The notes under the pieces were generated by a model. The model saw only the letters and a program-made list of their open reading frames with translations. It had not been told where the DNA came from and searched no databases. A stretch of DNA of 64,000 nucleotides from NCBI RefSeq assembly GCF_902652685.1, contig NZ_CACRUY010000005.1:87635-151634 (forward strand). The letters run 5' to 3'. Every line of letters starts with the position of its first letter. Position 1 is the stretch's first letter. Made by a program: the position numbers and the translations under genes. The stretch comes from Mycobacterium sp. Marseille-P9652 (GTDB lineage Bacteria > Actinomycetota > Actinomycetes > Mycobacteriales > Mycobacteriaceae). Positions 1 to 64,000 of this stretch are shown one piece after another.

Positions 1-393
1 CTCATGGGCCGCTTCGCCTTCGACCGCCCGGGCCTGGCCGCGTTCAGCCTTCCGGACGCCACCGCGGCCATGACGGCGATCGGCAACGACTACTCCTACG
101 ACGAGGTGTTCGCCCGCCAGGTGCTGGCCGCCGGCCGCCCCGGCGACGTCGTCGTCGGGCTCACCACGTCGGGCAACTCGCCCAACGTCGTGCGGGCGCT
201 CGAGGCGGCCGGCCGGGCCGGCATGACCACGGTGGCCCTGACCGGTGCGCGCGGCGGCAAGGTGGCCGACGTCGCCGAGATCTGTATCCGGGTGCCCAGT
301 GAGGACACCGGGCGAATCCAGGAAGCCTGCCTGCACCTGGGCCATTCGATGTGCGAGATGGTCGAGGCGGCCCTGTTCCCGCGACCGTCGTAA
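1..393 (+). CDS. gmhA: Sedoheptulose-7-phosphate isomerase GmhA, 5' end outside the window
   Basis: C-terminal 130 residues of a SIS-domain phosphosugar isomerase. GmhA converts sedoheptulose 7-phosphate to D-glycero-heptose 7-phosphate in the cytoplasm, the first step of nucleotide-heptose synthesis. Seen: the phosphosugar-binding TTSGNSPNV motif and the C-terminal HLGHSMCEMVE helix, whose His and Glu fit the GmhA metal/active site. The family is usually about 190-200 residues, so roughly 65 N-terminal residues lie upstream; the frame is open to base 1 and the ATG at 4 is probably internal. The stop codon abuts the ATG of gmhB, so the two are very probably co-transcribed and act in sequence. 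Confidence 0.88.
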   Translation, partial: LMGRFAFDRPGLAAFSLPDATAAMTAIGNDYSYDEVFARQVLAAGRPGDVVVGLTTSGNSPNVVRALEAAGRAGMTTVALTGARGGKVADVAEICIRVPSEDTGRIQEACLHLGHSMCEMVEAALFPRPS

Positions 394-925
394 ATGGCGC
401 CTCTCGCCCTGCGCGGGGTGAGCACCGTCTTCCTCGACCGGGACGGGACCATCAACGTCAAGGCCCCCGAAGGCGAGTACATCCGGTCACCGGAGGAAAT
501 GGTCCTCCTGCCCGGGGCGGCCGGGGCGGTGGCCGCCCTGAACGCCGCCGGCCTGCGCACGATCCTGATCACCAACCAGCGGTGGCTTTCTCAACCGTCC
601 GCGGACCCGGCCCGCTACGCCGCCACCCACGATCGCCTGGCGGAACTCCTCGCCACAGAGGGCGCGCGACTCGACGCGGCCTACCACTGTCCCCATGCGG
701 CGGACAGCTGCGACTGCCGCAAGCCGCTGGCCGGCATGTTGCTGCGCGCTGCGGCCGAACACGGCGTGGACCTCGGCCGCTCGGTGATGATCGGCGACAG
801 CCCCGCCGACGTGGCGGCGGGCCGGGCGGCCGGGGCGGCGACCATCCTGCTGGGCCCGGCCGGCACGCCGACCGACGGGGCCGACTTCGTGGTCCCAGAC
901 CTCGCCGCCGCCGCGCGACTGATCC

Positions 926-954
<29 letters not shown>
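394..954 (+). CDS. gmhB: D-glycero-heptose bisphosphate phosphatase GmhB (HAD family)
   Basis: 186-residue HAD-superfamily phosphatase that removes a phosphate from heptose 1,7-bisphosphate in the nucleotide-heptose pathway. Seen: motif I FLDRDGTIN near residue 14 with the nucleophile and acid/base Asp pair, motif II ITNQ, a Cys/His cluster CPHAADSCDCRKP typical of the GmhB zinc loop, and motif IV MIGDSPADV. The ATG follows the gmhA stop directly. The 3' end overlaps the convergent WecG/TagA gene by 29 bp. No heptokinase or nucleotidyltransferase is in view; they may lie to the left. Close relatives include histidinol-phosphate phosphatases, but the gmhA neighbour favours GmhB. Confidence 0.87.
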
Positions 955-2929
<1,975 letters not shown>

Positions 2930-2949
2930 GCCGGCGGGAGGACCGACGA

Positions 2950-3624
2950 ATGCGGCCGTTCGGGGCTGGTTTCGCGGCGTGCCTGGCGCTGGCCGCATGC
3001 ACGCACGCGCCCGCACCCGCGCGGCCGTCGCCCGCGTCGAAATCGCCGCGCGCGCAGCACGTTGCCGTCAACCCGGCGCGGATCAAGCGCGTCGTCGGCG
3101 ACATGCCGCCCGGCTACGAGGTGACCACCGGCGTGCCGGACGCCGCATCGCCGACGGTGATCTGGAGCCTGCCGGGCGCGGCGGCCACCCCGCCGCAGTG
3201 CGCCGCGCTCGCCGACCCGGGCGACGGCCGTGGGCACTCCGCCCAGGGCGTGTCCGCCTCGGGCGCGGGCGGCATCGTCCACGCGGTCGTCGTGGCCGTG
3301 CCCGCGCCGGCGCAACTGGACCGCGACCTACTCCCGGCGTGCGGTCAGTGGTCGATGGCCGCCGGGCGCACCACCGCCGATGTCCGCCTCGTCGACGCCC
3401 CGCACGTCGACGACGCGGACACCGTGGGCATGGTGGCCGAGATCAGGTCATCGGTCGAATCGGGCACCGAAATCGGCTCGCGCACATGGACATTCGTCGC
3501 CTACCTGGGTGACTACTACGCCTTCACGACGCTGACCACCGACCCGGGGTCGGCGCTGCCCGCGCTGCCGGCGAGCTACGCCGCCGACTTGCTCGTCAAA
3601 ACGGTGTCCACGTTGCGCGGCTGA
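2950..3624 (+). CDS. Lipoprotein, DUF5642-like (Rv0999-like)
   Basis: 224-residue predicted lipoprotein of unknown function. Seen: signal peptide with lipobox LAAC ending at Cys17, a Pro/Ala-rich linker, then a compact domain with PPGYEV, two conserved cysteines and a C-terminal YAADLLVKTVSTLRG helix. M. tuberculosis has an unknown protein (Rv0999) at this position. The next gene encodes a second protein with the same C-terminal signature (DLLVK-x-VS), so this looks like a tandem duplication. Start chosen at the ATG directly before the signal peptide, 20 bp after the acetyltransferase gene. The DUF5642 assignment is from memory of the fold pattern. Confidence 0.8.
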   Translation: MRPFGAGFAACLALAACTHAPAPARPSPASKSPRAQHVAVNPARIKRVVGDMPPGYEVTTGVPDAASPTVIWSLPGAAATPPQCAALADPGDGRGHSAQGVSASGAGGIVHAVVVAVPAPAQLDRDLLPACGQWSMAAGRTTADVRLVDAPHVDDADTVGMVAEIRSSVESGTEIGSRTWTFVAYLGDYYAFTTLTTDPGSALPALPASYAADLLVKTVSTLRG

Positions 3625-3651
3625 GCCCCCGCCTTGGGTAGATTGGCCACG

Positions 3652-4305
3652 ATGTTCAAGCTGCCGCTCGCGCTCGCGTCCGTGTGCGCGCTCGCCGGCT
3701 GCTCGTCGGGCTCCGATCCCGCGGTGAAGGCCGACATCGCCAAGGTCAGCGAGGTGAAGTCGAGCTTCGGGCCCGAATTCAAGGTCACCGACACCAGCGA
3801 GCGGGCGATCGACCCGAAACTGTTCTCGGCCCGGAAGCTGCCCGACGGGCTCACCTTCGACCCGCCCAACTGCGGTAAGGCGGCGGTGGGCCCGGACATG
3901 CCGCCTGACGTGCAGGGCAACATGGCCGCCGTCTCGGCCGAGGGCAAGGGCAACCGCTTCGTCGTCATCGCCGTGGAGACCTCAAAAGCCTTGCCCTTCA
4001 ACGACCCCGGCAAGGAGTGCGCGAAGATCGCGTTCACCGGAGGGGGGGTCCGCGGCGGCATCGAGGTGGTCGACGCGCCGCGCATCGACGGGGCGCGCAC
4101 CCTCGGCGTGCACCGGGTGTTGCAGGCGGTCCTGCCCGGCGGCGCCCGGACCGGCGAACTGTACGACTACTCCGCGCAATTCGGGGACTACCAGGTGATC
4201 GTGATCGCCAATCCGCTGGTGGTGCCCGACCAGCCCGTCGCCCACGTCGACACCGGGCTGGCGCGCGACCTGCTCGTCAAGGCCGTGAGCGCGGTCAGGA
4301 GTTAG
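3652..4305 (+). CDS. Second DUF5642-like lipoprotein, probable paralogue of the upstream gene
   Basis: 217-residue predicted lipoprotein. The ATG at 3652 begins MFKLPLALASVCALAGCSSG, a short signal peptide with lipobox LAGC. The mature part carries a paired-Cys pattern (PPNCGKA and GKECAKIAF) and ends LARDLLVKAVSAVRS, closely parallel to the C terminus of the gene before it. An in-frame start at 3634 would add six residues before the signal peptide and is less likely. It lies 27 bp after the first lipoprotein gene on the same strand, probably in one operon. Function unknown; predicted to face the cell envelope. Ends beside the convergent AlkB-like gene. Confidence 0.8.
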   Translation: MFKLPLALASVCALAGCSSGSDPAVKADIAKVSEVKSSFGPEFKVTDTSERAIDPKLFSARKLPDGLTFDPPNCGKAAVGPDMPPDVQGNMAAVSAEGKGNRFVVIAVETSKALPFNDPGKECAKIAFTGGGVRGGIEVVDAPRIDGARTLGVHRVLQAVLPGGARTGELYDYSAQFGDYQVIVIANPLVVPDQPVAHVDTGLARDLLVKAVSAVRS

Positions 4306-4902
4306 CTAACGCACGCCGCGGGGCCGGAATTGGATGCTGACGCGCGGCCCCGTCGGCGCCGACGTCTTGGGCACCGAGTGCTCCCAGGTGCGCTGGCACG
4401 ACCCGCCCATCACCAGCAGGTCGCCGTGCGCCTGCGGCAACCGCAACGACGGCCCACCGCCCCGCCGCCTCATCGCGAAAGTGCGTGTGGCGCCGAGGCT
4501 GACGATCGCGACCATGGTGTCCTCGGTGCTGCTGCGGCCGATCGTGTCGCCGTGCCAGGCCACGCTGTCCGATCCGTCGCGGTAGCAGCACAACCCGACC
4601 GTGGTGAACGGCTCACCGAGCTCGCCGGCGTAGATGTCGTTGAGCCGCCGGCGCAGCCGCGCCAGCATCGGGTGCGGTGGCTCCTCGACCGTCAGGTCGT
4701 GGAAGCTGACCAGCCTGGGCACGTCGACCACGCGGTCGTACATCTGGCGACGCTCGGCCCGCCAGGGCACCTGCTGCAGCAGCGCCTCGAGCAGCTCGTC
4801 GGCGCACGTCAGCCAGCCGGCGCGCATCTCGACGAAGGCGCCGTCGCCGAGCTGCCTGCGCTCGGTGTGCTGGAAGAGGGAGCCCTGGACCGCGATCTCC
4901 AC
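4306..4902 (-). CDS. AlkB-like Fe(II)/2-oxoglutarate-dependent oxygenase (Rv1000c-like)
   Basis: 198 residues from a GTG start ([11 protein letters not shown]). AlkB enzymes oxidatively demethylate alkylated bases in DNA or RNA. Seen: the iron-binding facial triad His117-x-Asp119 (WHGDT) and His175 (WEHSV), and arginines Arg187 and Arg193 in [10 protein letters not shown] that hold 2-oxoglutarate. Upstream residues in the open frame (to 5070) are low-quality and overlap the divergent arcA promoter, so the GTG at 4902 is preferred; the M. tuberculosis homologue is about 205 residues. The gene ends back-to-back with the lipoprotein pair. The exact substrate is unknown. Confidence 0.88.
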
Positions 4903-4969
4903 GCCACCCACCTTATCGCACACTCGTTCGATCCCCGGGCCGGCGGAGCGAGCCGCTACGGTTTGTCGT

Positions 4970-6181
4970 GTGGGTGTCGTCGAGCTGAGCACCAATTCCG
5001 AAGTGGGCGCGCTGCGCGTCGTGATCCTGCATCGCCCCGGCGCCGAGTTGCGCCGACTGCATCCGCGCAACGTGGATCAGCTGCTGTTCGACGGGCTGCC
5101 CTGGGTCGCCCGCGCGCAGGAGGAACACGACCAGTTCGCCGAGCTGCTGCGGTCGCGCGGCGTCGAGGTGCTGCTGCTGGCGGACCTGCTGACCGAGGCG
5201 CTCAACCACAGCGGGGCCGCCCGCATGCAGGGCGTCGCCGCCGCGGTCGACGCGCGTCGGCTGGGAGTGCCGCTGGCGCAGGAACTCTCGGCCTACCTGC
5301 GGAGCCTGGAGCCGGGCAGGCTCGCCGAGGTGCTGATGGCCGGCATGACGTTCAACGAGCTGCCGGCCGACACGCGCACCGACGTGTCCCTGGTGCTGCG
5401 CATGCACCACGGGGCGGATTTCGTCATCGAACCGCTGCCCAACCTGGTGTTCACCCGCGACTCGTCGATATGGATCGGCCCGCGGGTGGTGATCCCGACG
5501 CTGGCGCTGCGGGCCCGTGCCCGCGAGGCGTCGCTGACCGACCTGATCTACGCGCACCACCCGCGGTTCACCGGGGTGCGCCGCGCGTACGAGTCGCGGA
5601 CCGCCCCCGTCGAGGGCGGTGACGTGCTGCTGCTGGCTCCGGGCGTCGTGGCCGTCGGCGTGGGGGAGCGGACGACGCCGGCCGGCGCGGAGGCGTTGGC
5701 GCGCAGCTTGTTTGACGACGACCTCGCGCACACGGTGCTGGCCGTGCCCATCGCGCAGCGGCGGGCGCAGATGCACCTGGACACGGTGTGCACGATGGTC
5801 GACGTCGACACCGTGGTGATGTACGCCAACGTCGTCGACACGCTCTCCGCGTTCACGATCCAGCGCACGCCCGACGGCGTGACCATCGGCGACGAGGCGC
5901 CCTTCCGCGAGGCGGCGGCCAGGGCGATGGGGATCGACAAGTTGCGGGTGATCGACACCGGCCTGGATCCGCTGGTCGCCGAGCGCGAGCAATGGGACGA
6001 CGGCAACAACACGCTCGCGCTGTCGCCGGGCGTCGTCGTCGCCTACGAGCGCAACGTGCAGACCAATGCGCGCCTCGAGGACGCCGGCATCGAAGTGCTG
6101 ACGATCGCGGGGTCCGAACTGGGGACGGGTCGCGGCGGACCCCGCTGCATGTCGTGTCCCGTCGCCCGCGACGCCGTGTAG
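4970..6181 (+). CDS. arcA: Arginine deiminase
   Basis: 403 residues, GTG start; M. tuberculosis ArcA is 402. Hydrolyses L-arginine to citrulline and ammonia in the cytoplasm. Seen: the guanidine-binding and catalytic elements [28 protein letters not shown] and the C-terminal [12 protein letters not shown] with nucleophile Cys396. No ornithine carbamoyltransferase or carbamate kinase gene is nearby, so as in M. tuberculosis this is a solitary deiminase rather than a full arginine-deiminase operon. Divergent from the AlkB-like gene with 67 bp between starts and convergent with the mannosyltransferase. Confidence 0.93.
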
Positions 6182-6290
6182 CGTCGGCTCGCCGAGTCTG
6201 CAGTGGTGGCATCGATCCTGCGCTCAGCGCGGACAAATGGGCGTTTGACGCGCACTGGATGCAGTCTCGATGAGACGAGATGAGAAGAAC

Positions 6291-7850
6291 TCAACGCCAG
6301 CTGGGCAGCCAGATCTCCATGTTCCACGTCTCCTGCGAAATGGGCAGACCGGTGAGGACGGGATACAACCACGCGAAGTTCGTCACCACCAACGCGACGT
6401 AGCAGGACACGGCGATCAGCCCCAGCGTGCGGCGCTCCCGGCCTTGCCCACGCGCGAAGAGGATGTCGCCGCAGATCAAGGCGATGGCCATGGTCAGAAA
6501 GGGCCCCATTGTCGCCGCGTAGAAGAAGTACATCTGCCGGTCGATGTCGGCGAACCAGGGCAGCCACCCGGCGCAATACCCGGTCAGGACCACCGCGTAG
6601 CGCCAGTCGCGCCGCACCAGCATGCGCCACGCCGAGTACAGCAGCACCGGAACGGCCAGCCACCACATCGCCGGAGTGCCGACCATCATCTCGGCCTTGA
6701 CGCACGACTGAGCGCCGCAACCCGGCACGTTCTGCTGGTCGATGGCGTAGAGCACCGGCCGCAACGACATCGGCCAGCTCCAGGGCTTGGATTCCCAAGG
6801 GTGGTAGTTGCCGGCGGAATTCGTCAGTCCCGCATGGAATTCGAACGCCTTGGCGGTGTAGTGCCACAGCGAGCGGATCGCGTCGGGCACGGGGACCAAC
6901 GAGTGCGGGCCGATCGACTGGCCCACCTCGTGCCTGTCGATGGCGGTCTCCGACGCGAACCACGGCGCGTAGCTGGCGAGGTAGACCCCCAGGGGGATCA
7001 GCGCGAGCGCGTACGCGGTGGGGAGCAGGTCGCGCCGCAGCACACCCAGCCACGGCCGGGTGACCTGGTACTGCCGCCGCGCCGCCAGGTCGAACGCCAA
7101 CGACATGGCGCCGAAGAACACCACGAAGTACAGCCCGGACCACTTTGTGCCGCAAGCCAATCCGAGCATCAGTCCCGCGAGGAAGCGCCACCAGCGCACA
7201 CCGAGCCGCGGACCCCAGACGGTGTCGGCGTTGCGGCCCTCCATCAGGGCGACGTGCAGGCGTAGACGCACCTGGTCGCGGTCAACGATCAACGCGCCGA
7301 AGGCGGCGACCACGAAAAAGGTGAGGATGCCGTCGAGCAACGCCGTCCGGGCCGCGACGAAGCTCACGCCGTCGCAGATGACCAGCACGCCGGCGATCGC
7401 GCCGACCAGCGTCGAGCGGCTGATCCGCCGCACGATCCGCATCACCAGCGTCACCAGCACCACGCCCAGCAGCGCGCCGGTGAATCGCCAGCCGACCCCG
7501 TCGTAGCCGAAGATCGCCTCGCCGACGGCGATCAGCTGTTTGCCGACGGGCGGGTGGACGACCAGGCCGAAGCCGGGGTTGTCCTCCACGCCGTGGTTGT
7601 GCAGCACCTGCCAGGCCTGCGGGGCGTAGTGCTTCTCGTCGAAGATCGGCGTGCCGGCGTCGGTCGGCGAGCCGAGGTTCAAGAACCGCGTCACGGCGGC
7701 CAGCAGCGTGATCACGCCGGTGACGACCCAGCCCCGGATGGTGTCCGTGGGCCCGAAGTCCGGCACGGGGACGAGCGGTCCCGGCGTGACGACGGGGACG
7801 ACGCGCTCCTCCTCGTGGGCGACGGAGGCTTCGCGGGGCGGGGCGGACAT
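6291..7850 (-). CDS. pmt: Protein O-mannosyltransferase Pmt (GT39, Rv1002c-like)
   Basis: 519-residue polytopic membrane protein. It transfers mannose from polyprenyl-phosphate-mannose to Ser/Thr of exported proteins during Sec translocation. Seen: the acidic catalytic pair in FDEKHYAPQAW after the first membrane helix, many hydrophobic helices, and a long extracytoplasmic loop with NYHPWESKPWSWP. The start is the ATG at 7850 (MSAPPREASV); an upstream in-frame ATG at 7877 would overlap the divergent rsmI start. Adjacent to rsmI in divergent orientation, as in M. tuberculosis. Likely clients include the many lipoproteins of this window, but that is inference. Confidence 0.92.
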   Translation of the reverse strand: MSAPPREASVAHEEERVVPVVTPGPLVPVPDFGPTDTIRGWVVTGVITLLAAVTRFLNLGSPTDAGTPIFDEKHYAPQAWQVLHNHGVEDNPGFGLVVHPPVGKQLIAVGEAIFGYDGVGWRFTGALLGVVLVTLVMRIVRRISRSTLVGAIAGVLVICDGVSFVAARTALLDGILTFFVVAAFGALIVDRDQVRLRLHVALMEGRNADTVWGPRLGVRWWRFLAGLMLGLACGTKWSGLYFVVFFGAMSLAFDLAARRQYQVTRPWLGVLRRDLLPTAYALALIPLGVYLASYAPWFASETAIDRHEVGQSIGPHSLVPVPDAIRSLWHYTAKAFEFHAGLTNSAGNYHPWESKPWSWPMSLRPVLYAIDQQNVPGCGAQSCVKAEMMVGTPAMWWLAVPVLLYSAWRMLVRRDWRYAVVLTGYCAGWLPWFADIDRQMYFFYAATMGPFLTMAIALICGDILFARGQGRERRTLGLIAVSCYVALVVTNFAWLYPVLTGLPISQETWNMEIWLPSWR

Positions 7851-7875
7851 CGGTGTCGATCGTAGGCTGTCCGTC

Positions 7876-8712
7876 ATGACCTCCGGTCGCCTATTGCTGG
7901 CCGCGACCCCGTTGGGCCAGCCGGCGGACGCATCACCGCGCCTCGTTGACGCCCTGACGCGCGCCGACGTGGTGGCCGCCGAGGACACCCGCCGGATCCG
8001 GACGCTGGCCCGCGCGCTCGAGGTGCGGATCACCGGCCGGGTGGTCAGCCTGTTCGATCGGGTCGAGTCGGCGCGGGTGGATCCCCTGATCGAGGCGATC
8101 CACGCCGGGGCGACGGTGCTGGTGGTCAGCGATGCCGGCATGCCGTTGATCAGCGACCCGGGCTACCGGCTGGTGGCGGCGTGCGTGGACGCCGGTCTGC
8201 CGGTGCAGTGCCTGCCCGGTCCGTCGGCGGTGACGACGGCGCTCGCGGTGTCGGGCCTGCCGTCGGAGCGGTTCTGCTTCGAGGGGTTCGCGCCGCGGAA
8301 GAAGTCGGCGCGTCGCACCTGGCTCGCCGCCCTGGCTGACGAGCCGCGGACGTGCGTGTTCTTCGAGTCGCCGCGCCGGTTGCCCGCGTGCCTGCGGGAC
8401 GCCGCCGAGCAGCTCGGCGGTTCGCGCCGGGCCGCAGTCTGCCGCGAGTTGACCAAGGTGCACGAGGAGGTGGTGCGCGGTTCGCTGGACGAGCTCGCCG
8501 CCTGGGCGGCCGACGGCGTGCTCGGCGAGGTCACCGTGGTGCTGGCGGGGGCGACCCCGCGCGCCGACGTTCCGTCGCTGGTCGCGAAGGTGCAGCATCT
8601 CGTCGACGCGGGCGCCCGCGTCAAGGACGCGTGCGGCGAGGTGGCCGCGGCGAACCCGGGCGTGCGGACGCGGGAACTCTACGAGGCGGTCCTGCAGTCG
8701 CGCAGGGACTGA
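7876..8712 (+). CDS. rsmI: 16S rRNA (cytidine(1402)-2'-O)-methyltransferase
   Basis: 278 residues. RsmI 2'-O-methylates C1402 of 16S rRNA near the decoding centre using S-adenosylmethionine. Seen: N-terminal LLLAATPLGQP, the AEDTRRIRTLA motif, VVSDAGMPLISDPGY and the CLPGPSAVTTALAVSGLP core, all typical of the tetrapyrrole-methylase fold of this family. Starts at the ATG at 7876, 25 bp from the start of divergent pmt. Ends 4 bp from the convergent Leu/Pro-repeat protein gene. Interest: the paired rRNA methyltransferase gene ksgA also lies in this window (44094). Confidence 0.93.
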   Translation: MTSGRLLLAATPLGQPADASPRLVDALTRADVVAAEDTRRIRTLARALEVRITGRVVSLFDRVESARVDPLIEAIHAGATVLVVSDAGMPLISDPGYRLVAACVDAGLPVQCLPGPSAVTTALAVSGLPSERFCFEGFAPRKKSARRTWLAALADEPRTCVFFESPRRLPACLRDAAEQLGGSRRAAVCRELTKVHEEVVRGSLDELAAWAADGVLGEVTVVLAGATPRADVPSLVAKVQHLVDAGARVKDACGEVAAANPGVRTRELYEAVLQSRRD

Positions 8713-8716
8713 GCCG

Positions 8717-9841
8717 TTACAGGTGCGGCAGGCCCGGAATCGGCGGCGGTCCGGGCAACGCCGACAGCGGCGGCGGTCCCGGCAGCGGCGGCAACGCGGG
8801 CAGCGGGGGCGGTCCCGGCAGCGGCGGCAGACCGGCCGGCAGCGCCGGCAACGCGGGTAGCGCCGGCAACGGCGGCAGACCGGCCGGCAGTGCCGGCAAC
8901 GCGGGCAGCGGCACAGCTCCCGGCAGCGGGGGCAGGCCCGCCGGAAGCCCGGCCGCGGGCAACGAGCCGATCAACGGCAGCGCCAACGCGGCGAGCGTCG
9001 CGGGGTCGACACCCGGCAAGCCCGGCAGCGCGGGCATGCCCGGTAGCGAGGGGAGGCCGATCGCGGGCAGGCTCGGTAGCGCGGGAAGGCCGACCGCCGC
9101 GGGGAGGCCCGGTATCGAAGGGAGCCCCATCGCGGGGATGGCCGGCAGTGCGGGCATCGCGAACCCGGGGAGCGCCGCGGCGGGCACTCCGGGGAGGCCG
9201 GGAATCCCTGGCAGCGTCGGCAGGGTGACGCCCGGAAGGCCGAGGTTCTTCGGCAGGAAGCCGATCTGCTGCAGGTAGGCGATCGCGATCGCGGCGCTGG
9301 TGACGGTGCCCACGGCGGCGCTCGCCACGCCGACGACGCTGCCGCCCACGCCGACGACGCCGTTGACGACCGAGTAGGCGGCGTTTATCCCGTAGGGCGC
9401 GGCCATGGCCCCGGCGAGTCCGGGCAGCAGGGTGCCCGGGTCAAGCGGGCCGGAGCTTCCGGTGTCCGGTACGCCGACGTCCGGCAGGGCGGGCAGGGTC
9501 GCGCCCTGGCCGCCCGCGGCCGGGGCGCCACCGCCGCCGCCACCGCCACCCACGAATCCGGGGCTCGTGCCCGCTCCGGCCGCCGCTGCCGCGTCGGCGC
9601 CGGGAGCCGCAGGTCCGGGCGGTGTCACGTTGGACGCGTCGGAGAATCCCGGCTGCGTTCCCGCGTCGGGGGCGGCCTTGGGTGCCTCGGGCATCAGGAC
9701 CGAGTCGACACGCTCGCATTTTGCGCCGATTCCGCACGATCCCGAGGTCGGGATCGGCGTGCTGACCGAGGTCAGCGGCGTCACCGCCAGCGTCCCACCG
9801 AGCAGGGCGGATGCCGCGGCGCCCAGGAGAGCGATTCTCAT
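8717..9841 (-). CDS. Exported Leu/Pro/Gly-repeat protein (Rv1004c-like)
   Basis: 374 residues, function unknown. N-terminal signal peptide (MRIALLGAAASALLGGTLA), then a Cys-containing segment, a Pro/Ala/Gly-rich stretch with a run of nine glycines, a hydrophobic central region (about 145-195) that could span or associate with the membrane, and a C-terminal half of low-complexity LPALPAGLPPLP-type repeats. The repeat period is three residues with Pro at every third position, suggesting an extended polyproline-like rod. M. tuberculosis has a longer homologue (about 419 residues), so repeat number probably varies. Convergent with rsmI. The opposite strand reads as glycine-rich protein because of the repeats and is not a gene. 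Confidence 0.82.
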   Translation of the reverse strand: MRIALLGAAASALLGGTLAVTPLTSVSTPIPTSGSCGIGAKCERVDSVLMPEAPKAAPDAGTQPGFSDASNVTPPGPAAPGADAAAAAGAGTSPGFVGGGGGGGGAPAAGGQGATLPALPDVGVPDTGSSGPLDPGTLLPGLAGAMAAPYGINAAYSVVNGVVGVGGSVVGVASAAVGTVTSAAIAIAYLQQIGFLPKNLGLPGVTLPTLPGIPGLPGVPAAALPGFAMPALPAIPAMGLPSIPGLPAAVGLPALPSLPAIGLPSLPGMPALPGLPGVDPATLAALALPLIGSLPAAGLPAGLPPLPGAVPLPALPALPAGLPPLPALPALPALPAGLPPLPGPPPLPALPPLPGPPPLSALPGPPPIPGLPHL

Positions 9842-9976
9842 GACTGAAGCCCCATCTTGCAGTCGACACGCGATCGGCGCGGGTCAATGGTCGAAAGCTT
9901 AGACGCAACCGGAATGTGATGCGGGTGTAATGCGAAATCCGGGGGCCCTATCCTGCGGTTTCCGGCGTCAACGCGG

Positions 9977-11230
9977 CTAGCGAGGCGTTCCCGCGGTGGC
10001 GATGCACGGCACGTCCACGACGGGGGCGGCCTTGTGCAGACATTCCGCCCACTCGGCGTCGGGCTCGGAGTCGGCGGTGATGCCCCCGCCGACCCCGAGC
10101 ACGGCGTTGCCCGTGGCGTCGAATTCGACGGTGCGGATCGCGACATTGAGCTCGGTACCGGCCACCGGCGAGGCCAATCCCATTGTGCCGCAATAAATTC
10201 CGCGCCTCCTAGTCTCCCAGCCCGAAATCAGCTGGCGGGCCCGGGCTTTCGGCGTCCCGGTGACCGACGCCGGCGGAAACGTGGCGTCGAGCAGCGCGGA
10301 CGTCCGCAGCTCGGCGGGAACGCGCGCCGACACCGTCGACACCAGGTGCCACACGCCCGGCGCACGCCGCACGACCAGCAGTTCGGGCACCGTGACGGTA
10401 CCGGTCACCGCGACCCGGCCGAGGTCGTTGCGGACCAGGTCCACGATCATGATGTTCTCCGCCACGTCCTTCGCGGACGCCCGCAGCGCCGACGGCCAGG
10501 CGTACAGGGGCAGGGTGCCCTTGATGGGGCTGGAGGTCACCACCGTTCCGTTTCGCCGCAGGAACAGCTCCGGGGACAGCGACGCGACCGCGCCCCACGG
10601 CCCGGCCAGAAAGGCGGCCCGAGCCGGCGACGTGCGGGCGACGCCGTCGACGAAAAAGTCGAGCGGGGCGCCGTCGACCGTCCCGGCGAACTGCGTGCAC
10701 ACGCACGCCTGATACACCTCGCCGGCGGCGATCGCCTCGAGGCAGGCCAGCACGCCGTCACGGTGCGCGGCCCGGTCGGCGGTGTCCCAGTCGATCCGGC
10801 ACTCGCGCGCCGGGACCGGCCGTGCCGCCAGCGCGGCAGCGAGCCACTCCGGCATCGGCGTGCCGGAAAGGCTTTCGTACCACCAGCATCCGGCGCCGTC
10901 GCAGCGCAGCACGCAGTCGGTCCACCCGCCGGCTGCCTCGGGGATCCGGGGCGGTCGCCCGTCGGCTCCCGGGTCGGGGTAGGACAGGTAACCGATCCAG
11001 CCGCCGCCCACCGCTTCCGGACGGGGCGACGGGCGGTCCTGCGGGACCGCGAACGCCTCGCCGACGGGCACCGGCCGCACCGGCACGCTCGGAGCGATCA
11101 CCGCCGACGCGCCGAACCACTCGCCCGTCAGCGCGGCGGGTGGCGGCGCGCAGAGCCGCTCGGTGGCGTCGCCGACGGCGCGCAGCACGCTGGGCGCGGT
11201 GCCGAGGTTGCCGAGCCGGTCGATTCGCAC
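9977..11230 (-). CDS. pabB: Aminodeoxychorismate synthase component I PabB
   Basis: 417 residues, GTG start. Makes 4-amino-4-deoxychorismate from chorismate for folate synthesis. Seen: the chorismate-binding core with SSPIKGT, where Lys237 is the hallmark nucleophile of aminodeoxychorismate synthases (anthranilate synthases have Ala here), ENIMIVDLVRNDLGR, PPASVTGTPKARA and the GVGGGITADSEP element. The N-terminal subdomain is short, so total length is below the roughly 450 residues of the M. tuberculosis protein. In M. tuberculosis only one gene (Rv1006) separates pabB from metG; here 29 kb intervenes. Confidence 0.92.
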   Translation of the reverse strand: MRIDRLGNLGTAPSVLRAVGDATERLCAPPPAALTGEWFGASAVIAPSVPVRPVPVGEAFAVPQDRPSPRPEAVGGGWIGYLSYPDPGADGRPPRIPEAAGGWTDCVLRCDGAGCWWYESLSGTPMPEWLAAALAARPVPARECRIDWDTADRAAHRDGVLACLEAIAAGEVYQACVCTQFAGTVDGAPLDFFVDGVARTSPARAAFLAGPWGAVASLSPELFLRRNGTVVTSSPIKGTLPLYAWPSALRASAKDVAENIMIVDLVRNDLGRVAVTGTVTVPELLVVRRAPGVWHLVSTVSARVPAELRTSALLDATFPPASVTGTPKARARQLISGWETRRRGIYCGTMGLASPVAGTELNVAIRTVEFDATGNAVLGVGGGITADSEPDAEWAECLHKAAPVVDVPCIATAGTPR

Positions 11231-11264
11231 CGCCCTAGCTTGGCAGAGCCGGCGAAGGAGATCG

Positions 11265-12176
11265 CTAGCCGCGGCTGATGTCGCGGGCGATGGTGAGGTT
11301 GGTCAGCTTGTCGGGATTGCGCATCACGTAGAAGTTGGTGATCTTGCCCTCGACGATCTCGACGGTGATCACACCCTCGAGGTGGTCGCCGAGGTAGAGC
11401 AAGACCGCCGGAGCGCTGTTGCAGGTCACCGGGTCCAGGCGCAGGTATGCGCCGGCCCGGCTCATCAGGCCCGCGATCGCCCGGGCCACCCGATCGGCGC
11501 CGACCACGGGCCTGCGGGCGGCGCTCGCCTTGCCGCCGCTGTCGGCGGTCCACGTGACATCCGGGGCGAGCATCGTCATCAGCGCCTGCACGTCGCCGCT
11601 GACCGCGCTCCGCAGGAATTGCTCGGTGAGCTCGGCGTTGCGTTGCGGATCCGTCGCGTCGAACCTCTTGCGCCGGGCCCGCACGTGCTCGCGTGCGCGG
11701 TGCGCGACCTGCCGCACGGTGGGCACCGGCTTGCCCACCGCGTCGGCGATTTCGTCGTAGTCGAAGCCGAACACCTCGCGGAGCACGAACACGGCCCGCT
11801 CGTCGGGGCTCAGCGTTTCGAGCAGCACCAGCATGGCCGTCGAAACCGATTCGGCGAGAACGATATCCGCCGACGGGTCATGCTCTTCGAGCAAAAGCGG
11901 CTCGGGCAGCCACGGGCCCACGTAGTCCTCGCGCCGGCGGGCGCCGGCCCGCAGCGTGTTCAACGCCTGGCGGGTGACGAGCCGGGCCAGGTAGGACTTG
12001 GTGTCCTGCACCGTGGTCAGGTCGACCGCCGCCCAGCGCAGGTAGCTGTCCTGCAACACGTCGTCGGCCTCGGTCGCCGAGCCCAGGATCTCGTAGGCGA
12101 TCGTGAACAGCAGCGGCCGGAGCAGGGTGAACCGTTCCGCGTGCTCGCTGCCCGCCCCCTGGCCGGCCCGCGTCAT
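11265..12176 (-). CDS. ECF41-group RNA polymerase sigma factor with SnoaL-like C-terminal domain
   Basis: 303 residues. Sigma2 at about 15-80 and sigma4 at about 110-170, followed by a SnoaL-like domain (about 180-300) that replaces a separate anti-sigma factor. Three signatures known for ECF41 are present: WLPEP at 89-93 in the linker, DSGGK (variant of DGGGK) at 212-216, and NPDKL at 287-291. The ATG overlaps the stop of the FAD oxidoreductase gene by 4 bp (ATGA), so the two are translationally coupled. ECF41 factors typically sit beside a carboxymuconolactone decarboxylase, oxidoreductase or epimerase gene; here it is an oxidoreductase. M. tuberculosis SigJ has the same architecture. Confidence 0.92.
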   Translation of the reverse strand: MTRAGQGAGSEHAERFTLLRPLLFTIAYEILGSATEADDVLQDSYLRWAAVDLTTVQDTKSYLARLVTRQALNTLRAGARRREDYVGPWLPEPLLLEEHDPSADIVLAESVSTAMLVLLETLSPDERAVFVLREVFGFDYDEIADAVGKPVPTVRQVAHRAREHVRARRKRFDATDPQRNAELTEQFLRSAVSGDVQALMTMLAPDVTWTADSGGKASAARRPVVGADRVARAIAGLMSRAGAYLRLDPVTCNSAPAVLLYLGDHLEGVITVEIVEGKITNFYVMRNPDKLTNLTIARDISRG

Positions 12177-13360
12177 CGGACGCCGACCGGTTCGGCGGCT
12201 GCCAGGCGCGCGGCCCGCCGTCCGCCCTTGAGCCAGAAGTACGAGCCGGGTTTGGCCGCCTCGCGCCGGATCGACCACAGCGTCCCCTTGCAGATCGTTT
12301 CCTTGAGCGAGGCGGCGGCGCGGCCGCCCAGCACCAGGTTCATCGGGGTGTCGTCGGTGTGAGCGACCTGGTACGCGGCATCGGAGCGCCCCAGGCTGAT
12401 GCACTGACCCACGAACGCCTGGTTCAGGGCCGCCGGCGCCTTCCCGGCGAGGCGGCTAAGCACGGTGTCGGCGGCCTGGGCGCCCAGCGGGCCGGCGGCC
12501 TGGCAGCTCATCCGCAGCGGCTGGCCCGACGGGGCGGCGGCGTCACCCGCGGCGACAATCCGGTCGTCGTCGATGCTCGTGAGCGTCTCGTCGGTGAGCA
12601 GGCGGCCCAGGGCGTCGGTGCGCAACCCGCTGCGCGTGGCCAGGTCGGGCACCGCGAACCCCGCCGTCCACACGGTGAGCCCGCTGGGCAGCACCCCGCC
12701 GTCGGAAAGCACCACCGCATCCCACCGGACCTCGCGGGCGGCCACGGATTCCACCACGTTGACGCCCAGCCTGCGCAGCCGCCTCGCGACCGACCGCCGG
12801 CCCCGGCCGCTGAGCGACGGGCCCAGGACGTCGCCGCACAGCAGGGTCACCGGCCGTCCATACCCGGCCAGTTCGGCCGCCGTCTCGATGCCGGTCAGTC
12901 CGCCGCCGACCACGGTGACGGGAGCGGCGGTCGGCAGGTCGGCCAGCGCATACCGCAGCCGCTGCGCCCCTTCCAGATCGGCGACGGAGTACGCGAATTC
13001 GGCCGCGCCCGGCACGGACGCGGGGATCGCGCCGGTGCTGCCGACGGCGTAGATGAGGAAGTCGTAATCCAGCCCCGCGCCCGACGCGAGCTGTACGTGC
13101 CGGTCGGCGGGCGCGATGCGGTCGACGGAGTCGACGACCAGCCGGATGCCCTCGCCCAGCAGCGTGTCGTAGTCGGCGGTCGCGGCGCCGGTGTCGGCGG
13201 CCCACTGGTGCAGCCGAATTCGCTCGACGAACACCGGGCGGGGATTCACCAGGGTGATGTCGACGTCCGGGTGCTGCCGCAGACGGTTCGCCGCCAGGGT
13301 CCCGGCGTATCCGCCGCCGATGACAACGACATGAGTTCTCTGGGTGCCCGCCTCGGTCAT
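12173..13360 (-). CDS. FAD-dependent pyridine nucleotide oxidoreductase (NDH-2-like) coupled to the ECF41 sigma factor
   Basis: 395 residues. Seen: the N-terminal FAD-binding fingerprint VVVIGGGYAGTLAANRL, the NAD(P)-binding fold VTVVGGGLTGIETAAEL at about 155, the ATG-type segment TVWTAGF and the C-terminal FAD motif IVAAGDAAAPS. It belongs to the NADH dehydrogenase-2/AIF-like group; the electron acceptor is unknown. No C-terminal membrane helix is obvious. Start ATG at 13360 with an excellent AGGAGGAG ribosome-binding site. It is the first gene of a two-gene operon with the sigma factor and lies downstream of an ECF41-type promoter, so it is the probable regulon member. Confidence 0.88.
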   Translation of the reverse strand: MTEAGTQRTHVVVIGGGYAGTLAANRLRQHPDVDITLVNPRPVFVERIRLHQWAADTGAATADYDTLLGEGIRLVVDSVDRIAPADRHVQLASGAGLDYDFLIYAVGSTGAIPASVPGAAEFAYSVADLEGAQRLRYALADLPTAAPVTVVGGGLTGIETAAELAGYGRPVTLLCGDVLGPSLSGRGRRSVARRLRRLGVNVVESVAAREVRWDAVVLSDGGVLPSGLTVWTAGFAVPDLATRSGLRTDALGRLLTDETLTSIDDDRIVAAGDAAAPSGQPLRMSCQAAGPLGAQAADTVLSRLAGKAPAALNQAFVGQCISLGRSDAAYQVAHTDDTPMNLVLGGRAAASLKETICKGTLWSIRREAAKPGSYFWLKGGRRAARLAAAEPVGVR

Positions 13361-13661
13361 TTCTCCTCCTGCTCTCGTTCGGACTTGTGCCCTTCAGACA
13401 CCGCCCGACCGCGAAGCGTGACAGCGCCGGCGGGAGTGTGACCCGTCTCACTCATAGTGCGACTTCCCGCCGGTCGCGGGCCTCGCTGCACCCATTGCGG
13501 GCGAGCCGCACATGTTAAGCTCCGCTCTACCGATCAGTTAGCTGACGGGGCCACTCACGCCCATACCGAACCCCCGAAGGATGGAGCTTCGCCGGTGCGC
13601 ACGGGAGTGCATCCGGAGAAGCGCACAGAACGACGAGGATCCCCGCACATGGGAGGAGCCC
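13361..13661. other. Divergent promoter region between oxidoreductase and GGDEF-EAL genes
   Basis: 301 bp without a credible gene. It holds the ECF41-type site for the minus-strand operon and, for the plus strand, an imperfect palindrome TCAGTTAGCTGA at about 13535-13546. No clear housekeeping -10/-35 pair was seen for the plus-strand gene. Confidence 0.5.
13397..13423 (-). promoter_or_regulatory. Candidate ECF41-type promoter for the oxidoreductase-sigma operon
   Basis: On the minus strand TGTCACG (13423-13417) is followed after exactly 16 bases by TGTC (13400-13397), 37 bp before the oxidoreductase ATG. The promoter reported for ECF41 factors is TGTCACA-N16-CGTC (recalled); this site differs at one base in each element. 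Autoregulation of the operon by its own sigma factor is the inference. Confidence 0.6.
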
Positions 13662-15536
13662 GTGCCGCGCAGCCTCGATCTCGTCATCACGTCGGTCGCC
13701 ACCCAACTGATGGAGGCGACCGGCGCCACCGCCACCCGGGTGAGTGAACGGGTTCTCGAGCAACTCGTCGAACAGTTCAACCTCGACGCCGCCTTCTTGC
13801 GGCACCACGATCACGACATCCGGGCGTCGGTGCTGGTCGCCGAATGGCCGCGCCGGGTGGACGTTCCCGACCCGGATCCGATGGCCGTCATCCACTTCAC
13901 CAGTGTCGACGCGGTTTTCGGGGATGGTGAGCACGGCAGGAAACCGGTCGTGATCCGGCCGGATCAGGCGACTCGCTCCTTCGCCCTCTGGTCGGGACCC
14001 AGGGCGGCGACCAAGCAGCCCGCCGCGCCGTCGGTGGCCGCCGCGCCGCTGGTCTCGGGCGAGGCGACCACCGGTGTGCTCGGCTTCGTCAGGTACGGCG
14101 CCCGCAAGTGGAAGCAGGAGGAGATCAACACGCTCGAGGCGGCGGCCGCGCTCTTCGCCCAGTTGCAGGCCCGGATCGCGGCCGAGGAAAAGCTCCGCTA
14201 CCTCGCCGAGCACGACGACCTGACCGGCCTGTACAACCGTCGGGCCCTGGTCGCCCACCTCACCGAGAGGCTGATCGCGGGCAGCCCCGGCCCGGTCTCC
14301 GTTTTGTACCTCGACCTGGACCGGCTCAAGCCGATCAACGATTACCTCGGCCACACCGCCGGCGACTGGTTCATCAGGGTCTTCGCGCAACGGCTCCGGG
14401 CCTGCGCCGGCATCCGCAGCATGATCGCCCGGCTGGGCGGTGACGAGTTCGTCGTCATCCCCGAACAGCCGATGTCGACCGCGACGGCGGAGTCACTCGC
14501 TCGGCGGCTGTGCGCGACGCTGCGCGAGCGACTGGCCATCGGGGGGCACATGATCACCCGCACCGTCAGCATCGGCGTCGCGGTGGGCGTCCCGGGCCGG
14601 GACAACAGCACCGACCTCCTGCGCCGGGCCGACGAGGCCGTGCTGACCGCCAAGCGTGGCGGCGGCAACCAGGTCGCGATGTCCACCGACGACATGTCGC
14701 TGAAAAGCGCGTTCCGCAACGACATCGAGCTGCATCTGCAGGGCGACATCGACAGCGAAGCGCTGCTGTTGCACTACCTTCCCGAGGTCGACCTGTGGAC
14801 CGGCGCCATCGTCGCCGCCGAGGCGCTGGTCCGGTGGCGGCACCCGATCTGGGGGCTGCTGCTGCCGGACTCGTTCATCGGGGTGGCCGAGTCGACGAAC
14901 CTGGCCGGTGAGTTGGGCCGATGGGTGATGCGAACCGCCTGTGCCGATTTCAGCCGCTGGCGGTCGAAAGGCATCGGGCTGAGCGCCACCCTGCGGATCA
15001 ACGTGTCGCCCGTGCAGTTGATCACCCGGGGCTTCGTGCGCAGCGTCGCCGACACCATCGACGAGTTCGGCATCGACGCCGGGTCGGTGTGCCTCGAGAT
15101 CACCGAGCGCGCCGTGGTGCACGACATGGAAACCACCCGCAAGACGTTGTCGGAACTCAAAGACGTCGGCGTGCAGATCGCGATCGACGACTTCGGCACC
15201 GGCTATGCCGTTCTGTCGCACCTGAAGTCGTTGCCGGTCGACACGCTCAAGATCGACACCGCGTTCGTGCGCGACCTGGGCACGAACGCCGGCGACCTGG
15301 CCATCGTCCGCGCGATCATCGGTCTCGCCGAGGCGTTCGGCCTGCAACTGGTCGCCGAGGGCGTCGAGACACCCGCCGCCGCACTGACTTTGATGCAGCA
15401 CGGCTGCCACCGGGCCCAGGGATTCCTGCTGTCGCGGCCCGTGCCGGCCGGCGCGATGGAGGCCCTGCTGGCCGCCCGCTGGATGCCCATGCCGTTCCTC
15501 GCCGATCGCGAGGCCCTGTCGTTAGGCGCGATCTAG
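13662..15536 (+). CDS. GAF-GGDEF-EAL cyclic-di-GMP turnover protein (Rv1354c-like)
   Basis: 624 residues from a GTG preceded by GGGAGGAG; an ATG at 13581 would add 27. GAF-like sensor at about 15-175, GGDEF diguanylate cyclase at 190-345 with intact GGDEF at 259-263, EAL phosphodiesterase at 365-610 with EAL at 387-389, DDFGTG at 509-514 and VAEGVETP. No RxxD inhibitory site precedes GGDEF. Both catalytic domains look intact, so it could make or degrade c-di-GMP. It strongly resembles M. tuberculosis Rv1354c (623 residues), which sits at a different locus there. Here it lies 11 bp upstream of the first EPS-island lipoprotein gene, which suggests co-transcription and c-di-GMP control of the polysaccharide. 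Confidence 0.93.
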   Translation: MPRSLDLVITSVATQLMEATGATATRVSERVLEQLVEQFNLDAAFLRHHDHDIRASVLVAEWPRRVDVPDPDPMAVIHFTSVDAVFGDGEHGRKPVVIRPDQATRSFALWSGPRAATKQPAAPSVAAAPLVSGEATTGVLGFVRYGARKWKQEEINTLEAAAALFAQLQARIAAEEKLRYLAEHDDLTGLYNRRALVAHLTERLIAGSPGPVSVLYLDLDRLKPINDYLGHTAGDWFIRVFAQRLRACAGIRSMIARLGGDEFVVIPEQPMSTATAESLARRLCATLRERLAIGGHMITRTVSIGVAVGVPGRDNSTDLLRRADEAVLTAKRGGGNQVAMSTDDMSLKSAFRNDIELHLQGDIDSEALLLHYLPEVDLWTGAIVAAEALVRWRHPIWGLLLPDSFIGVAESTNLAGELGRWVMRTACADFSRWRSKGIGLSATLRINVSPVQLITRGFVRSVADTIDEFGIDAGSVCLEITERAVVHDMETTRKTLSELKDVGVQIAIDDFGTGYAVLSHLKSLPVDTLKIDTAFVRDLGTNAGDLAIVRAIIGLAEAFGLQLVAEGVETPAAALTLMQHGCHRAQGFLLSRPVPAGAMEALLAARWMPMPFLADREALSLGAI

Positions 15537-15547
15537 CCCTGGGCACG

Positions 15548-17215
15548 ATGTTCGGTTCGGGGAGCAAGGCCGTGCTGGCGGTCGCCTGTGCGACGGCGAC
15601 GCTCATCGGCTGTGGTCGACACGTCGACCCGGGACCGCTGTCGGCGATGGCCTTCCCGGCCGTGCCGCCCACCGTTCAGGAGATCGCCAACCCGCTGCGC
15701 GGGCAGTACGAGGATCTGCTCAATCCTCTTTTCCCGCAGGGAAACCCGGCCGATCGGCAGTACCAGCCGTGGCCGGCGTCCTACGACGCCAGCCTGCGGG
15801 TGTCGTGGCGTCAGCTGCAGCCCACGGATCCCGGCTCGCTGCCGCCCGACGCCCCCGACGATCGCAAGTACGACTTCGGTGTGATCGACGACGCGCTGGC
15901 GAAACTGGGCAACCGCAACATGCGGTTGATCCTGGGCGTGTACTCCTACCGGTCCTGCTGCGGCGACTCGTCCGGCGGCGACGGGAACATCGCGATACCC
16001 GACTGGATGCGCCCCGCCGCCACCACCTATCCGGGTGCGCCCGACGGCGGCGGGGTGGCGCAGGTGGTGCCGAACTGGAACGACCCGCGCTACCTCGACG
16101 GCTTCGGCCGGCTGCTCGCCGCGCTGGGCCGCCGATACGACGCCGACGAGCGGCTGAGCGTCTTCGAGTTCTCCGGATACGGCGACTTCAACGAGAACCA
16201 AGTGGCCTACCTGCGCGACAAGCTGGCCGCGGCGGGTCCGGCGCCGGACGACAGCGCCGCGGCGCTGGGGTACTACAGCCAGTACCGCGACCAGAGCATC
16301 ACCGCGGCATCGATACGCCGGCTCGTCGCCGCCAACGCCGACGCCTTCCGGCACACCCAACTGGTGGTGACGCCACAGAATCCCGAGATCGTGCGTCAGC
16401 TGCTCGCCGACGACGTCACCAAGAAGCTGTCCGCGCCGGTGGGCATCCGCTCGGACTGCCTCGGCGTCCAGTCGCCGCTGCCCGGCTGGGCGGACACCGC
16501 CGACTCGCACTACGTGCGGACCAACGACGGCGTCGTCGATGCGCTGAAGCGGCGGCTCTCCGCGGCGCCGGTGATCACCGAGTGGTGCCCACTGCCCAGC
16601 GGGGCCGACCCGCGGTCGTACTACGAGAAGGGCTTGCACGACGTGGTTCGGTATCACGTGTCGATGACGTCGAGCTCCAACTTTCCCGACCGCGACTTCG
16701 CCTCCGCAATGGACCGCACCTTGTATCCTCTGTGGGCGCAGGCCAATACGGAGGCCGGGTACCGGTATTCCGTGGAGGCCCGCCCGGGATCGCAATCCAG
16801 ACGGGGCAAGGTGGCGACGATAGGGGTGGTGTGGACCAACTACGGCTCGGCGGCCGCGACCGAGAATTGGGCACCCGGCTACAAGCTGGTCGATTTCTCC
16901 GGCGCGGTGGTGCGGACCGTTCCCGCCACGGTGAACCTCAGGACACTGACGCCCGAGGACTCGAGCCAATCCCGCGAGGGGGCCGTCCCTACGTCGTCCA
17001 CCGACGACGTGCACGTCGACGTGTCGGGGCTGGCGCCGGGCCACTACACGCTCTGCGCATCCGTCGAGTGGCAGCAGCACAAGCCGGGCGCATCGCACGC
17101 GGTCAACTACGGCCCGATGGCACTGGCCCGTTACGGCCGCGACGCCTCCGGGATGTATCCCATTGCCTCCCTTGACCTCCCGCGTGACGACGCGGTGCCG
17201 GCCGGCGGTCACTGA
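15548..17215 (+). CDS. DUF4832-like TIM-barrel lipoprotein, copy 1
   Basis: 555 residues. Signal peptide with lipobox LIGC (Cys about 19). The N-terminal two thirds resemble the glycoside-hydrolase-like TIM barrel of DUF4832 proteins: an NPLRGQYEDLL opening, VSWRQLQPTD, YDFGVIDDALAKL, VYSYRSCC, VFEFSGYGDFNEN with an acidic pair at a barrel strand end, and VITEWCP. The C-terminal third (about 425-545) is a beta-sandwich with VVWTNYGSAAATENW and VNLRTL. Expected outside the cytoplasmic membrane, perhaps binding or cleaving the island's own polysaccharide; no activity can be assigned. Starts 11 bp after the c-di-GMP protein gene and 1 bp precedes its paralogue. Confidence 0.83.
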   Translation: MFGSGSKAVLAVACATATLIGCGRHVDPGPLSAMAFPAVPPTVQEIANPLRGQYEDLLNPLFPQGNPADRQYQPWPASYDASLRVSWRQLQPTDPGSLPPDAPDDRKYDFGVIDDALAKLGNRNMRLILGVYSYRSCCGDSSGGDGNIAIPDWMRPAATTYPGAPDGGGVAQVVPNWNDPRYLDGFGRLLAALGRRYDADERLSVFEFSGYGDFNENQVAYLRDKLAAAGPAPDDSAAALGYYSQYRDQSITAASIRRLVAANADAFRHTQLVVTPQNPEIVRQLLADDVTKKLSAPVGIRSDCLGVQSPLPGWADTADSHYVRTNDGVVDALKRRLSAAPVITEWCPLPSGADPRSYYEKGLHDVVRYHVSMTSSSNFPDRDFASAMDRTLYPLWAQANTEAGYRYSVEARPGSQSRRGKVATIGVVWTNYGSAAATENWAPGYKLVDFSGAVVRTVPATVNLRTLTPEDSSQSREGAVPTSSTDDVHVDVSGLAPGHYTLCASVEWQQHKPGASHAVNYGPMALARYGRDASGMYPIASLDLPRDDAVPAGGH

Positions 17216-17216
17216 C

Positions 17217-18896
17217 GTGGCGCGGGGTGTCCGCCGCGCGCTGCTCGTCGTCGCCTGCGCGTCGCTGTTGCTCTGCGGGTGCGGCCGTCCGGCCGACCCC
17301 GGTCCGTTGGTCGCGCTGGACCGCCCGCCCATACCGATGAACGTCCAGGAGATTGCGAACCCCTTGCGCGGGCAGTACGAGGACCTGTTGGAACCGCTTT
17401 TCCCGCAACGCAATCCCGCGCAGAAGCGGTACCCGCCGTGGCCCGCCTCCTACGATGCCAGCGTGCGTGTCTCGTGGCGGCAGCTGCAGCCCACCGACCT
17501 CCGCAGGCTTCCCCCCGACGCGCCCGACGACCGGAAGTACGACTTCAGCGTCATCGACGATGCGCTCGCCAAGCTGGCGAGCCGGAACATGCGGTTGACG
17601 CTGCGCGTGTTCGCCTACAACTCCTGTTGCGACGCAACGTATCCGAACAACACCAACATCGCGATTCCGGAGTGGATGCGCTCGGCGGCCACCGACTATG
17701 TCGGGCCCGTGCGGTACTGGTGGGGCCCGGGTCTGACGCAGGTGGTGCCGAATTGGAACGACCCGCACTACCTGGACGCCTTCGGCGACCTGCTGGCGGC
17801 GCTGGGCCGCCGCTACGACGGCGACGAGCGGCTCAGCGTGTTCGAGTTCTCCGGGTACGGCGACTTCAGCGAGAACCACATCGCTTTCCTGCGGGACAAG
17901 CTCGGTGCGCCGGGGCCCGCGCCGGACGACAGCGTGGCGGCGCTGGGGTATTACAGCCAGTTCCGCGACCAGAGCATCACCGCCGCCTCGGTACGCCGGC
18001 TGGTTGCCGCGAACGTCAGCGCCTTCCCGCACACCCAGCTGGTGACCACCGCGCTCAATCCCGAGATCGTGCGTCAGCTGCTGGCGGACGACGTGACCGC
18101 GCGGCTGTCCGCGCCGGTGGGCATCCGGTCGGACTGCCTGGGCGTGTACGCGCCGCTGCCCGTCTGGGCCGAATCCGACCAGTCGCACTACGTCCAGACC
18201 AAGGATCCGCTCGTCGGCGAGCTCAAGGACCGCCTCGCCACGGCGTTGGTGATCTCCGAGTGGTGCCAGCTGATGAACGGCATCGATCCCCGGTCCTATT
18301 ACGAGAAGGCGCTGCGCGACGTCATCCGCTACCACGTGGCGATGACCGCGAGTTTCAACTTCCCGGATGCGGACTCCACCACCGCGATGGATCCGGCCCT
18401 CTACCTGTTGTGGGCCCAGGCCAACGTTTCGGCGGGCTACCGGTACTCGGTGCAGGCCCGGCGGGGATCGGAGACAGTGCGCGACGGCGTGGCGTCGGTG
18501 GCGGTGACCTGGACCAACTACGGCTCGGCGGCCGCCACGGAGAAGTGGGTTCCCGGCTACCGGCTGGTGGATTTCTCCGGAACGGTGGTCCGGACCGTGC
18601 CGGCGACGGTCAACCTGCGAACGCTGGTCCACAACGAATCCGGCGACTCCTCGGCGAAGGAACCGGTTCCGTCGTCGGCCGGCGAATCGATCCGCGTCGA
18701 CGTGGCCGGATTGCCGCCCGGGCAGTACACGCTTCGGGCGTCCGCGGATTGGCAGCAACACAAGCCCGGCGCCACTCAGACCGTCAACTATCCGCCCATG
18801 CAGCTGGCTCGCGACGGGCGCGACGAATCGGGCTCGTACGCGATCGCGACGCTCGATATTCCGCGCGCCGGGCTCACCCCCGCCCCGGGACAGTGA
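17217..18896 (+). CDS. DUF4832-like TIM-barrel lipoprotein, copy 2
   Basis: 559 residues from a GTG at 17217, giving signal peptide MARGVRRALLVVACASLLLC with lipobox LCGC. Co-linear over its whole length with the preceding protein and highly similar (same NPLRGQYEDLL, SWRQLQPTD, VFEFSGYGDF, PVGIRSDCLGV and TNYGSAAAT segments), so a tandem duplication. Differences include the CCDATYPNN loop where copy 1 has CCGDSSGG, and ISEWCQ where copy 1 has ITEWCP, which may mean different specificity. An earlier in-frame start at 17163 would overlap copy 1 and lacks a signal peptide. Last gene before a 135-bp gap preceding the chain-length gene. Confidence 0.83.
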   Translation: MARGVRRALLVVACASLLLCGCGRPADPGPLVALDRPPIPMNVQEIANPLRGQYEDLLEPLFPQRNPAQKRYPPWPASYDASVRVSWRQLQPTDLRRLPPDAPDDRKYDFSVIDDALAKLASRNMRLTLRVFAYNSCCDATYPNNTNIAIPEWMRSAATDYVGPVRYWWGPGLTQVVPNWNDPHYLDAFGDLLAALGRRYDGDERLSVFEFSGYGDFSENHIAFLRDKLGAPGPAPDDSVAALGYYSQFRDQSITAASVRRLVAANVSAFPHTQLVTTALNPEIVRQLLADDVTARLSAPVGIRSDCLGVYAPLPVWAESDQSHYVQTKDPLVGELKDRLATALVISEWCQLMNGIDPRSYYEKALRDVIRYHVAMTASFNFPDADSTTAMDPALYLLWAQANVSAGYRYSVQARRGSETVRDGVASVAVTWTNYGSAAATEKWVPGYRLVDFSGTVVRTVPATVNLRTLVHNESGDSSAKEPVPSSAGESIRVDVAGLPPGQYTLRASADWQQHKPGATQTVNYPPMQLARDGRDESGSYAIATLDIPRAGLTPAPGQ

Positions 18897-18936
18897 CGTG
18901 GTGAGCGGCGAACCATTTCGATTTCCGGCCACACGA

Positions 18937-18972
18937 CGCGCTGCGTACTATGCAGGATTATTGCGCAGCGCG
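18937..18972. promoter_or_regulatory. Inverted repeat upstream of the Wzz/CpsCD gene
   Basis: Perfect 9-bp arms CGCGCTGCG (18937-18945) and CGCAGCGCG (18964-18972) with an 18-nt AT-rich spacer, followed by CCTTTAAG and a second small repeat (CCTTT...AAAGG, 18973-18990). It sits in the only real gap of the plus-strand EPS operon, so it could be a partial terminator behind the lipoproteins or an operator for the assembly genes. Confidence 0.45.
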
Positions 18973-19031
18973 CCTTTAAGTGAATAAAAGGACGAATTCT
19001 CCCGCTGCGTTCTCAGAAAGGTCTTCAGCCG

Positions 19032-20492
19032 ATGGATTTCCGTACCTTTGTCCGGATACTCCTCGCGCACTGGAAGCTCGCCGTCGGCGCGCTGCTGGCG
19101 TGCACGATCGGTGCCGCCGCACTGACGGCGGTGCAAACAAAGCACTACCAGTCGTCGGCCACGATCCTGATCTCCTTCCCGGGCGCCACCGACCTGACCG
19201 AGCTGTACAACGGCACGCTGGCGGCCCAGGAACGGCTGTCGTCGTACGCCCAGATCGCGGGCGGCCGCACCGTGGCCGAACGCGCGGTGAACCAGGTGCA
19301 GGCGCCCATGAGCGCCGACTACCTGGTGACCCAGACCCAGGTCAAGTACACCGCGAAGTCCCTGCTGTTCACGATCACCGTCAAGGACACCGATGCCAGG
19401 CGCGCCGCGGCGCTGGCCGGGGCGATGGCGGATCAGTTCGCGGCGATCGTGCCGACGCTGGGAGCCACCGTCGGGTCCACCGGTCCTTCGGCTCCCGCCA
19501 CCGCCGGGCCGCGGACCGAACCGGGCGAGACGACCCCGGCCCCCGGTCAGCCGCCCGAAGCCGCCCCCGGGCAGCCGGCCGGCAAGACGCTGGCGGTGGC
19601 CCGGGCGAAGGTGGTTGAACCGCCCCGGGTACCCGACCACCCGATCACGCCGGTGCCGGCCCGCAACATGGTGATGGGCTTCGCCGCCGGACTGCTGCTC
19701 GGCATCGCCGTGGCCCTGGTCCGCGAGGCCACCGACCGCAGCGTGCGCACGCGCGAGAAGCTGGAGGAGCTGTCCGGGCTGCCGACCCTGGCCGAGCTGC
19801 CCGGAAAGCGCGGCGCGGCACCGAGATTCGGTACGGACGTCACGTTCGACGACGGTGTGCGCGGCATGCGGGCCCGGCTGCGCCGAGCCGTCGGACCCGA
19901 CGCCCGCCGGTTGCTCCTGGCGGCCCCTTTCGGCGGCGAGGGAACGACGACGACGGTGCTGAACCTCTCGCGGGCGCTCGCCGAGATCGGCGAGGACGTG
20001 CTGCTCGTCGAGGGTGACACGCGCCGGCCGGTGGTCGCGGGCCTGCTGAACGTCGAATCGGGGGAGGGCCTGGCCAACGCGCTGGGCAACCCCGACATCG
20101 CCGCGGAGGCCGTGAAGCCGACCGCGATCGCGAACCTGTTCATCCTCGCCGCTCGGTCGGCCCGCCGCGAGGCCCTGCCGTGCAGCGCGTATGCCCCCGA
20201 GGCGATCGACCGGGTGCTCGGCGAGCTGTCGTCGCGGTTCGACCGCGTGGTGGTCGACGGTCCACCGATCCTGGCCACGGCCGACAGCGTCCTGCTGGCC
20301 GGCGCCGTGCAAGCCACGGTGCTGGTGGTCCGGGCGAGGCGCACGACCGTCGACGAGCTCACCGACGCCTTGACCGCGCTGCGCGCGGGCGGCGCGAACG
20401 TCGTCGGCACCGTGCTGACCGACGCCCGGCCGTCGGTGCGCAGCCGGGCCTCGGCACGCGCGTACCGCGGAAAGGTGCGGGGGACGGCGTGA
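19032..20492 (+). CDS. Wzz/CpsC-CpsD-type polysaccharide co-polymerase with degenerate ATPase domain
   Basis: 486 residues. Wzz domain with N-terminal helix (about 13-33) and second helix (about 212-232), a Pro/Ala-rich periplasmic insert, then a CpsD/BY-kinase-like domain (about 270-480). The P-loop reads APFGGEGTTTT, with Thr305 where the ATP-binding Lys should be, and Walker A' is LLVEGDTRRP with the first Asp replaced. The C terminus has one Tyr (ARAYRGK), not a tyrosine cluster. Likely sets chain length in partnership with the polymerase encoded next, but probably without normal kinase activity. The 3' end overlaps the polymerase start by 4 bp (GTGA). Confidence 0.87.
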   Translation: MDFRTFVRILLAHWKLAVGALLACTIGAAALTAVQTKHYQSSATILISFPGATDLTELYNGTLAAQERLSSYAQIAGGRTVAERAVNQVQAPMSADYLVTQTQVKYTAKSLLFTITVKDTDARRAAALAGAMADQFAAIVPTLGATVGSTGPSAPATAGPRTEPGETTPAPGQPPEAAPGQPAGKTLAVARAKVVEPPRVPDHPITPVPARNMVMGFAAGLLLGIAVALVREATDRSVRTREKLEELSGLPTLAELPGKRGAAPRFGTDVTFDDGVRGMRARLRRAVGPDARRLLLAAPFGGEGTTTTVLNLSRALAEIGEDVLLVEGDTRRPVVAGLLNVESGEGLANALGNPDIAAEAVKPTAIANLFILAARSARREALPCSAYAPEAIDRVLGELSSRFDRVVVDGPPILATADSVLLAGAVQATVLVVRARRTTVDELTDALTALRAGGANVVGTVLTDARPSVRSRASARAYRGKVRGTA

Positions 20493-21964
20493 TCTTCGAG
20501 CTGCGGGGCCGACATCGCCTGGCGATGGACGGAGCCGCGCTTGCCCTCTTCCTGTTCGGGTGCTTCGTGTTCGGCGTGCTCTCGGTGCGCCGAACGACCG
20601 AGGGCGTGCTGCTCATCGCGGCGCTGTTCTGCCTGGTCGTGTACTGGGTGAAGCCCGAAGGGATGACGGCGGTCATGCTGTTCGGGGCGTTCGCCGCGCT
20701 GCCCGAAGGGCTGCACATCGGCAAGGTGTTCGGGCCGGTGGCGGTCTACGCCTACCAGGTGGCCGCGATCCTCGCGATCTGCTACCTGCTCCCGATCGTC
20801 AAGCTCCGGTCCTACGACTGGCTGCTACCGGGGATGTTCGCGTTCACGGTCGTGGTCTTCACCGTCGTCGGGTTCCAGATGGGGCACGACGCCACGATGG
20901 TGATGCGCGAATCGACGACCTTGTTCGAAATGATCGTCGGGTTCGTGCTGGCGTTGCTGCTCGTGTACGGCGGCTACGTCCGCTGGATCATCCGCGTGAT
21001 GGTGCCCATCCTGTGGTTCTCGGCGGGCATGGCGATCGTGAGTTCGTTGCACGCCATCCGGCTGGCCGGGCGCGCCGAAAGCCTGGAAGAGTCGACCGGC
21101 GCGGGCCAGGCCCTGCGCATCGTCCTGTCCACCCAGACACCGGCGACCGCCGTGCTCAGCGGACTCGTCGCCGCCGCGATCATCGGCCGCGTCAGGCCGG
21201 CCGTCTACCTGTCCCTCGGGCCGCCCGCGCTCGTCATCTCGCTCCTGTCGTTCGCCCGCAACACGCTGATCGCCGTGGCCGTCGCGGCCCTGGTCGCCTT
21301 CCTCACCAGCTTCGGCTGGGCGGCCCTGCGCCGGACGGCCATGGTGGCCGTCTTCAGCGCCGCGGTCTTCGCGGTGACGGTGCCGGGGTCGCTGTTCGTG
21401 CTGCAGCATTCCGAGGCGGGGGCGTGGCTCAGCGACCAGTTCACCGCGTTCAACCAGCGCGTGCTGGGCGGGGTTTCGGCGAGTGCGCTGGCCACCGACG
21501 AATCCACGCTCGACCGGCTGCGGGAGGTCGCGCGGCTCAACGAGGCCATCGCCCAGGCGCCGGTGTTCGGGCACGGCCTCGGCTACGCCTACCAGCTGCC
21601 GTCCGGCAAGGACCCGAACTCCTTCGCCTGGAAGCTGGGGCCCACCTACTCGCACCTCTTCTACCAGTGGTTCCTGGCGAAGGCCGGGGCGGTGGGCCTG
21701 GCGGCGTTCGCGTGGTTCGCGCTGACGCCGGTGGTTCGTGCGGTGCGCTGCGCGACGGTGCCGGCCAAGATCAGCGCGGCCGTCAGCGCGGGCCTGCTGG
21801 CGATCACCGCCGTCTGGCCGTTGCCGGAAATGCCGATGGACGCCTTGGCGCTGGGGCTGTGCCTGGGGGCCGCGATGGGATTCGCCGGCCTGCGGCGCCG
21901 GGAGCGCGAAGCGGCTCCCGCCGGCGCTTCGCCGGCTCAGGCCGGGGCGCCGGGTGTCCGCTGA
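20489..21964 (+). CDS. Wzy/O-antigen ligase-like polysaccharide polymerase
   Basis: 491-residue polytopic membrane protein with about 10-12 hydrophobic helices and a large extracytoplasmic loop around 325-400 containing GHGLGYAYQLPSG and YSHLFYQWFLAKAG, the His-rich segment typical of the O-antigen ligase/polymerase family. Such proteins join lipid-linked repeat units at the outer face of the membrane. GTG start chosen for the 4-bp overlap with the Wzz-like gene; the 3' end overlaps the next glycosyltransferase by 1 bp (TGATG). Tight coupling with chain-length and transferase genes supports polymerase over ligase, but the family does not separate them cleanly. Confidence 0.8.
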   Translation: MIFELRGRHRLAMDGAALALFLFGCFVFGVLSVRRTTEGVLLIAALFCLVVYWVKPEGMTAVMLFGAFAALPEGLHIGKVFGPVAVYAYQVAAILAICYLLPIVKLRSYDWLLPGMFAFTVVVFTVVGFQMGHDATMVMRESTTLFEMIVGFVLALLLVYGGYVRWIIRVMVPILWFSAGMAIVSSLHAIRLAGRAESLEESTGAGQALRIVLSTQTPATAVLSGLVAAAIIGRVRPAVYLSLGPPALVISLLSFARNTLIAVAVAALVAFLTSFGWAALRRTAMVAVFSAAVFAVTVPGSLFVLQHSEAGAWLSDQFTAFNQRVLGGVSASALATDESTLDRLREVARLNEAIAQAPVFGHGLGYAYQLPSGKDPNSFAWKLGPTYSHLFYQWFLAKAGAVGLAAFAWFALTPVVRAVRCATVPAKISAAVSAGLLAITAVWPLPEMPMDALALGLCLGAAMGFAGLRRREREAAPAGASPAQAGAPGVR

Positions 21965-22983
21965 TGGCGCCCCTCGCGGTCACCCACGTGGGGCCGGACA
22001 TGTACAGCTTCGGCGGCACGCAGTCCGTCATCCGGGTGATCCGCGACAACCAGATCGGCGCCGACGAGATCCGCGTCCTCTCGACGTGGGACGGGCGCCG
22101 GCACCTGAAGAACCTGCTCCTCACCGGGGGCGCGGGGACGGCGCTGGCCCGAACCCCGCGCACCACGATCGTGCACTTTCACATGTCCAACGGCGGAGCG
22201 TGGCTGCGTGAGGGACCGCTGATCCGGCTGGCCGACGCACGCGGACTGCGCGTCGTCATCACGATCCACGGATCCGACTTTCACCGGTTCGCCTGGTCCC
22301 ACAAGCATTTCGTGGGCGCGATCCTGAGTCATGCGGACCACCTGATCCTGCTGTCGGAGGAGGCGCGCGCCGCGGCCGCGTGGGTGGCGCCCTACGTCCC
22401 CACCTCGGTGGTGGCCAACCCGATCCCGATCGACCGCGACGCCCCCGGCGCGAGCACGACGCCTCCCGTCGTGCTGTTCGCCGGGACCATCGGCTTACGC
22501 AAAGGGGTCGACAAGCTCGTCGCGGCGTGGCGGCTGCTGCTCGCCGAGGGCATCGAAGGGCAGTGTCGCATCGTCGGTCCCATCGACGACTACTCCCCGC
22601 CGCCAACCGAACGCCTGTCGGTCGAACCGCCGGTCCACCCCGACCGGGTGCGCGAACTGCTCCGGACCGTGCGGGTGGTGACGCTGCCGTCGTTCGCCGA
22701 GGGCATGCCGATGATCCTCACCGAGGCGCTGGCCGGCGCGCGCCCGATCGTGGCGACGCCCGTCGGCGGCACGACGGAAATCGCCTCCGACCCGCACATG
22801 CTCGTGCCCGTCGGCGACGTCCCCGCGCTGGCCCGCGGCATCGCCCGTTACCTGCGCCACCCGGACCTCGCCGAGCGCGACGGGCTGCGCGGCCAGCAGC
22901 ACATCGCGGCCACCCGCAGCCCCGAGGTCATCGGCGCGGAGCTCCGGCGGATCTACGAGAGCTGCCTCGATGCGGCGAGTTGA
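21964..22983 (+). CDS. GT4-family glycosyltransferase
   Basis: 339 residues, GT-B fold. N-terminal domain with a GGTQSVIRV acceptor loop and HFHMSNGGAWLREG; C-terminal domain with LFAGTIGLRKGVDKLVAAW and the E-x7-E-type motif PSFAEGMPMILTEALAGARPIVAT. Predicted to add a hexose to the lipid-linked repeat unit at the cytoplasmic face of the membrane; donor and linkage unknown. Overlaps the polymerase gene by 1 bp and the aldo/keto reductase gene by 14 bp, so firmly in the same operon. Confidence 0.87.
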   Translation: MAPLAVTHVGPDMYSFGGTQSVIRVIRDNQIGADEIRVLSTWDGRRHLKNLLLTGGAGTALARTPRTTIVHFHMSNGGAWLREGPLIRLADARGLRVVITIHGSDFHRFAWSHKHFVGAILSHADHLILLSEEARAAAAWVAPYVPTSVVANPIPIDRDAPGASTTPPVVLFAGTIGLRKGVDKLVAAWRLLLAEGIEGQCRIVGPIDDYSPPPTERLSVEPPVHPDRVRELLRTVRVVTLPSFAEGMPMILTEALAGARPIVATPVGGTTEIASDPHMLVPVGDVPALARGIARYLRHPDLAERDGLRGQQHIAATRSPEVIGAELRRIYESCLDAAS

Positions 22984-23926
22984 GCTCCCGGGACCGGGGC
23001 TGACGGTCAGCGCGGTCGGCTTCGGGTGCGGCGGCCTGCTGCAGTCGCCGTCGCGCAGGGAGCGGATGGCGGTGCTGGGCGCCGCCGTCGCCAACGGCAT
23101 CACCCACTTCGACACCGCGCGCATGTACGGCCTCGGACGGGCGGAGTCGGAGCTCGGGGCGTTCCTGCGCACGGTCGACCGCGACTCCGTGACCATCGCG
23201 ACCAAGTTCGGCATCAACGTGGGCGGCGCCGTGGCGAGGCTCGCGCGATTCCAGGCGCCGGCGCGGGCGCTGCTCCGCGCGGCGCCGGCGCTGCGCCGCG
23301 CCGTCAAGCGGCGGCAGGGATCGCCGGAGGCACCGCGGGTCTACGACGCGGCGGCCGCCGCGCGCGGCCTGGACCAGAGCCTGGCGGCGCTGGGCGTCGA
23401 CCACGTCGACATCCTGTTCGTGCACGGCCCGCGGCCCGGCGACACGGTCGCGGCCGGCGAGTTGCGCGAGTTCTTCGAACGCGCCCACCGGCAGGGCAAG
23501 ATCCGGGCGTGGGGCGTCTCGCAGGACGAGGGGCTCGACACCGACTTCGCCGCGGAGTTCGCCCCCCAGGGGGTGAGCCAGGTGCGCGGCGACCTGCTCG
23601 GTCCGCCGCCGCGCCCGGCCGATCTCGTCTTCGGGGTGCTCAACCGGTCGTATGCCACCTTGTCGGGCGCGCTGCACGCCGACGCGCGGCTGGCGGCCCA
23701 CTGGCGCGAGGCACTCCAGCTCGATCCGCTGGCCGCCGGTGCGCTGCCCAAGCTGATCCTCGGCTCGTCCGCGGCGGCGACGGGGTGCCGCGCCATCCTG
23801 TACAGCACCACCCGTCCGCGCCGCGTCGCCGAGGCGGCGGACGCCGTGGACGCCCCGGTGGACGCCGACACCCTGACCCGATTCCTGGCTTTGGTCAAGG
23901 AGTTTCGAGAGGGCACCGCCGCGTGA
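22970..23926 (+). CDS. Aldo/keto reductase
   Basis: 318 residues with the AKR (beta/alpha)8 signature and complete catalytic tetrad: Asp48, Tyr53, Lys79 and His152 (FDTARMYG, IATKFG, FVHGP). It would reduce a carbonyl or oxidise an alcohol using NAD(P)H. A long basic insert around 95-125 (LARFQAPARALLRAAPALRR) is unusual and might bind membrane or partner. Overlaps the transferase gene before it by 14 bp and the GMC oxidoreductase gene after it by 4 bp (GTGA). The coupling suggests these two redox enzymes act on one sugar intermediate, an inference only. Confidence 0.86.
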   Translation: MRRVELPGPGLTVSAVGFGCGGLLQSPSRRERMAVLGAAVANGITHFDTARMYGLGRAESELGAFLRTVDRDSVTIATKFGINVGGAVARLARFQAPARALLRAAPALRRAVKRRQGSPEAPRVYDAAAAARGLDQSLAALGVDHVDILFVHGPRPGDTVAAGELREFFERAHRQGKIRAWGVSQDEGLDTDFAAEFAPQGVSQVRGDLLGPPPRPADLVFGVLNRSYATLSGALHADARLAAHWREALQLDPLAAGALPKLILGSSAAATGCRAILYSTTRPRRVAEAADAVDAPVDADTLTRFLALVKEFREGTAA

Positions 23927-25623
23927 TCCGCGCCCCGCAGGACTTCGCCGCGGGCGCGACGATCGAGACCGACGTCGTGGTGGTCGGCGCCGGCCCGATC
24001 GGGATCGCCACGGCGCTCGAACTGGCGCGCGCGGGCGTGCGGGTCGCGCTGATCGAAAGCGGTCTTTCGCGCATCGACCACGCGGCGCAAAAGTTGGCGT
24101 CTTTCGACTCGCGGCAGGACGACTACTTCCATTCGCGCAGCGAGCTCATGGTGCGCCGGCAGGTCGGGGGCACGTCGGCGCTGTGGGGCGGGCGCTGTGT
24201 CCCCTACGACCCCATCGACTTCGAGGACCGTCCGATCACCGCGCAGGCGCGCTGGCCGATCCGGTACGAGGATGTCGAGCCCTACCTGCAGCGGGCCTGC
24301 GACTGGGCCGCGTGCGGCAGGGCGGCGTTCAACGCGCGGGACATCCCCGAGATCGCGGGCCACGACATGGTTCCCGGCCTGCCCGACGGAGCGCTGCGCA
24401 CGACCGACCTCGAACGGTGGGCGCTGCCAACGCGTTTCGGGCGCGCGTACCGCGACGACCTGCGCGACGCCACCCGCCTCACCGTGTGGACCGGCCTGAC
24501 GTGCACGGAGATCGTCACGACCGACACCGGCGATTCGGTCGACCATCTCGTCGTGAAAGCCCTCGACGGCCGGGAAGGCAGGGTGGTCGCGACCGACTAC
24601 GTGATCGCGACCGGCGGCGTGGAGGCGACCCGGCTGCTGCTGGCGTCGGACCGGCACCATCCCGCGGGGCTCGGCAACGCCGGCGGACACCTGGGGCGCT
24701 GGTACATGTCGCACGTCGAGGGGCGGGTCGCGCGGGTGCATTTCACCGCGGACCCGGTCATCCACGAGCACGAGCGGGACGACGAGGGGGTGTACGTCCG
24801 CCGGCGCTTCACGCTCAGTGCCGAGGCCCAGCGTGAGCTGGGGGTGCCGAATGCCGCCGTCTGGCTGGTGAATCCACCGATCAGCGACCCGGGCCACGGC
24901 AGCGGGATCCTCTCCGGGGTCTACCTGACGCTGATCTCGCCGCTCGGCCGCTTCCTGCTTGCCCAGGCCATCCGCGAGACGCACACGAAGACGGACGGCC
25001 CGCCACGCGTGCTGGCGCACCTGCGCAACATCGTGCGAGACCTGTTGCCGTCCATCCGGTTCGCGGTCGCCTTCACGTATGCACGCTTCCTGCGCAGGGG
25101 CCGCAAGGCGCCCGGGTTCTTCGTGAAGAGCGCCGACAACAGCTACCTGCTGCACTTTCACGGCGAGCACCTGCCGCACCGGGAGAGCCGGATCGAGCTC
25201 ACCGACGAGCGGGACGCCCTGGGCATGCGCAGGGTGCGCACGCACATGCACTTCTCCGAGGCCGACTACGCGAGCGTGCGCACGGTCATCGGCGTGATCG
25301 ACGAGCACCTGCGGCGCCACGGCGTCGGGTACGTCGAGTGGCTCACCGACGACGTCGAGGGTTCGGTGCGCGCGTTCATGAAGGGCTACGCCGGCTACCA
25401 CCAGGCCGGGACGACGCGGATGGCCGCCACGCCGGACGGCGGCGTGGTGGATCCGGACCTCCAGGTCCACGGGGTGCGCGGCCTCTACGTGGCCAGCACG
25501 TCGGTGCTGCCCACGTCCAGTCAGGCCAATCCGACGCTGCTGGGGATCGCGCTGGGGGTGCGCCTGGCCGATCACCTGGCGGACGCTCGAAAGGCGTGCA
25601 AGCCAACGAGTTCGGCGGGTTAA
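23923..25623 (+). CDS. GMC-family FAD-dependent oxidoreductase
   Basis: 566 residues, GTG start. Rossmann FAD-binding motif VVVVGAGPIGIATALELA near the N terminus, RQVGGTSALWGGR flavin-loop region, TGGVEATRLLLAS, and the C-terminal GMC module with YHQAGTTRM (active-site His) and SSQANPTLLG (active-site Asn). GMC enzymes oxidise alcohols, including sugar hydroxyls. Last gene of the plus-strand EPS operon and translationally coupled to the aldo/keto reductase. Its 3' end overlaps the convergent glycosyltransferase by 4 bp. Substrate unknown; a sugar oxidase/epimerisation role in repeat-unit tailoring is plausible. Confidence 0.87.
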   Translation: MIRAPQDFAAGATIETDVVVVGAGPIGIATALELARAGVRVALIESGLSRIDHAAQKLASFDSRQDDYFHSRSELMVRRQVGGTSALWGGRCVPYDPIDFEDRPITAQARWPIRYEDVEPYLQRACDWAACGRAAFNARDIPEIAGHDMVPGLPDGALRTTDLERWALPTRFGRAYRDDLRDATRLTVWTGLTCTEIVTTDTGDSVDHLVVKALDGREGRVVATDYVIATGGVEATRLLLASDRHHPAGLGNAGGHLGRWYMSHVEGRVARVHFTADPVIHEHERDDEGVYVRRRFTLSAEAQRELGVPNAAVWLVNPPISDPGHGSGILSGVYLTLISPLGRFLLAQAIRETHTKTDGPPRVLAHLRNIVRDLLPSIRFAVAFTYARFLRRGRKAPGFFVKSADNSYLLHFHGEHLPHRESRIELTDERDALGMRRVRTHMHFSEADYASVRTVIGVIDEHLRRHGVGYVEWLTDDVEGSVRAFMKGYAGYHQAGTTRMAATPDGGVVDPDLQVHGVRGLYVASTSVLPTSSQANPTLLGIALGVRLADHLADARKACKPTSSAG

Positions 25624-26678
25624 CGTCGGCGCGCCAGCACCTCGGCGATGATTTCGAGGAACCGTTCGGCCACCAGGTCGACGGCGCACCGCCGGGCGTA
25701 ATGCTGCGCCGCCGCGGCGCCTTGGCGCGCCGCCACGGCCGGGTCGGCCAGCAGGTCGAACGCGGCGGCGAGGCCGGCGACGTCGTCGATGCCGATCGGC
25801 GGGCACTCCGTGGGCTGATACTCCGGCAGGGCGCCGGCCGTGGATACGATCGGCATCACGCCCAGCTGCATCGAGAGCACCTGGACCCCGCTCTGCGACG
25901 CGCGTCGGTAGTGCGAGACCGATCCCTTGGCGGCGGCCAGAATCGGGATGACGTCGGCGTAGCGGTAACTGCCCCGGCGCCAGACCGTGTGCTCGGGCAG
26001 GGCGCCGGCGTCCAGGGTGCCGTCCCCGATGAGCACCAGGTTGTCCCCGCGCCAGCCTCCGCCGGTGACGTGCCGCTGCCACGCCCGCAATACCACATCG
26101 GCGTTCTTGTACGGGTTGAGCCGGCCGAACATCACGAAGTCCCGGCGCCCGTCGGCGCCCACCAGTGGGGGCACGCGGTGCGGGTCGATGTCACTGGCCA
26201 GTGGGACCACGTGCACGGGCGTGCCCGCGACGTCACGGTTCCCGGCGACGGCTTCCGCCACGTAGCGGCTGTAGGTGATGGTGGCCGCCGAGCGGGCGCC
26301 CCAGCGGTCGAACACCGCCACCTCGTAGGCGGGCCGCTGCTCGCCGGGGTCGTGCGGGCGGTCGTCGTGCACCACCTGGATGCGTGGCGCCCGGCCCGCC
26401 AGCGCGATCCACCGGGGATCGCGGACGATCTCGGCGATCACGACGTCCGGCCGGTAACTGCGGATCCGGCGCCAGGCCCGCAACGTCGGCGGCCACGTCG
26501 AAGCGGTGCGAAAGCTCGGTTCGAGCACCAGCTCGTAGTCGCGGGCGGCGTCGGACTCGGGGTGCCGATCCGACGTCACCAGCAGCACGTCGGCCCCGTG
26601 CCGGATCAGCGCTTCGGCCTGCACCCGCACGGCCGGCCGCGTCCACGGCGAAAGCCACAGCACGCGAGGCGAATTCAC
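25620..26678 (-). CDS. Glycosyltransferase (GT4-like)
   Basis: 352 residues, GT-B fold. Starts at a GTG giving MNSPRVLWLSPWTRPAVRVQ. C-terminal donor-binding half shows FVMFGRLNPYKNADVVLRAWQ and YRRASQSGVQVLSMQLGVMPIVS, with the usual EX7E acidic pair weakly kept (region IPILAAAKGSVSHY). Probably a cytoplasmic transferase for the EPS repeat unit. The GTG overlaps the stop of the methyltransferase gene by 4 bp, so the two form a small minus-strand operon convergent with the redox genes. Divergent enough from classic GT4 that its exact family is uncertain. Confidence 0.8.
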   Translation of the reverse strand: MNSPRVLWLSPWTRPAVRVQAEALIRHGADVLLVTSDRHPESDAARDYELVLEPSFRTASTWPPTLRAWRRIRSYRPDVVIAEIVRDPRWIALAGRAPRIQVVHDDRPHDPGEQRPAYEVAVFDRWGARSAATITYSRYVAEAVAGNRDVAGTPVHVVPLASDIDPHRVPPLVGADGRRDFVMFGRLNPYKNADVVLRAWQRHVTGGGWRGDNLVLIGDGTLDAGALPEHTVWRRGSYRYADVIPILAAAKGSVSHYRRASQSGVQVLSMQLGVMPIVSTAGALPEYQPTECPPIGIDDVAGLAAAFDLLADPAVAARQGAAAAQHYARRCAVDLVAERFLEIIAEVLARRR

Positions 26679-27505
26679 CGTTCCCCGTCGGCGTGCAGGA
26701 AGATGTCCGCGTCGGTCCACATCCGGGTCTCGAGCGCGCGGCGGGGCACCCCCTGCAGGAGGTTCGTCACCCGCGGCGAGGCGAGCAACCGCCAGGCCAC
26801 GGGATTGACGTCCGCCCGCGTCCAGATGTGCAGGCCCATGCCGCCGAGGAACCACCAGCGGGTCTTGGAGGTGTGAAAGCGCATGCCGAACCGCTTCCCG
26901 ATCAGTTCCAGCGTCGAGCGCTGGTAGAAGGTGATGTGCTGCCCGGTCGCGAAGGCGTAGTACATCCACTCCTCCGGCGGCGGGGGCTGCCCGTCGAAGA
27001 TCTCGGTCGTGAAGACGATCGTGTCGGTGCCGGTGCTCTGCAGTAACTCGTCCACGAATGCGACGGGGTCGGCGAGATGCTCCATCACCTCGAAAGCGGT
27101 GACCGCGGTGTACGGCCGGCCGGGGCCCGCGTCGGCCTCGAAGCCCCGCGCTGTCAGGTTGGGGGAGTGCTTGTCCGCCCAGTAGTAGTCGAAGCCGATG
27201 TCGCGCATCATGCGGGTGAAAAGCCCGTAGCCGCCGGCGGCGTCGAGGTAGCGGCCGCGGCGGTCGAACAGAAAGAACAACAGCACCGACATCGCGCGCG
27301 CCAGGTACTGGTTGCGCCACACCAGGGTCGTGTCCGCCGCCGCCACCGGGCTCGCGTAGGCCTCGTCCAGCCAGAAGGGTTCTTCGGTCTGCAGGCCCCC
27401 GCAGTTGCCGCAGAAGTAGTACTTGCAGTCGTACTTCCCGAGCAGCTGGTGAGTGAACGCCAGACTGGTGCCGGAACTGCAGATGCGGCACAGCACGTTA
27501 CTCAA
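26675..27505 (-). CDS. Class I SAM-dependent methyltransferase with N-terminal Cys4 motif
   Basis: 276 residues. N terminus holds CRIC (6-9) and CGNC (about 32-35), a zinc-ribbon-like pair of the kind found in sugar C-methyltransferases. SAM motif I is YLDAAGGYGLFTRMM at about 85-100, post-I acidic residue in FDYYWADKH, then FEVMEHL. A domain rich in aromatic residues follows (EEWMYYAFATGQHITFYQ). Predicted to methylate a sugar or glycan end in EPS synthesis; whether C-, O- or N-methylation is unknown. First gene of the operon with the transferase at 25620; divergent from the FkbM-like gene across 202 bp. Confidence 0.8.
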   Translation of the reverse strand: MSNVLCRICSSGTSLAFTHQLLGKYDCKYYFCGNCGGLQTEEPFWLDEAYASPVAAADTTLVWRNQYLARAMSVLLFFLFDRRGRYLDAAGGYGLFTRMMRDIGFDYYWADKHSPNLTARGFEADAGPGRPYTAVTAFEVMEHLADPVAFVDELLQSTGTDTIVFTTEIFDGQPPPPEEWMYYAFATGQHITFYQRSTLELIGKRFGMRFHTSKTRWWFLGGMGLHIWTRADVNPVAWRLLASPRVTNLLQGVPRRALETRMWTDADIFLHADGER

Positions 27506-27707
27506 CCCTCCTCAGCGAAAGGACAATGCCGAAGCTACGGCACCGCGCGCGCGGGGAGCAAGCCCGCGCCGCCGATGTCGCCGGCGAGCGGGAAGTCATT
27601 GGGGCGGCGGGACGTTCGGACGTTTCTCGGTACCGGCCGCGACGTGGCGTGGTAGCTTTGATCGTCCCGCATCGGTTTGCTCGAGAGACGCCCCGGATGA
27701 CCGCCTG

Positions 27708-28595
27708 ATGGCCACAAGCACAACACCGCCCTTCAGGACGCTCAAGCAGAAGATCCGGCGAATCCTCGGCGGCGAAACGCGCGACCAGCTCAAGGATCTC
27801 GTTCTCCACGATCACTCCCAGTGGCTGAAGGCCAACCACGTCAACCCGCTGAACCGGGCCGGCAAGAGGTGTTTCTCCGCGACCGACGAGGACGGGATCA
27901 CGCTGGAGATCCTGCGCCGGATCGGCCGCCTCGACGACGGGGTGTTCGCCGAGTTCGGGGTGGGCGACGGCACCCAGAACAACACCCTGATCCTGGCCGC
28001 GCTGGGGTGGAAGGGATTTTGGGTCGGCGGTCAGGATCTGGCGGTCACGTTCGAACCCGGCCCCCGTTTCACCTACGAGAAGGCGTGGATCACCGCCGAG
28101 AACATCCTCGCGCTCAGCCGATCCTGCCTGCAGAGAATCGACGCCACGCACGTCGACGTCGTGTCGCTGGACCTCGACGGCAACGACATCTACCTCGTCG
28201 AGAAGCTCCTGGCGGACGGCATGCGCCCGAGCCTCTTCATCGTCGAGTACAACGGCAAGTTCCCGCCGCCGGTGAAGTTCCAGATCGCCTACGATCCCGG
28301 TCACGTCTGGCAGTCCGACGACTACTTCGGCGCTTCGCTCGCGAGTTTCGCCGAACTCTTCGCGCGCCACGACTACCGCCTGGTGTGCTGCAATTCCCAC
28401 TCCGGCTCCGACGCCTTCTTCGTCGATGCGGCGCTGGCAGGCCATTTCGCGGACGTGCCGACCGACATCGGCGACATCTACGTCGAGCCCCGATACTTCC
28501 TCTACGGCAACTTCGGACAGCACCCGACGTCCCCCCGCACGGTGTCGAAAATTTTGGGCGGCGCCGCGGCCGGGCGCCAAACCGGCGGAGCCTGA
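27708..28595 (+). CDS. FkbM-like methyltransferase-fold protein
   Basis: 295 residues of unknown precise function. A basic N terminus (FRTLKQKIRRILGG) is followed by a Rossmann-like domain with VFAEFGVGDGTQNNT in the motif I position and VDVVSLDLDGNDIYLV, resembling FkbM/Methyltransf_21 proteins of polysaccharide clusters. The SAM loop is FGVGDGT rather than DxGxxxG, so catalytic status is uncertain. Monocistronic within the island, flanked by a divergent methyltransferase and a convergent transferase 7 bp away. The ATG at 27708 overlaps a TGA (TGATG) that closes a three-codon ORF just upstream. Confidence 0.68.
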   Translation: MATSTTPPFRTLKQKIRRILGGETRDQLKDLVLHDHSQWLKANHVNPLNRAGKRCFSATDEDGITLEILRRIGRLDDGVFAEFGVGDGTQNNTLILAALGWKGFWVGGQDLAVTFEPGPRFTYEKAWITAENILALSRSCLQRIDATHVDVVSLDLDGNDIYLVEKLLADGMRPSLFIVEYNGKFPPPVKFQIAYDPGHVWQSDDYFGASLASFAELFARHDYRLVCCNSHSGSDAFFVDAALAGHFADVPTDIGDIYVEPRYFLYGNFGQHPTSPRTVSKILGGAAAGRQTGGA

Positions 28596-28602
28596 GGCTG
28601 AT

Positions 28603-30561
28603 TCACAGCACGGCATTGATCGCGTCGAGATAGGCGTCGGTCATCGCCTCGACCGTGTAGTGCTTGCGCATGCGCTCGAAGCCGCGCCGGCCGACCGCGG
28701 GCAGCGCGTCGGGATCCGCCAGGATCCCGGCGAGGTGCTCCCGCCACCCGGACACCGTGACCGGCTCGACGAGAAACCCGGCCCGGCCGTGGTCGAGCAT
28801 CTCGGGAACGGCGCAAATCGCCGACGCCGCAACGGGCACCGCCCGGGCCATGGCCTCGAGAATCACCAACGGGAACGCCTCCGAACGGCTGGGGACGCAC
28901 AGCAGGTCGGCGTCGGCCAGCGCCGGTCCCGGCCCGGCCGACCACCCACGCCACCGCACCCGGCTCTGCAGGTGCGCGGGCGTCAGCGCCTCCAGCCTCT
29001 CCCGGTCCGGGCCGTCACCGAAAATCGAGAGCCGCCAGGGCATGTCGCCGAGCGCGGCCAGCGCCTCGATGAGCAGGTGCGGGTTCTTGTGCTCCACGAT
29101 GCGCGACAGCATCACCAGGTGCGGCGGCGCCCCCGCCGCGCGTACGCGCGGGGCCGGTTCACCGGTCAGCACGACGCCGTTGGGTGCGATGAACCGGCGC
29201 CCCCAGAGCCGGTGCTGGGCGGCCAGCATGTCCCAATGCCGTTGCGCGAGAACGATGAAACCGTCGGCGCGGCGCATCGCGGCCGTCAGCGCCCGCGAAT
29301 AGATGGGCCGGTCGGTCTCGGGGGGGACGTGGGGGGCGACCAGCCAGCGCCGGCCGGGGGAGGCCGCGCGCCACAGCGTGGCGAACCCGGCCTCGGTGTT
29401 GGTGTCGGCGGTGACGAGCACCGCCGGTCCGTCGGGAAGGTCGACGGCCGGCGCCCACCAGGGCTGGCGCACGACGCGGACGCTGGGCGGGATCTCCCGG
29501 ATCAGCGGGCCGAACCGCTGCACGCACACCACGGTGACGCGGTACCCGCGGCGGTCCAATTCCGTTGCCAGCAACGCCTTTTGCCGCTCGGCACCACCGT
29601 AGACCAGTCGGTTGGTGGTGATCACGATGGCCGGCAGGTCCCGTCGCCCGGTTCCGCCCCGCGCCTTCGCCTTGGGCCGCCGCAGGCGATCCAGCGCGGT
29701 GGTGGCCGCCAGGTAGGCGTCGGCGTGGTGGACGCCGCGCTGATGCTCGAGGAGCAGCGCGGTGCCGGCGCGAGCCAGGTCGCGGTTGCGGCGCCGGTCG
29801 TCGGCCGCGGCGGTCACCGGTCGGGTGCGGCGCACGCCGAGTTCGTCGGCCAGCAGCACCCGCCAGCCCGCCGCGCGCGCCCGCGCCGGCCAGTCGGCGG
29901 CCCCGCCGTAGCGGTAGAACTCCTCGTCGAAGCCGCCCACCGTGTTCCAGGCCGCGCGGCTGATCGCCACGCACGTGCTGCCCACATGGCCGAGGCCGCG
30001 GCGCTCGGCGGGCCGTCGGGCATACAGCGGCGAAAGCGGGCTGGCGCGAAGGGGATTCGAATAGCCAGCCGCCTCGGCCAGCGACCGGGTGAGCGTCGCG
30101 GGGCGCGTCGCGGTGTCCCACGGCGCCCAGCCGGGCGCCGTGTCGTCGGCAACCAGCGGCGAGACGGCCGCCACGCGGGGCCGGCGGAGCAGCTCCCGGG
30201 TGCGCGTCAGCGGCCCCAGCAACCGCGCGTCGGCGTCGAGCAGCAGCAGGTCGGCGTCGCCGGGGACGTGCTCCACGAGCGTGTTGACCGCCGCGGCGTA
30301 GCCGAGATCCGCCGGGCCGGACACCCAGTGGACCGACGGGTGCCGGGCCGCCAATCCTTCGCCGGCGCAACCCTCTTCGCCGGCGAGGTAGACATAGACG
30401 TCGATGCCGGGCAGGTGCTCGGCGACGCTCGCCAGGCAGGGGTCGAGCGGCTGGTGGGCGCAATCGGTTGCGATGAGCACCACGAGCGGGCGCGTGGACG
30501 GCAGTCGGGTCGCCCCGCCGACCGGGCGCTTGAGGTAGGCCCGGTCCAACTCCCGCGTCAT
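28603..30561 (-). CDS. Bifunctional GT2-GT4 glycosyltransferase fusion
   Basis: 652 residues combining two transferases. N-terminal GT2-like domain (about 1-260) with ADLGYAAAVNTLVEH, the metal-binding LLLLDADARLLG, GHVGSTCVAISRAAWNTVGGFDEEFY. C-terminal GT4 domain (about 270-652) with LVYGGAERQKALLA, HVPPETDRPIYS, LSRIVEHKNPHLLIEAL, FGDGPDRERLEAL and SRSEAFPLVILEAMARAVPVAAS, with the EX7E motif intact. It would add two sugars in succession at the cytoplasmic face. ATG overlaps the flippase stop by 4 bp (ATGA). Start chosen for that overlap; residues further upstream in the open frame belong to the flippase gene in another frame. Confidence 0.86.
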   Translation of the reverse strand: MTRELDRAYLKRPVGGATRLPSTRPLVVLIATDCAHQPLDPCLASVAEHLPGIDVYVYLAGEEGCAGEGLAARHPSVHWVSGPADLGYAAAVNTLVEHVPGDADLLLLDADARLLGPLTRTRELLRRPRVAAVSPLVADDTAPGWAPWDTATRPATLTRSLAEAAGYSNPLRASPLSPLYARRPAERRGLGHVGSTCVAISRAAWNTVGGFDEEFYRYGGAADWPARARAAGWRVLLADELGVRRTRPVTAAADDRRRNRDLARAGTALLLEHQRGVHHADAYLAATTALDRLRRPKAKARGGTGRRDLPAIVITTNRLVYGGAERQKALLATELDRRGYRVTVVCVQRFGPLIREIPPSVRVVRQPWWAPAVDLPDGPAVLVTADTNTEAGFATLWRAASPGRRWLVAPHVPPETDRPIYSRALTAAMRRADGFIVLAQRHWDMLAAQHRLWGRRFIAPNGVVLTGEPAPRVRAAGAPPHLVMLSRIVEHKNPHLLIEALAALGDMPWRLSIFGDGPDRERLEALTPAHLQSRVRWRGWSAGPGPALADADLLCVPSRSEAFPLVILEAMARAVPVAASAICAVPEMLDHGRAGFLVEPVTVSGWREHLAGILADPDALPAVGRRGFERMRKHYTVEAMTDAYLDAINAVL

Positions 30562-32045
30562 GCCAACAGCGGGTTCGGGCGCGACGCGGTGCGCAACGAC
30601 GCCAGGTCCGACAAACGCAGCGGGCCGAACGCGGCGCTGACGACCAAGTAGGCCGCGGCGGCGGCGGCCAGAACGAGCACCACGTGCTGACCCGAGAGCA
30701 GCAGCGTCACGACGACGCTCGCCCCCGTCGGAATCAGCAGCCGCACCAGGAACCTCACCGGCGTACGGTAACCGCACCGCCGGCGCAGCCACCAGCTGCC
30801 GACGACCATGTTGAAGAATTCCGTGCACACCAGCGCGACGCCGCGGCCGACGGCGCCGAACCGACCCGCGAGGGCGACGTTGAGCGCGACGTTGAGCACG
30901 AGCGTGGCCATCGTCAGCCAGAACAGCACGCGCTGGTGATGGCTGGCGACCAGGCCCTGTCCCAGGGTGCCGCTGACGAACCGCAGGGCGGCCGCGACGA
31001 ACAACAGCGCCAGCACCGGCGTTCCGCGCGCCATGAACGCCTTGTCACCGAACAACCCGATCAGCGGGCCGGCCAGCAGCGCGCCGACCACCGCGACGGG
31101 GACCGCCACGAAGTACATCAGCTCGACGCTGCGGCGCAGGAAGCCGGCGAAGGCGGCGACGTCCCGCGCGAACAGCTCGTTGGCCGTCGAGAGCGTCGAC
31201 TTGAGGAAGATCAGCGACACCACGATCGTGTTGAACGCGATCGTGAAGGCCAGGCCGTACACACCGACCTCCGACTGCGTGCTCAGCAGCGAGAGGATGA
31301 CACCGTCGGCGCGGCAGTACATCAGCCCCACCACCAGAAAACCGATGAGCGGCAGGCTTTCCCGCAGCAGGTCGGCGGCCTCGCGGGGCGCGAAGACGGG
31401 GCGCACCGAGATGTGCCGCGTGGCCGCGGCGCCCTGGATCACCAGCTGCAGCGCGGGCGGGATGAGTTGCGCGACGGCGAACCAGACGACGTCGGCGCGC
31501 GCCGCGACCAGGCAGGCCACCATGCCCAGGGCGGCCAGGCGGGCGGCGACGTCGGAGATTGCGACCGCGGTGAACCGCACGGTGGCGAGGAACACCGGCT
31601 CGAACCGCGTCGTCATGGTCTGCATGAGCAGAGCCCCCGACAGCACGACGAGCATGACGCGCACGTTGTGGTCGTGGTAGACGAACAGCCCCGACACCGC
31701 GGCCAGCGCGGCCAGCGGAAGGCAGTACACCAGGGCCATGCCGCTGTTCACCCGCACCAGCCGCTCGAGGTCGCCTCGCCCGGACGTCACGCGGCGCACG
31801 ATCACGGTGGCGATACCGAGGTCGGCGAGGCTCGCCCACATGGCGATGAACATCACCGCGATGGACAGCTGGCCGTAGTGCCCGGGTCCCAGGTAGCGCG
31901 CGGTCATCGCCACCGAGATCACTGAGGCCAGCATCCCCAGCGCCCGGCAGATCAGCTGGATGGAGAACGCGTGGGCCATCCGCGCAACCGGGACCGACGA
32001 ACCGAGCGCGCCGGGTGCCGTCGGCTCAGTCATGGCCGGTGGCAC
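30558..32045 (-). CDS. Wzx-like polysaccharide flippase
   Basis: 495-residue membrane protein with about 12-14 predicted helices of the MATE/MOP (RfbX/Wzx) type. It would move the lipid-linked repeat unit across the cytoplasmic membrane for polymerisation. Seen: the N-terminal signature AHAFSIQLICRALGMLASV...ARYLGPGHYGQLS common in Wzx proteins. GTG at 32045 follows the glycosylphosphotransferase stop directly; an ATG at 32033 (MTEPTAPG) is an equally possible start. Sits between the initiating transferase and the fused transferase in one minus-strand operon. Confidence 0.86.
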   Translation of the reverse strand: MPPAMTEPTAPGALGSSVPVARMAHAFSIQLICRALGMLASVISVAMTARYLGPGHYGQLSIAVMFIAMWASLADLGIATVIVRRVTSGRGDLERLVRVNSGMALVYCLPLAALAAVSGLFVYHDHNVRVMLVVLSGALLMQTMTTRFEPVFLATVRFTAVAISDVAARLAALGMVACLVAARADVVWFAVAQLIPPALQLVIQGAAATRHISVRPVFAPREAADLLRESLPLIGFLVVGLMYCRADGVILSLLSTQSEVGVYGLAFTIAFNTIVVSLIFLKSTLSTANELFARDVAAFAGFLRRSVELMYFVAVPVAVVGALLAGPLIGLFGDKAFMARGTPVLALLFVAAALRFVSGTLGQGLVASHHQRVLFWLTMATLVLNVALNVALAGRFGAVGRGVALVCTEFFNMVVGSWWLRRRCGYRTPVRFLVRLLIPTGASVVVTLLLSGQHVVLVLAAAAAAYLVVSAAFGPLRLSDLASLRTASRPNPLLA

Positions 32046-33677
32046 CTAGTACGCCCCGTGGCTCGTCAATACGGCTTTCACGGTCTTGGCGATGATCATC
32101 AGGTCACCCGACATGGACCAATTGTCGACATACGACAGGTCCAGCCGCACGGATTCTTCCCAAGAAAGATCGGAACGGCCGCTCACCTGCCACAGCCCGC
32201 TGACGCCCGGCTTCACCAGCAGCCGCCGGTGGACGTCGCCGTCGTAGTTCTCGACCTCGCGCCGCAGCGGGGGGCGCGGGCCGACGACGCTCATGTCGCC
32301 CTTGAGCACGTTGATGAACTGAGGCAGCTCGTCGATGCTGAACCGGCGCAGCATCCGGCCGACGGGAGTGACGCGGGGGTCCTGGCGCAGCTTGAACAGC
32401 ACGCCGCCCGCGCCTTCGTTCATCGACATCAGGTGGTCGAGCTGCTTGTCCGCCCCGTCGGTCATCGTGCGGAACTTGAGCATCGTGAACGGCTTGCCAT
32501 CAATGCCGATGCGCTCGGAGTGGTAGAAGACCGGACCCTTGCTCGTCAGCTTCACGGCGAGGGCGGCCACCAACAGGACCGGCGCCGTCGCGATCAGGGC
32601 GGCCAGTGAGAAGCAGAAGTCGAAAGCCTGCTTCTGGAACCGCTGCGTGCCCTCGTATTGCGGCTTCTCGACGTGCAGCAGGGGCACGCCGGCGGTGAGG
32701 CGCAGGGCCAGCCGCGCCTCCGCGACGTCCATCACGCCGGGCGACACCACCAGGTCGATGTCCATGGTCTCCAGCTGCCACATCAGCTCCCTGATGGCGT
32801 GCATGCCGAAGTCGGTGGTCTGCGCGATGGCGACCGTGTCCGCGCCGCACCTCTCGATCGCCGCCGCCGCGTAGGTTTCGTCACCGAGAATCGGGACCCG
32901 GCGGCCGCCGACCTTCAGCGTGTTGCCGCGCGGCCCCCCGTAGCCGGGGATGCACACGCCGACTACGACGCACCCGTCACTGGGATTGCGGCCGAACTCG
33001 TGCGCGAGGTGGGACACCGCCTGCCGGTCCCCGATCGCCAGCACCCGGGTCAGGCAACGGCCGCGAGCGCGCTGACGGCGGATGTACGTGCGCCACAGGC
33101 TGCGGCTGGTCAGCAGACCCAAGGTGCCGGCGGGCAGCGCGATCGCCAGGTAGCCGCGTGCGAGGTCGACCTTTGCCAGCATCGTGACCATCGCGATGAT
33201 GCCGAACGTCCAGAACGACGCCGTGCCGATGCGACGGTACTCCTCGATCCCGGCGCCGATTACCCGCGGCGACCGCGTCTGCATGATGGCCAGCGACGAA
33301 AGCCACAGCGCGGCGAAGATAAATGAGTACAGCGTGATGACGGGGTCCGAGTAGCCCGACGTGTTCTGGAAGTCGCCGAACCGGACCGATTGAGCCAGGA
33401 TTACCGCGGCGAACACGATCACCGCGTCGCTGATGCGGAGCCAGCGTGAGTACTGGTACTGCCAGCGCCGCAGGGTGGTGGCACCGGACAACGGTGCCGG
33501 ACGGGCGGGGGCCGGCACCCCCGCGGTGCGGACGCGCGGCATGGGCGTCGGCGTCGATTTGATCGGTGGAATCGCCTGCGGCAGAGCGACCTTCGCCGTG
33601 AGGCGGGCCGCCGGGGCGATCAGCCGTCCGGCGGCAACCGCCTTTGACTTCCGGGGAATCACCTGCTCGGTCGTCAT
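32046..33677 (-). CDS. Polyprenyl glycosylphosphotransferase (WbaP/CpsE type)
   Basis: 543 residues. Initiates polysaccharide synthesis by loading sugar 1-phosphate onto polyprenyl phosphate. Cytoplasmic N terminus rich in Pro/Ala/Lys, four hydrophobic helices at about 78-190, a CoA-binding-like domain (VLAIGDRQAVSHLAHEF), then the catalytic bacterial sugar transferase domain (about 350-543) with YHSERIGIDGKPFTMLKFRTM, RRFSIDELPQFINVL, VGPRPPLRREV and KPGVSGLWQVSGR. All core motifs are intact. The gene starts 9 bp after the PPE gene and abuts the flippase gene, so the operon order is PPE, initiating enzyme, flippase, transferases. Confidence 0.92.
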   Translation of the reverse strand: MTTEQVIPRKSKAVAAGRLIAPAARLTAKVALPQAIPPIKSTPTPMPRVRTAGVPAPARPAPLSGATTLRRWQYQYSRWLRISDAVIVFAAVILAQSVRFGDFQNTSGYSDPVITLYSFIFAALWLSSLAIMQTRSPRVIGAGIEEYRRIGTASFWTFGIIAMVTMLAKVDLARGYLAIALPAGTLGLLTSRSLWRTYIRRQRARGRCLTRVLAIGDRQAVSHLAHEFGRNPSDGCVVVGVCIPGYGGPRGNTLKVGGRRVPILGDETYAAAAIERCGADTVAIAQTTDFGMHAIRELMWQLETMDIDLVVSPGVMDVAEARLALRLTAGVPLLHVEKPQYEGTQRFQKQAFDFCFSLAALIATAPVLLVAALAVKLTSKGPVFYHSERIGIDGKPFTMLKFRTMTDGADKQLDHLMSMNEGAGGVLFKLRQDPRVTPVGRMLRRFSIDELPQFINVLKGDMSVVGPRPPLRREVENYDGDVHRRLLVKPGVSGLWQVSGRSDLSWEESVRLDLSYVDNWSMSGDLMIIAKTVKAVLTSHGAY

Positions 33678-33686
33678 CGGGCGGCC

Positions 33687-34862
33687 CTATGCGTATCCGC
33701 CGGCCGGCGGCCGCGTCATGATCGTCGGGACGATGCCGTAGCGCGGCCCCAGCGACTTGGTCGCCGACGCCAGCCGCGGCAGCGAGCCCAGCATGGTCGG
33801 GGGCACGGCCGGCGTGCCGAGGGCGTTGGGCAGCGCGGCGGCGGCGCTCACCGGCGCCGTCGGGATCACGCTGGTCCAGCTGGCGGGCACGGACAGGGGA
33901 CCCAGCGCGCTGGCGGTGCCGAGGCTGCCGAACACGCTGGAGCCGAGCGCTCCGGCCGAGCCGGCCGCGCTCGCCACTCCCGACGCCGCCCCCGCGGCGG
34001 CCGCGGCAACCCCGTCGCCGGCGGCCTTGGCCAGACCTTGGACAGTCTGGGCGATCCCGAGCACCGAGGACAGTCCGTACAGCGGCGTCGCCCCGGCCAT
34101 CAGCCAGGTCGGCAGGGAGTAGGGCAGGTTGGTCGTGAAGCTCGAGATCGTCGACGACAGGGTGCTGGACAGGGCCGCCGAGGAGGTCGAGGTGCCCAGC
34201 ATCGCCGTGGCCGGCGTCGTGAGCGCCTGCAAGGTGGCCGGGACGGAGGACACCAGGCTCGCCAGGGAGAACTGGCTCTCCGCCGAGACGGAGGCCGCCT
34301 GGGTGACCGCCGCGGCCTGCTGGCCCAGGCCCGCCGGGCTGGTGACCTCCGGCGGCGAGGCGAACGGCGTGACCTCGGTGGCCGCCGCCGCGTGCGCCGC
34401 GTACTGGTACATGGCCGCCGCGTCCTGGGCCCACATCTCGCCGTATTCGGCTTCGGTGGCCGCGATGGCGGGCAGGTTCTGGCCGAAGAAGTTGGTGGCG
34501 ATCAGCGCCGCGAGTTGGGCCCGGTTGGCGGCGACAGCGGGCGGGGGCACGGTCATGGCGAACGCGGCCTCGTAGATCTCCACGGAGAGCCGCGCGTGGC
34601 TGGCCGACTCGGCGGCCCGCGCGGCGGCCCCGGACACCCACGCGACGTACGGTCCGAACGCCGATGCCATGGCCAGCGACGTCGGGCCCATCCAGCGGTT
34701 GGTCACCAGTCCGGCGATCACCGACTTGTACAGGCTGGCGGCGGTGTGCAGTTCCGCGGCCAGGCCGTCCCACGCTACGGCAGCCGCGACGAGCGATCCC
34801 GGGCCGGGACCGGCATACATTCGTGCGGAGTTGATCTCCGGCGGGAGCGCACCAAAGTCCAC
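33687..34862 (-). CDS. PPE-family protein, SVP subgroup
   Basis: 391 residues. N-terminal PPE domain (1-175) begins [18 protein letters not shown] with the PPE triad at 7-9 and has a YGEMWAQD helix; the C-terminal region is Ala/Ser/Gly-rich and carries the subgroup motif GPLSVPASW at 321-329. PPE proteins are exported by type VII secretion systems, usually paired with a PE protein. No PE gene is adjacent here. It is the first gene of the flippase/glycosylphosphotransferase operon, 9 bp upstream, which is an unusual setting. Divergent from the TetR pair across a 494-bp AT-richer region. Function in the EPS pathway unknown. Confidence 0.92.
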
Positions 34863-35356
34863 GACTCAGCCCCTCGCCCGCACGGGGACGTGGCCGCGTG
34901 CCCGTCGTTCGCCGCCGAGCGGGTGCCCGTCGGTGCCGGCGGATGCCGCAGAAGCGACCGGCTGGGTGGTGACCATCGAAACGTGCCTCTCGTGAGGGGG
35001 TGGAGAGTGCCGGACCAGCGGAACCGCTGAGACCAACAGACGTATAATAGCGGATGAAACATACCTTTAGTACGTCTATTCTGTGTGTTCCGTATTACAG
35101 GTTTACGTAGCCTTACCTGTGCTACTAGGGCCTTACGTCCCTTCGTTCGCGAAAACTGTTAGTCTCCAAAAATCGGTGTGAACGTCGCCCGCGACTTCGG
35201 TGCGCGTTCGCGCCGGACCGCTGAACACCGCATGAACACCATTTGAAGCTGGCCGGGCAGAACCGAGGTGCGCGCCCTGAAGGTCACATGCATGTCGTCG
35301 CCGGCCGGCGGTGACCACGATGTTCCGGCAGTTAGAGAGCAGATTTCTCAGTTGCA
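34863..35356. promoter_or_regulatory. Divergent control region between PPE operon and tandem TetR genes
   Basis: 494 bp with no credible gene and lower GC than its surroundings. Contents: inverted repeat 35035-35080, a perfect TATAAT at 35043-35048 (plus strand) inside it, a direct repeat of GCCTTAC (about 35109 and 35130), and GTTAGTCTC at 35158-35166, a word found again before the second TetR gene (36088-36096). Likely carries promoters for both directions and operators for one or both TetR proteins; this is inference from layout. Confidence 0.6.
35035..35080. promoter_or_regulatory. Candidate TetR operator: interrupted inverted repeat
   Basis: Arms AACAGACGTA (35035-35044) and TACGTCTATT (35071-35080) match at 9 of 10 positions with a 26-bp centre; the inner seven bases are perfect. 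The left arm overlaps a TATAAT box, so protein bound here could block transcription toward the TetR genes. Confidence 0.45.
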
Positions 35357-36028
35357 ATGACGACCCACTCGACCGACGGACGCGCGGACGCGACACGGCG
35401 CCAGATTCTTCGCGCCGCCGCGCACCAGTTCGCGCGCCGCGCCTATCACGAGGTGGGTCTCGACGACATCCTCGCCGATGCCGGACTGACCAAGGGCGCG
35501 ATGTACTTCCACTTCAAATCGAAGTACGCGCTGGCGGTGGCGATCATCGATCACGAGACATCAGACGGCGCCATCGTCGTGGAAGACCTCCTGAGCAGGG
35601 GTTTGTCGGGACTCGAGACCCTGATCGACTTCTCCTACCTGATCGCCGTCCAGGACATCACGACCGACGAGGTCAGGGCCGGGCTCAACCTCATCGAATC
35701 GGTCGGCCTGTCCGAGGGGCTGCAGGAGCGGCTGCTGGGCAGCTGGGCGAAGGCCCTGGCCGGGGTCGTCGAGCAAGCCATCGCCGAGGGCGACATCGGC
35801 GAACAGTGGGACCCGCAGGATGTGGGGCGCTTCATCGTGTCGCTGCACATGGGCCTGCGGAAGACCAGCTCCCTCGATCAGCCGGAACAATTTCTGCTCG
35901 ACCTGGAGAAGAGCTGGGCGCTCATCCTGGCGGGCATCCTGCAACCGGAGCGCGCTGACTATTTCCGGCAGTTCCTCCGGCGGCGCGCGTCGCTCGCGAT
36001 CAACGCGAATTCCCACGGGGAGCACTAG
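35357..36028 (+). CDS. TetR-family regulator, gamma-butyrolactone-receptor (ScbR)-like, copy 1
   Basis: 223 residues. Helix-turn-helix at about 30-60: VGLDDILADAGLTKGAMYFHFKSKYALA, where the MYFHFKSK form is typical of ScbR/ArpA-type receptors of actinomycete signalling butyrolactones. The ligand domain has LIDFSYLIAVQDI and ends PERADYFRQFLRRRASLA. The next gene ends with a near-identical YFRQFLRR segment, so the two are likely paralogues. Predicted repressor acting on the divergent PPE/EPS promoter region and on its own gene; ligand unknown. No butyrolactone synthase (AfsA-like) gene is in the window. Confidence 0.85.
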   Translation: MTTHSTDGRADATRRQILRAAAHQFARRAYHEVGLDDILADAGLTKGAMYFHFKSKYALAVAIIDHETSDGAIVVEDLLSRGLSGLETLIDFSYLIAVQDITTDEVRAGLNLIESVGLSEGLQERLLGSWAKALAGVVEQAIAEGDIGEQWDPQDVGRFIVSLHMGLRKTSSLDQPEQFLLDLEKSWALILAGILQPERADYFRQFLRRRASLAINANSHGEH

Positions 36029-36098
36029 CGCCTGACGAGGACCGGCCGTTTTCGAGCGCCGAGCGGGCGCGGGCCGCGGTCGTTTACGTTAGTCTCTC

Positions 36099-36117
36099 GC
36101 CGGGCACGTTGCCCGGC
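36099..36117. promoter_or_regulatory. Perfect palindrome in the leader of the second TetR gene
   Basis: GCCGGGCA (36099-36106) and TGCCCGGC (36110-36117) flank a 3-nt centre (CGT), 25 bp before the ATG and just after the word GTTAGTCTC. Position and symmetry fit an autoregulatory operator, or an RNA hairpin in the leader. Confidence 0.5.
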
Positions 36118-36142
36118 CGAGACTTCCGGGAGGACACAAGCG

Positions 36143-36856
36143 ATGGCGCGTCAGGTTCGATCTGAAGCCACTCGGCGGAAGATCTTCGACGCGGCAATCG
36201 ATGTGTTCGGCGACGTCGGATTCGCCGCCGCCGGCTGGGGGACGATCATCGAGCGCACCGGCATGACGAAGGGCGCCCTCTACCACCACTTCGATTCGAA
36301 GGAAGCGCTGGCATCGGCCGTCATCCAGGAGGGTTCGCAATCGCTGCTGAACGCGTTCCGGAACGTCTGCGGGGCGTCGTCGCCGGGTCTCGAGAACATG
36401 GTGCACGGCACATTCACCGTCGTGAAAACGCTGAATTCGGACAAGATGGCCCGCACGGCCGTGCAACTGGCGTCCGGGCTGAGCGGGTACAACGAGGCGG
36501 TCTCGCGCTTCTACGCGAGCCTGGTGGCCGAGATGGCCGACCAGGCCCGGCGCGCGGTCGCCGAGGGCGATGTGCGCGACGACGTCGACCCCGAAGTGGT
36601 CAGTGAGTCGATCGTCGGCGCCGTCTTCGGAACGCTGTTGCTTTCGGACGCGGTGTCGCGCAACGGCGCGGCCCCGAACGGTGACGCGGACGAGCCCACC
36701 GTGCGGCTGCGGCACCTCTGGGAGCTGTTGCTCCCCGGCGTCGTCTCGGACGCCTCACTGGCGTACTTCCGGCAGTTCCTGCGCCGGGAGGCCGTGCGCC
36801 ACACCCCGGTCGCCGCCGCCCGCGAGGGTGCCGGCGCGGAGCCCACTACCACCTAG
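36143..36856 (+). CDS. TetR-family regulator, gamma-butyrolactone-receptor (ScbR)-like, copy 2
   Basis: 237 residues. Helix-turn-helix with WGTIIERTGMTKGALYHHFDSKEALA at about 32-58, a ligand domain with TVVKTLNSDKMARTAVQLAS, and a C-terminal SLAYFRQFLRREAV that mirrors copy 1. N terminus MARQVRSEATRRKIFDAAIDVF follows the ScbR-type pattern. It lies 114 bp after copy 1 on the same strand with its own palindrome. In Streptomyces, paired true and pseudo receptors often act together on one gene cluster; that comparison is established, its application here is inference. The BcsB-like gene starts 86 bp downstream. Confidence 0.85.
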   Translation: MARQVRSEATRRKIFDAAIDVFGDVGFAAAGWGTIIERTGMTKGALYHHFDSKEALASAVIQEGSQSLLNAFRNVCGASSPGLENMVHGTFTVVKTLNSDKMARTAVQLASGLSGYNEAVSRFYASLVAEMADQARRAVAEGDVRDDVDPEVVSESIVGAVFGTLLLSDAVSRNGAAPNGDADEPTVRLRHLWELLLPGVVSDASLAYFRQFLRREAVRHTPVAAAREGAGAEPTTT

Positions 36857-36942
36857 CAGTCCCTGACCGCCCGCTCGAGGCGCGCCGCGCAGTGATTTTC
36901 GATTGATTTCGGCGACCTACTCGAAGACTGCATACTGTTGCC

Positions 36943-38910
36943 GTGAAGTACCTGAAGTATGTGGCCAGAGTTGTCGCCGTGGCCGCTGTGCTCGCCGCCT
37001 CGACCCTCAGCGCCCCGCCGTCCTGGGGGGCGCCCGGCGACCCGGTGACGTCCGCGGACTCGACGACCCTGTCCCTGGCCGATCTCGGGTCTTCGCCCAT
37101 GCTGGAATTCTGGGGGCTCACCAGCAGCCAGCAGCTGACCGTGCCGGTGCTGCACGGGCTGACACCGACGGCACTCAACGCGACCGTCGAGCTGCCCATC
37201 AACCTGCGGTCGGGGCTGCTCACCGTCACGCAGGGCGAACGCACTCTTGCCCGGATCAACCTGCCGACGGCCGATCAGACGCCGATCGTCATTCCGCTCA
37301 CGGGGGCGGAGGTGGACGACGACTGGCTGACGGTGACCATGCGCGCGTACCTCGTGCCCCAGGAGGGATTCTGCCTCTACCCGGAGAGCCCGTTGCGCCT
37401 CGTCGGCGGGACGATCAGCTACACCGGGGTCGAGCAGCCGCCCAACACGGTCGCCCATTTCCTGCCGCCGGTGCTGCGCAAGCTGAGCATCTATCTGCCG
37501 CAGTCGCCGTCGCCCGCCGAATCCGACACGGCCGTCCGGCTGGCCACCTCCGCCGCCGCCCACTACGGCAAACAGACTCCCGACATCGTGGTGGTGCCCC
37601 TCGGGGAGGGGCAGGCGGCCCCGCCCGCACCGCCGCAGCCCATGGAGCGCCAGATCGTCGTCAAGGAGGGGCCGGACAACGGGATGTCGATCCAGGGCTC
37701 CGGCGGAGTGCCCTACCTGTTGATGTCGGGGCCCCTCGGGCAGGCCGACGAATCCGACATCGCCATGCTGTTCAACGACCTGTCGCAGCTGGCCGTCTCG
37801 ACCAAGGCCTCGGTCGAGACGCTCAAGCCGAACGTGCAACTGCCCGGTGACACGGCGTCGATGCGCGACGTAGGGCAGCCGTTCGCGAACGCGACGTCGC
37901 TGCAGCCGCGCGTGTCGATCGGCTTGGACCAGACGCGGTTCGGCAGATCCTTCCACTCGGTGCGGGTGCACCTCGTGGGCTCGTACACCCCGACGCCCGG
38001 CAACATCGGCGGCCAGATCACCGCGGCGGTCGGCGCCGAGACCATCGACCACTGGGCGACCGACGGCCACGGCAACATCGACCGCTGGATCGACGTGCCC
38101 GACCGGTTACTGCAGCGCTACACCAGCCTTGATCTGGTGCTCGACGTCGCGAGCAACGTCGGTCATTGCGGCGACTTCTACACCGCCGGGCCGGGAAATC
38201 AGCTCCTGACGCTGAACATCAACGGCGACACCACCATTCAGACGAGCCCCGCCTCGCCGCCCATACCCGACGGCTTCCAGTCCGTGCCGCAGACGTTGAT
38301 GCCGCGCGTCCAGGTGGGGATCGAACCGCACTCGCTGATCGACACGATCCGGGCGATCAACATCCTGGTGGGACTGCAACGGATCAGCGCGGTGCTGATC
38401 GGGACGACGGTCACCGGTGTGAAGCAGGCGATCGAGTCGTCGAACCCCGCGATCGTGATCGCCGCCGACGGGTGGAACCACTCCGACGTCGCGCTACCGG
38501 TGTCGGCGGGGCCGAGCGGACCCATCACGGTCAACGCCGTCGAAGCCGGTGGCAAACCCACCAAGCTCACGCTGGACCCGACCATGCGGTTCGCTTCTCT
38601 CCAAACGGTTTTCAACCGCGGCCGGTCCTTGCTCGTCGCGACGTCCAACGGCGCGCCGGGGCAACTCGACGAGTTGCTGCGCTGGCTCAACAGCGACAAC
38701 AACAAGCACTGGCAGCGGCTCAAGGGAGTCGCCGCGGTGGCCATCCCCGGGCAAGACCCGGTGACCGTGCAGCAGCCGCCCACCTCCGGCCCCGCCGCCG
38801 GGTCCCAGGGCCACCAATCGGATCTCGAGTGGCTGTGGTGGTTCGGGGCGGGTTGGCTCGTGCTGGCCATCGTCGGTGCCGGGATCATCGTGCTGCGCAC
38901 CAGGCGCTGA
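36943..38910 (+). CDS. BcsB-like periplasmic polysaccharide synthase subunit
   Basis: 655 residues, GTG start. Signal peptide at 1-29 (to SWGAPG), a long extracytoplasmic part with alternating beta-rich carbohydrate-binding-like and flavodoxin-like regions (LTVPVLHGLTPTALNATVELP, FCLYPESPLRLVGGTISYTG, VASNVGHCGDFY), and one C-terminal helix at about 628-650 followed by LRTRR. This is the layout of BcsB, the periplasmic partner of cellulose synthase BcsA in c-di-GMP-controlled systems. No BcsA-like synthase occurs in the window, so it may guide another polymer. Followed 14 bp later by the deacetylase gene. M. tuberculosis Rv1006 sits at an equivalent place; homology not verified. Confidence 0.75.
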   Translation: MKYLKYVARVVAVAAVLAASTLSAPPSWGAPGDPVTSADSTTLSLADLGSSPMLEFWGLTSSQQLTVPVLHGLTPTALNATVELPINLRSGLLTVTQGERTLARINLPTADQTPIVIPLTGAEVDDDWLTVTMRAYLVPQEGFCLYPESPLRLVGGTISYTGVEQPPNTVAHFLPPVLRKLSIYLPQSPSPAESDTAVRLATSAAAHYGKQTPDIVVVPLGEGQAAPPAPPQPMERQIVVKEGPDNGMSIQGSGGVPYLLMSGPLGQADESDIAMLFNDLSQLAVSTKASVETLKPNVQLPGDTASMRDVGQPFANATSLQPRVSIGLDQTRFGRSFHSVRVHLVGSYTPTPGNIGGQITAAVGAETIDHWATDGHGNIDRWIDVPDRLLQRYTSLDLVLDVASNVGHCGDFYTAGPGNQLLTLNINGDTTIQTSPASPPIPDGFQSVPQTLMPRVQVGIEPHSLIDTIRAINILVGLQRISAVLIGTTVTGVKQAIESSNPAIVIAADGWNHSDVALPVSAGPSGPITVNAVEAGGKPTKLTLDPTMRFASLQTVFNRGRSLLVATSNGAPGQLDELLRWLNSDNNKHWQRLKGVAAVAIPGQDPVTVQQPPTSGPAAGSQGHQSDLEWLWWFGAGWLVLAIVGAGIIVLRTRR

Positions 38911-38924
38911 GCCGGCACCGCGCG

Positions 38925-39941
38925 ATGCGACCGGCCATCCGCGTTATCGCGGCCGGGCTGCTGTGCGCCGCGGGGGTGCCGGCGCTGACGCGGCGTCGGC
39001 ACCGCGACCGGCTCGCGATCGTGATGTTCCATGGCGTGACCGACCGCCCGCTGTCACCGCCGTGCCGGCATGTGACCGCGACGGCGCTGTACCGCCGTCA
39101 AATGCGTTATCTGCGAGAGCATTTCAACGTCCTGCCGCTTGAGGACGCCCTCGGCCGGCTCGCCGCGGGCACGCTGCCGCCGCGCGCGGTGGCGATCACG
39201 TTCGACGACGGCACCCGAAACCTTGCGACGCACGCGCTGCCGGTGCTGCGGGAACTGAAGCTGCCGGCGGCGCTGTTTCTCGCGACGGGCCCGATCGGCA
39301 GCGACGAAACCCTGTGGCCCGACCGGTTGTGGCTCGCTGTCGCCCGCACCACCGCGGCCAGGGTGGACCTGTCGGTGCTGGGGCTCGGCACCCGTTCGCT
39401 CGACGGTGCCGCGAGCCGCGGCCGAACCTACGGGGCCGCGGTGGAGGCGCTGAAGGACCTGGCCGACGACCGACGCATCGCCGTCCTGGACGACGTCCTC
39501 GGCGCCCTGGGCCACCGCGACGACGGCGACCCGGGCCCGTTCCGGATGTTGACCTGGACGGAGGCGCGTGAGATGGCGCGCGACGGCCTGGTCGCGCTGT
39601 ATCCGCACACGGTGACGCACCCGATCCTCGCGCGGTGCGGCGACGACAAGGTCGAGCGGGAGATCACCGACTCGTGCCGCGCGATCCGGGGCGAAACCGG
39701 CTCAGCGCCAAGGGTATTCGCCTACCCCAACGGGCAGCCCCAGGACTTCGACGGCCGCGCCCGCGATGTCCTGCGCGGTTGCGGCGTGCGCTGGGCGCTG
39801 TCCACCACGCCGGGGTTCGCCGACCGCCACAGCGACCCGCTTTCGTTACCGCGGTTGGCGGCCGGCAGCGCACCGTCGTTCGCCTACTTCCGCCTCATGG
39901 TCTCCGGCGGGCTGCCGCGCCGCCGCGCGCGGGTCGGCTAA
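38925..39941 (+). CDS. Polysaccharide deacetylase (NodB-like, CE4)
   Basis: 338 residues. N-terminal hydrophobic segment (5-22) is probably a signal anchor, so the enzyme faces outward. CE4 motifs: ITFDDG at 91-96 with base and metal Asp, and His228-x3-His232 in YPHTVTHP as metal ligands, plus FAYPNGQPQDFDGRA near the C terminus. It would remove N-acetyl (or O-acetyl) groups from the EPS. Start chosen at the ATG 14 bp after the BcsB-like gene. The 3' end overlaps the convergent PAS gene by 4 bp. Last gene of the island on this strand. Confidence 0.87.
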   Translation: MRPAIRVIAAGLLCAAGVPALTRRRHRDRLAIVMFHGVTDRPLSPPCRHVTATALYRRQMRYLREHFNVLPLEDALGRLAAGTLPPRAVAITFDDGTRNLATHALPVLRELKLPAALFLATGPIGSDETLWPDRLWLAVARTTAARVDLSVLGLGTRSLDGAASRGRTYGAAVEALKDLADDRRIAVLDDVLGALGHRDDGDPGPFRMLTWTEAREMARDGLVALYPHTVTHPILARCGDDKVEREITDSCRAIRGETGSAPRVFAYPNGQPQDFDGRARDVLRGCGVRWALSTTPGFADRHSDPLSLPRLAAGSAPSFAYFRLMVSGGLPRRRARVG

Positions 39942-40339
39942 CGGCCCTCCTGCCAGAGCTGTTCGGTGAGGTCCTGGAAGGCCGCGAGGGCGAACTGGTC
40001 GTCCGCCCGTCGCACCGCCGACCGGCTCATCAGCGCGCGCACGACCGAGCCGTCCTTGTGCGCCAACTCGACGACCTCGTTGGCCAGCGCGTGGACGACC
40101 GACAGGAGGGACTCGGACGCCGGCGCCTCATGGAAGATCTGGTGGAACTTCAGGCACAGGACTTCTTCCGGCTCGTAGCCGAGCATCTCGGCAAACGCGG
40201 TGTTCGTGAACAGGATGCTGCCGTCGTGCGCGATGGCGAGCACGGGAACCGGAATCCGCTCCAGCACGACCAGGGCGGGCAGTTGCTGCAGCGCCGTCAT
40301 CGGTGACTCGGCCTGCTGCGGGTTGCGTCTTCGGTCCAC
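39938..40339 (-). CDS. Small stand-alone PAS-domain protein
   Basis: 133 residues from GTG, or 120 from the ATG at 40300. Essentially one PAS fold: VLERIPVPVLAIAHDGSILFTNTAFAEMLGYEPEEVL, FHQIF, and a C-terminal strand FALAAFQDLTEQ. No kinase, GGDEF or DNA-binding domain is attached, so it would signal through a partner; the PAS-bearing context beside a c-di-GMP-linked island is suggestive only. No ligand-binding residues can be recognised. It lies between the deacetylase (convergent, 4-bp overlap) and metG (same strand, ends 51 bp away). Confidence 0.75.
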   Translation of the reverse strand: MDRRRNPQQAESPMTALQQLPALVVLERIPVPVLAIAHDGSILFTNTAFAEMLGYEPEEVLCLKFHQIFHEAPASESLLSVVHALANEVVELAHKDGSVVRALMSRSAVRRADDQFALAAFQDLTEQLWQEGR

Positions 40340-40390
40340 GGCCCGATTATTGCGTATTGCGAGCCTATTGCCGGACGGAAATTTTGCTGT

Positions 40391-41944
40391 TCATTCAACT
40401 TCCGTTGCCGGCTGGTAGCGGGGAAAGACGCCCGTGGGCGCCGGCAGCGCCGTGCCCGGGACCAATCGCACGCCCACGGCGGAAAACGCGCGGCGGTCCG
40501 GCGGCTGCCCGAGCAGGTCCAGCAACTTGCCGGCCGAATCGGGCACAACGGGCTGGACCAGCAGGGCAGCGATCCGCACCGCCTCGCACGTCGTGTAGAG
40601 GACGGTGCGAAACCGGGCCTGGTCGAGCTCGGACTCGCTTTTGCGCAGCACCCAGGGCTGCTGCGCGGAGAAGTACTTGTTGGCCTCGCCGAGCATCAGC
40701 CAGATCGCCTCCAGCGCCAGGTGCATCGCCTGCTCGTCGAAGTGGGCCCGCACCCGATCCAGCAACGCGTCGGCCGCCGCCAGCAAACCGGTGTCCGCCT
40801 CGGTCAGCTCACCGGGTTCGGGCACCACGCCGCCGAGGTTCTTGGCCACCATCGACAGCGAGCGCTGGGCGAGGTTGCCGAGCTCGTTTGCCAGGTCGGC
40901 GTTGATCCGGCTGACGATCGCCTCGTCGCTGTAGCTGCCGTCCTGGCCGAACGGGACTTCGCGCAGCAGGAAGTAGCGCACCTGGTCGACGCCGAACGTG
41001 TCCACCAGGGCGTCCGGGGCCACGATGTTGCCCACCGACTTGCTCATCTTCTCGCCGCGGTTGAGCAGGAACCCGTGCGCGAACACCCGGCGCGGCAGCT
41101 CGATGCCGGCCGACATCAGAAACGCCGGCCAGTAGACGGCGTGGAACCGGATGATGTCCTTGCCGATCATGTGCAGGTCGGCGGGCCAATACCGGCGGTA
41201 CAGGTCGGATTCGGTGTCGGGGAAGCCGGCGCCGGTCAGGTAGTTCGTCAGCGCGTCGACCCAGACGTACATGACGTGATCGGGGTGGTCGGGCACCTTG
41301 ACGCCCCAGTCGAACGAGGTGCGCGAGATCGACAGGTCGCGCAGCCCGCCGGAGACGAAGCTGACGACCTCGTTGCGCCGCACGTCGGGGGCGATGAAGT
41401 CCGGGTTGGCCGCGTAGTGGGCGAGCAGCTTGTCGGCGTACGCCGACAGCCGGAAGAAATAGGTCCGCTCCTCGGTCCACGTCACCGGGGTGCCGGTCTC
41501 CGTCGCGATCCGGACGCCGTCCACGACCTCGGTCTCGGATTCGACGAAGAACCGCTCGTCGCGCACCGAATACCAGCCCTCGTAGGTGTCCAGGTAGATG
41601 TCGCCCGCGGCCTCCATCCGGCGCCAGATCTCCTGCGAGGCCGCGTGGTGGTCGGCGTCGGTGGTCCGGATGAAGCGGTCGAAGGAGATGTTCAACTTCT
41701 CCTGCAGGCGCTGGAAGACGTCGGAGTTGCGGCGGGCCAGGTCGGCGGTGGGCAGCCCTTCGGCCGCGGCCGCCTGGGCGACCTTCAGGCCGTGTTCGTC
41801 GGTGCCGGTCAGGAAGCGCACGTCGAAGCCGTCGAGCCGCTTGAACCGCGCGATCGCGTCGGTGGCGATGTACTCGTACGCGTGCCCCAGGTGCGGTGCG
41901 GCGTTGGGGTACGTGATCGCGGTGGTGACGTAGTAGGGCCTCAT
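40391..41944 (-). CDS. metG: Methionyl-tRNA synthetase
   Basis: 517 residues. Charges tRNA-Met with methionine. Class I synthetase signatures: [14 protein letters not shown] (HIGH-like) near the N terminus and [11 protein letters not shown] in the second half; anticodon-binding helical domain at about 370-510. No Zn-knuckle of the four-Cys type and no C-terminal OB-fold dimerisation domain, as in the short mycobacterial type. Start [17 protein letters not shown]. Divergent from tatD across 54 bp. In M. tuberculosis this is Rv1007c (metS). Confidence 0.96.
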
Positions 41945-41998
41945 CGAGACTCACCCTATTGTGTGGCGGTGGCCTCCAGCCGAGCGAGTGAACGCGAC

Positions 41999-42823
41999 AT
42001 GCCCCCCGCCCCGGAGCCGCTGGCGCCGCTGATCGATGCCCACACCCACCTCGACGCGTGCGGGGCACGCGACGCCGACGGGGTGACCGCGATCGCGGAC
42101 CGCGCCGAGGCGGTGGGCGTCGGCGCGATGGTCACGATCGCCGATGACCTGGACTCGGCGCGCTGGGTGACGCGGGCCGCCGACTGGGATCGGAGGGTGT
42201 ACGCCGCGGTCGCGCTGCACCCGACCCGCGCCGGCGCGCTCGACGACGCGGCCCGCGTCGAGATCGAGCGGCTGGCGGCGCACCCGAGGGTGGTGGCGGT
42301 CGGCGAGACCGGCCTGGACCTGTACTGGCCGGGGCGGCTGGAGGGCTGCGCCGAACCGGCCGTTCAGCGCGAGGCGTTCGCCTGGCACATCGACCTGGCC
42401 AAGCGGTGCGGAAAGCCGCTGATGATCCACAACCGCGAGGCCGACGCCGAGGTGCTCGACGTGCTGGCCGCCGAGGGCGCCCCCGAGACCGTGATATTCC
42501 ACTGCTTCTCCTCCGACGCCGCGATGGCCCGCCGATGCGTGGACGCGGGGTGGTTGCTGAGCTTGTCGGGAACGGCCAGCTTCCGTAACGCCCGCGCCCT
42601 GCGGGAAGCCGTTCCGCTGATACCGGGGGAGCAGCTCCTGGTCGAAACGGACGCGCCGTTCCTGACGCCACACCCCTACCGGGGGGCAGCGAACGAACCG
42701 TACTGCCTGCCCTACACGGTGCGCGCGATCGCTGAGCTGGTGGATCGCCCTGCCGAGGAGATCGCCGCCGTCACCACGAGCAATGCGCAACGGGTGTATG
42801 GACTGGGGTCGGCGGTCGAGTGA
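41999..42823 (+). CDS. tatD: TatD-family metal-dependent DNase
   Basis: 274 residues. TIM-barrel hydrolase with metal-binding motifs DAHTHLD at 13-19, VGETGLDLYW, MIHNREAD, IFHCFS and VETDAPFLTP; 3'-5' exonuclease activity on DNA is established for the family. Start taken at the ATG at 41999 (MPPAPEP); GTG codons 30-36 bp upstream in the same frame are possible. Its gene order (metG divergent, rpfB downstream) equals M. tuberculosis Rv1007c-Rv1009. Ends 64 bp before the rpfB-leader hairpin. Confidence 0.93.
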   Translation: MPPAPEPLAPLIDAHTHLDACGARDADGVTAIADRAEAVGVGAMVTIADDLDSARWVTRAADWDRRVYAAVALHPTRAGALDDAARVEIERLAAHPRVVAVGETGLDLYWPGRLEGCAEPAVQREAFAWHIDLAKRCGKPLMIHNREADAEVLDVLAAEGAPETVIFHCFSSDAAMARRCVDAGWLLSLSGTASFRNARALREAVPLIPGEQLLVETDAPFLTPHPYRGAANEPYCLPYTVRAIAELVDRPAEEIAAVTTSNAQRVYGLGSAVE

Positions 42824-42886
42824 ATCCGTCCATAGGCCCGCGTTGGAGTTGCTCAACATTGGCCGGTTCGTTACCGTCTTGTGATC

Positions 42887-42915
42887 ATGCGGGTGGGCGC
42901 TGAGCCCCTCCGCAT
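42887..42915 (+). terminator. Terminator-like hairpin in the rpfB leader (candidate attenuator)
   Basis: ATGCGG-GT-GGGC, loop GCTGA, GCCC-CT-CCGCAT: an 11-12 bp stem interrupted by one mismatch, then the T-rich run AATCTTTGTCATTTTCT. It sits 118 bp before the rpfB ATG, inside the untranslated leader. Work on M. tuberculosis reported control of the rpfB operon by an RNA switch in its leader (recalled); this hairpin could be the terminator arm or simply end tatD transcripts. Confidence 0.6.
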
Positions 42916-42972
42916 AATCTTTGTCATTTTCTGCAGTACTTGGTCGTCGAAGCGGTTGCTAGTGGTTACTGA

Positions 42973-45029
<2,057 letters not shown>

Positions 45030-45092
45030 CGTGTCGGCACTGGTGCGTGTCGTCCACCCCGCGGCGGGGATAGTCTGCAGCCGTGGCTGATC

Positions 45093-46043
45093 ATGTCTGA
45101 CGGCAACACCGCCGCGCAGTGGGTGCCCACCGGGTCGGTCACGGTCAGGGTGCCCGGCAAGGTGAACCTGTACCTGGCCGTCGGGGACCGTCGCGACGAC
45201 GGCTACCACGAGCTGACGACGGTGTTCCAGGCCGTCTCGCTGCTCGACGAGGTGACGGTCCGCAACGCCGACGTGCTGTCGCTCGAGCTCGTCGGCGAGG
45301 GCGCCGACAAGCTGCCCACCGACGAACGCAACCTGGCCTGGCAGGCGGCCGAACTGATGGCCGAACACGTCGGCCGCGCGCCCGACGTCTCGATCCTCAT
45401 CGACAAGTCCATCCCGGTGGCCGGCGGCATGGCCGGCGGCAGCGCGGACGCCGCGGCCGTGCTGGTCGCGATGAACTCGCTGTGGGAACTGAACGTGCCG
45501 CGCCGCGACCTGCGCATGCTCGCCGCGCGGCTGGGCAGCGACGTTCCGTTCGCGCTGCACGGCGGCACCGCGTTGGGCACCGGCCGCGGGGAGGAGTTGG
45601 CGACCGTGTTGTCGCGCAACACGTTTCACTGGGTCCTGGCCTTCGCCGACGGCGAGCTGCTCACCCCCGCCGTCTTCGCCGAGCTGGACCGGCTCAGGGA
45701 GGCCAAGAATCCGCCGCGGCTCGCCGCGCCGGGCCCGGTGCTGGCGGCCCTGGCCGCCGGCGACGCCGCCCAGTTGGCGCCGCTGCTGGGGAACGAGCTG
45801 CAGGCCGCGGCGGTGAGCCTGAACCCGAAGCTGCGCCGCACGCTGCGCGCCGGCAAGCAGGCCGGTGCGCTGGCGGGCATCGTCTCCGGGTCCGGCCCGA
45901 CGTGTGCGTTCCTGTGCCCGTCGGCGGCCGCGGCGGTCGACGTCGGCACCGAGCTGTCCGGCGCGGGAGTCTGCCGCACCGTCCGGGTCGCGACCGGGCC
46001 GGTCGCCGGCGCCCGCGTCGTGCCGGCGCCCTCCGAGGTGTGA
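45093..46043 (+). CDS. ispE: 4-diphosphocytidyl-2-C-methyl-D-erythritol kinase
   Basis: 316 residues, GHMP-kinase family. Phosphorylates CDP-methylerythritol in the non-mevalonate isoprenoid pathway, which supplies polyprenyl phosphate for cell wall and EPS carriers. Seen: [15 protein letters not shown]-terminal motif, the GHMP ATP loop [16 protein letters not shown] at about 107-122, and C-terminal [16 protein letters not shown] start 63 bp after ksgA. In M. tuberculosis this is Rv1011 in the same order. Confidence 0.95.
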
Positions 46044-46095
46044 AATTTCCCTCATCGGGCGCGACGGTTTGTTAGTTACTTAAGAGGAGTTTAAG

Positions 46096-46122
46096 ATGGC
46101 TCGCGGTGACGAATACCGGTAA
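46096..46122 (+). CDS. Eight-codon leader mini-ORF
   Basis: ATG GCT CGC GGT GAC GAA TAC CGG TAA, preceded at 46083-46089 by AGAGGAG, a strong ribosome-binding site at good spacing. It lies in the 262-bp gap between ispE and the acyl-CoA synthetase, 184 bp before that gene. It may be a translated leader peptide marking a new transcript start (a TTAGTTACTTAAG tract precedes it), or chance. No attenuator-style codon run is seen. Confidence 0.35.
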   Translation: MARGDEYR

Positions 46123-46305
46123 GCAGTTTCAGACGTCGGGCGGGCATTCGTCCGGACGCCGCGCCGCTGTCTGGTCGGCATCATCACCGATTCGCGACCT
46201 AACCGCCGCGCAACTGTGCTCGCGCGCCTGCTACCAAGCGTTACCCGGCGGGCGGAGGATGAGATTTCCGGGCCCTGGGCATGCGCTTAAACCGAGGAGG
46301 TTTTC

Positions 46306-47940
46306 GTGAGCAGGTTTACCGAGAAGATGTACCACAATGCCCGCACGACGACGACGGGCATGGTCACCGGTGAACCCCACGACCCGGTCCGCCATACCTG
46401 GGGCGAGGTGCACGAGCGCGCCCGCCGCATCGCCGGGGGGCTCGCCGCCGCGGGAATCGGCCTCGGCGACGCCGTCGGTGTGCTCGCCGGCTTCCCCGTC
46501 GAGATCGCGCCGACGGCGCAGGGCCTCTGGATGCGCGGCGCCAGCCTGACCATGCTGCACCAGCCCACGCCGCGCACCGACCTGGCCGTCTGGGCCGAGG
46601 ACACCATGACGGTGATCGGCATGATCGAGGCCAAGGCCGTCATCGTCTCCGAGCCGTTCACGGTGGCCATCCCGGTGCTCGAGGAGAAGGGCATCAAGGT
46701 CCTCACCGTCGCCGACCTGCTGGCGTCGGAGCCGATCGACCCGATCGAGGTGGGCGAGGACGACCTGGCGCTGATGCAGCTGACGTCCGGCTCGACCGGC
46801 TCGCCGAAGGCCGTGCAGATCACCCACCGCAACATCTACTCCAACGCCGAGGCGATGTTCATCGGCGCGGAGTACGACGTCGACAGGGACGTCATGGTCA
46901 GCTGGCTGCCCTGCTTCCACGACATGGGCATGGTCGGCTTCCTCACCATCCCGATGTACTTCGGCGCCGAACTGGTCAAGGTCACGCCGATGGACTTCCT
47001 GCGCGACACGCTGCTGTGGGCCAAGCTCATCGACAAGTACAAGGGCACCATGACCGCGGCGCCCAACTTCGCCTACGCGCTGCTGGCCAAGCGGTTGCGC
47101 CGCAACGCCAAGCCGGGCGACTTCGACCTGTCCACGCTGCGCTTCGCCCTGTCCGGTGCCGAGCCCGTCGAGCCGGCCGACGTCGAGGACCTGCTCGACG
47201 CCGGTAGGCCGTTCGGGCTGAGGCCGTCGGCCATCCTGCCGGCCTACGGCATGGCCGAGACGACGCTGGCCGTGTCCTTCTCCAAGTGCAACTCGGGTCT
47301 GGTGGTCGACGAGGTGGACGCTGACCTGTTGGCCGCCCTGCGCCGCGCCGTGCCTGCCAGCAAGGGCAACACCCGCCGCCTGGCCACCCTCGGACCGCTG
47401 CTCAAGGACCTCGAGGCGCGCATCATCGACGAGAACGGCAACGTGATGCCCGCGCGCGGCGTCGGCGTCATCGAGCTGCGCGGCGAGTCGCTGACGCCCG
47501 GCTACCTGACCATGGGCGGCTTCATCCCGGCGCAGGACGAGCACGGCTGGTACGACACCGGCGACCTCGGCTACCTCACCGAGGAGGGCCACATCGTCGT
47601 GTGCGGCCGCGTGAAGGACGTCATCATCATGGCCGGCCGCAACATCTATCCGACCGACATCGAGCGGGCCGCGTCCCGCGTCGAGGGCGTGCGGCCCGGG
47701 TGTGCGGTCGCGGTACGACTGGACGCCGGCCACTCGCGCGAGACGTTCGCCGTCGCCGTCGAGTCCAACGCGTGGCAGGACCCGGTCGAGGTGCGCCGCA
47801 TCGAGCACCAGGTCGCCCACGAGGTGGTCGCCGAGGTCGACGTCCGCCCGCGCAACGTCGTGGTGCTCGGCCCCGGGACCATTCCGAAGACGCCGTCGGG
47901 CAAGCTGCGCAGGTCGACGTCGGTCACGCTCGTCACGTAG
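46306..47940 (+). CDS. Acyl-CoA synthetase / fatty acyl-AMP ligase-like protein (pks16/Rv1013-like)
   Basis: 544 residues, ANL superfamily. Activates a carboxylic acid as acyl-adenylate. Seen: P-loop [16 protein letters not shown] at about 163-178, acyl-binding [25 protein letters not shown], hinge [22 protein letters not shown] and C-terminal catalytic Lys in [14 protein letters not shown] start preceded by GAGGAGG. In M. tuberculosis the counterpart is annotated pks16 although it is an adenylating enzyme, not a polyketide synthase. The lack of any ketosynthase shows the name is historical. Convergent with pth; a strong hairpin lies between them. Confidence 0.9.
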
Positions 47941-47950
47941 CTCCGGCGAG

Positions 47951-47977
47951 CTGGGGGTACCTCCCGCTTGCGGGGGA
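47951..47977. repeat. Short GC-rich palindromic element (GGGGGTACCTCCCGC-type)
   Basis: CTGGGGGTACCTCCCGC followed by TTGCGGGGGA contains a GGTACC core and a CCCGC/GCGGG hairpin. Similar words recur between genes in mycobacterial genomes (recalled, not searched), so it may be one copy of a dispersed intergenic element. It sits directly before the terminator hairpin. Confidence 0.4.
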
Positions 47978-47978
47978 A

Positions 47979-48020
47979 CGCAAAAGCACGTTGCGCACGG
48001 CGTGTCGCGGTGCTTTTGCG
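47979..48020. terminator. Convergent bidirectional terminator between acyl-CoA synthetase and pth genes
   Basis: Perfect 11-bp arms CGCAAAAGCAC (47979-47989) and GTGCTTTTGCG (48010-48020) with a 20-nt GC-rich loop that can fold further. The A/T tracts lie inside the stem, so either strand gives a hairpin with a U-rich side. Placement 39 bp after one stop and 15 bp from the other fits termination for both genes. Confidence 0.7.
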
Positions 48021-48034
48021 ACTGCTCGGCAGTG

Positions 48035-48610
48035 CTACCAGGCGTGGACGCGGTTCTGCGCGGGCTCCAGCCCCTCCTCGATCAGCAGCTCGGTGGCGTC
48101 GGCGGCCTGCTCGCAGATCGTCGGCACCTCGGCGCGCTCGGCGGCGGTGAAGTTCTCCAGCACGAACGCCGCCGGGTCCTTTCGCCCGGGCGGCCGGCCT
48201 ATCCCGATGCGGACGCGCTGAAACTCCTTGCTGCCCAACGCCGCAACGATCGAGCGCAGACCGTTGTGACCGCCCTCGCCGCCGCCGGTCTTGAGCCGGA
48301 TGCGGCCGAAGTCGAGGTCGAGGTCGTCGTGGATGACGATCAGGTCGCCCGGGGCCACGGAGTAGAACTTCGCCAACGGCCCGACCTGGCGGCCGGACTC
48401 GTTCATGTAGCAGCGCGGCTTGGCCAGCACCACGGCGTGGCCCGCCAGCCGCCCGGTGACGACCTCGGCGCCCGACTTCTTGTGCGCCTTGAACGTCGCG
48501 CCGAGGCGCGCGGCGAGCAGGTCGGCGACCATGAACCCGAGGTTGTGCCGGGTGCGGGCGTACCTGTCCCCGGGGTTGCCCAGGCCGACGACCAATAACG
48601 GCTCGGCCAC
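48035..48610 (-). CDS. pth: Peptidyl-tRNA hydrolase
   Basis: 191 residues. Releases tRNA from peptidyl-tRNA that drops off ribosomes. Seen: [21 protein letters not shown] with catalytic His22, [11 protein letters not shown] with the substrate Asn, [15 protein letters not shown] with the supporting Asp, and [12 protein letters not shown]. Co-directional with rplY 12 bp upstream. Gene order glmU-prsA-lpqT-rplY-pth matches M. tuberculosis Rv1018c-Rv1014c apart from an inserted P450/SDR pair. Confidence 0.96.
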
Positions 48611-48622
48611 GGTGCGATCCGC

Positions 48623-49273
48623 CTACTCGGACTCTTCGGCCTCGGCCTCGGCCTCCGCCTCGGCTTCGGGCTCCTCGGCCTCGGCGGTTTCGCCGGCGCC
48701 CTCCTCGGCGAGTTCCTCCGCGCTGGGCGCGTTCACCACGTTGACCACCAGCAGCTCGGGGTCGGAGATCAGGTTGACGCCCCGGGGCAGCTCGACCTGG
48801 CCCGCGGTGATCTGGGTGCCCGCCTCGACGCCCTCGACCGAGACCGTCAACTGCTCGGGGATCGACAGGGCCTCCGCCTCGATCTCGATGGAGTTCGTCT
48901 CCTGGGTCACCAGGGTGTCGGGTCCCGCTTCGCCCTCGACGACGACGGTGACCTCGACGGTGACCTTCTCGCCGCGGCGCACGACCAGCAGGTCGGCGTG
49001 CTGGATGGTGCGGCGGATCGGGTGGATGTCCAGGGCCTTGGTCAGCGCCAGCTGCTCCTTGCCGTCGATGTCGAGGGTGAGGACGGCGTTGGTGCCGGCG
49101 TGGCGCAGCACGGCCGCGAAGTCGTGCCCGGGCAGCTCGAGGTGCTGCGGGTCGCTGCCGTGGCCGTAGAGGACGGCGGGGATTTTGCCCTCGCGGCGGG
49201 CGCGCCGGGACGCGCCCTTGCCGGTCTCGGCTCGCACCGCGACCTTGAGTTGATTGACGGCGGACTTGGCCAT
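48623..49273 (-). CDS. rplY: 50S ribosomal protein L25/general stress protein Ctc
   Basis: 216 residues. Binds 5S rRNA. N-terminal L25 domain (about 5-95) with [27 protein letters not shown], then the TL5/Ctc beta domain (about 100-185), and an acidic low-complexity tail of Glu/Ala repeats. Start at the ATG at 49273 behind the ribosome-binding site AGGAGCG. The two-domain Ctc form is usual for actinobacteria; the Glu-rich tail is variable among mycobacteria. An open frame extends upstream but has no supporting site. Confidence 0.95.
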
Positions 49274-49463
49274 GTGTCGCTCCTGTGTGCTCGGCTCCGG
49301 GTTTTCGGGGGCACGGCCAGGGTCGCGACGATGTGTCGGTCTCCGTCGATAACGGTGCCGGAGCACCCTCGCCGTGACGCCCGGTCAGGGTAACGCACGC
49401 GCGCGGTACAGCGGAAATCGGCGAGTCACACCCGTCACATGCGCCGGCCGCGACGGGCGACGC

Positions 49464-50333
49464 TTACAGCGGGAACTTGGTGCCGGTGAGCCGCTCGGAG
49501 AGGTCCCAGAGGGCCGCGGCGGTCGCCGGGTCCTTGGCCCGTCTGCTACGCCCGACCGGTTGGGTGCGTCCGACGTAGCCGAACCGCGGACCGACGAACG
49601 TGTCGCCCGGCAGGTCCTGCGACGCCGCGTACAGCGTCTGCCGCGCACCGTAGTCGGCGTCGGTGGCGATCACCCGGGTCGCCGCCGACACCACGGCGTC
49701 GCTGAGCCTCTTCCCGGATGCGCCCTGCAGGTTGGTGTGCGAGTAGCCGGGGTGGGCGGCCAGGGACCGTAGCGGCGACCCCGCCGCGTCGAGCCGGCGC
49801 TGCAGTTCGCCGGTGAAGAGCAGGTTGGCCAGCTTCGACTGGCTGTAGGCCAGCCACGCGGAATATCGCCGGGTTTTCCAGTTCAGGTCGTCGAGGTCGA
49901 TGCGGCCCGGCCAGTGCGCCATCGATGACACCGTCACCACCCGGTCGGTGAGCTTGGGCAGCAGCAGGTTGGTCAGCGCGAAGTGCCCGAGGTGGTTGGT
50001 GCCGATCTGGCTCTCGAAGCCGTCGGCCGTCAGCGCGTACGGGGCGGCCATGATGCCTGCGTTGTTGATGAGGATGTCGGCCGCGTCCACCCCGTCGGCG
50101 AACTCGCGCACCGAGGCCAAATCCTGGAGGTCGAGCCGGCGCACCTCGACGTCACCGGACATCCGTCGCGCGGCGGCCTCGCCCTTGCCCGTGTTGCGGA
50201 CGGCCATGACGATCGTCGCGCCCACGCGTGCCAGCTCGCGGGCGGTCACCTCGCCCAGGCCGCCGTTCGCGCCGGTGATGATCACGGTGCGCCCGGCGAA
50301 CGACGGCAGATCCGATGCGGTCCAGTCAGCCAT
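49464..50333 (-). CDS. Short-chain dehydrogenase/reductase (retinol dehydrogenase-like)
   Basis: 289 residues from the ATG at 50333 (MADWTASDLPSF); a TTG at 50342 would add three. SDR motifs: cofactor loop ITGANGGLGEVTARELA, acidic residue in RRLDLQDL, NNAG, catalytic Ser in VVTVSSMAH and the Tyr-x3-Lys pair in YSQSK. The long C-terminal region after PGYSHTNLQG fits the retinol dehydrogenase/protochlorophyllide reductase-like branch. ATG overlaps the P450 stop by 8 bp, so co-translated; the pair could oxidise a lipid or sterol in sequence, substrate unknown. Confidence 0.88.
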   Translation of the reverse strand: MADWTASDLPSFAGRTVIITGANGGLGEVTARELARVGATIVMAVRNTGKGEAAARRMSGDVEVRRLDLQDLASVREFADGVDAADILINNAGIMAAPYALTADGFESQIGTNHLGHFALTNLLLPKLTDRVVTVSSMAHWPGRIDLDDLNWKTRRYSAWLAYSQSKLANLLFTGELQRRLDAAGSPLRSLAAHPGYSHTNLQGASGKRLSDAVVSAATRVIATDADYGARQTLYAASQDLPGDTFVGPRFGYVGRTQPVGRSRRAKDPATAAALWDLSERLTGTKFPL

Positions 50334-51576
50334 GCCTGACAACAGTAGTGACGTCGAATTCCAAAGGGACCGTGGTGGGTCCGGTGATGCCGTTCATCGA
50401 GGGCCACGGGGCGGGGCCGGCGAGACGGGCGTTGGGCATCCGCGTGGTGATCATGCGGAGCCCTTCGATCAGCTCGAGGCGCGCCAGGTGGGAGCCGAGG
50501 CAGTAGTGCACCCCGCCGCCGAAGGTCAGCATCGGCGGCTGTGCGTCTCGCGTGATGTCGAGCCGGTCGGGGTCGGCGTAGACGCCGGGGTCGCGGTTGG
50601 CCGAAGCGGTGTTGGCGCCGATCAGCGTGCCGGCGGGAATGCACACGCCGGCGATGACGACGTCCTCCGCCGCCCTCCGCAGGGTGCCGAAAACGATTGG
50701 GGCGTAACGCATCAACTCGTGCACCGCATTGGGCGCCAGCTCGGGGTGCGCGGCGAGTAGGGCCCATTGGTCCGGGTGCTCGGCCAACGCCTGAATTGCG
50801 GCGGCCAGCTGGTTGCGGGTGGTGTCCGTGCCGGCGCCGAGCAGCGTGGCGCAGAGCATGAGCAACTCGTCGTGGGTGAGCCTGTCGCCTTGGTCTTCGC
50901 AGCGGATCAGGTCGGAGATCAGGTCATCGGACAGCGCCGCCCTCCGCCGCGCGATCAGGTCTTCGAGGTACGCGTCGAGTTCCTCCCACGCCGCCAGGAT
51001 GGCCGGCCCGTCCTCGGCGGCGTTCCACTCGAACAGCTTCTTGATGTCGTCGACCCAGGCCGAGAACAGGTGCCAGTCCTCGGCGGGGGCGCCCAGGAGC
51101 GCGCAGATGACGGGCGTGGGGTAGCGGCGCGCGATGTCCGACACGACGTCGCAGTGCCCGGCGGGGGCGACGGCGTCCACCAGGCCCGTGATCACCTCGA
51201 CGATGACCCCGCGCAGCCGCTCGGCGCCGCGGGGCGCGAAAGCCTTGGACACGATCCGGCGCAGCCGGTGATGCGTTTCGCCGTCGACACCCAGGATGTT
51301 GCTGGTCGCCCGGTCCCACAGCGGTCCCGAGGTGATGCCCTGCAGGTCGAGCCCGAGGCCGTGCGCCGTGACGAATCGGCTGTCGCGCAACACGGTGTGG
51401 ACCAGCTCGTAACTCAGCACATGGGGGCCGTGGTCGCTCATCGCGATGGGCGCCTGCCGGCGGGCGTCAGCGAGTACGCAGTGGGCGTCATTTGGATCCG
51501 TGAGGTGCTCGTAGGCGATTGTGGGCAGGTCGGCCTGGAAAACGCTCTGGGCGGGGGTTGTTTCGGTTGTGGTCAT
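50326..51576 (-). CDS. Cytochrome P450
   Basis: 416 residues. Haem monooxygenase. I-helix oxygen-activation motif AGTDTTRNQ, K-helix ExxR in ELMRYAP, PERF-like DPDRLDITRD and the haem-Cys loop FGGGVHYCLGSHLARLE. ATG at 51576 gives MTTTETTPAQS; the longer open frame reads into the intergenic region. No signal or membrane anchor, so cytosolic. First gene of a two-gene unit with the SDR, absent at this position in M. tuberculosis (recalled gene order). CYP family cannot be assigned without comparison. Confidence 0.92.
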   Translation of the reverse strand: MTTTETTPAQSVFQADLPTIAYEHLTDPNDAHCVLADARRQAPIAMSDHGPHVLSYELVHTVLRDSRFVTAHGLGLDLQGITSGPLWDRATSNILGVDGETHHRLRRIVSKAFAPRGAERLRGVIVEVITGLVDAVAPAGHCDVVSDIARRYPTPVICALLGAPAEDWHLFSAWVDDIKKLFEWNAAEDGPAILAAWEELDAYLEDLIARRRAALSDDLISDLIRCEDQGDRLTHDELLMLCATLLGAGTDTTRNQLAAAIQALAEHPDQWALLAAHPELAPNAVHELMRYAPIVFGTLRRAAEDVVIAGVCIPAGTLIGANTASANRDPGVYADPDRLDITRDAQPPMLTFGGGVHYCLGSHLARLELIEGLRMITTRMPNARLAGPAPWPSMNGITGPTTVPLEFDVTTVVRHG

Positions 51577-51772
51577 GATCCGACTATCGGTCCTCGGGCG
51601 GGCAAGACCATCCGCTGTAACGCGCAAATGTGCAGAGCCGACCGCGTAGACGCGCGCGGTCCGGCGCCCCGGGATCTGCGCGGTCTGGCGGATGTTTTGC
51701 GCGTTGTCGGCGGCGATGCTGGCTACCATGGGCCAACACGCGGAGATGCCGCAGCTGGCCCAACGAGCCCAA

Positions 51773-52414
51773 TCACTTCCGCGCGACCACAAACCCCTTG
51801 ATGATCGCCTCGATATCGGAGGACTCCGCGACGGCCTGGTCGGCGAGGCTCGTGATCGTCAGCTGCACCAGGTACCGCTGGTTGGCGGGCGGCGACCCGG
51901 TGGGAATGACGATCCGATTCCAGCTATGCAGCCGAACGCCGTCGGCGTCGTAGCTGCCCTGGAGCTCCGACGACGGAAACCCATTGAAGTCGGCGTTCGA
52001 GGCGTCCAATTGCTTGAAGTTCTCGAACAATTGGGCGTCGTCGTTGCCGTGCTTGATCACCTGGGCCGGGTCGAAGTTGCCGGTCAACTGAAACACCACC
52101 AGCCGCGCGGTCGGGAACTTGCCGCCCTTGGACATCATCACGGTCTCGGGCCTGATCCTCGGGTTGTTCGCCAACTGCCAGCCGGGCGGCGTGGGGATCG
52201 CCACGGTGAGGTCGGGAATCGAATTAGGCGCGACCTGTTTGCCGGTGACCCCGATGCCCTGCAGGTACTGCGACAGCGGGACGGGCTTCTCGGTGGTGGT
52301 GCTGGTGGTGGGCGCCGAACTCTTCGACCAAATAGACTGATAGTCAGGCGGTTTCGTCTCACACGCGCCCGAAAACAACGCAAGCGCGACAACCGCGGCG
52401 GGCAGCGATCTCAC
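51773..52414 (-). CDS. lpqT: Lipoprotein LpqT
   Basis: 213 residues from a GTG at 52414. Signal peptide RSLPAAVVALALFSGAC with lipobox SGAC at Cys18. The mature part begins with a Thr/Ser-rich linker, then a LpqN/LpqT-family domain with IPTPPGWQ, TARLVVFQLTG, FPSSELQGSY and a C-terminal helix ESSDIEAIIKGF. Anchored on the outer face of the cytoplasmic membrane; function unknown. The stop of prsA is 5 bp upstream, so the three genes glmU, prsA and lpqT are an operon, as in M. tuberculosis. Confidence 0.88.
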   Translation of the reverse strand: MRSLPAAVVALALFSGACETKPPDYQSIWSKSSAPTTSTTTEKPVPLSQYLQGIGVTGKQVAPNSIPDLTVAIPTPPGWQLANNPRIRPETVMMSKGGKFPTARLVVFQLTGNFDPAQVIKHGNDDAQLFENFKQLDASNADFNGFPSSELQGSYDADGVRLHSWNRIVIPTGSPPANQRYLVQLTITSLADQAVAESSDIEAIIKGFVVARK

Positions 52415-52419
52415 AGAAT

Positions 52420-53400
52420 CTAGGCGTCCCCGTCGAAAAGCCCTGTCACCGAACCGTTTTCGAACACCGCGCGAATGGTGCTGGCCAGCAGCGGAGCGAT
52501 CGACAGGACGGTGAGCTGGGGGAAGCGCTTCTCCTCCCCGATCGGCAAAGTGTTGGTGACGATCACCTCGCGGGCCCCGCACGCCGCCAGGCGTTCGGCG
52601 GCCGGGTCGGACAGCACGCCGTGGGTCGCCGCGATGATGACGTCGCTGGCACCGGCGTCGTGCAGCAGCTTGACCGCGCCCGCGATGGTGCCGCCGGTGT
52701 CGATCATGTCGTCGATCAACACGCAGCACCGGCCCGCGACCTCGCCGACGACCCGGTTCGACACCACCTGGTTGGGCACCCGGGGGTCGCGGGTCTTGTG
52801 GATGAAGGCCAGCGGGACGCCGCCCAGCGCGTCGGCCCACTTCTCGGCGATGCGCACCCGGCCGGAGTCGGGGGAGACCACCACCATGTCCCCGTCCGGG
52901 TAGTTGTCCCGGATGTAGCCCGTCAGCAGGTTCTGTCCGCGCATGTGGTCGACGGGCCCGTCGAAGAAGCCCTGGATCTGGTCGGTGTGAAGGTCGACGG
53001 TGACGATCCGGTCGGCGCCCGCGGTCTTCAACAAATCCGCCACCAACCGCGCCGAGATCGGCTCGCGGCCCCGGTGCTTCTTGTCCTGACGCGCATAGGG
53101 ATAGAACGGCATGACCGCGGTGATGCGCTTGGCGCTGCCCCGCTTGAGGGCGTCGATCATGATCAGCTGTTCCATCAGCCACTGGTTGACCGGCGCCGGC
53201 GCCGACTGCAGGACAAAGGCGTCGCACCCGCGCACCGACTCCTGGAAGCGCACGAAGATCTCGCCGTTGGCGAAGTCCCGCGCGGTCTGCGCGGTGACGT
53301 GGACGTCGAGTTCCTTGGCGACCTGCTCGGCCAGCTCGGGATGCGCGCGCCCGGAAAAAAGCATCAGGTTCTTGCGGTTGTCGGTCCAGTCGTGGCTCAA
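52420..53400 (-). CDS. prsA: Ribose-phosphate pyrophosphokinase
   Basis: 326 residues from a TTG at 53400 (MSHDWTDNRKNLMLFSG), the length of M. tuberculosis PrsA; an ATG at 53442 would add 14. Makes phosphoribosyl pyrophosphate for nucleotides and, in mycobacteria, decaprenyl-phosphoryl-arabinose. Seen: PYARQDKKHRGREPISA, VVSPDSGRVRIAEKW and the PRPP-binding loop VLIDDMIDTGGTIAGA. Lies between glmU (67 bp upstream) and lpqT. Confidence 0.95.
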   Translation of the reverse strand: MSHDWTDNRKNLMLFSGRAHPELAEQVAKELDVHVTAQTARDFANGEIFVRFQESVRGCDAFVLQSAPAPVNQWLMEQLIMIDALKRGSAKRITAVMPFYPYARQDKKHRGREPISARLVADLLKTAGADRIVTVDLHTDQIQGFFDGPVDHMRGQNLLTGYIRDNYPDGDMVVVSPDSGRVRIAEKWADALGGVPLAFIHKTRDPRVPNQVVSNRVVGEVAGRCCVLIDDMIDTGGTIAGAVKLLHDAGASDVIIAATHGVLSDPAAERLAACGAREVIVTNTLPIGEEKRFPQLTVLSIAPLLASTIRAVFENGSVTGLFDGDA

Positions 53401-53467
53401 CGCACTGCCCTCGCCGTTCGGATCAAATGGACGCCCCATCGTACGTGACGGGCATGGATGCGCCGGT

Positions 53468-54931
53468 TCACGGCGCCGGGTCGCCCTCTGGTTCCTGAGC
53501 GGCCCGCTCCGCCGCCTTGGCGGCGGCGCTGCCCGGCCGCTTGCGCCGCACCCAGCCCTCGATGTTGCGTTGCGGCCCCGCCGACACCGCCAGCGCACCG
53601 GGCGGGACGTCCTCGCGGATGACCGTCCCGGCGCCGGTGTAGGCCCCGTCGCCCACCGTCACCGGGGCGACGAACATGGTGTCCGATCCGGTGCGCACGT
53701 GCGAGCCGATCGTGGTGCGGCTCTTGGACTCGCCGTCGTAGTTGACGAACACGCTCGACGCGCCGATGTTGCTGTGCTCGCCGATGTCGGCGTCGCCGAC
53801 GTAGGTCAGGTGCGGCACCTTGGTGCCGGCGCCGATGGTGGAGTTCTTGGTCTCGACGAACGCGCCGAGCTTCCCGTCGGCGCCCAGTTCCGTCCCGGGC
53901 CGCAGGTAGGTGAACGGGCCGACCGTCGCGCCGGCGCCGATCGACGACGCCGTCCCATGGGTGCGCACGACGGACGCGCCGTCGCCGACGGACACGTCGG
54001 TCAGGGTCGTCGACGGGCCGATGTCGCACCCGGCGCCGACCTGCGTGCGGCCCATCAGCTGAGTCCCGGGGTGGACGACGGTGTCGCGGCCGATCGTGAC
54101 GTCGACGTCGATCCAGGTGCTGGCCGGGTCGACGATCGTGACCCCGGCCATCTGGTGCGCGGCGACGATCCGACGGTTCAGCTCGGCGCCGAGCTGCGCC
54201 AGCTGGACGCGGTTGTTGACGCCGGCGACCAGCGCGCTGTCGTCGACGTGCCGGGCGTGCACGGCGTGGCCGTCGCCGCGCAGGATGCCGATGACGTCGG
54301 TGAGGTAGAGCTCGTGCTGGGCGTTGTCGGAACTCAGCCGGCTCAGCGCCGAGCGCAGCGCCGCCGTGTCGAAGGCGTAGACGCCGGCGTTGACCTCGCG
54401 GATCTCGCGCTGCGACTCGGTGGCGTCGGCGTGTTCGACGATCGCCATGACCTCGTTGTCCTGGGTGCGCAGGATGCGCCCGTAGCCGGACGGGTCGACG
54501 AGCGTCGTGGTCAGCACCGTGACGGCCGCGGGCGCCGCGCCGTGGGCGGCGACGAGCCCGGCCAGGGTGTCGGCGTCGAGCAGCGGGGTGTCGCCGGAGG
54601 TGACGACGACGACACCGGCGTAGTCGTCCGGCAGGGCGGACAACCCGCACAGGACCGCGTGGCCGGTGCCGCGGGGCTTGTCCTGCAGCGCGACGTCGAT
54701 CGCGCGGCCGAAGGTGTCGGCCAGCTCGGCGACCAGCGGCTCGATGCGCTGGTGCTCGTGGCCGAGGACCACGACCAGGTGCCGGGGCGCCACCTTGGCG
54801 ATGGCGTGCAGCGAGTGTGCGAGCATGCTGCGCCCGGCGATGGTGTGCAGCACCTTCGGGGTGTCGGACCGCATTCGGGTGCCGGGTCCGGCCGCGAGGA
54901 CCAGTACCGCGGTGTCACCACGAAACGCCAT
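53468..54931 (-). CDS. glmU: Bifunctional GlcNAc-1-phosphate uridyltransferase/glucosamine-1-phosphate acetyltransferase
   Basis: 487 residues. Forms UDP-GlcNAc for peptidoglycan. N-terminal pyrophosphorylase (about 1-235) with [18 protein letters not shown] and [12 protein letters not shown]-terminal left-handed beta-helix (about 260-460) with hexapeptide repeats and [27 protein letters not shown] carrying acetyltransferase residues. ATG at 54931 chosen ([15 protein letters not shown]). tRNA-Gln lies 90 bp upstream on the same strand. The Ala/Glu-rich basic tail is a common mycobacterial extension. Confidence 0.96.
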
Positions 54932-55021
54932 GGATATCCTTTCGTGCGCGAGCGTGCGTGTTTGCACACCGACACGCCGTCAACGGTGTCATTTCATGCA
55001 CGCTCGCGGCAAGAAGCGGGC

Positions 55022-55092
55022 TCCGTCGCCAGGACTCGAACCTGAACTATCTGAACCAAAATCAGAGGTGCTGCCGATTACACCACGACGGA
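55022..55092 (-). tRNA. tRNA-Gln (anticodon TTG)
   Basis: 71-nt cloverleaf on the minus strand. Acceptor arms TCCGTCG and CGACGGA pair over seven bases; the anticodon stem TCTGA/TCAGA encloses loop TTTTGGT with anticodon TTG (Gln, CAA codons); the T loop is GGTTCGAGTCC. CCA is not encoded. It lies between glmU and the divergent TetR gene, the position of a tRNA-Gln in M. tuberculosis. Confidence 0.95.
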
Positions 55093-55153
55093 TTGCGCCA
55101 CCAAGACTCTAGACGGGATCGGCCCTCGCGCACGAACCGATACGCTGACTGAC

Positions 55154-55813
55154 GTGGCGGTTCCGGACTCCTCGACGCAGAAAGAGCCCGACAAAGAGGT
55201 GCGCGCGCCACGCGCCCGGATGACCGGAACCGAGCGCCGGCAGCAACTCATCGGCATCGCCCGCTCGCTGTTCGCCGAGCGCGGCTACGAGGGCACCTCG
55301 ATCGAGGAGATCGCCCAGCGCGCCAACGTGTCCAAGCCGGTGGTCTACGAACACTTCGGCGGCAAGGAGGGCCTGTACGCCGTCGTCGTCGACCGCGAGA
55401 TGTCCGCGCTGCTCGACGGCATCACCTCGTCGCTGACGAACAACCGGTCCCGGGTGCGGGTCGAGCGCGTCGCGCTCGCGCTGCTCACCTATGTCGAGGA
55501 GCGCACCGACGGGTTCCGGATCATGATCCGCGACTCGCCGGCCGCCATCAATTCGGGCACGTACTCGAGCCTGCTCAACGACGCCGTCAACCAGGTCAGC
55601 TCCATCCTGGCCGGCGACTTCGCCCGCCGTGGCCTGGACCCGGAGCTGGCGCCGCTGTACGCGCAGGCGCTGGTGGGGTCGGTGTCGATGACGGCCCAGT
55701 GGTGGCTGGACACGCGCGAGCCCAAGAAAGAGGTGGTGGCCGCGCACCTGGTCAACCTCATGTGGAACGGCCTGACCCACCTCGAGGCCGACCCGCGGCT
55801 GAAGGACGAGTAG
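55154..55813 (+). CDS. TetR-family regulator of the mfd-mazG region (Rv1019-like)
   Basis: 219 residues from a GTG at 55154, or 197 from the internal ATG at 55220 (MTGTERRQQLIG), the length of M. tuberculosis Rv1019. Helix-turn-helix TSIEEIAQRANVSKPVVYEHFGGKEGLYA at about 50-78; ligand domain with FRIMIRDSPAAINSG and AQWWLDTREPKKEV. Rv1019 is described as autoregulated and linked to the neighbouring mfd and mazG genes (recalled), which are also neighbours here. A small secreted-protein gene lies between the regulator and mfd in this genome. Confidence 0.9.
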   Translation: MAVPDSSTQKEPDKEVRAPRARMTGTERRQQLIGIARSLFAERGYEGTSIEEIAQRANVSKPVVYEHFGGKEGLYAVVVDREMSALLDGITSSLTNNRSRVRVERVALALLTYVEERTDGFRIMIRDSPAAINSGTYSSLLNDAVNQVSSILAGDFARRGLDPELAPLYAQALVGSVSMTAQWWLDTREPKKEVVAAHLVNLMWNGLTHLEADPRLKDE

Positions 55814-55889
55814 CGGCGCAAGAAGTTTGCAAGCGCCTGTTGCTGTGATCCGTTGCAATGCCGGATCAGCCAGCACAGGAGGAGTCAAC

Positions 55890-56165
55890 ATGAACCGAAC
55901 AATTCGTGGTGGGAAAGCAGCGCTCGTGGCTGGCGCCGCATCGCTGTTGCTGTGGGGCGGCGCCGAACTGGCCGCACCCGCGGCCCAGGCGGGCCCGTGC
56001 CCGCGCCTCCAGGCGTGCACCACCTGGTGCCCCGGGCAGCCCAACCCGGCTGGCCGGCCCGTTCCGTGGGACACCAGCGTCTGCCACGACTACTACTGGG
56101 ACTCGTACGGCGTCCACGACATCGGCAACGGCGCGTTCTACGCGTGGCGATCCATGGGCTGGTAG
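55890..56165 (+). CDS. Small secreted Cys- and aromatic-rich protein
   Basis: 91 residues, not a recognised family. ATG preceded by an excellent ribosome-binding site AGGAGGAG. Signal peptide (about 1-34, ending AAPAAQA-GPC), then about 57 mature residues with four Cys (PCPRLQACTTWCPG and SVCHDYYWD) and a C-terminal aromatic segment GAFYAWRSMGW. Likely exported and disulfide-bonded. Spacing from the TetR gene (76 bp) and strong translation signal argue for an expressed gene; role unknown. Similar small proteins are common in mycobacteria, but no match was checked. Confidence 0.75.
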   Translation: MNRTIRGGKAALVAGAASLLLWGGAELAAPAAQAGPCPRLQACTTWCPGQPNPAGRPVPWDTSVCHDYYWDSYGVHDIGNGAFYAWRSMGW

Positions 56166-56237
56166 GGCTTGCCTCGGCCGCGAGGAAGGGCGCGAGGAAG
56201 GGGTGGGTACCTAGGTCCGGCCTAGAATGGATTCATC

Positions 56238-59884
<3,647 letters not shown>

Positions 59885-59888
<4 letters not shown>

Positions 59889-60850
59889 CTTCCATCGTCG
59901 TCTTGTTCGATCCGCGTCGCCCGTCGCTCGTGCCGGTCGAGGCCATCGAGCACCTCGCCGGCGAGGTGCAATACACCGAGGAGATGCCCGTCGCGGTGCC
60001 GTGGTCGTTGCCCGACGCCCATCCGGTCCACTCCGGGCACGAGGCACCGGTGTTGCTGTCCTCCGACCGTGACCATCCCGCCGTCACCGCTCGCCTGGCC
60101 GCCGGCGCGCGGCTGATCTCGGCGCCGGACACGCCCCGCGGCGAGCGGCTGGTCGACGCGGTCGCGATGATGGACAAGCTGCGCACCGCCGGGCCCTGGG
60201 AAAGTGAGCAAACCCACGACTCGCTGCGCCGGTTCCTGCTCGAGGAGACCTACGAGGTGCTGGACGCCGTGCGCAGCGGTGACGCCGACCAATTGCGCGA
60301 GGAACTCGGCGATGTCCTGCTGCAGGTGCTGTTTCACGCGCGCATCGCCGAGGACGCGCCGCATCACCCGTTCACCATCGACGACGTCGCGGCCGCGCTG
60401 ATGCGCAAGCTGGGCAATCGGGTGCCGGGGGTGCTTGCCGGCCAACCGATTTCGCTCGAGGAGCAGTTGGCGCAGTGGGAGGAGCGCAAGGCGGCCGAGA
60501 AGCCGCGGAAGTCGGCGATGGACGACGTACACACCGGTCAGCCGGCATTGGCGTTGGCTCAGAAGGTGATTGCGCGCGCGGAAAAGGCCGGGATACCCGC
60601 CGACCTGATGCCCGACGGGATCACCACGGTCTCGGTGTCGGCCGACGTGGATGCGGAAAGCGCACTGCGCACAGCCGTTCTGGAGTTCGCTGACACCGTT
60701 CGGGCCGCGGAGAGGGCGGTCGCCGCGGCGCGCCGCGGCGGGGGCGTGCCGGACGAGTTCGATACGGCCCCTCTCGGAGACGTCAGCGAGGAGGAGTGGC
60801 GCGCGCACTGGCCGTCCGGCGGCGCCGAAGAGGGTGCTGAGGCGAATTGA
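59885..60850 (+). CDS. mazG: Nucleoside triphosphate pyrophosphohydrolase MazG
   Basis: 321 residues (M. tuberculosis 325). Hydrolyses (d)NTPs to monophosphates, sanitising oxidised or unusual nucleotides. The mycobacterial type has a variable N-terminal part (1-85) followed by a MazG fold with metal ligands [10 protein letters not shown] (E-E-x3-E pattern), [16 protein letters not shown] and a C-terminal helix. ATG overlaps the mfd stop by 4 bp, so repair factor and nucleotide housecleaner are translationally coupled. Confidence 0.95.
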
Positions 60851-61089
60851 ATTGCCGTCCGGAGCGCGGCGCGGCAGCGATCCTCGAAATGTTTGCCGAA
60901 TGCCCGCCGGAGCGGCCTGTAATATCGCCGTTGATGTTGGCAATCAGGATGGTCGGCATGCCCCGGTGTCGCTAGCCGACGTTGCTGGCAGCTAATCGTC
61001 GGCCGATGCCGCCCGCGATTTTCTCGGTGCGTCGGGGCCCGCAACGGGGCGGGTGCTCCCAAAACTCGTGGGACGATGGCTGAGGTTTT

Positions 61090-61111
61090 GTTGTAGGGGA
61101 GTTGTAGGGGA
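61090..61111 (+). repeat. Tandem 11-bp repeat at the lpqU ribosome-binding site
   Basis: GTTGTAGGGGA occurs twice head to tail (61090-61100 and 61101-61111), directly before the GTG start of lpqU. Each copy contains AGGGGA, so there are two candidate Shine-Dalgarno elements in a row. Confidence 0.55.
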
Positions 61112-61113
61112 CT

Positions 61114-63212
<2,099 letters not shown>

Positions 63213-63213
63213 C

Positions 63214-63807
63214 TTGGCGGCCAAGCCGGATCCGAAACGGCGCTCCCCGGCATCGCGCCCGGGGAAGGCCGGCGGATCGGGTCGGCGCGGCCGCTCGGCT
63301 AAGCCGGTGTCCAAACCCGTTGCGTCGGCTGGCCGCGCCCCAACGCGCACGCTGCAGGAGCACGTCGTTGAGCCGATCAAGCGGCAGGCGGCCGAGTCCG
63401 TCGAGCAGCGGTCCGATCAACGGCTCGGCTTCACGGCGCGGCGGGCCGCCGTGCTGGCCGCGTTGGTCTGCGTGTTGACGCTGACCATCGCGGGCCCGGT
63501 GCGCACCTATTTCGCGCAGCGCACCGAGATGGAGCAGCTGTCCGCCAGCGAGGCGTCGCTGCGCCGGCAGATCGCCGATCTCGAACAGAAGAAGGGCAAG
63601 CTCGGCGATCCGGCGTACATCGCGGCGCAGGCCCGCGAGCGCCTGGGATTCGTTATGCCCGGGGACATTCCGTTCCAGGTGCAGCTGCCGCCGAGCGCGG
63701 CTGCGCCGCAGCCGGGCTCCGAGCCGGGTAAGCGCGCCAGCAGCGACCCCTGGTACACGGCCCTGTGGCACACCATCGCCGACGCCCCGCACCTCCCGCC
63801 GGCGCCC
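63214..63807 (+). CDS. FtsB/DivIC-like septum formation protein (Rv1024-like), 3' end unreliable
   Basis: TTG start 1 bp after eno: MAAKPDPKRRSPASRPGKAG. A basic, Pro/Ser/Arg-rich cytoplasmic N terminus (1-75), one membrane helix AAVLAALVCVLTLTIAG (about 75-92), then a coiled coil EMEQLSASEASLRRQIADLEQKK and the DivIC-type motif AQARERLGFVMPGDIPF, followed by DPWYTALWHTIADAPHLPPAP. This is the FtsB layout: a bitopic divisome protein. The frame stays open to the window end, but beyond 63808 the DNA is a mirrored copy of the gene, so the true C terminus (probably a few residues after LPPAP) is not seen. Confidence 0.85.
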
Positions 63808-64000
63808 CGGGCGCCGGCGGGAGGTGCGGGGCGTCGGCGATGGCGTGCCACAGGGCCGTGTACCAGGGGTCGCTGCTGGCGCGCTTACCCCGCGCGGCGC
63901 CCCGCTGCGGCGCAGCCGCGCGCGCCGGCAGCGGCACACGCAACGGCCTGTCCCCGGGCATCACGAACCCCCGGCGACCGCGCGCCTGCGGCGCGCGGTA
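63616..64000. repeat. 385-bp imperfect fold-back palindrome centred on 63808
   Basis: Bases pair as i + j = 127616. The inner 82 bp (63726-63807 against 63809-63890) match with one difference (63772/63844); the outer 110 bp match less well, with substitutions only and no gaps. Most differences replace A or T by G or C in the right arm. The right arm read on the minus strand encodes DPWYTALWHAIADAPH, a damaged copy of the FtsB-like C terminus. The symmetry runs to the last base. More likely a sequencing or amplification chimera than a natural repeat. Confidence 0.85.

What the first reader, a model, noticed from the sequence alone, without database searches (positions are those of the whole stretch)
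13662..39941. EPS assembly island with built-in c-di-GMP and butyrolactone-receptor-type control
About 26 kb between the conserved pabB-ECF41 block and metG carries every step of a Wzx/Wzy-type polysaccharide pathway: initiation (32046-33677), several glycosyltransferases, flippase, polymerase, chain-length protein, tailoring oxidoreductases and methyltransferases, deacetylase and outward lipoproteins. A GGDEF-EAL protein, two ScbR-like TetR proteins and a PPE protein are interleaved. In M. tuberculosis (recalled) only one gene lies between pabB and metG. I know of no described mycobacterial EPS system with this combination.
Basis: partly seen in the sequence, partly recalled or inferred. Interest (0 to 1): 0.8.

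Follow-up and report, generated by a model that had tools for sequence, protein, structure and literature searches.

The report
Mycobacterial surface-sugar locus that M. tuberculosis lost
Many slow-growing mycobacteria carry a swappable set of genes that looks built to make and export a surface polysaccharide, with predicted trimming enzymes and a PPE protein that goes with it; in the tuberculosis bacterium apparently only one orphaned trimming-enzyme gene is left.

Summary
Window 13662-39941 encodes a near-complete Wzx/Wzy polysaccharide pathway between the pabB-ECF41 block and metG. It is a conserved but variable locus: 38 of 148 genus genomes have its polymerase gene, 23 of them in this interval on one contig, 8 split over contigs, 7 elsewhere. 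The pathway genes were lost, swapped or moved, while a skeleton (GGDEF-EAL, lipoprotein, TetR pair, PAS) often stays.

(1) The two lipoproteins are predicted TIM-barrel plus DUF4832 glycosidases, an architecture shown active in a streptococcal Pel operon. All 38 genomes have one; 16 of 18 loci with distant homologues have wzx and two glycosyltransferases beside it. M. tuberculosis Rv1006 belongs to this family (36-residue match), probably the last relic of the locus. (2) A putative catalytic Glu is missing in 5 of 12 orphans; every polymerase-bearing genome keeps a copy with it. (3) One PPE orthologue occurs in 34 of those 38 genomes and 0 of 110 others, and moved with the pathway; one named locus keeps it without the polymerase.

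The butyrolactone part is not supported; c-di-GMP control is untested. Seven paper searches found no description.

The parts
13662..15536 (+). GAF-GGDEF-EAL c-di-GMP enzyme
   Evidence: PF00563, PF00990, PF01590 (on the longer frame from 13581); GGDEF at 259, EAL at 387, DDFGTG at 509 intact
15548..17215 (+). LpA: lipoprotein, TIM barrel + DUF4832, predicted glycosidase
   Evidence: (DUF4832 6.5e-5, below cut-off), paralogue of LpB, aligned; lipobox read from sequence
17217..18896 (+). LpB: lipoprotein, TIM barrel + DUF4832, predicted glycosidase; family of Rv1006
19032..20492 (+). Wzz chain-length protein fused to BY-kinase-like ATPase; Walker A lysine replaced by Thr
20489..21964 (+). Wzy-type polymerase (O-antigen ligase family)
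   Evidence: PF04932 (on the longer frame from 20180); distribution
21964..22983 (+). GT4 glycosyltransferase
   Evidence: (in frame 20560-22983)
22970..23926 (+). aldo/keto reductase
23923..25623 (+). GMC oxidoreductase, pyranose-oxidase-like
25620..26630 (-). GT4 glycosyltransferase of the conserved triad
26675..27496 (-). SAM-dependent methyltransferase
   Evidence: PF13489
27708..28595 (+). conserved protein without family (recalled resemblance to FkbM-type methyltransferases)
   Evidence: no match; 81-86% identical where found in relatives
28603..30561 (-). GT2-GT4 fusion glycosyltransferase of the conserved triad
   Evidence: GT4 half by Pfam; GT2 half recalled from sequence; distribution
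30558..31979 (-). Wzx flippase of the conserved triad
   Evidence: PF01943, PF13440
32046..33677 (-). initiating polyprenyl-phosphate sugar-phosphate transferase
   Evidence: PF02397, TIGR03025 above cut-off
33687..34820 (-). PPE-SVP protein; its orthologues track the pathway
   Evidence: PF00823, PF12484
35357..36028 (+). TetR regulator 1 (ScbR-like, below model cut-off)
36203..36856 (+). TetR regulator 2 (ScbR-like, below model cut-off)
36943..38910 (+). exported protein with C-terminal membrane anchor (read from sequence), no family; homologues beside GT2 synthases in two rapid growers
38925..39941 (+). CE4 polysaccharide deacetylase
   Evidence: PF01522
39938..40300 (-). small PAS-domain protein
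   Evidence: TIGR00229

Best explanation
A serotype-like surface polysaccharide locus. The transferase at 32046-33677 loads the first sugar on a polyprenyl carrier; the GT2-GT4, GT4 and other transferases build the repeat unit; GMC, AKR and methyltransferase genes tailor it; Wzx flips it; Wzy and the Wzz/ATPase protein polymerise it; CE4 and the 36943-38910 protein act outside the membrane. LpA/LpB are outward lipoprotein glycosidases that trim or release the polymer, as SIR_1591 is proposed to do for Pel. The PPE protein is a dedicated surface or mycomembrane part. The c-di-GMP enzyme and TetR pair are the likely control. Shown here by computation: gene content, linkage, variation, loss, co-occurrence. 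Inferred: every enzymatic step, the polymer itself, regulation, PPE role.
Against: No polymer has been observed. PF04932 covers both polymerases and ligases. Three of the 38 wzy matches (G071, G094, G117) are reported with one in-frame TGA, and three wzy genomes (G001, G076, G143) lack the GT2-GT4 gene. No exporter of the Wza kind among the called island genes. The Wzz ATPase lacks the Walker A lysine, so it may not be a working kinase. The SIR_1591 deletion had no phenotype in its host. Lp persists, sometimes with both Glu, in genomes without the pathway, so it may have another job; GT2-GT4 occurs without Lp in G050, G088, G092, G147. L110 keeps PPE and the initiating transferase without wzz, wzy or wzx in the interval. 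Species are related, so the Fisher P values overstate independence.
Confidence: 0.8

Rival explanations
1. The locus makes a glycolipid or lipooligosaccharide: Wzx flips a finished oligosaccharide and the PF04932 protein is a ligase.
For: PF04932 covers ligases; mycobacteria are known for LOS and GPL glycolipids (recalled).
Against: A Wzz chain-length protein stays next to the PF04932 gene in island types and relocated copies; no acyltransferase or PKS among the called island genes; Lp has the architecture of a Pel hydrolase.
Confidence: 0.12
2. Butyrolactone-type quorum control: the TetR pair are GBL receptors that switch the polysaccharide on.
For: Best NCBIfam model is ScbR; an AfsA-family gene lies elsewhere in G000.
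Against: Scores below the cut-off; AfsA in 10 of 148 genomes, 9 of them without wzy, and 37 of 38 wzy genomes without AfsA; no window TetR homologue in the 19.9 kb around that AfsA gene; TetR pair kept where the pathway is gone; no strongly conserved operator upstream of TetR1 in 45 sequences.
Confidence: 0.05
3. A recently acquired horizontal island inserted as one block in this species.
For: Pathway gene tree is only partly congruent with flanking genes (Mantel r 0.65 against 0.84 for the TetR pair).
Against: Present in many species in the same slot, with decayed remnants in reduced genomes (G089, M. lepraemurium L149) and distant relatives in other genera; normal GC.
Confidence: 0.08
4. Lp proteins act on a host or general wall glycan; their neighbourhood with EPS genes is incidental.
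For: Orphan copies persist, 7 of 12 close full-length ones with Glu348.
Against: 38 of 38 co-occurrence with wzy and triad neighbourhood of 42-51% identical homologues in 16 of 18 loci.
Confidence: 0.12

Closest known systems
Wzx/Wzy-dependent capsule and EPS loci (recalled; cps-type loci)
   Same: Initiating transferase, GTs, Wzx, Wzy, Wzz-ATPase, and type-specific genes between conserved flanks
   Different: In mycobacteria, with TIM-barrel DUF4832 lipoproteins, a locus-linked PPE protein and an unassigned exported protein; Walker A lysine of the Wzz ATPase lost; no Wza among the called genes
Streptococcus intermedius pel operon with SIR_1591 (PMC12345266; passages read, abstract among them in part)
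   Same: Extracellular TIM barrel (beta-amylase/beta-galactosidase-like) plus C-terminal DUF4832 glycoside hydrolase beside EPS genes
   Different: Pel operon (pelDEADAFG), not Wzx/Wzy; SIR_1591 has a TM helix, LpA/LpB a lipobox; substrate of Lp unknown
Gram-positive Pel loci (PMC7112168; passages read)
   Same: DUF4832 gene contiguous with EPS operon; in bifidobacteria replaced by a dual diguanylate cyclase/phosphodiesterase, here both kinds are neighbours
   Different: No Pel synthase among the called genes here
PslG of Pseudomonas (structures 5bx9 and 9g17)
   Same: TIM-barrel glycosidase fold; recalled to be encoded in the Psl EPS operon
   Different: No sequence relationship shown; Foldseek E 1.3e-8 and 3.0e-8 with TM-scores of 0.29-0.38
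Rv1006 of M. tuberculosis (PMC8006519 prints residues 24-59)
   Same: 69-77% identity to the best-matching Lp members over those residues; same slot by gene numbering (recalled)
   Different: Listed as 'glycosyl transferase' in PMC3087520 (passage) and as conserved hypothetical in PMC8006519 (passages); its full sequence was not read here

Membership tests
Wzx/Wzy-dependent polysaccharide pathway | Polyprenyl-phosphate initiating transferase | tested here: met
   TIGR03025 425 bits over 295.55
Wzx/Wzy-dependent polysaccharide pathway | MOP-family flippase | tested here: met
   PF01943 60.8 over 28.2, PF13440 55.4 over 23
Wzx/Wzy-dependent polysaccharide pathway | Wzy polymerase | tested here: met
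   PF04932 35.4 over 31.7; family also holds ligases
Wzx/Wzy-dependent polysaccharide pathway | Wzz/PCP chain-length protein | tested here: met
   PF02706 30.5 over 25.5
Wzx/Wzy-dependent polysaccharide pathway | A polymer is made by it | not testable with these tools
   needs wet work
Functional BY-kinase | Walker A lysine | tested here: not met
   Window motif GGEGTTTT. Over all hits, Thr or Ser at the Lys site in 70 of 95 hits counted per locus with overlapping stretches; 4 hits matched another stretch; 21 were not matched by the pattern
Wza-type Gram-negative capsule export | OPX/Wza exporter in locus | tested here: not met
   No such family among the called island genes; the genome was not searched
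TIM-barrel + DUF4832 glycoside hydrolase (SIR_1591 type) | TIM-barrel glycosidase fold | tested here: met
TIM-barrel + DUF4832 glycoside hydrolase (SIR_1591 type) | C-terminal DUF4832 | tested here: inconclusive
   21 of 21 members match, best 5.9e-5; both window copies are below the Pfam cut-off (19.6 and 23.2 against 29.2)
TIM-barrel + DUF4832 glycoside hydrolase (SIR_1591 type) | Two acids at strands 4 and 7 | tested here: inconclusive
   Glu210 ends the strand 206-210 and Glu348 lies in strand 345-349 of the model, which I count as barrel strands 4 and 7; no superposition done
TIM-barrel + DUF4832 glycoside hydrolase (SIR_1591 type) | Hydrolase activity | not testable with these tools
   none
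ScbR/AfsA butyrolactone system | Receptor above curated cut-off | tested here: not met
   127 and 113 bits against 150
ScbR/AfsA butyrolactone system | Linked or co-occurring AfsA synthase | tested here: not met
Bifunctional c-di-GMP enzyme | Intact GGDEF and EAL motifs | tested here: met
BcsB (cellulose synthase subunit B) | Pfam or PDB sequence match of 36943-38910 | tested here: not met
   only one chance-level Pfam match (DUF7942, E 3.9, 1 of 18 members) at E up to 10, no PDB match at E up to 1; model too poor to use
PPE family, SVP subfamily | PF00823 and PF12484 | tested here: met
   217.2 over 26 and 43.7 over 23 bits

The most novel reading that the evidence does not exclude
A PPE protein has become a dedicated part of a Wzx/Wzy polysaccharide system, serving at the mycobacterial outer membrane or surface in place of a Wza-type exporter or anchor; the tuberculosis lineage lost the system and kept one trimming lipoprotein (Rv1006), whose family loses its putative catalytic residue in several orphan relatives.
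Probability: 0.3. Interest if true: 0.87.

Novelty: new variant of a known kind. Interest (0 to 1): 0.72.

Why it matters
The genes for mycobacterial biofilm matrix polysaccharides are largely unknown; a review notes that the synthesis pathway of the cellulose reported in M. tuberculosis biofilms is unidentified and that other polysaccharides await characterisation (PMC6364259, passages). This locus gives a testable pathway in many non-tuberculous species, gives Rv1006 a likely origin and function, and gives a PPE protein a concrete partner pathway. It also suggests that surface-polysaccharide type may vary between mycobacterial species, and that the pathway was lost several times, including in host-adapted lineages.

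Tried and rejected
BcsB reading of 36943-38910: my own first impression; no usable Pfam match (one of 18 members, DUF7942, E 3.9) or PDB match and a poor model (pLDDT 48.6, pTM 0.29, four sequences), so not claimed. A lead remains: homologues in two rapid growers sit within two genes of a PF13641 GT2 (L085, L087).

Butyrolactone control: tested by AfsA distribution and rejected. A shared operator upstream of TetR1 was sought in 45 sequences, with none evident. Alien GC: not seen. Pure vertical inheritance: the pathway tree conflicts with flank genes (for example G001 with G143, support 1.0, against G001 with G062/G100, support 0.96; 18 genomes holding all nine genes, others dropped).

M. tuberculosis itself: I searched 396 genus genomes with the printed Rv1006 peptide; 111 matched, the best at 77%, so that genome is apparently not among them and neither its locus nor its Glu348 state was read. 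Pattern-based naming kept 80 of 125 relatives and left 72 loci, so species lists are incomplete. Paper searches in which I saw no description of the locus or its control: (Rhodococcus/Gordonia; no paper returned; PPE) gave nothing on it either. These were seen as search listings (12-25 rows each where more were found), except PMC6364259 and PMC5735094, of which I read passages. The listing (Rv1006, 8 papers) led to PMC3087520 and PMC8006519, of which I read passages.
Full report
What is there. Start codons were chosen by score and may be off by a few codons.

How it is distributed. In 148 genus genomes, metG is found in 148, pabB in 147, wzy in 38 at length plus a short remnant in G089 (three of the 38, G071, G094 and G117, are reported with one in-frame TGA), the Lp lipoprotein family in 60 and the 36943-38910 family in 89, many of these distant paralogues elsewhere. 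Of the 38, 23 have wzy between pabB and metG on one contig: 22 with 20.8-37.6 kb between the two (for example G000 29.2, G038 30.3, G017 28.7, G110 23.8, G076 20.8) and G108 with 87 kb. In 8 the contigs are split (G007, G010, G047, G048, G051, G116, G120, G131). In 7 wzy lies elsewhere (G030, G057, G074, G079, G081, G091, G097), with 4-10 kb between pabB and metG. The 15 wzy-less intervals fetched run from 145 bases (G083) through 4-5 kb with an Lp gene, oxidoreductase and ECF41 gene left (G023, G026, G029, G064, G105, G129; G064 also a GGDEF-EAL fragment) to about 10 kb with the skeleton left (G058). Among 72 named loci, 52 hold wzy, 16 span pabB to metG without wzz, wzy or wzx, and 4 are cut short. 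Named bearers include M. colombiense, scrofulaceum, parascrofulaceum, europaeum, nebraskense, interjectum, paraense, asiaticum and gordonae; reduced at this interval are M. szulgai, angelicum, simiae, arosiense and, with fragments, lepraemurium.

A variable cassette in a conserved frame. Reduced loci often keep GGDEF-EAL, Lp, TetR1, TetR2 and PAS, with the pathway genes missing from between Lp and TetR1 (G058, G113). Where the pathway lies elsewhere in G057, G074 and G097, the GGDEF-EAL gene, an Lp gene and the TetR pair are still in the interval. Gene content differs by type: window type with mt1-mt2 (G038, G062, G097, G100, G116); without them (G001, G031, G046, G061, G118, G143); without gt4a, akr, gmc, mt and the 36943-38910 gene (G006, G017, G045, G071, G094, G108, G117, G134); with wzy at 50-54% (G076, G110, G132); G057, G074, G079 and G081 fit none of these. 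G017 and G134 match the window at 91% in metG but 61-62% in wzy, while G116 has 90% and 82%. Pathway and flank trees correlate less (r 0.65) than TetR and flank trees (0.84; 18 genomes). This is what swapping at a serotype-like locus would give.

Co-occurrence. All 38 wzy genomes have Lp; of 110 without wzy, 22 do: 12 close and full-length (one split over contigs), 6 distant, 1 open copy in the otherwise decayed locus of G089, 2 decayed (G075, G115) and 1 fragment (G032) (the sorting is mine). In 18 loci (17 genomes) with distant Lp, 42-51% identical, 16 have the wzx, GT2-GT4, GT4 triad in the same 20 kb stretch; one more has wzz/wzy-like hits (L238) and one has nothing (L237); 10 of the 12 loci from other genera have the triad. 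Seven stretches taken around 36943-38910 homologues in rapid growers (L083-L089) have none of the three. Genome-wide, GT2-GT4 occurs in 45 of 148 at E <= 1e-80, 41 of them with Lp; G050, G088, G092 and G147 have it without Lp, and wzy genomes G001, G076 and G143 lack it.

Decay of the orphan. Every wzy genome has at least one Lp copy with Glu348 (37 plus the window); among them loss, to Gln, is confined to the LpA copy of 11 genomes whose LpB keeps it. Of 12 wzy-less genomes with a close full-length Lp, 5 lack Glu348 (G059 A, G103 Q, G105 R, G113 H, G129 Q) and 7 keep it. G089, left out of this count, also has Gln. Fisher P 0.0004, without correction for relatedness; G103 and G129 may simply have kept the Gln-type LpA. 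The six distant ones all keep Glu348.

Rv1006. The peptide printed for Rv1006 residues 24-59 matches its nearest Lp members at 69-77%, best with M. simiae, where Lp is the only long match left between pabB and metG (L147). By numbering (recalled) Rv1006 is the only gene between pabB and metG in M. tuberculosis. An earlier paper lists it as 'glycosyl transferase' among putative transferred genes (PMC3087520, passage).

The PPE protein. Searching 148 genomes, scores drop from 279.7 to 248.3 bits: 34 genomes hold the higher class, all among the 38 with wzy, none among 110 without (P 2e-29, uncorrected). The four wzy genomes without it are G030, G076 (PPE matches in pieces), G079 and G081. In fetched stretches with the initiating transferase it lies within 7 kb of that gene in 25 of 25, also in relocated pathways. 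Against a strict tie to the polymerase, one of those 25, named locus L110, spans pabB to metG with transferase and PPE but no wzz, wzy or wzx; the other reduced intervals have no PPE match, and L120 only a fragment. So it travels with the machinery. That it exports or anchors polymer is inference.

Control. The GGDEF-EAL enzyme has intact motifs. Related enzymes occur in 114 of 148 genomes at E <= 1e-100; those at the interval are 72-89% identical, others listed at most 70%. The TetR pair are ScbR-like below cut-off, without AfsA co-occurrence. No evidence here ties either to the pathway beyond position.

Limits. The 36943-38910 protein remains unassigned.

Noticed in passing
G000:C4:120309-121133 (L173): A gene with two AfsA (butyrolactone synthase family) domains; the family occurs in 10 of 148 genus genomes. 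No window TetR homologue nearby.
   Followed up: partly
window 19032-20492: The Wzz-linked ATPase has Thr where BY-kinases have the Walker A lysine, also in relatives; possibly an inactive kinase.
   Followed up: partly
L024, L091 and similar LpA copies: LpA copies often have Gln at the Glu348 site next to an intact LpB: possibly a non-catalytic, polymer-binding partner.
   Followed up: partly
L110 (Mycobacterium sp. 4858): A reduced interval that keeps the initiating transferase and the PPE gene but no wzz, wzy or wzx.
   Followed up: no
G075:C1:1032805, 2375079, 2846274: Three equal-scoring copies of a GGDEF-EAL gene (60% to the window's) in a 3.3 Mb genome; a similar-sized genome G115 has one.
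   Followed up: no
G108:C4:88000-175700: pabB and metG are 87 kb apart; wzx-side and wzy-side genes lie about 65 kb from each other, suggesting a large insertion inside the locus.
   Followed up: no
L149 (M. lepraemurium) and L065 (G089): Locus in pieces: separate fragments of pathway and skeleton genes remain. Described only.
   Followed up: partly
L085, L087: Homologues of 36943-38910 in rapid growers are within two genes of a PF13641 GT2, in L085 with an initiating transferase nearby: a possible second, synthase-type polysaccharide locus.
   Followed up: no
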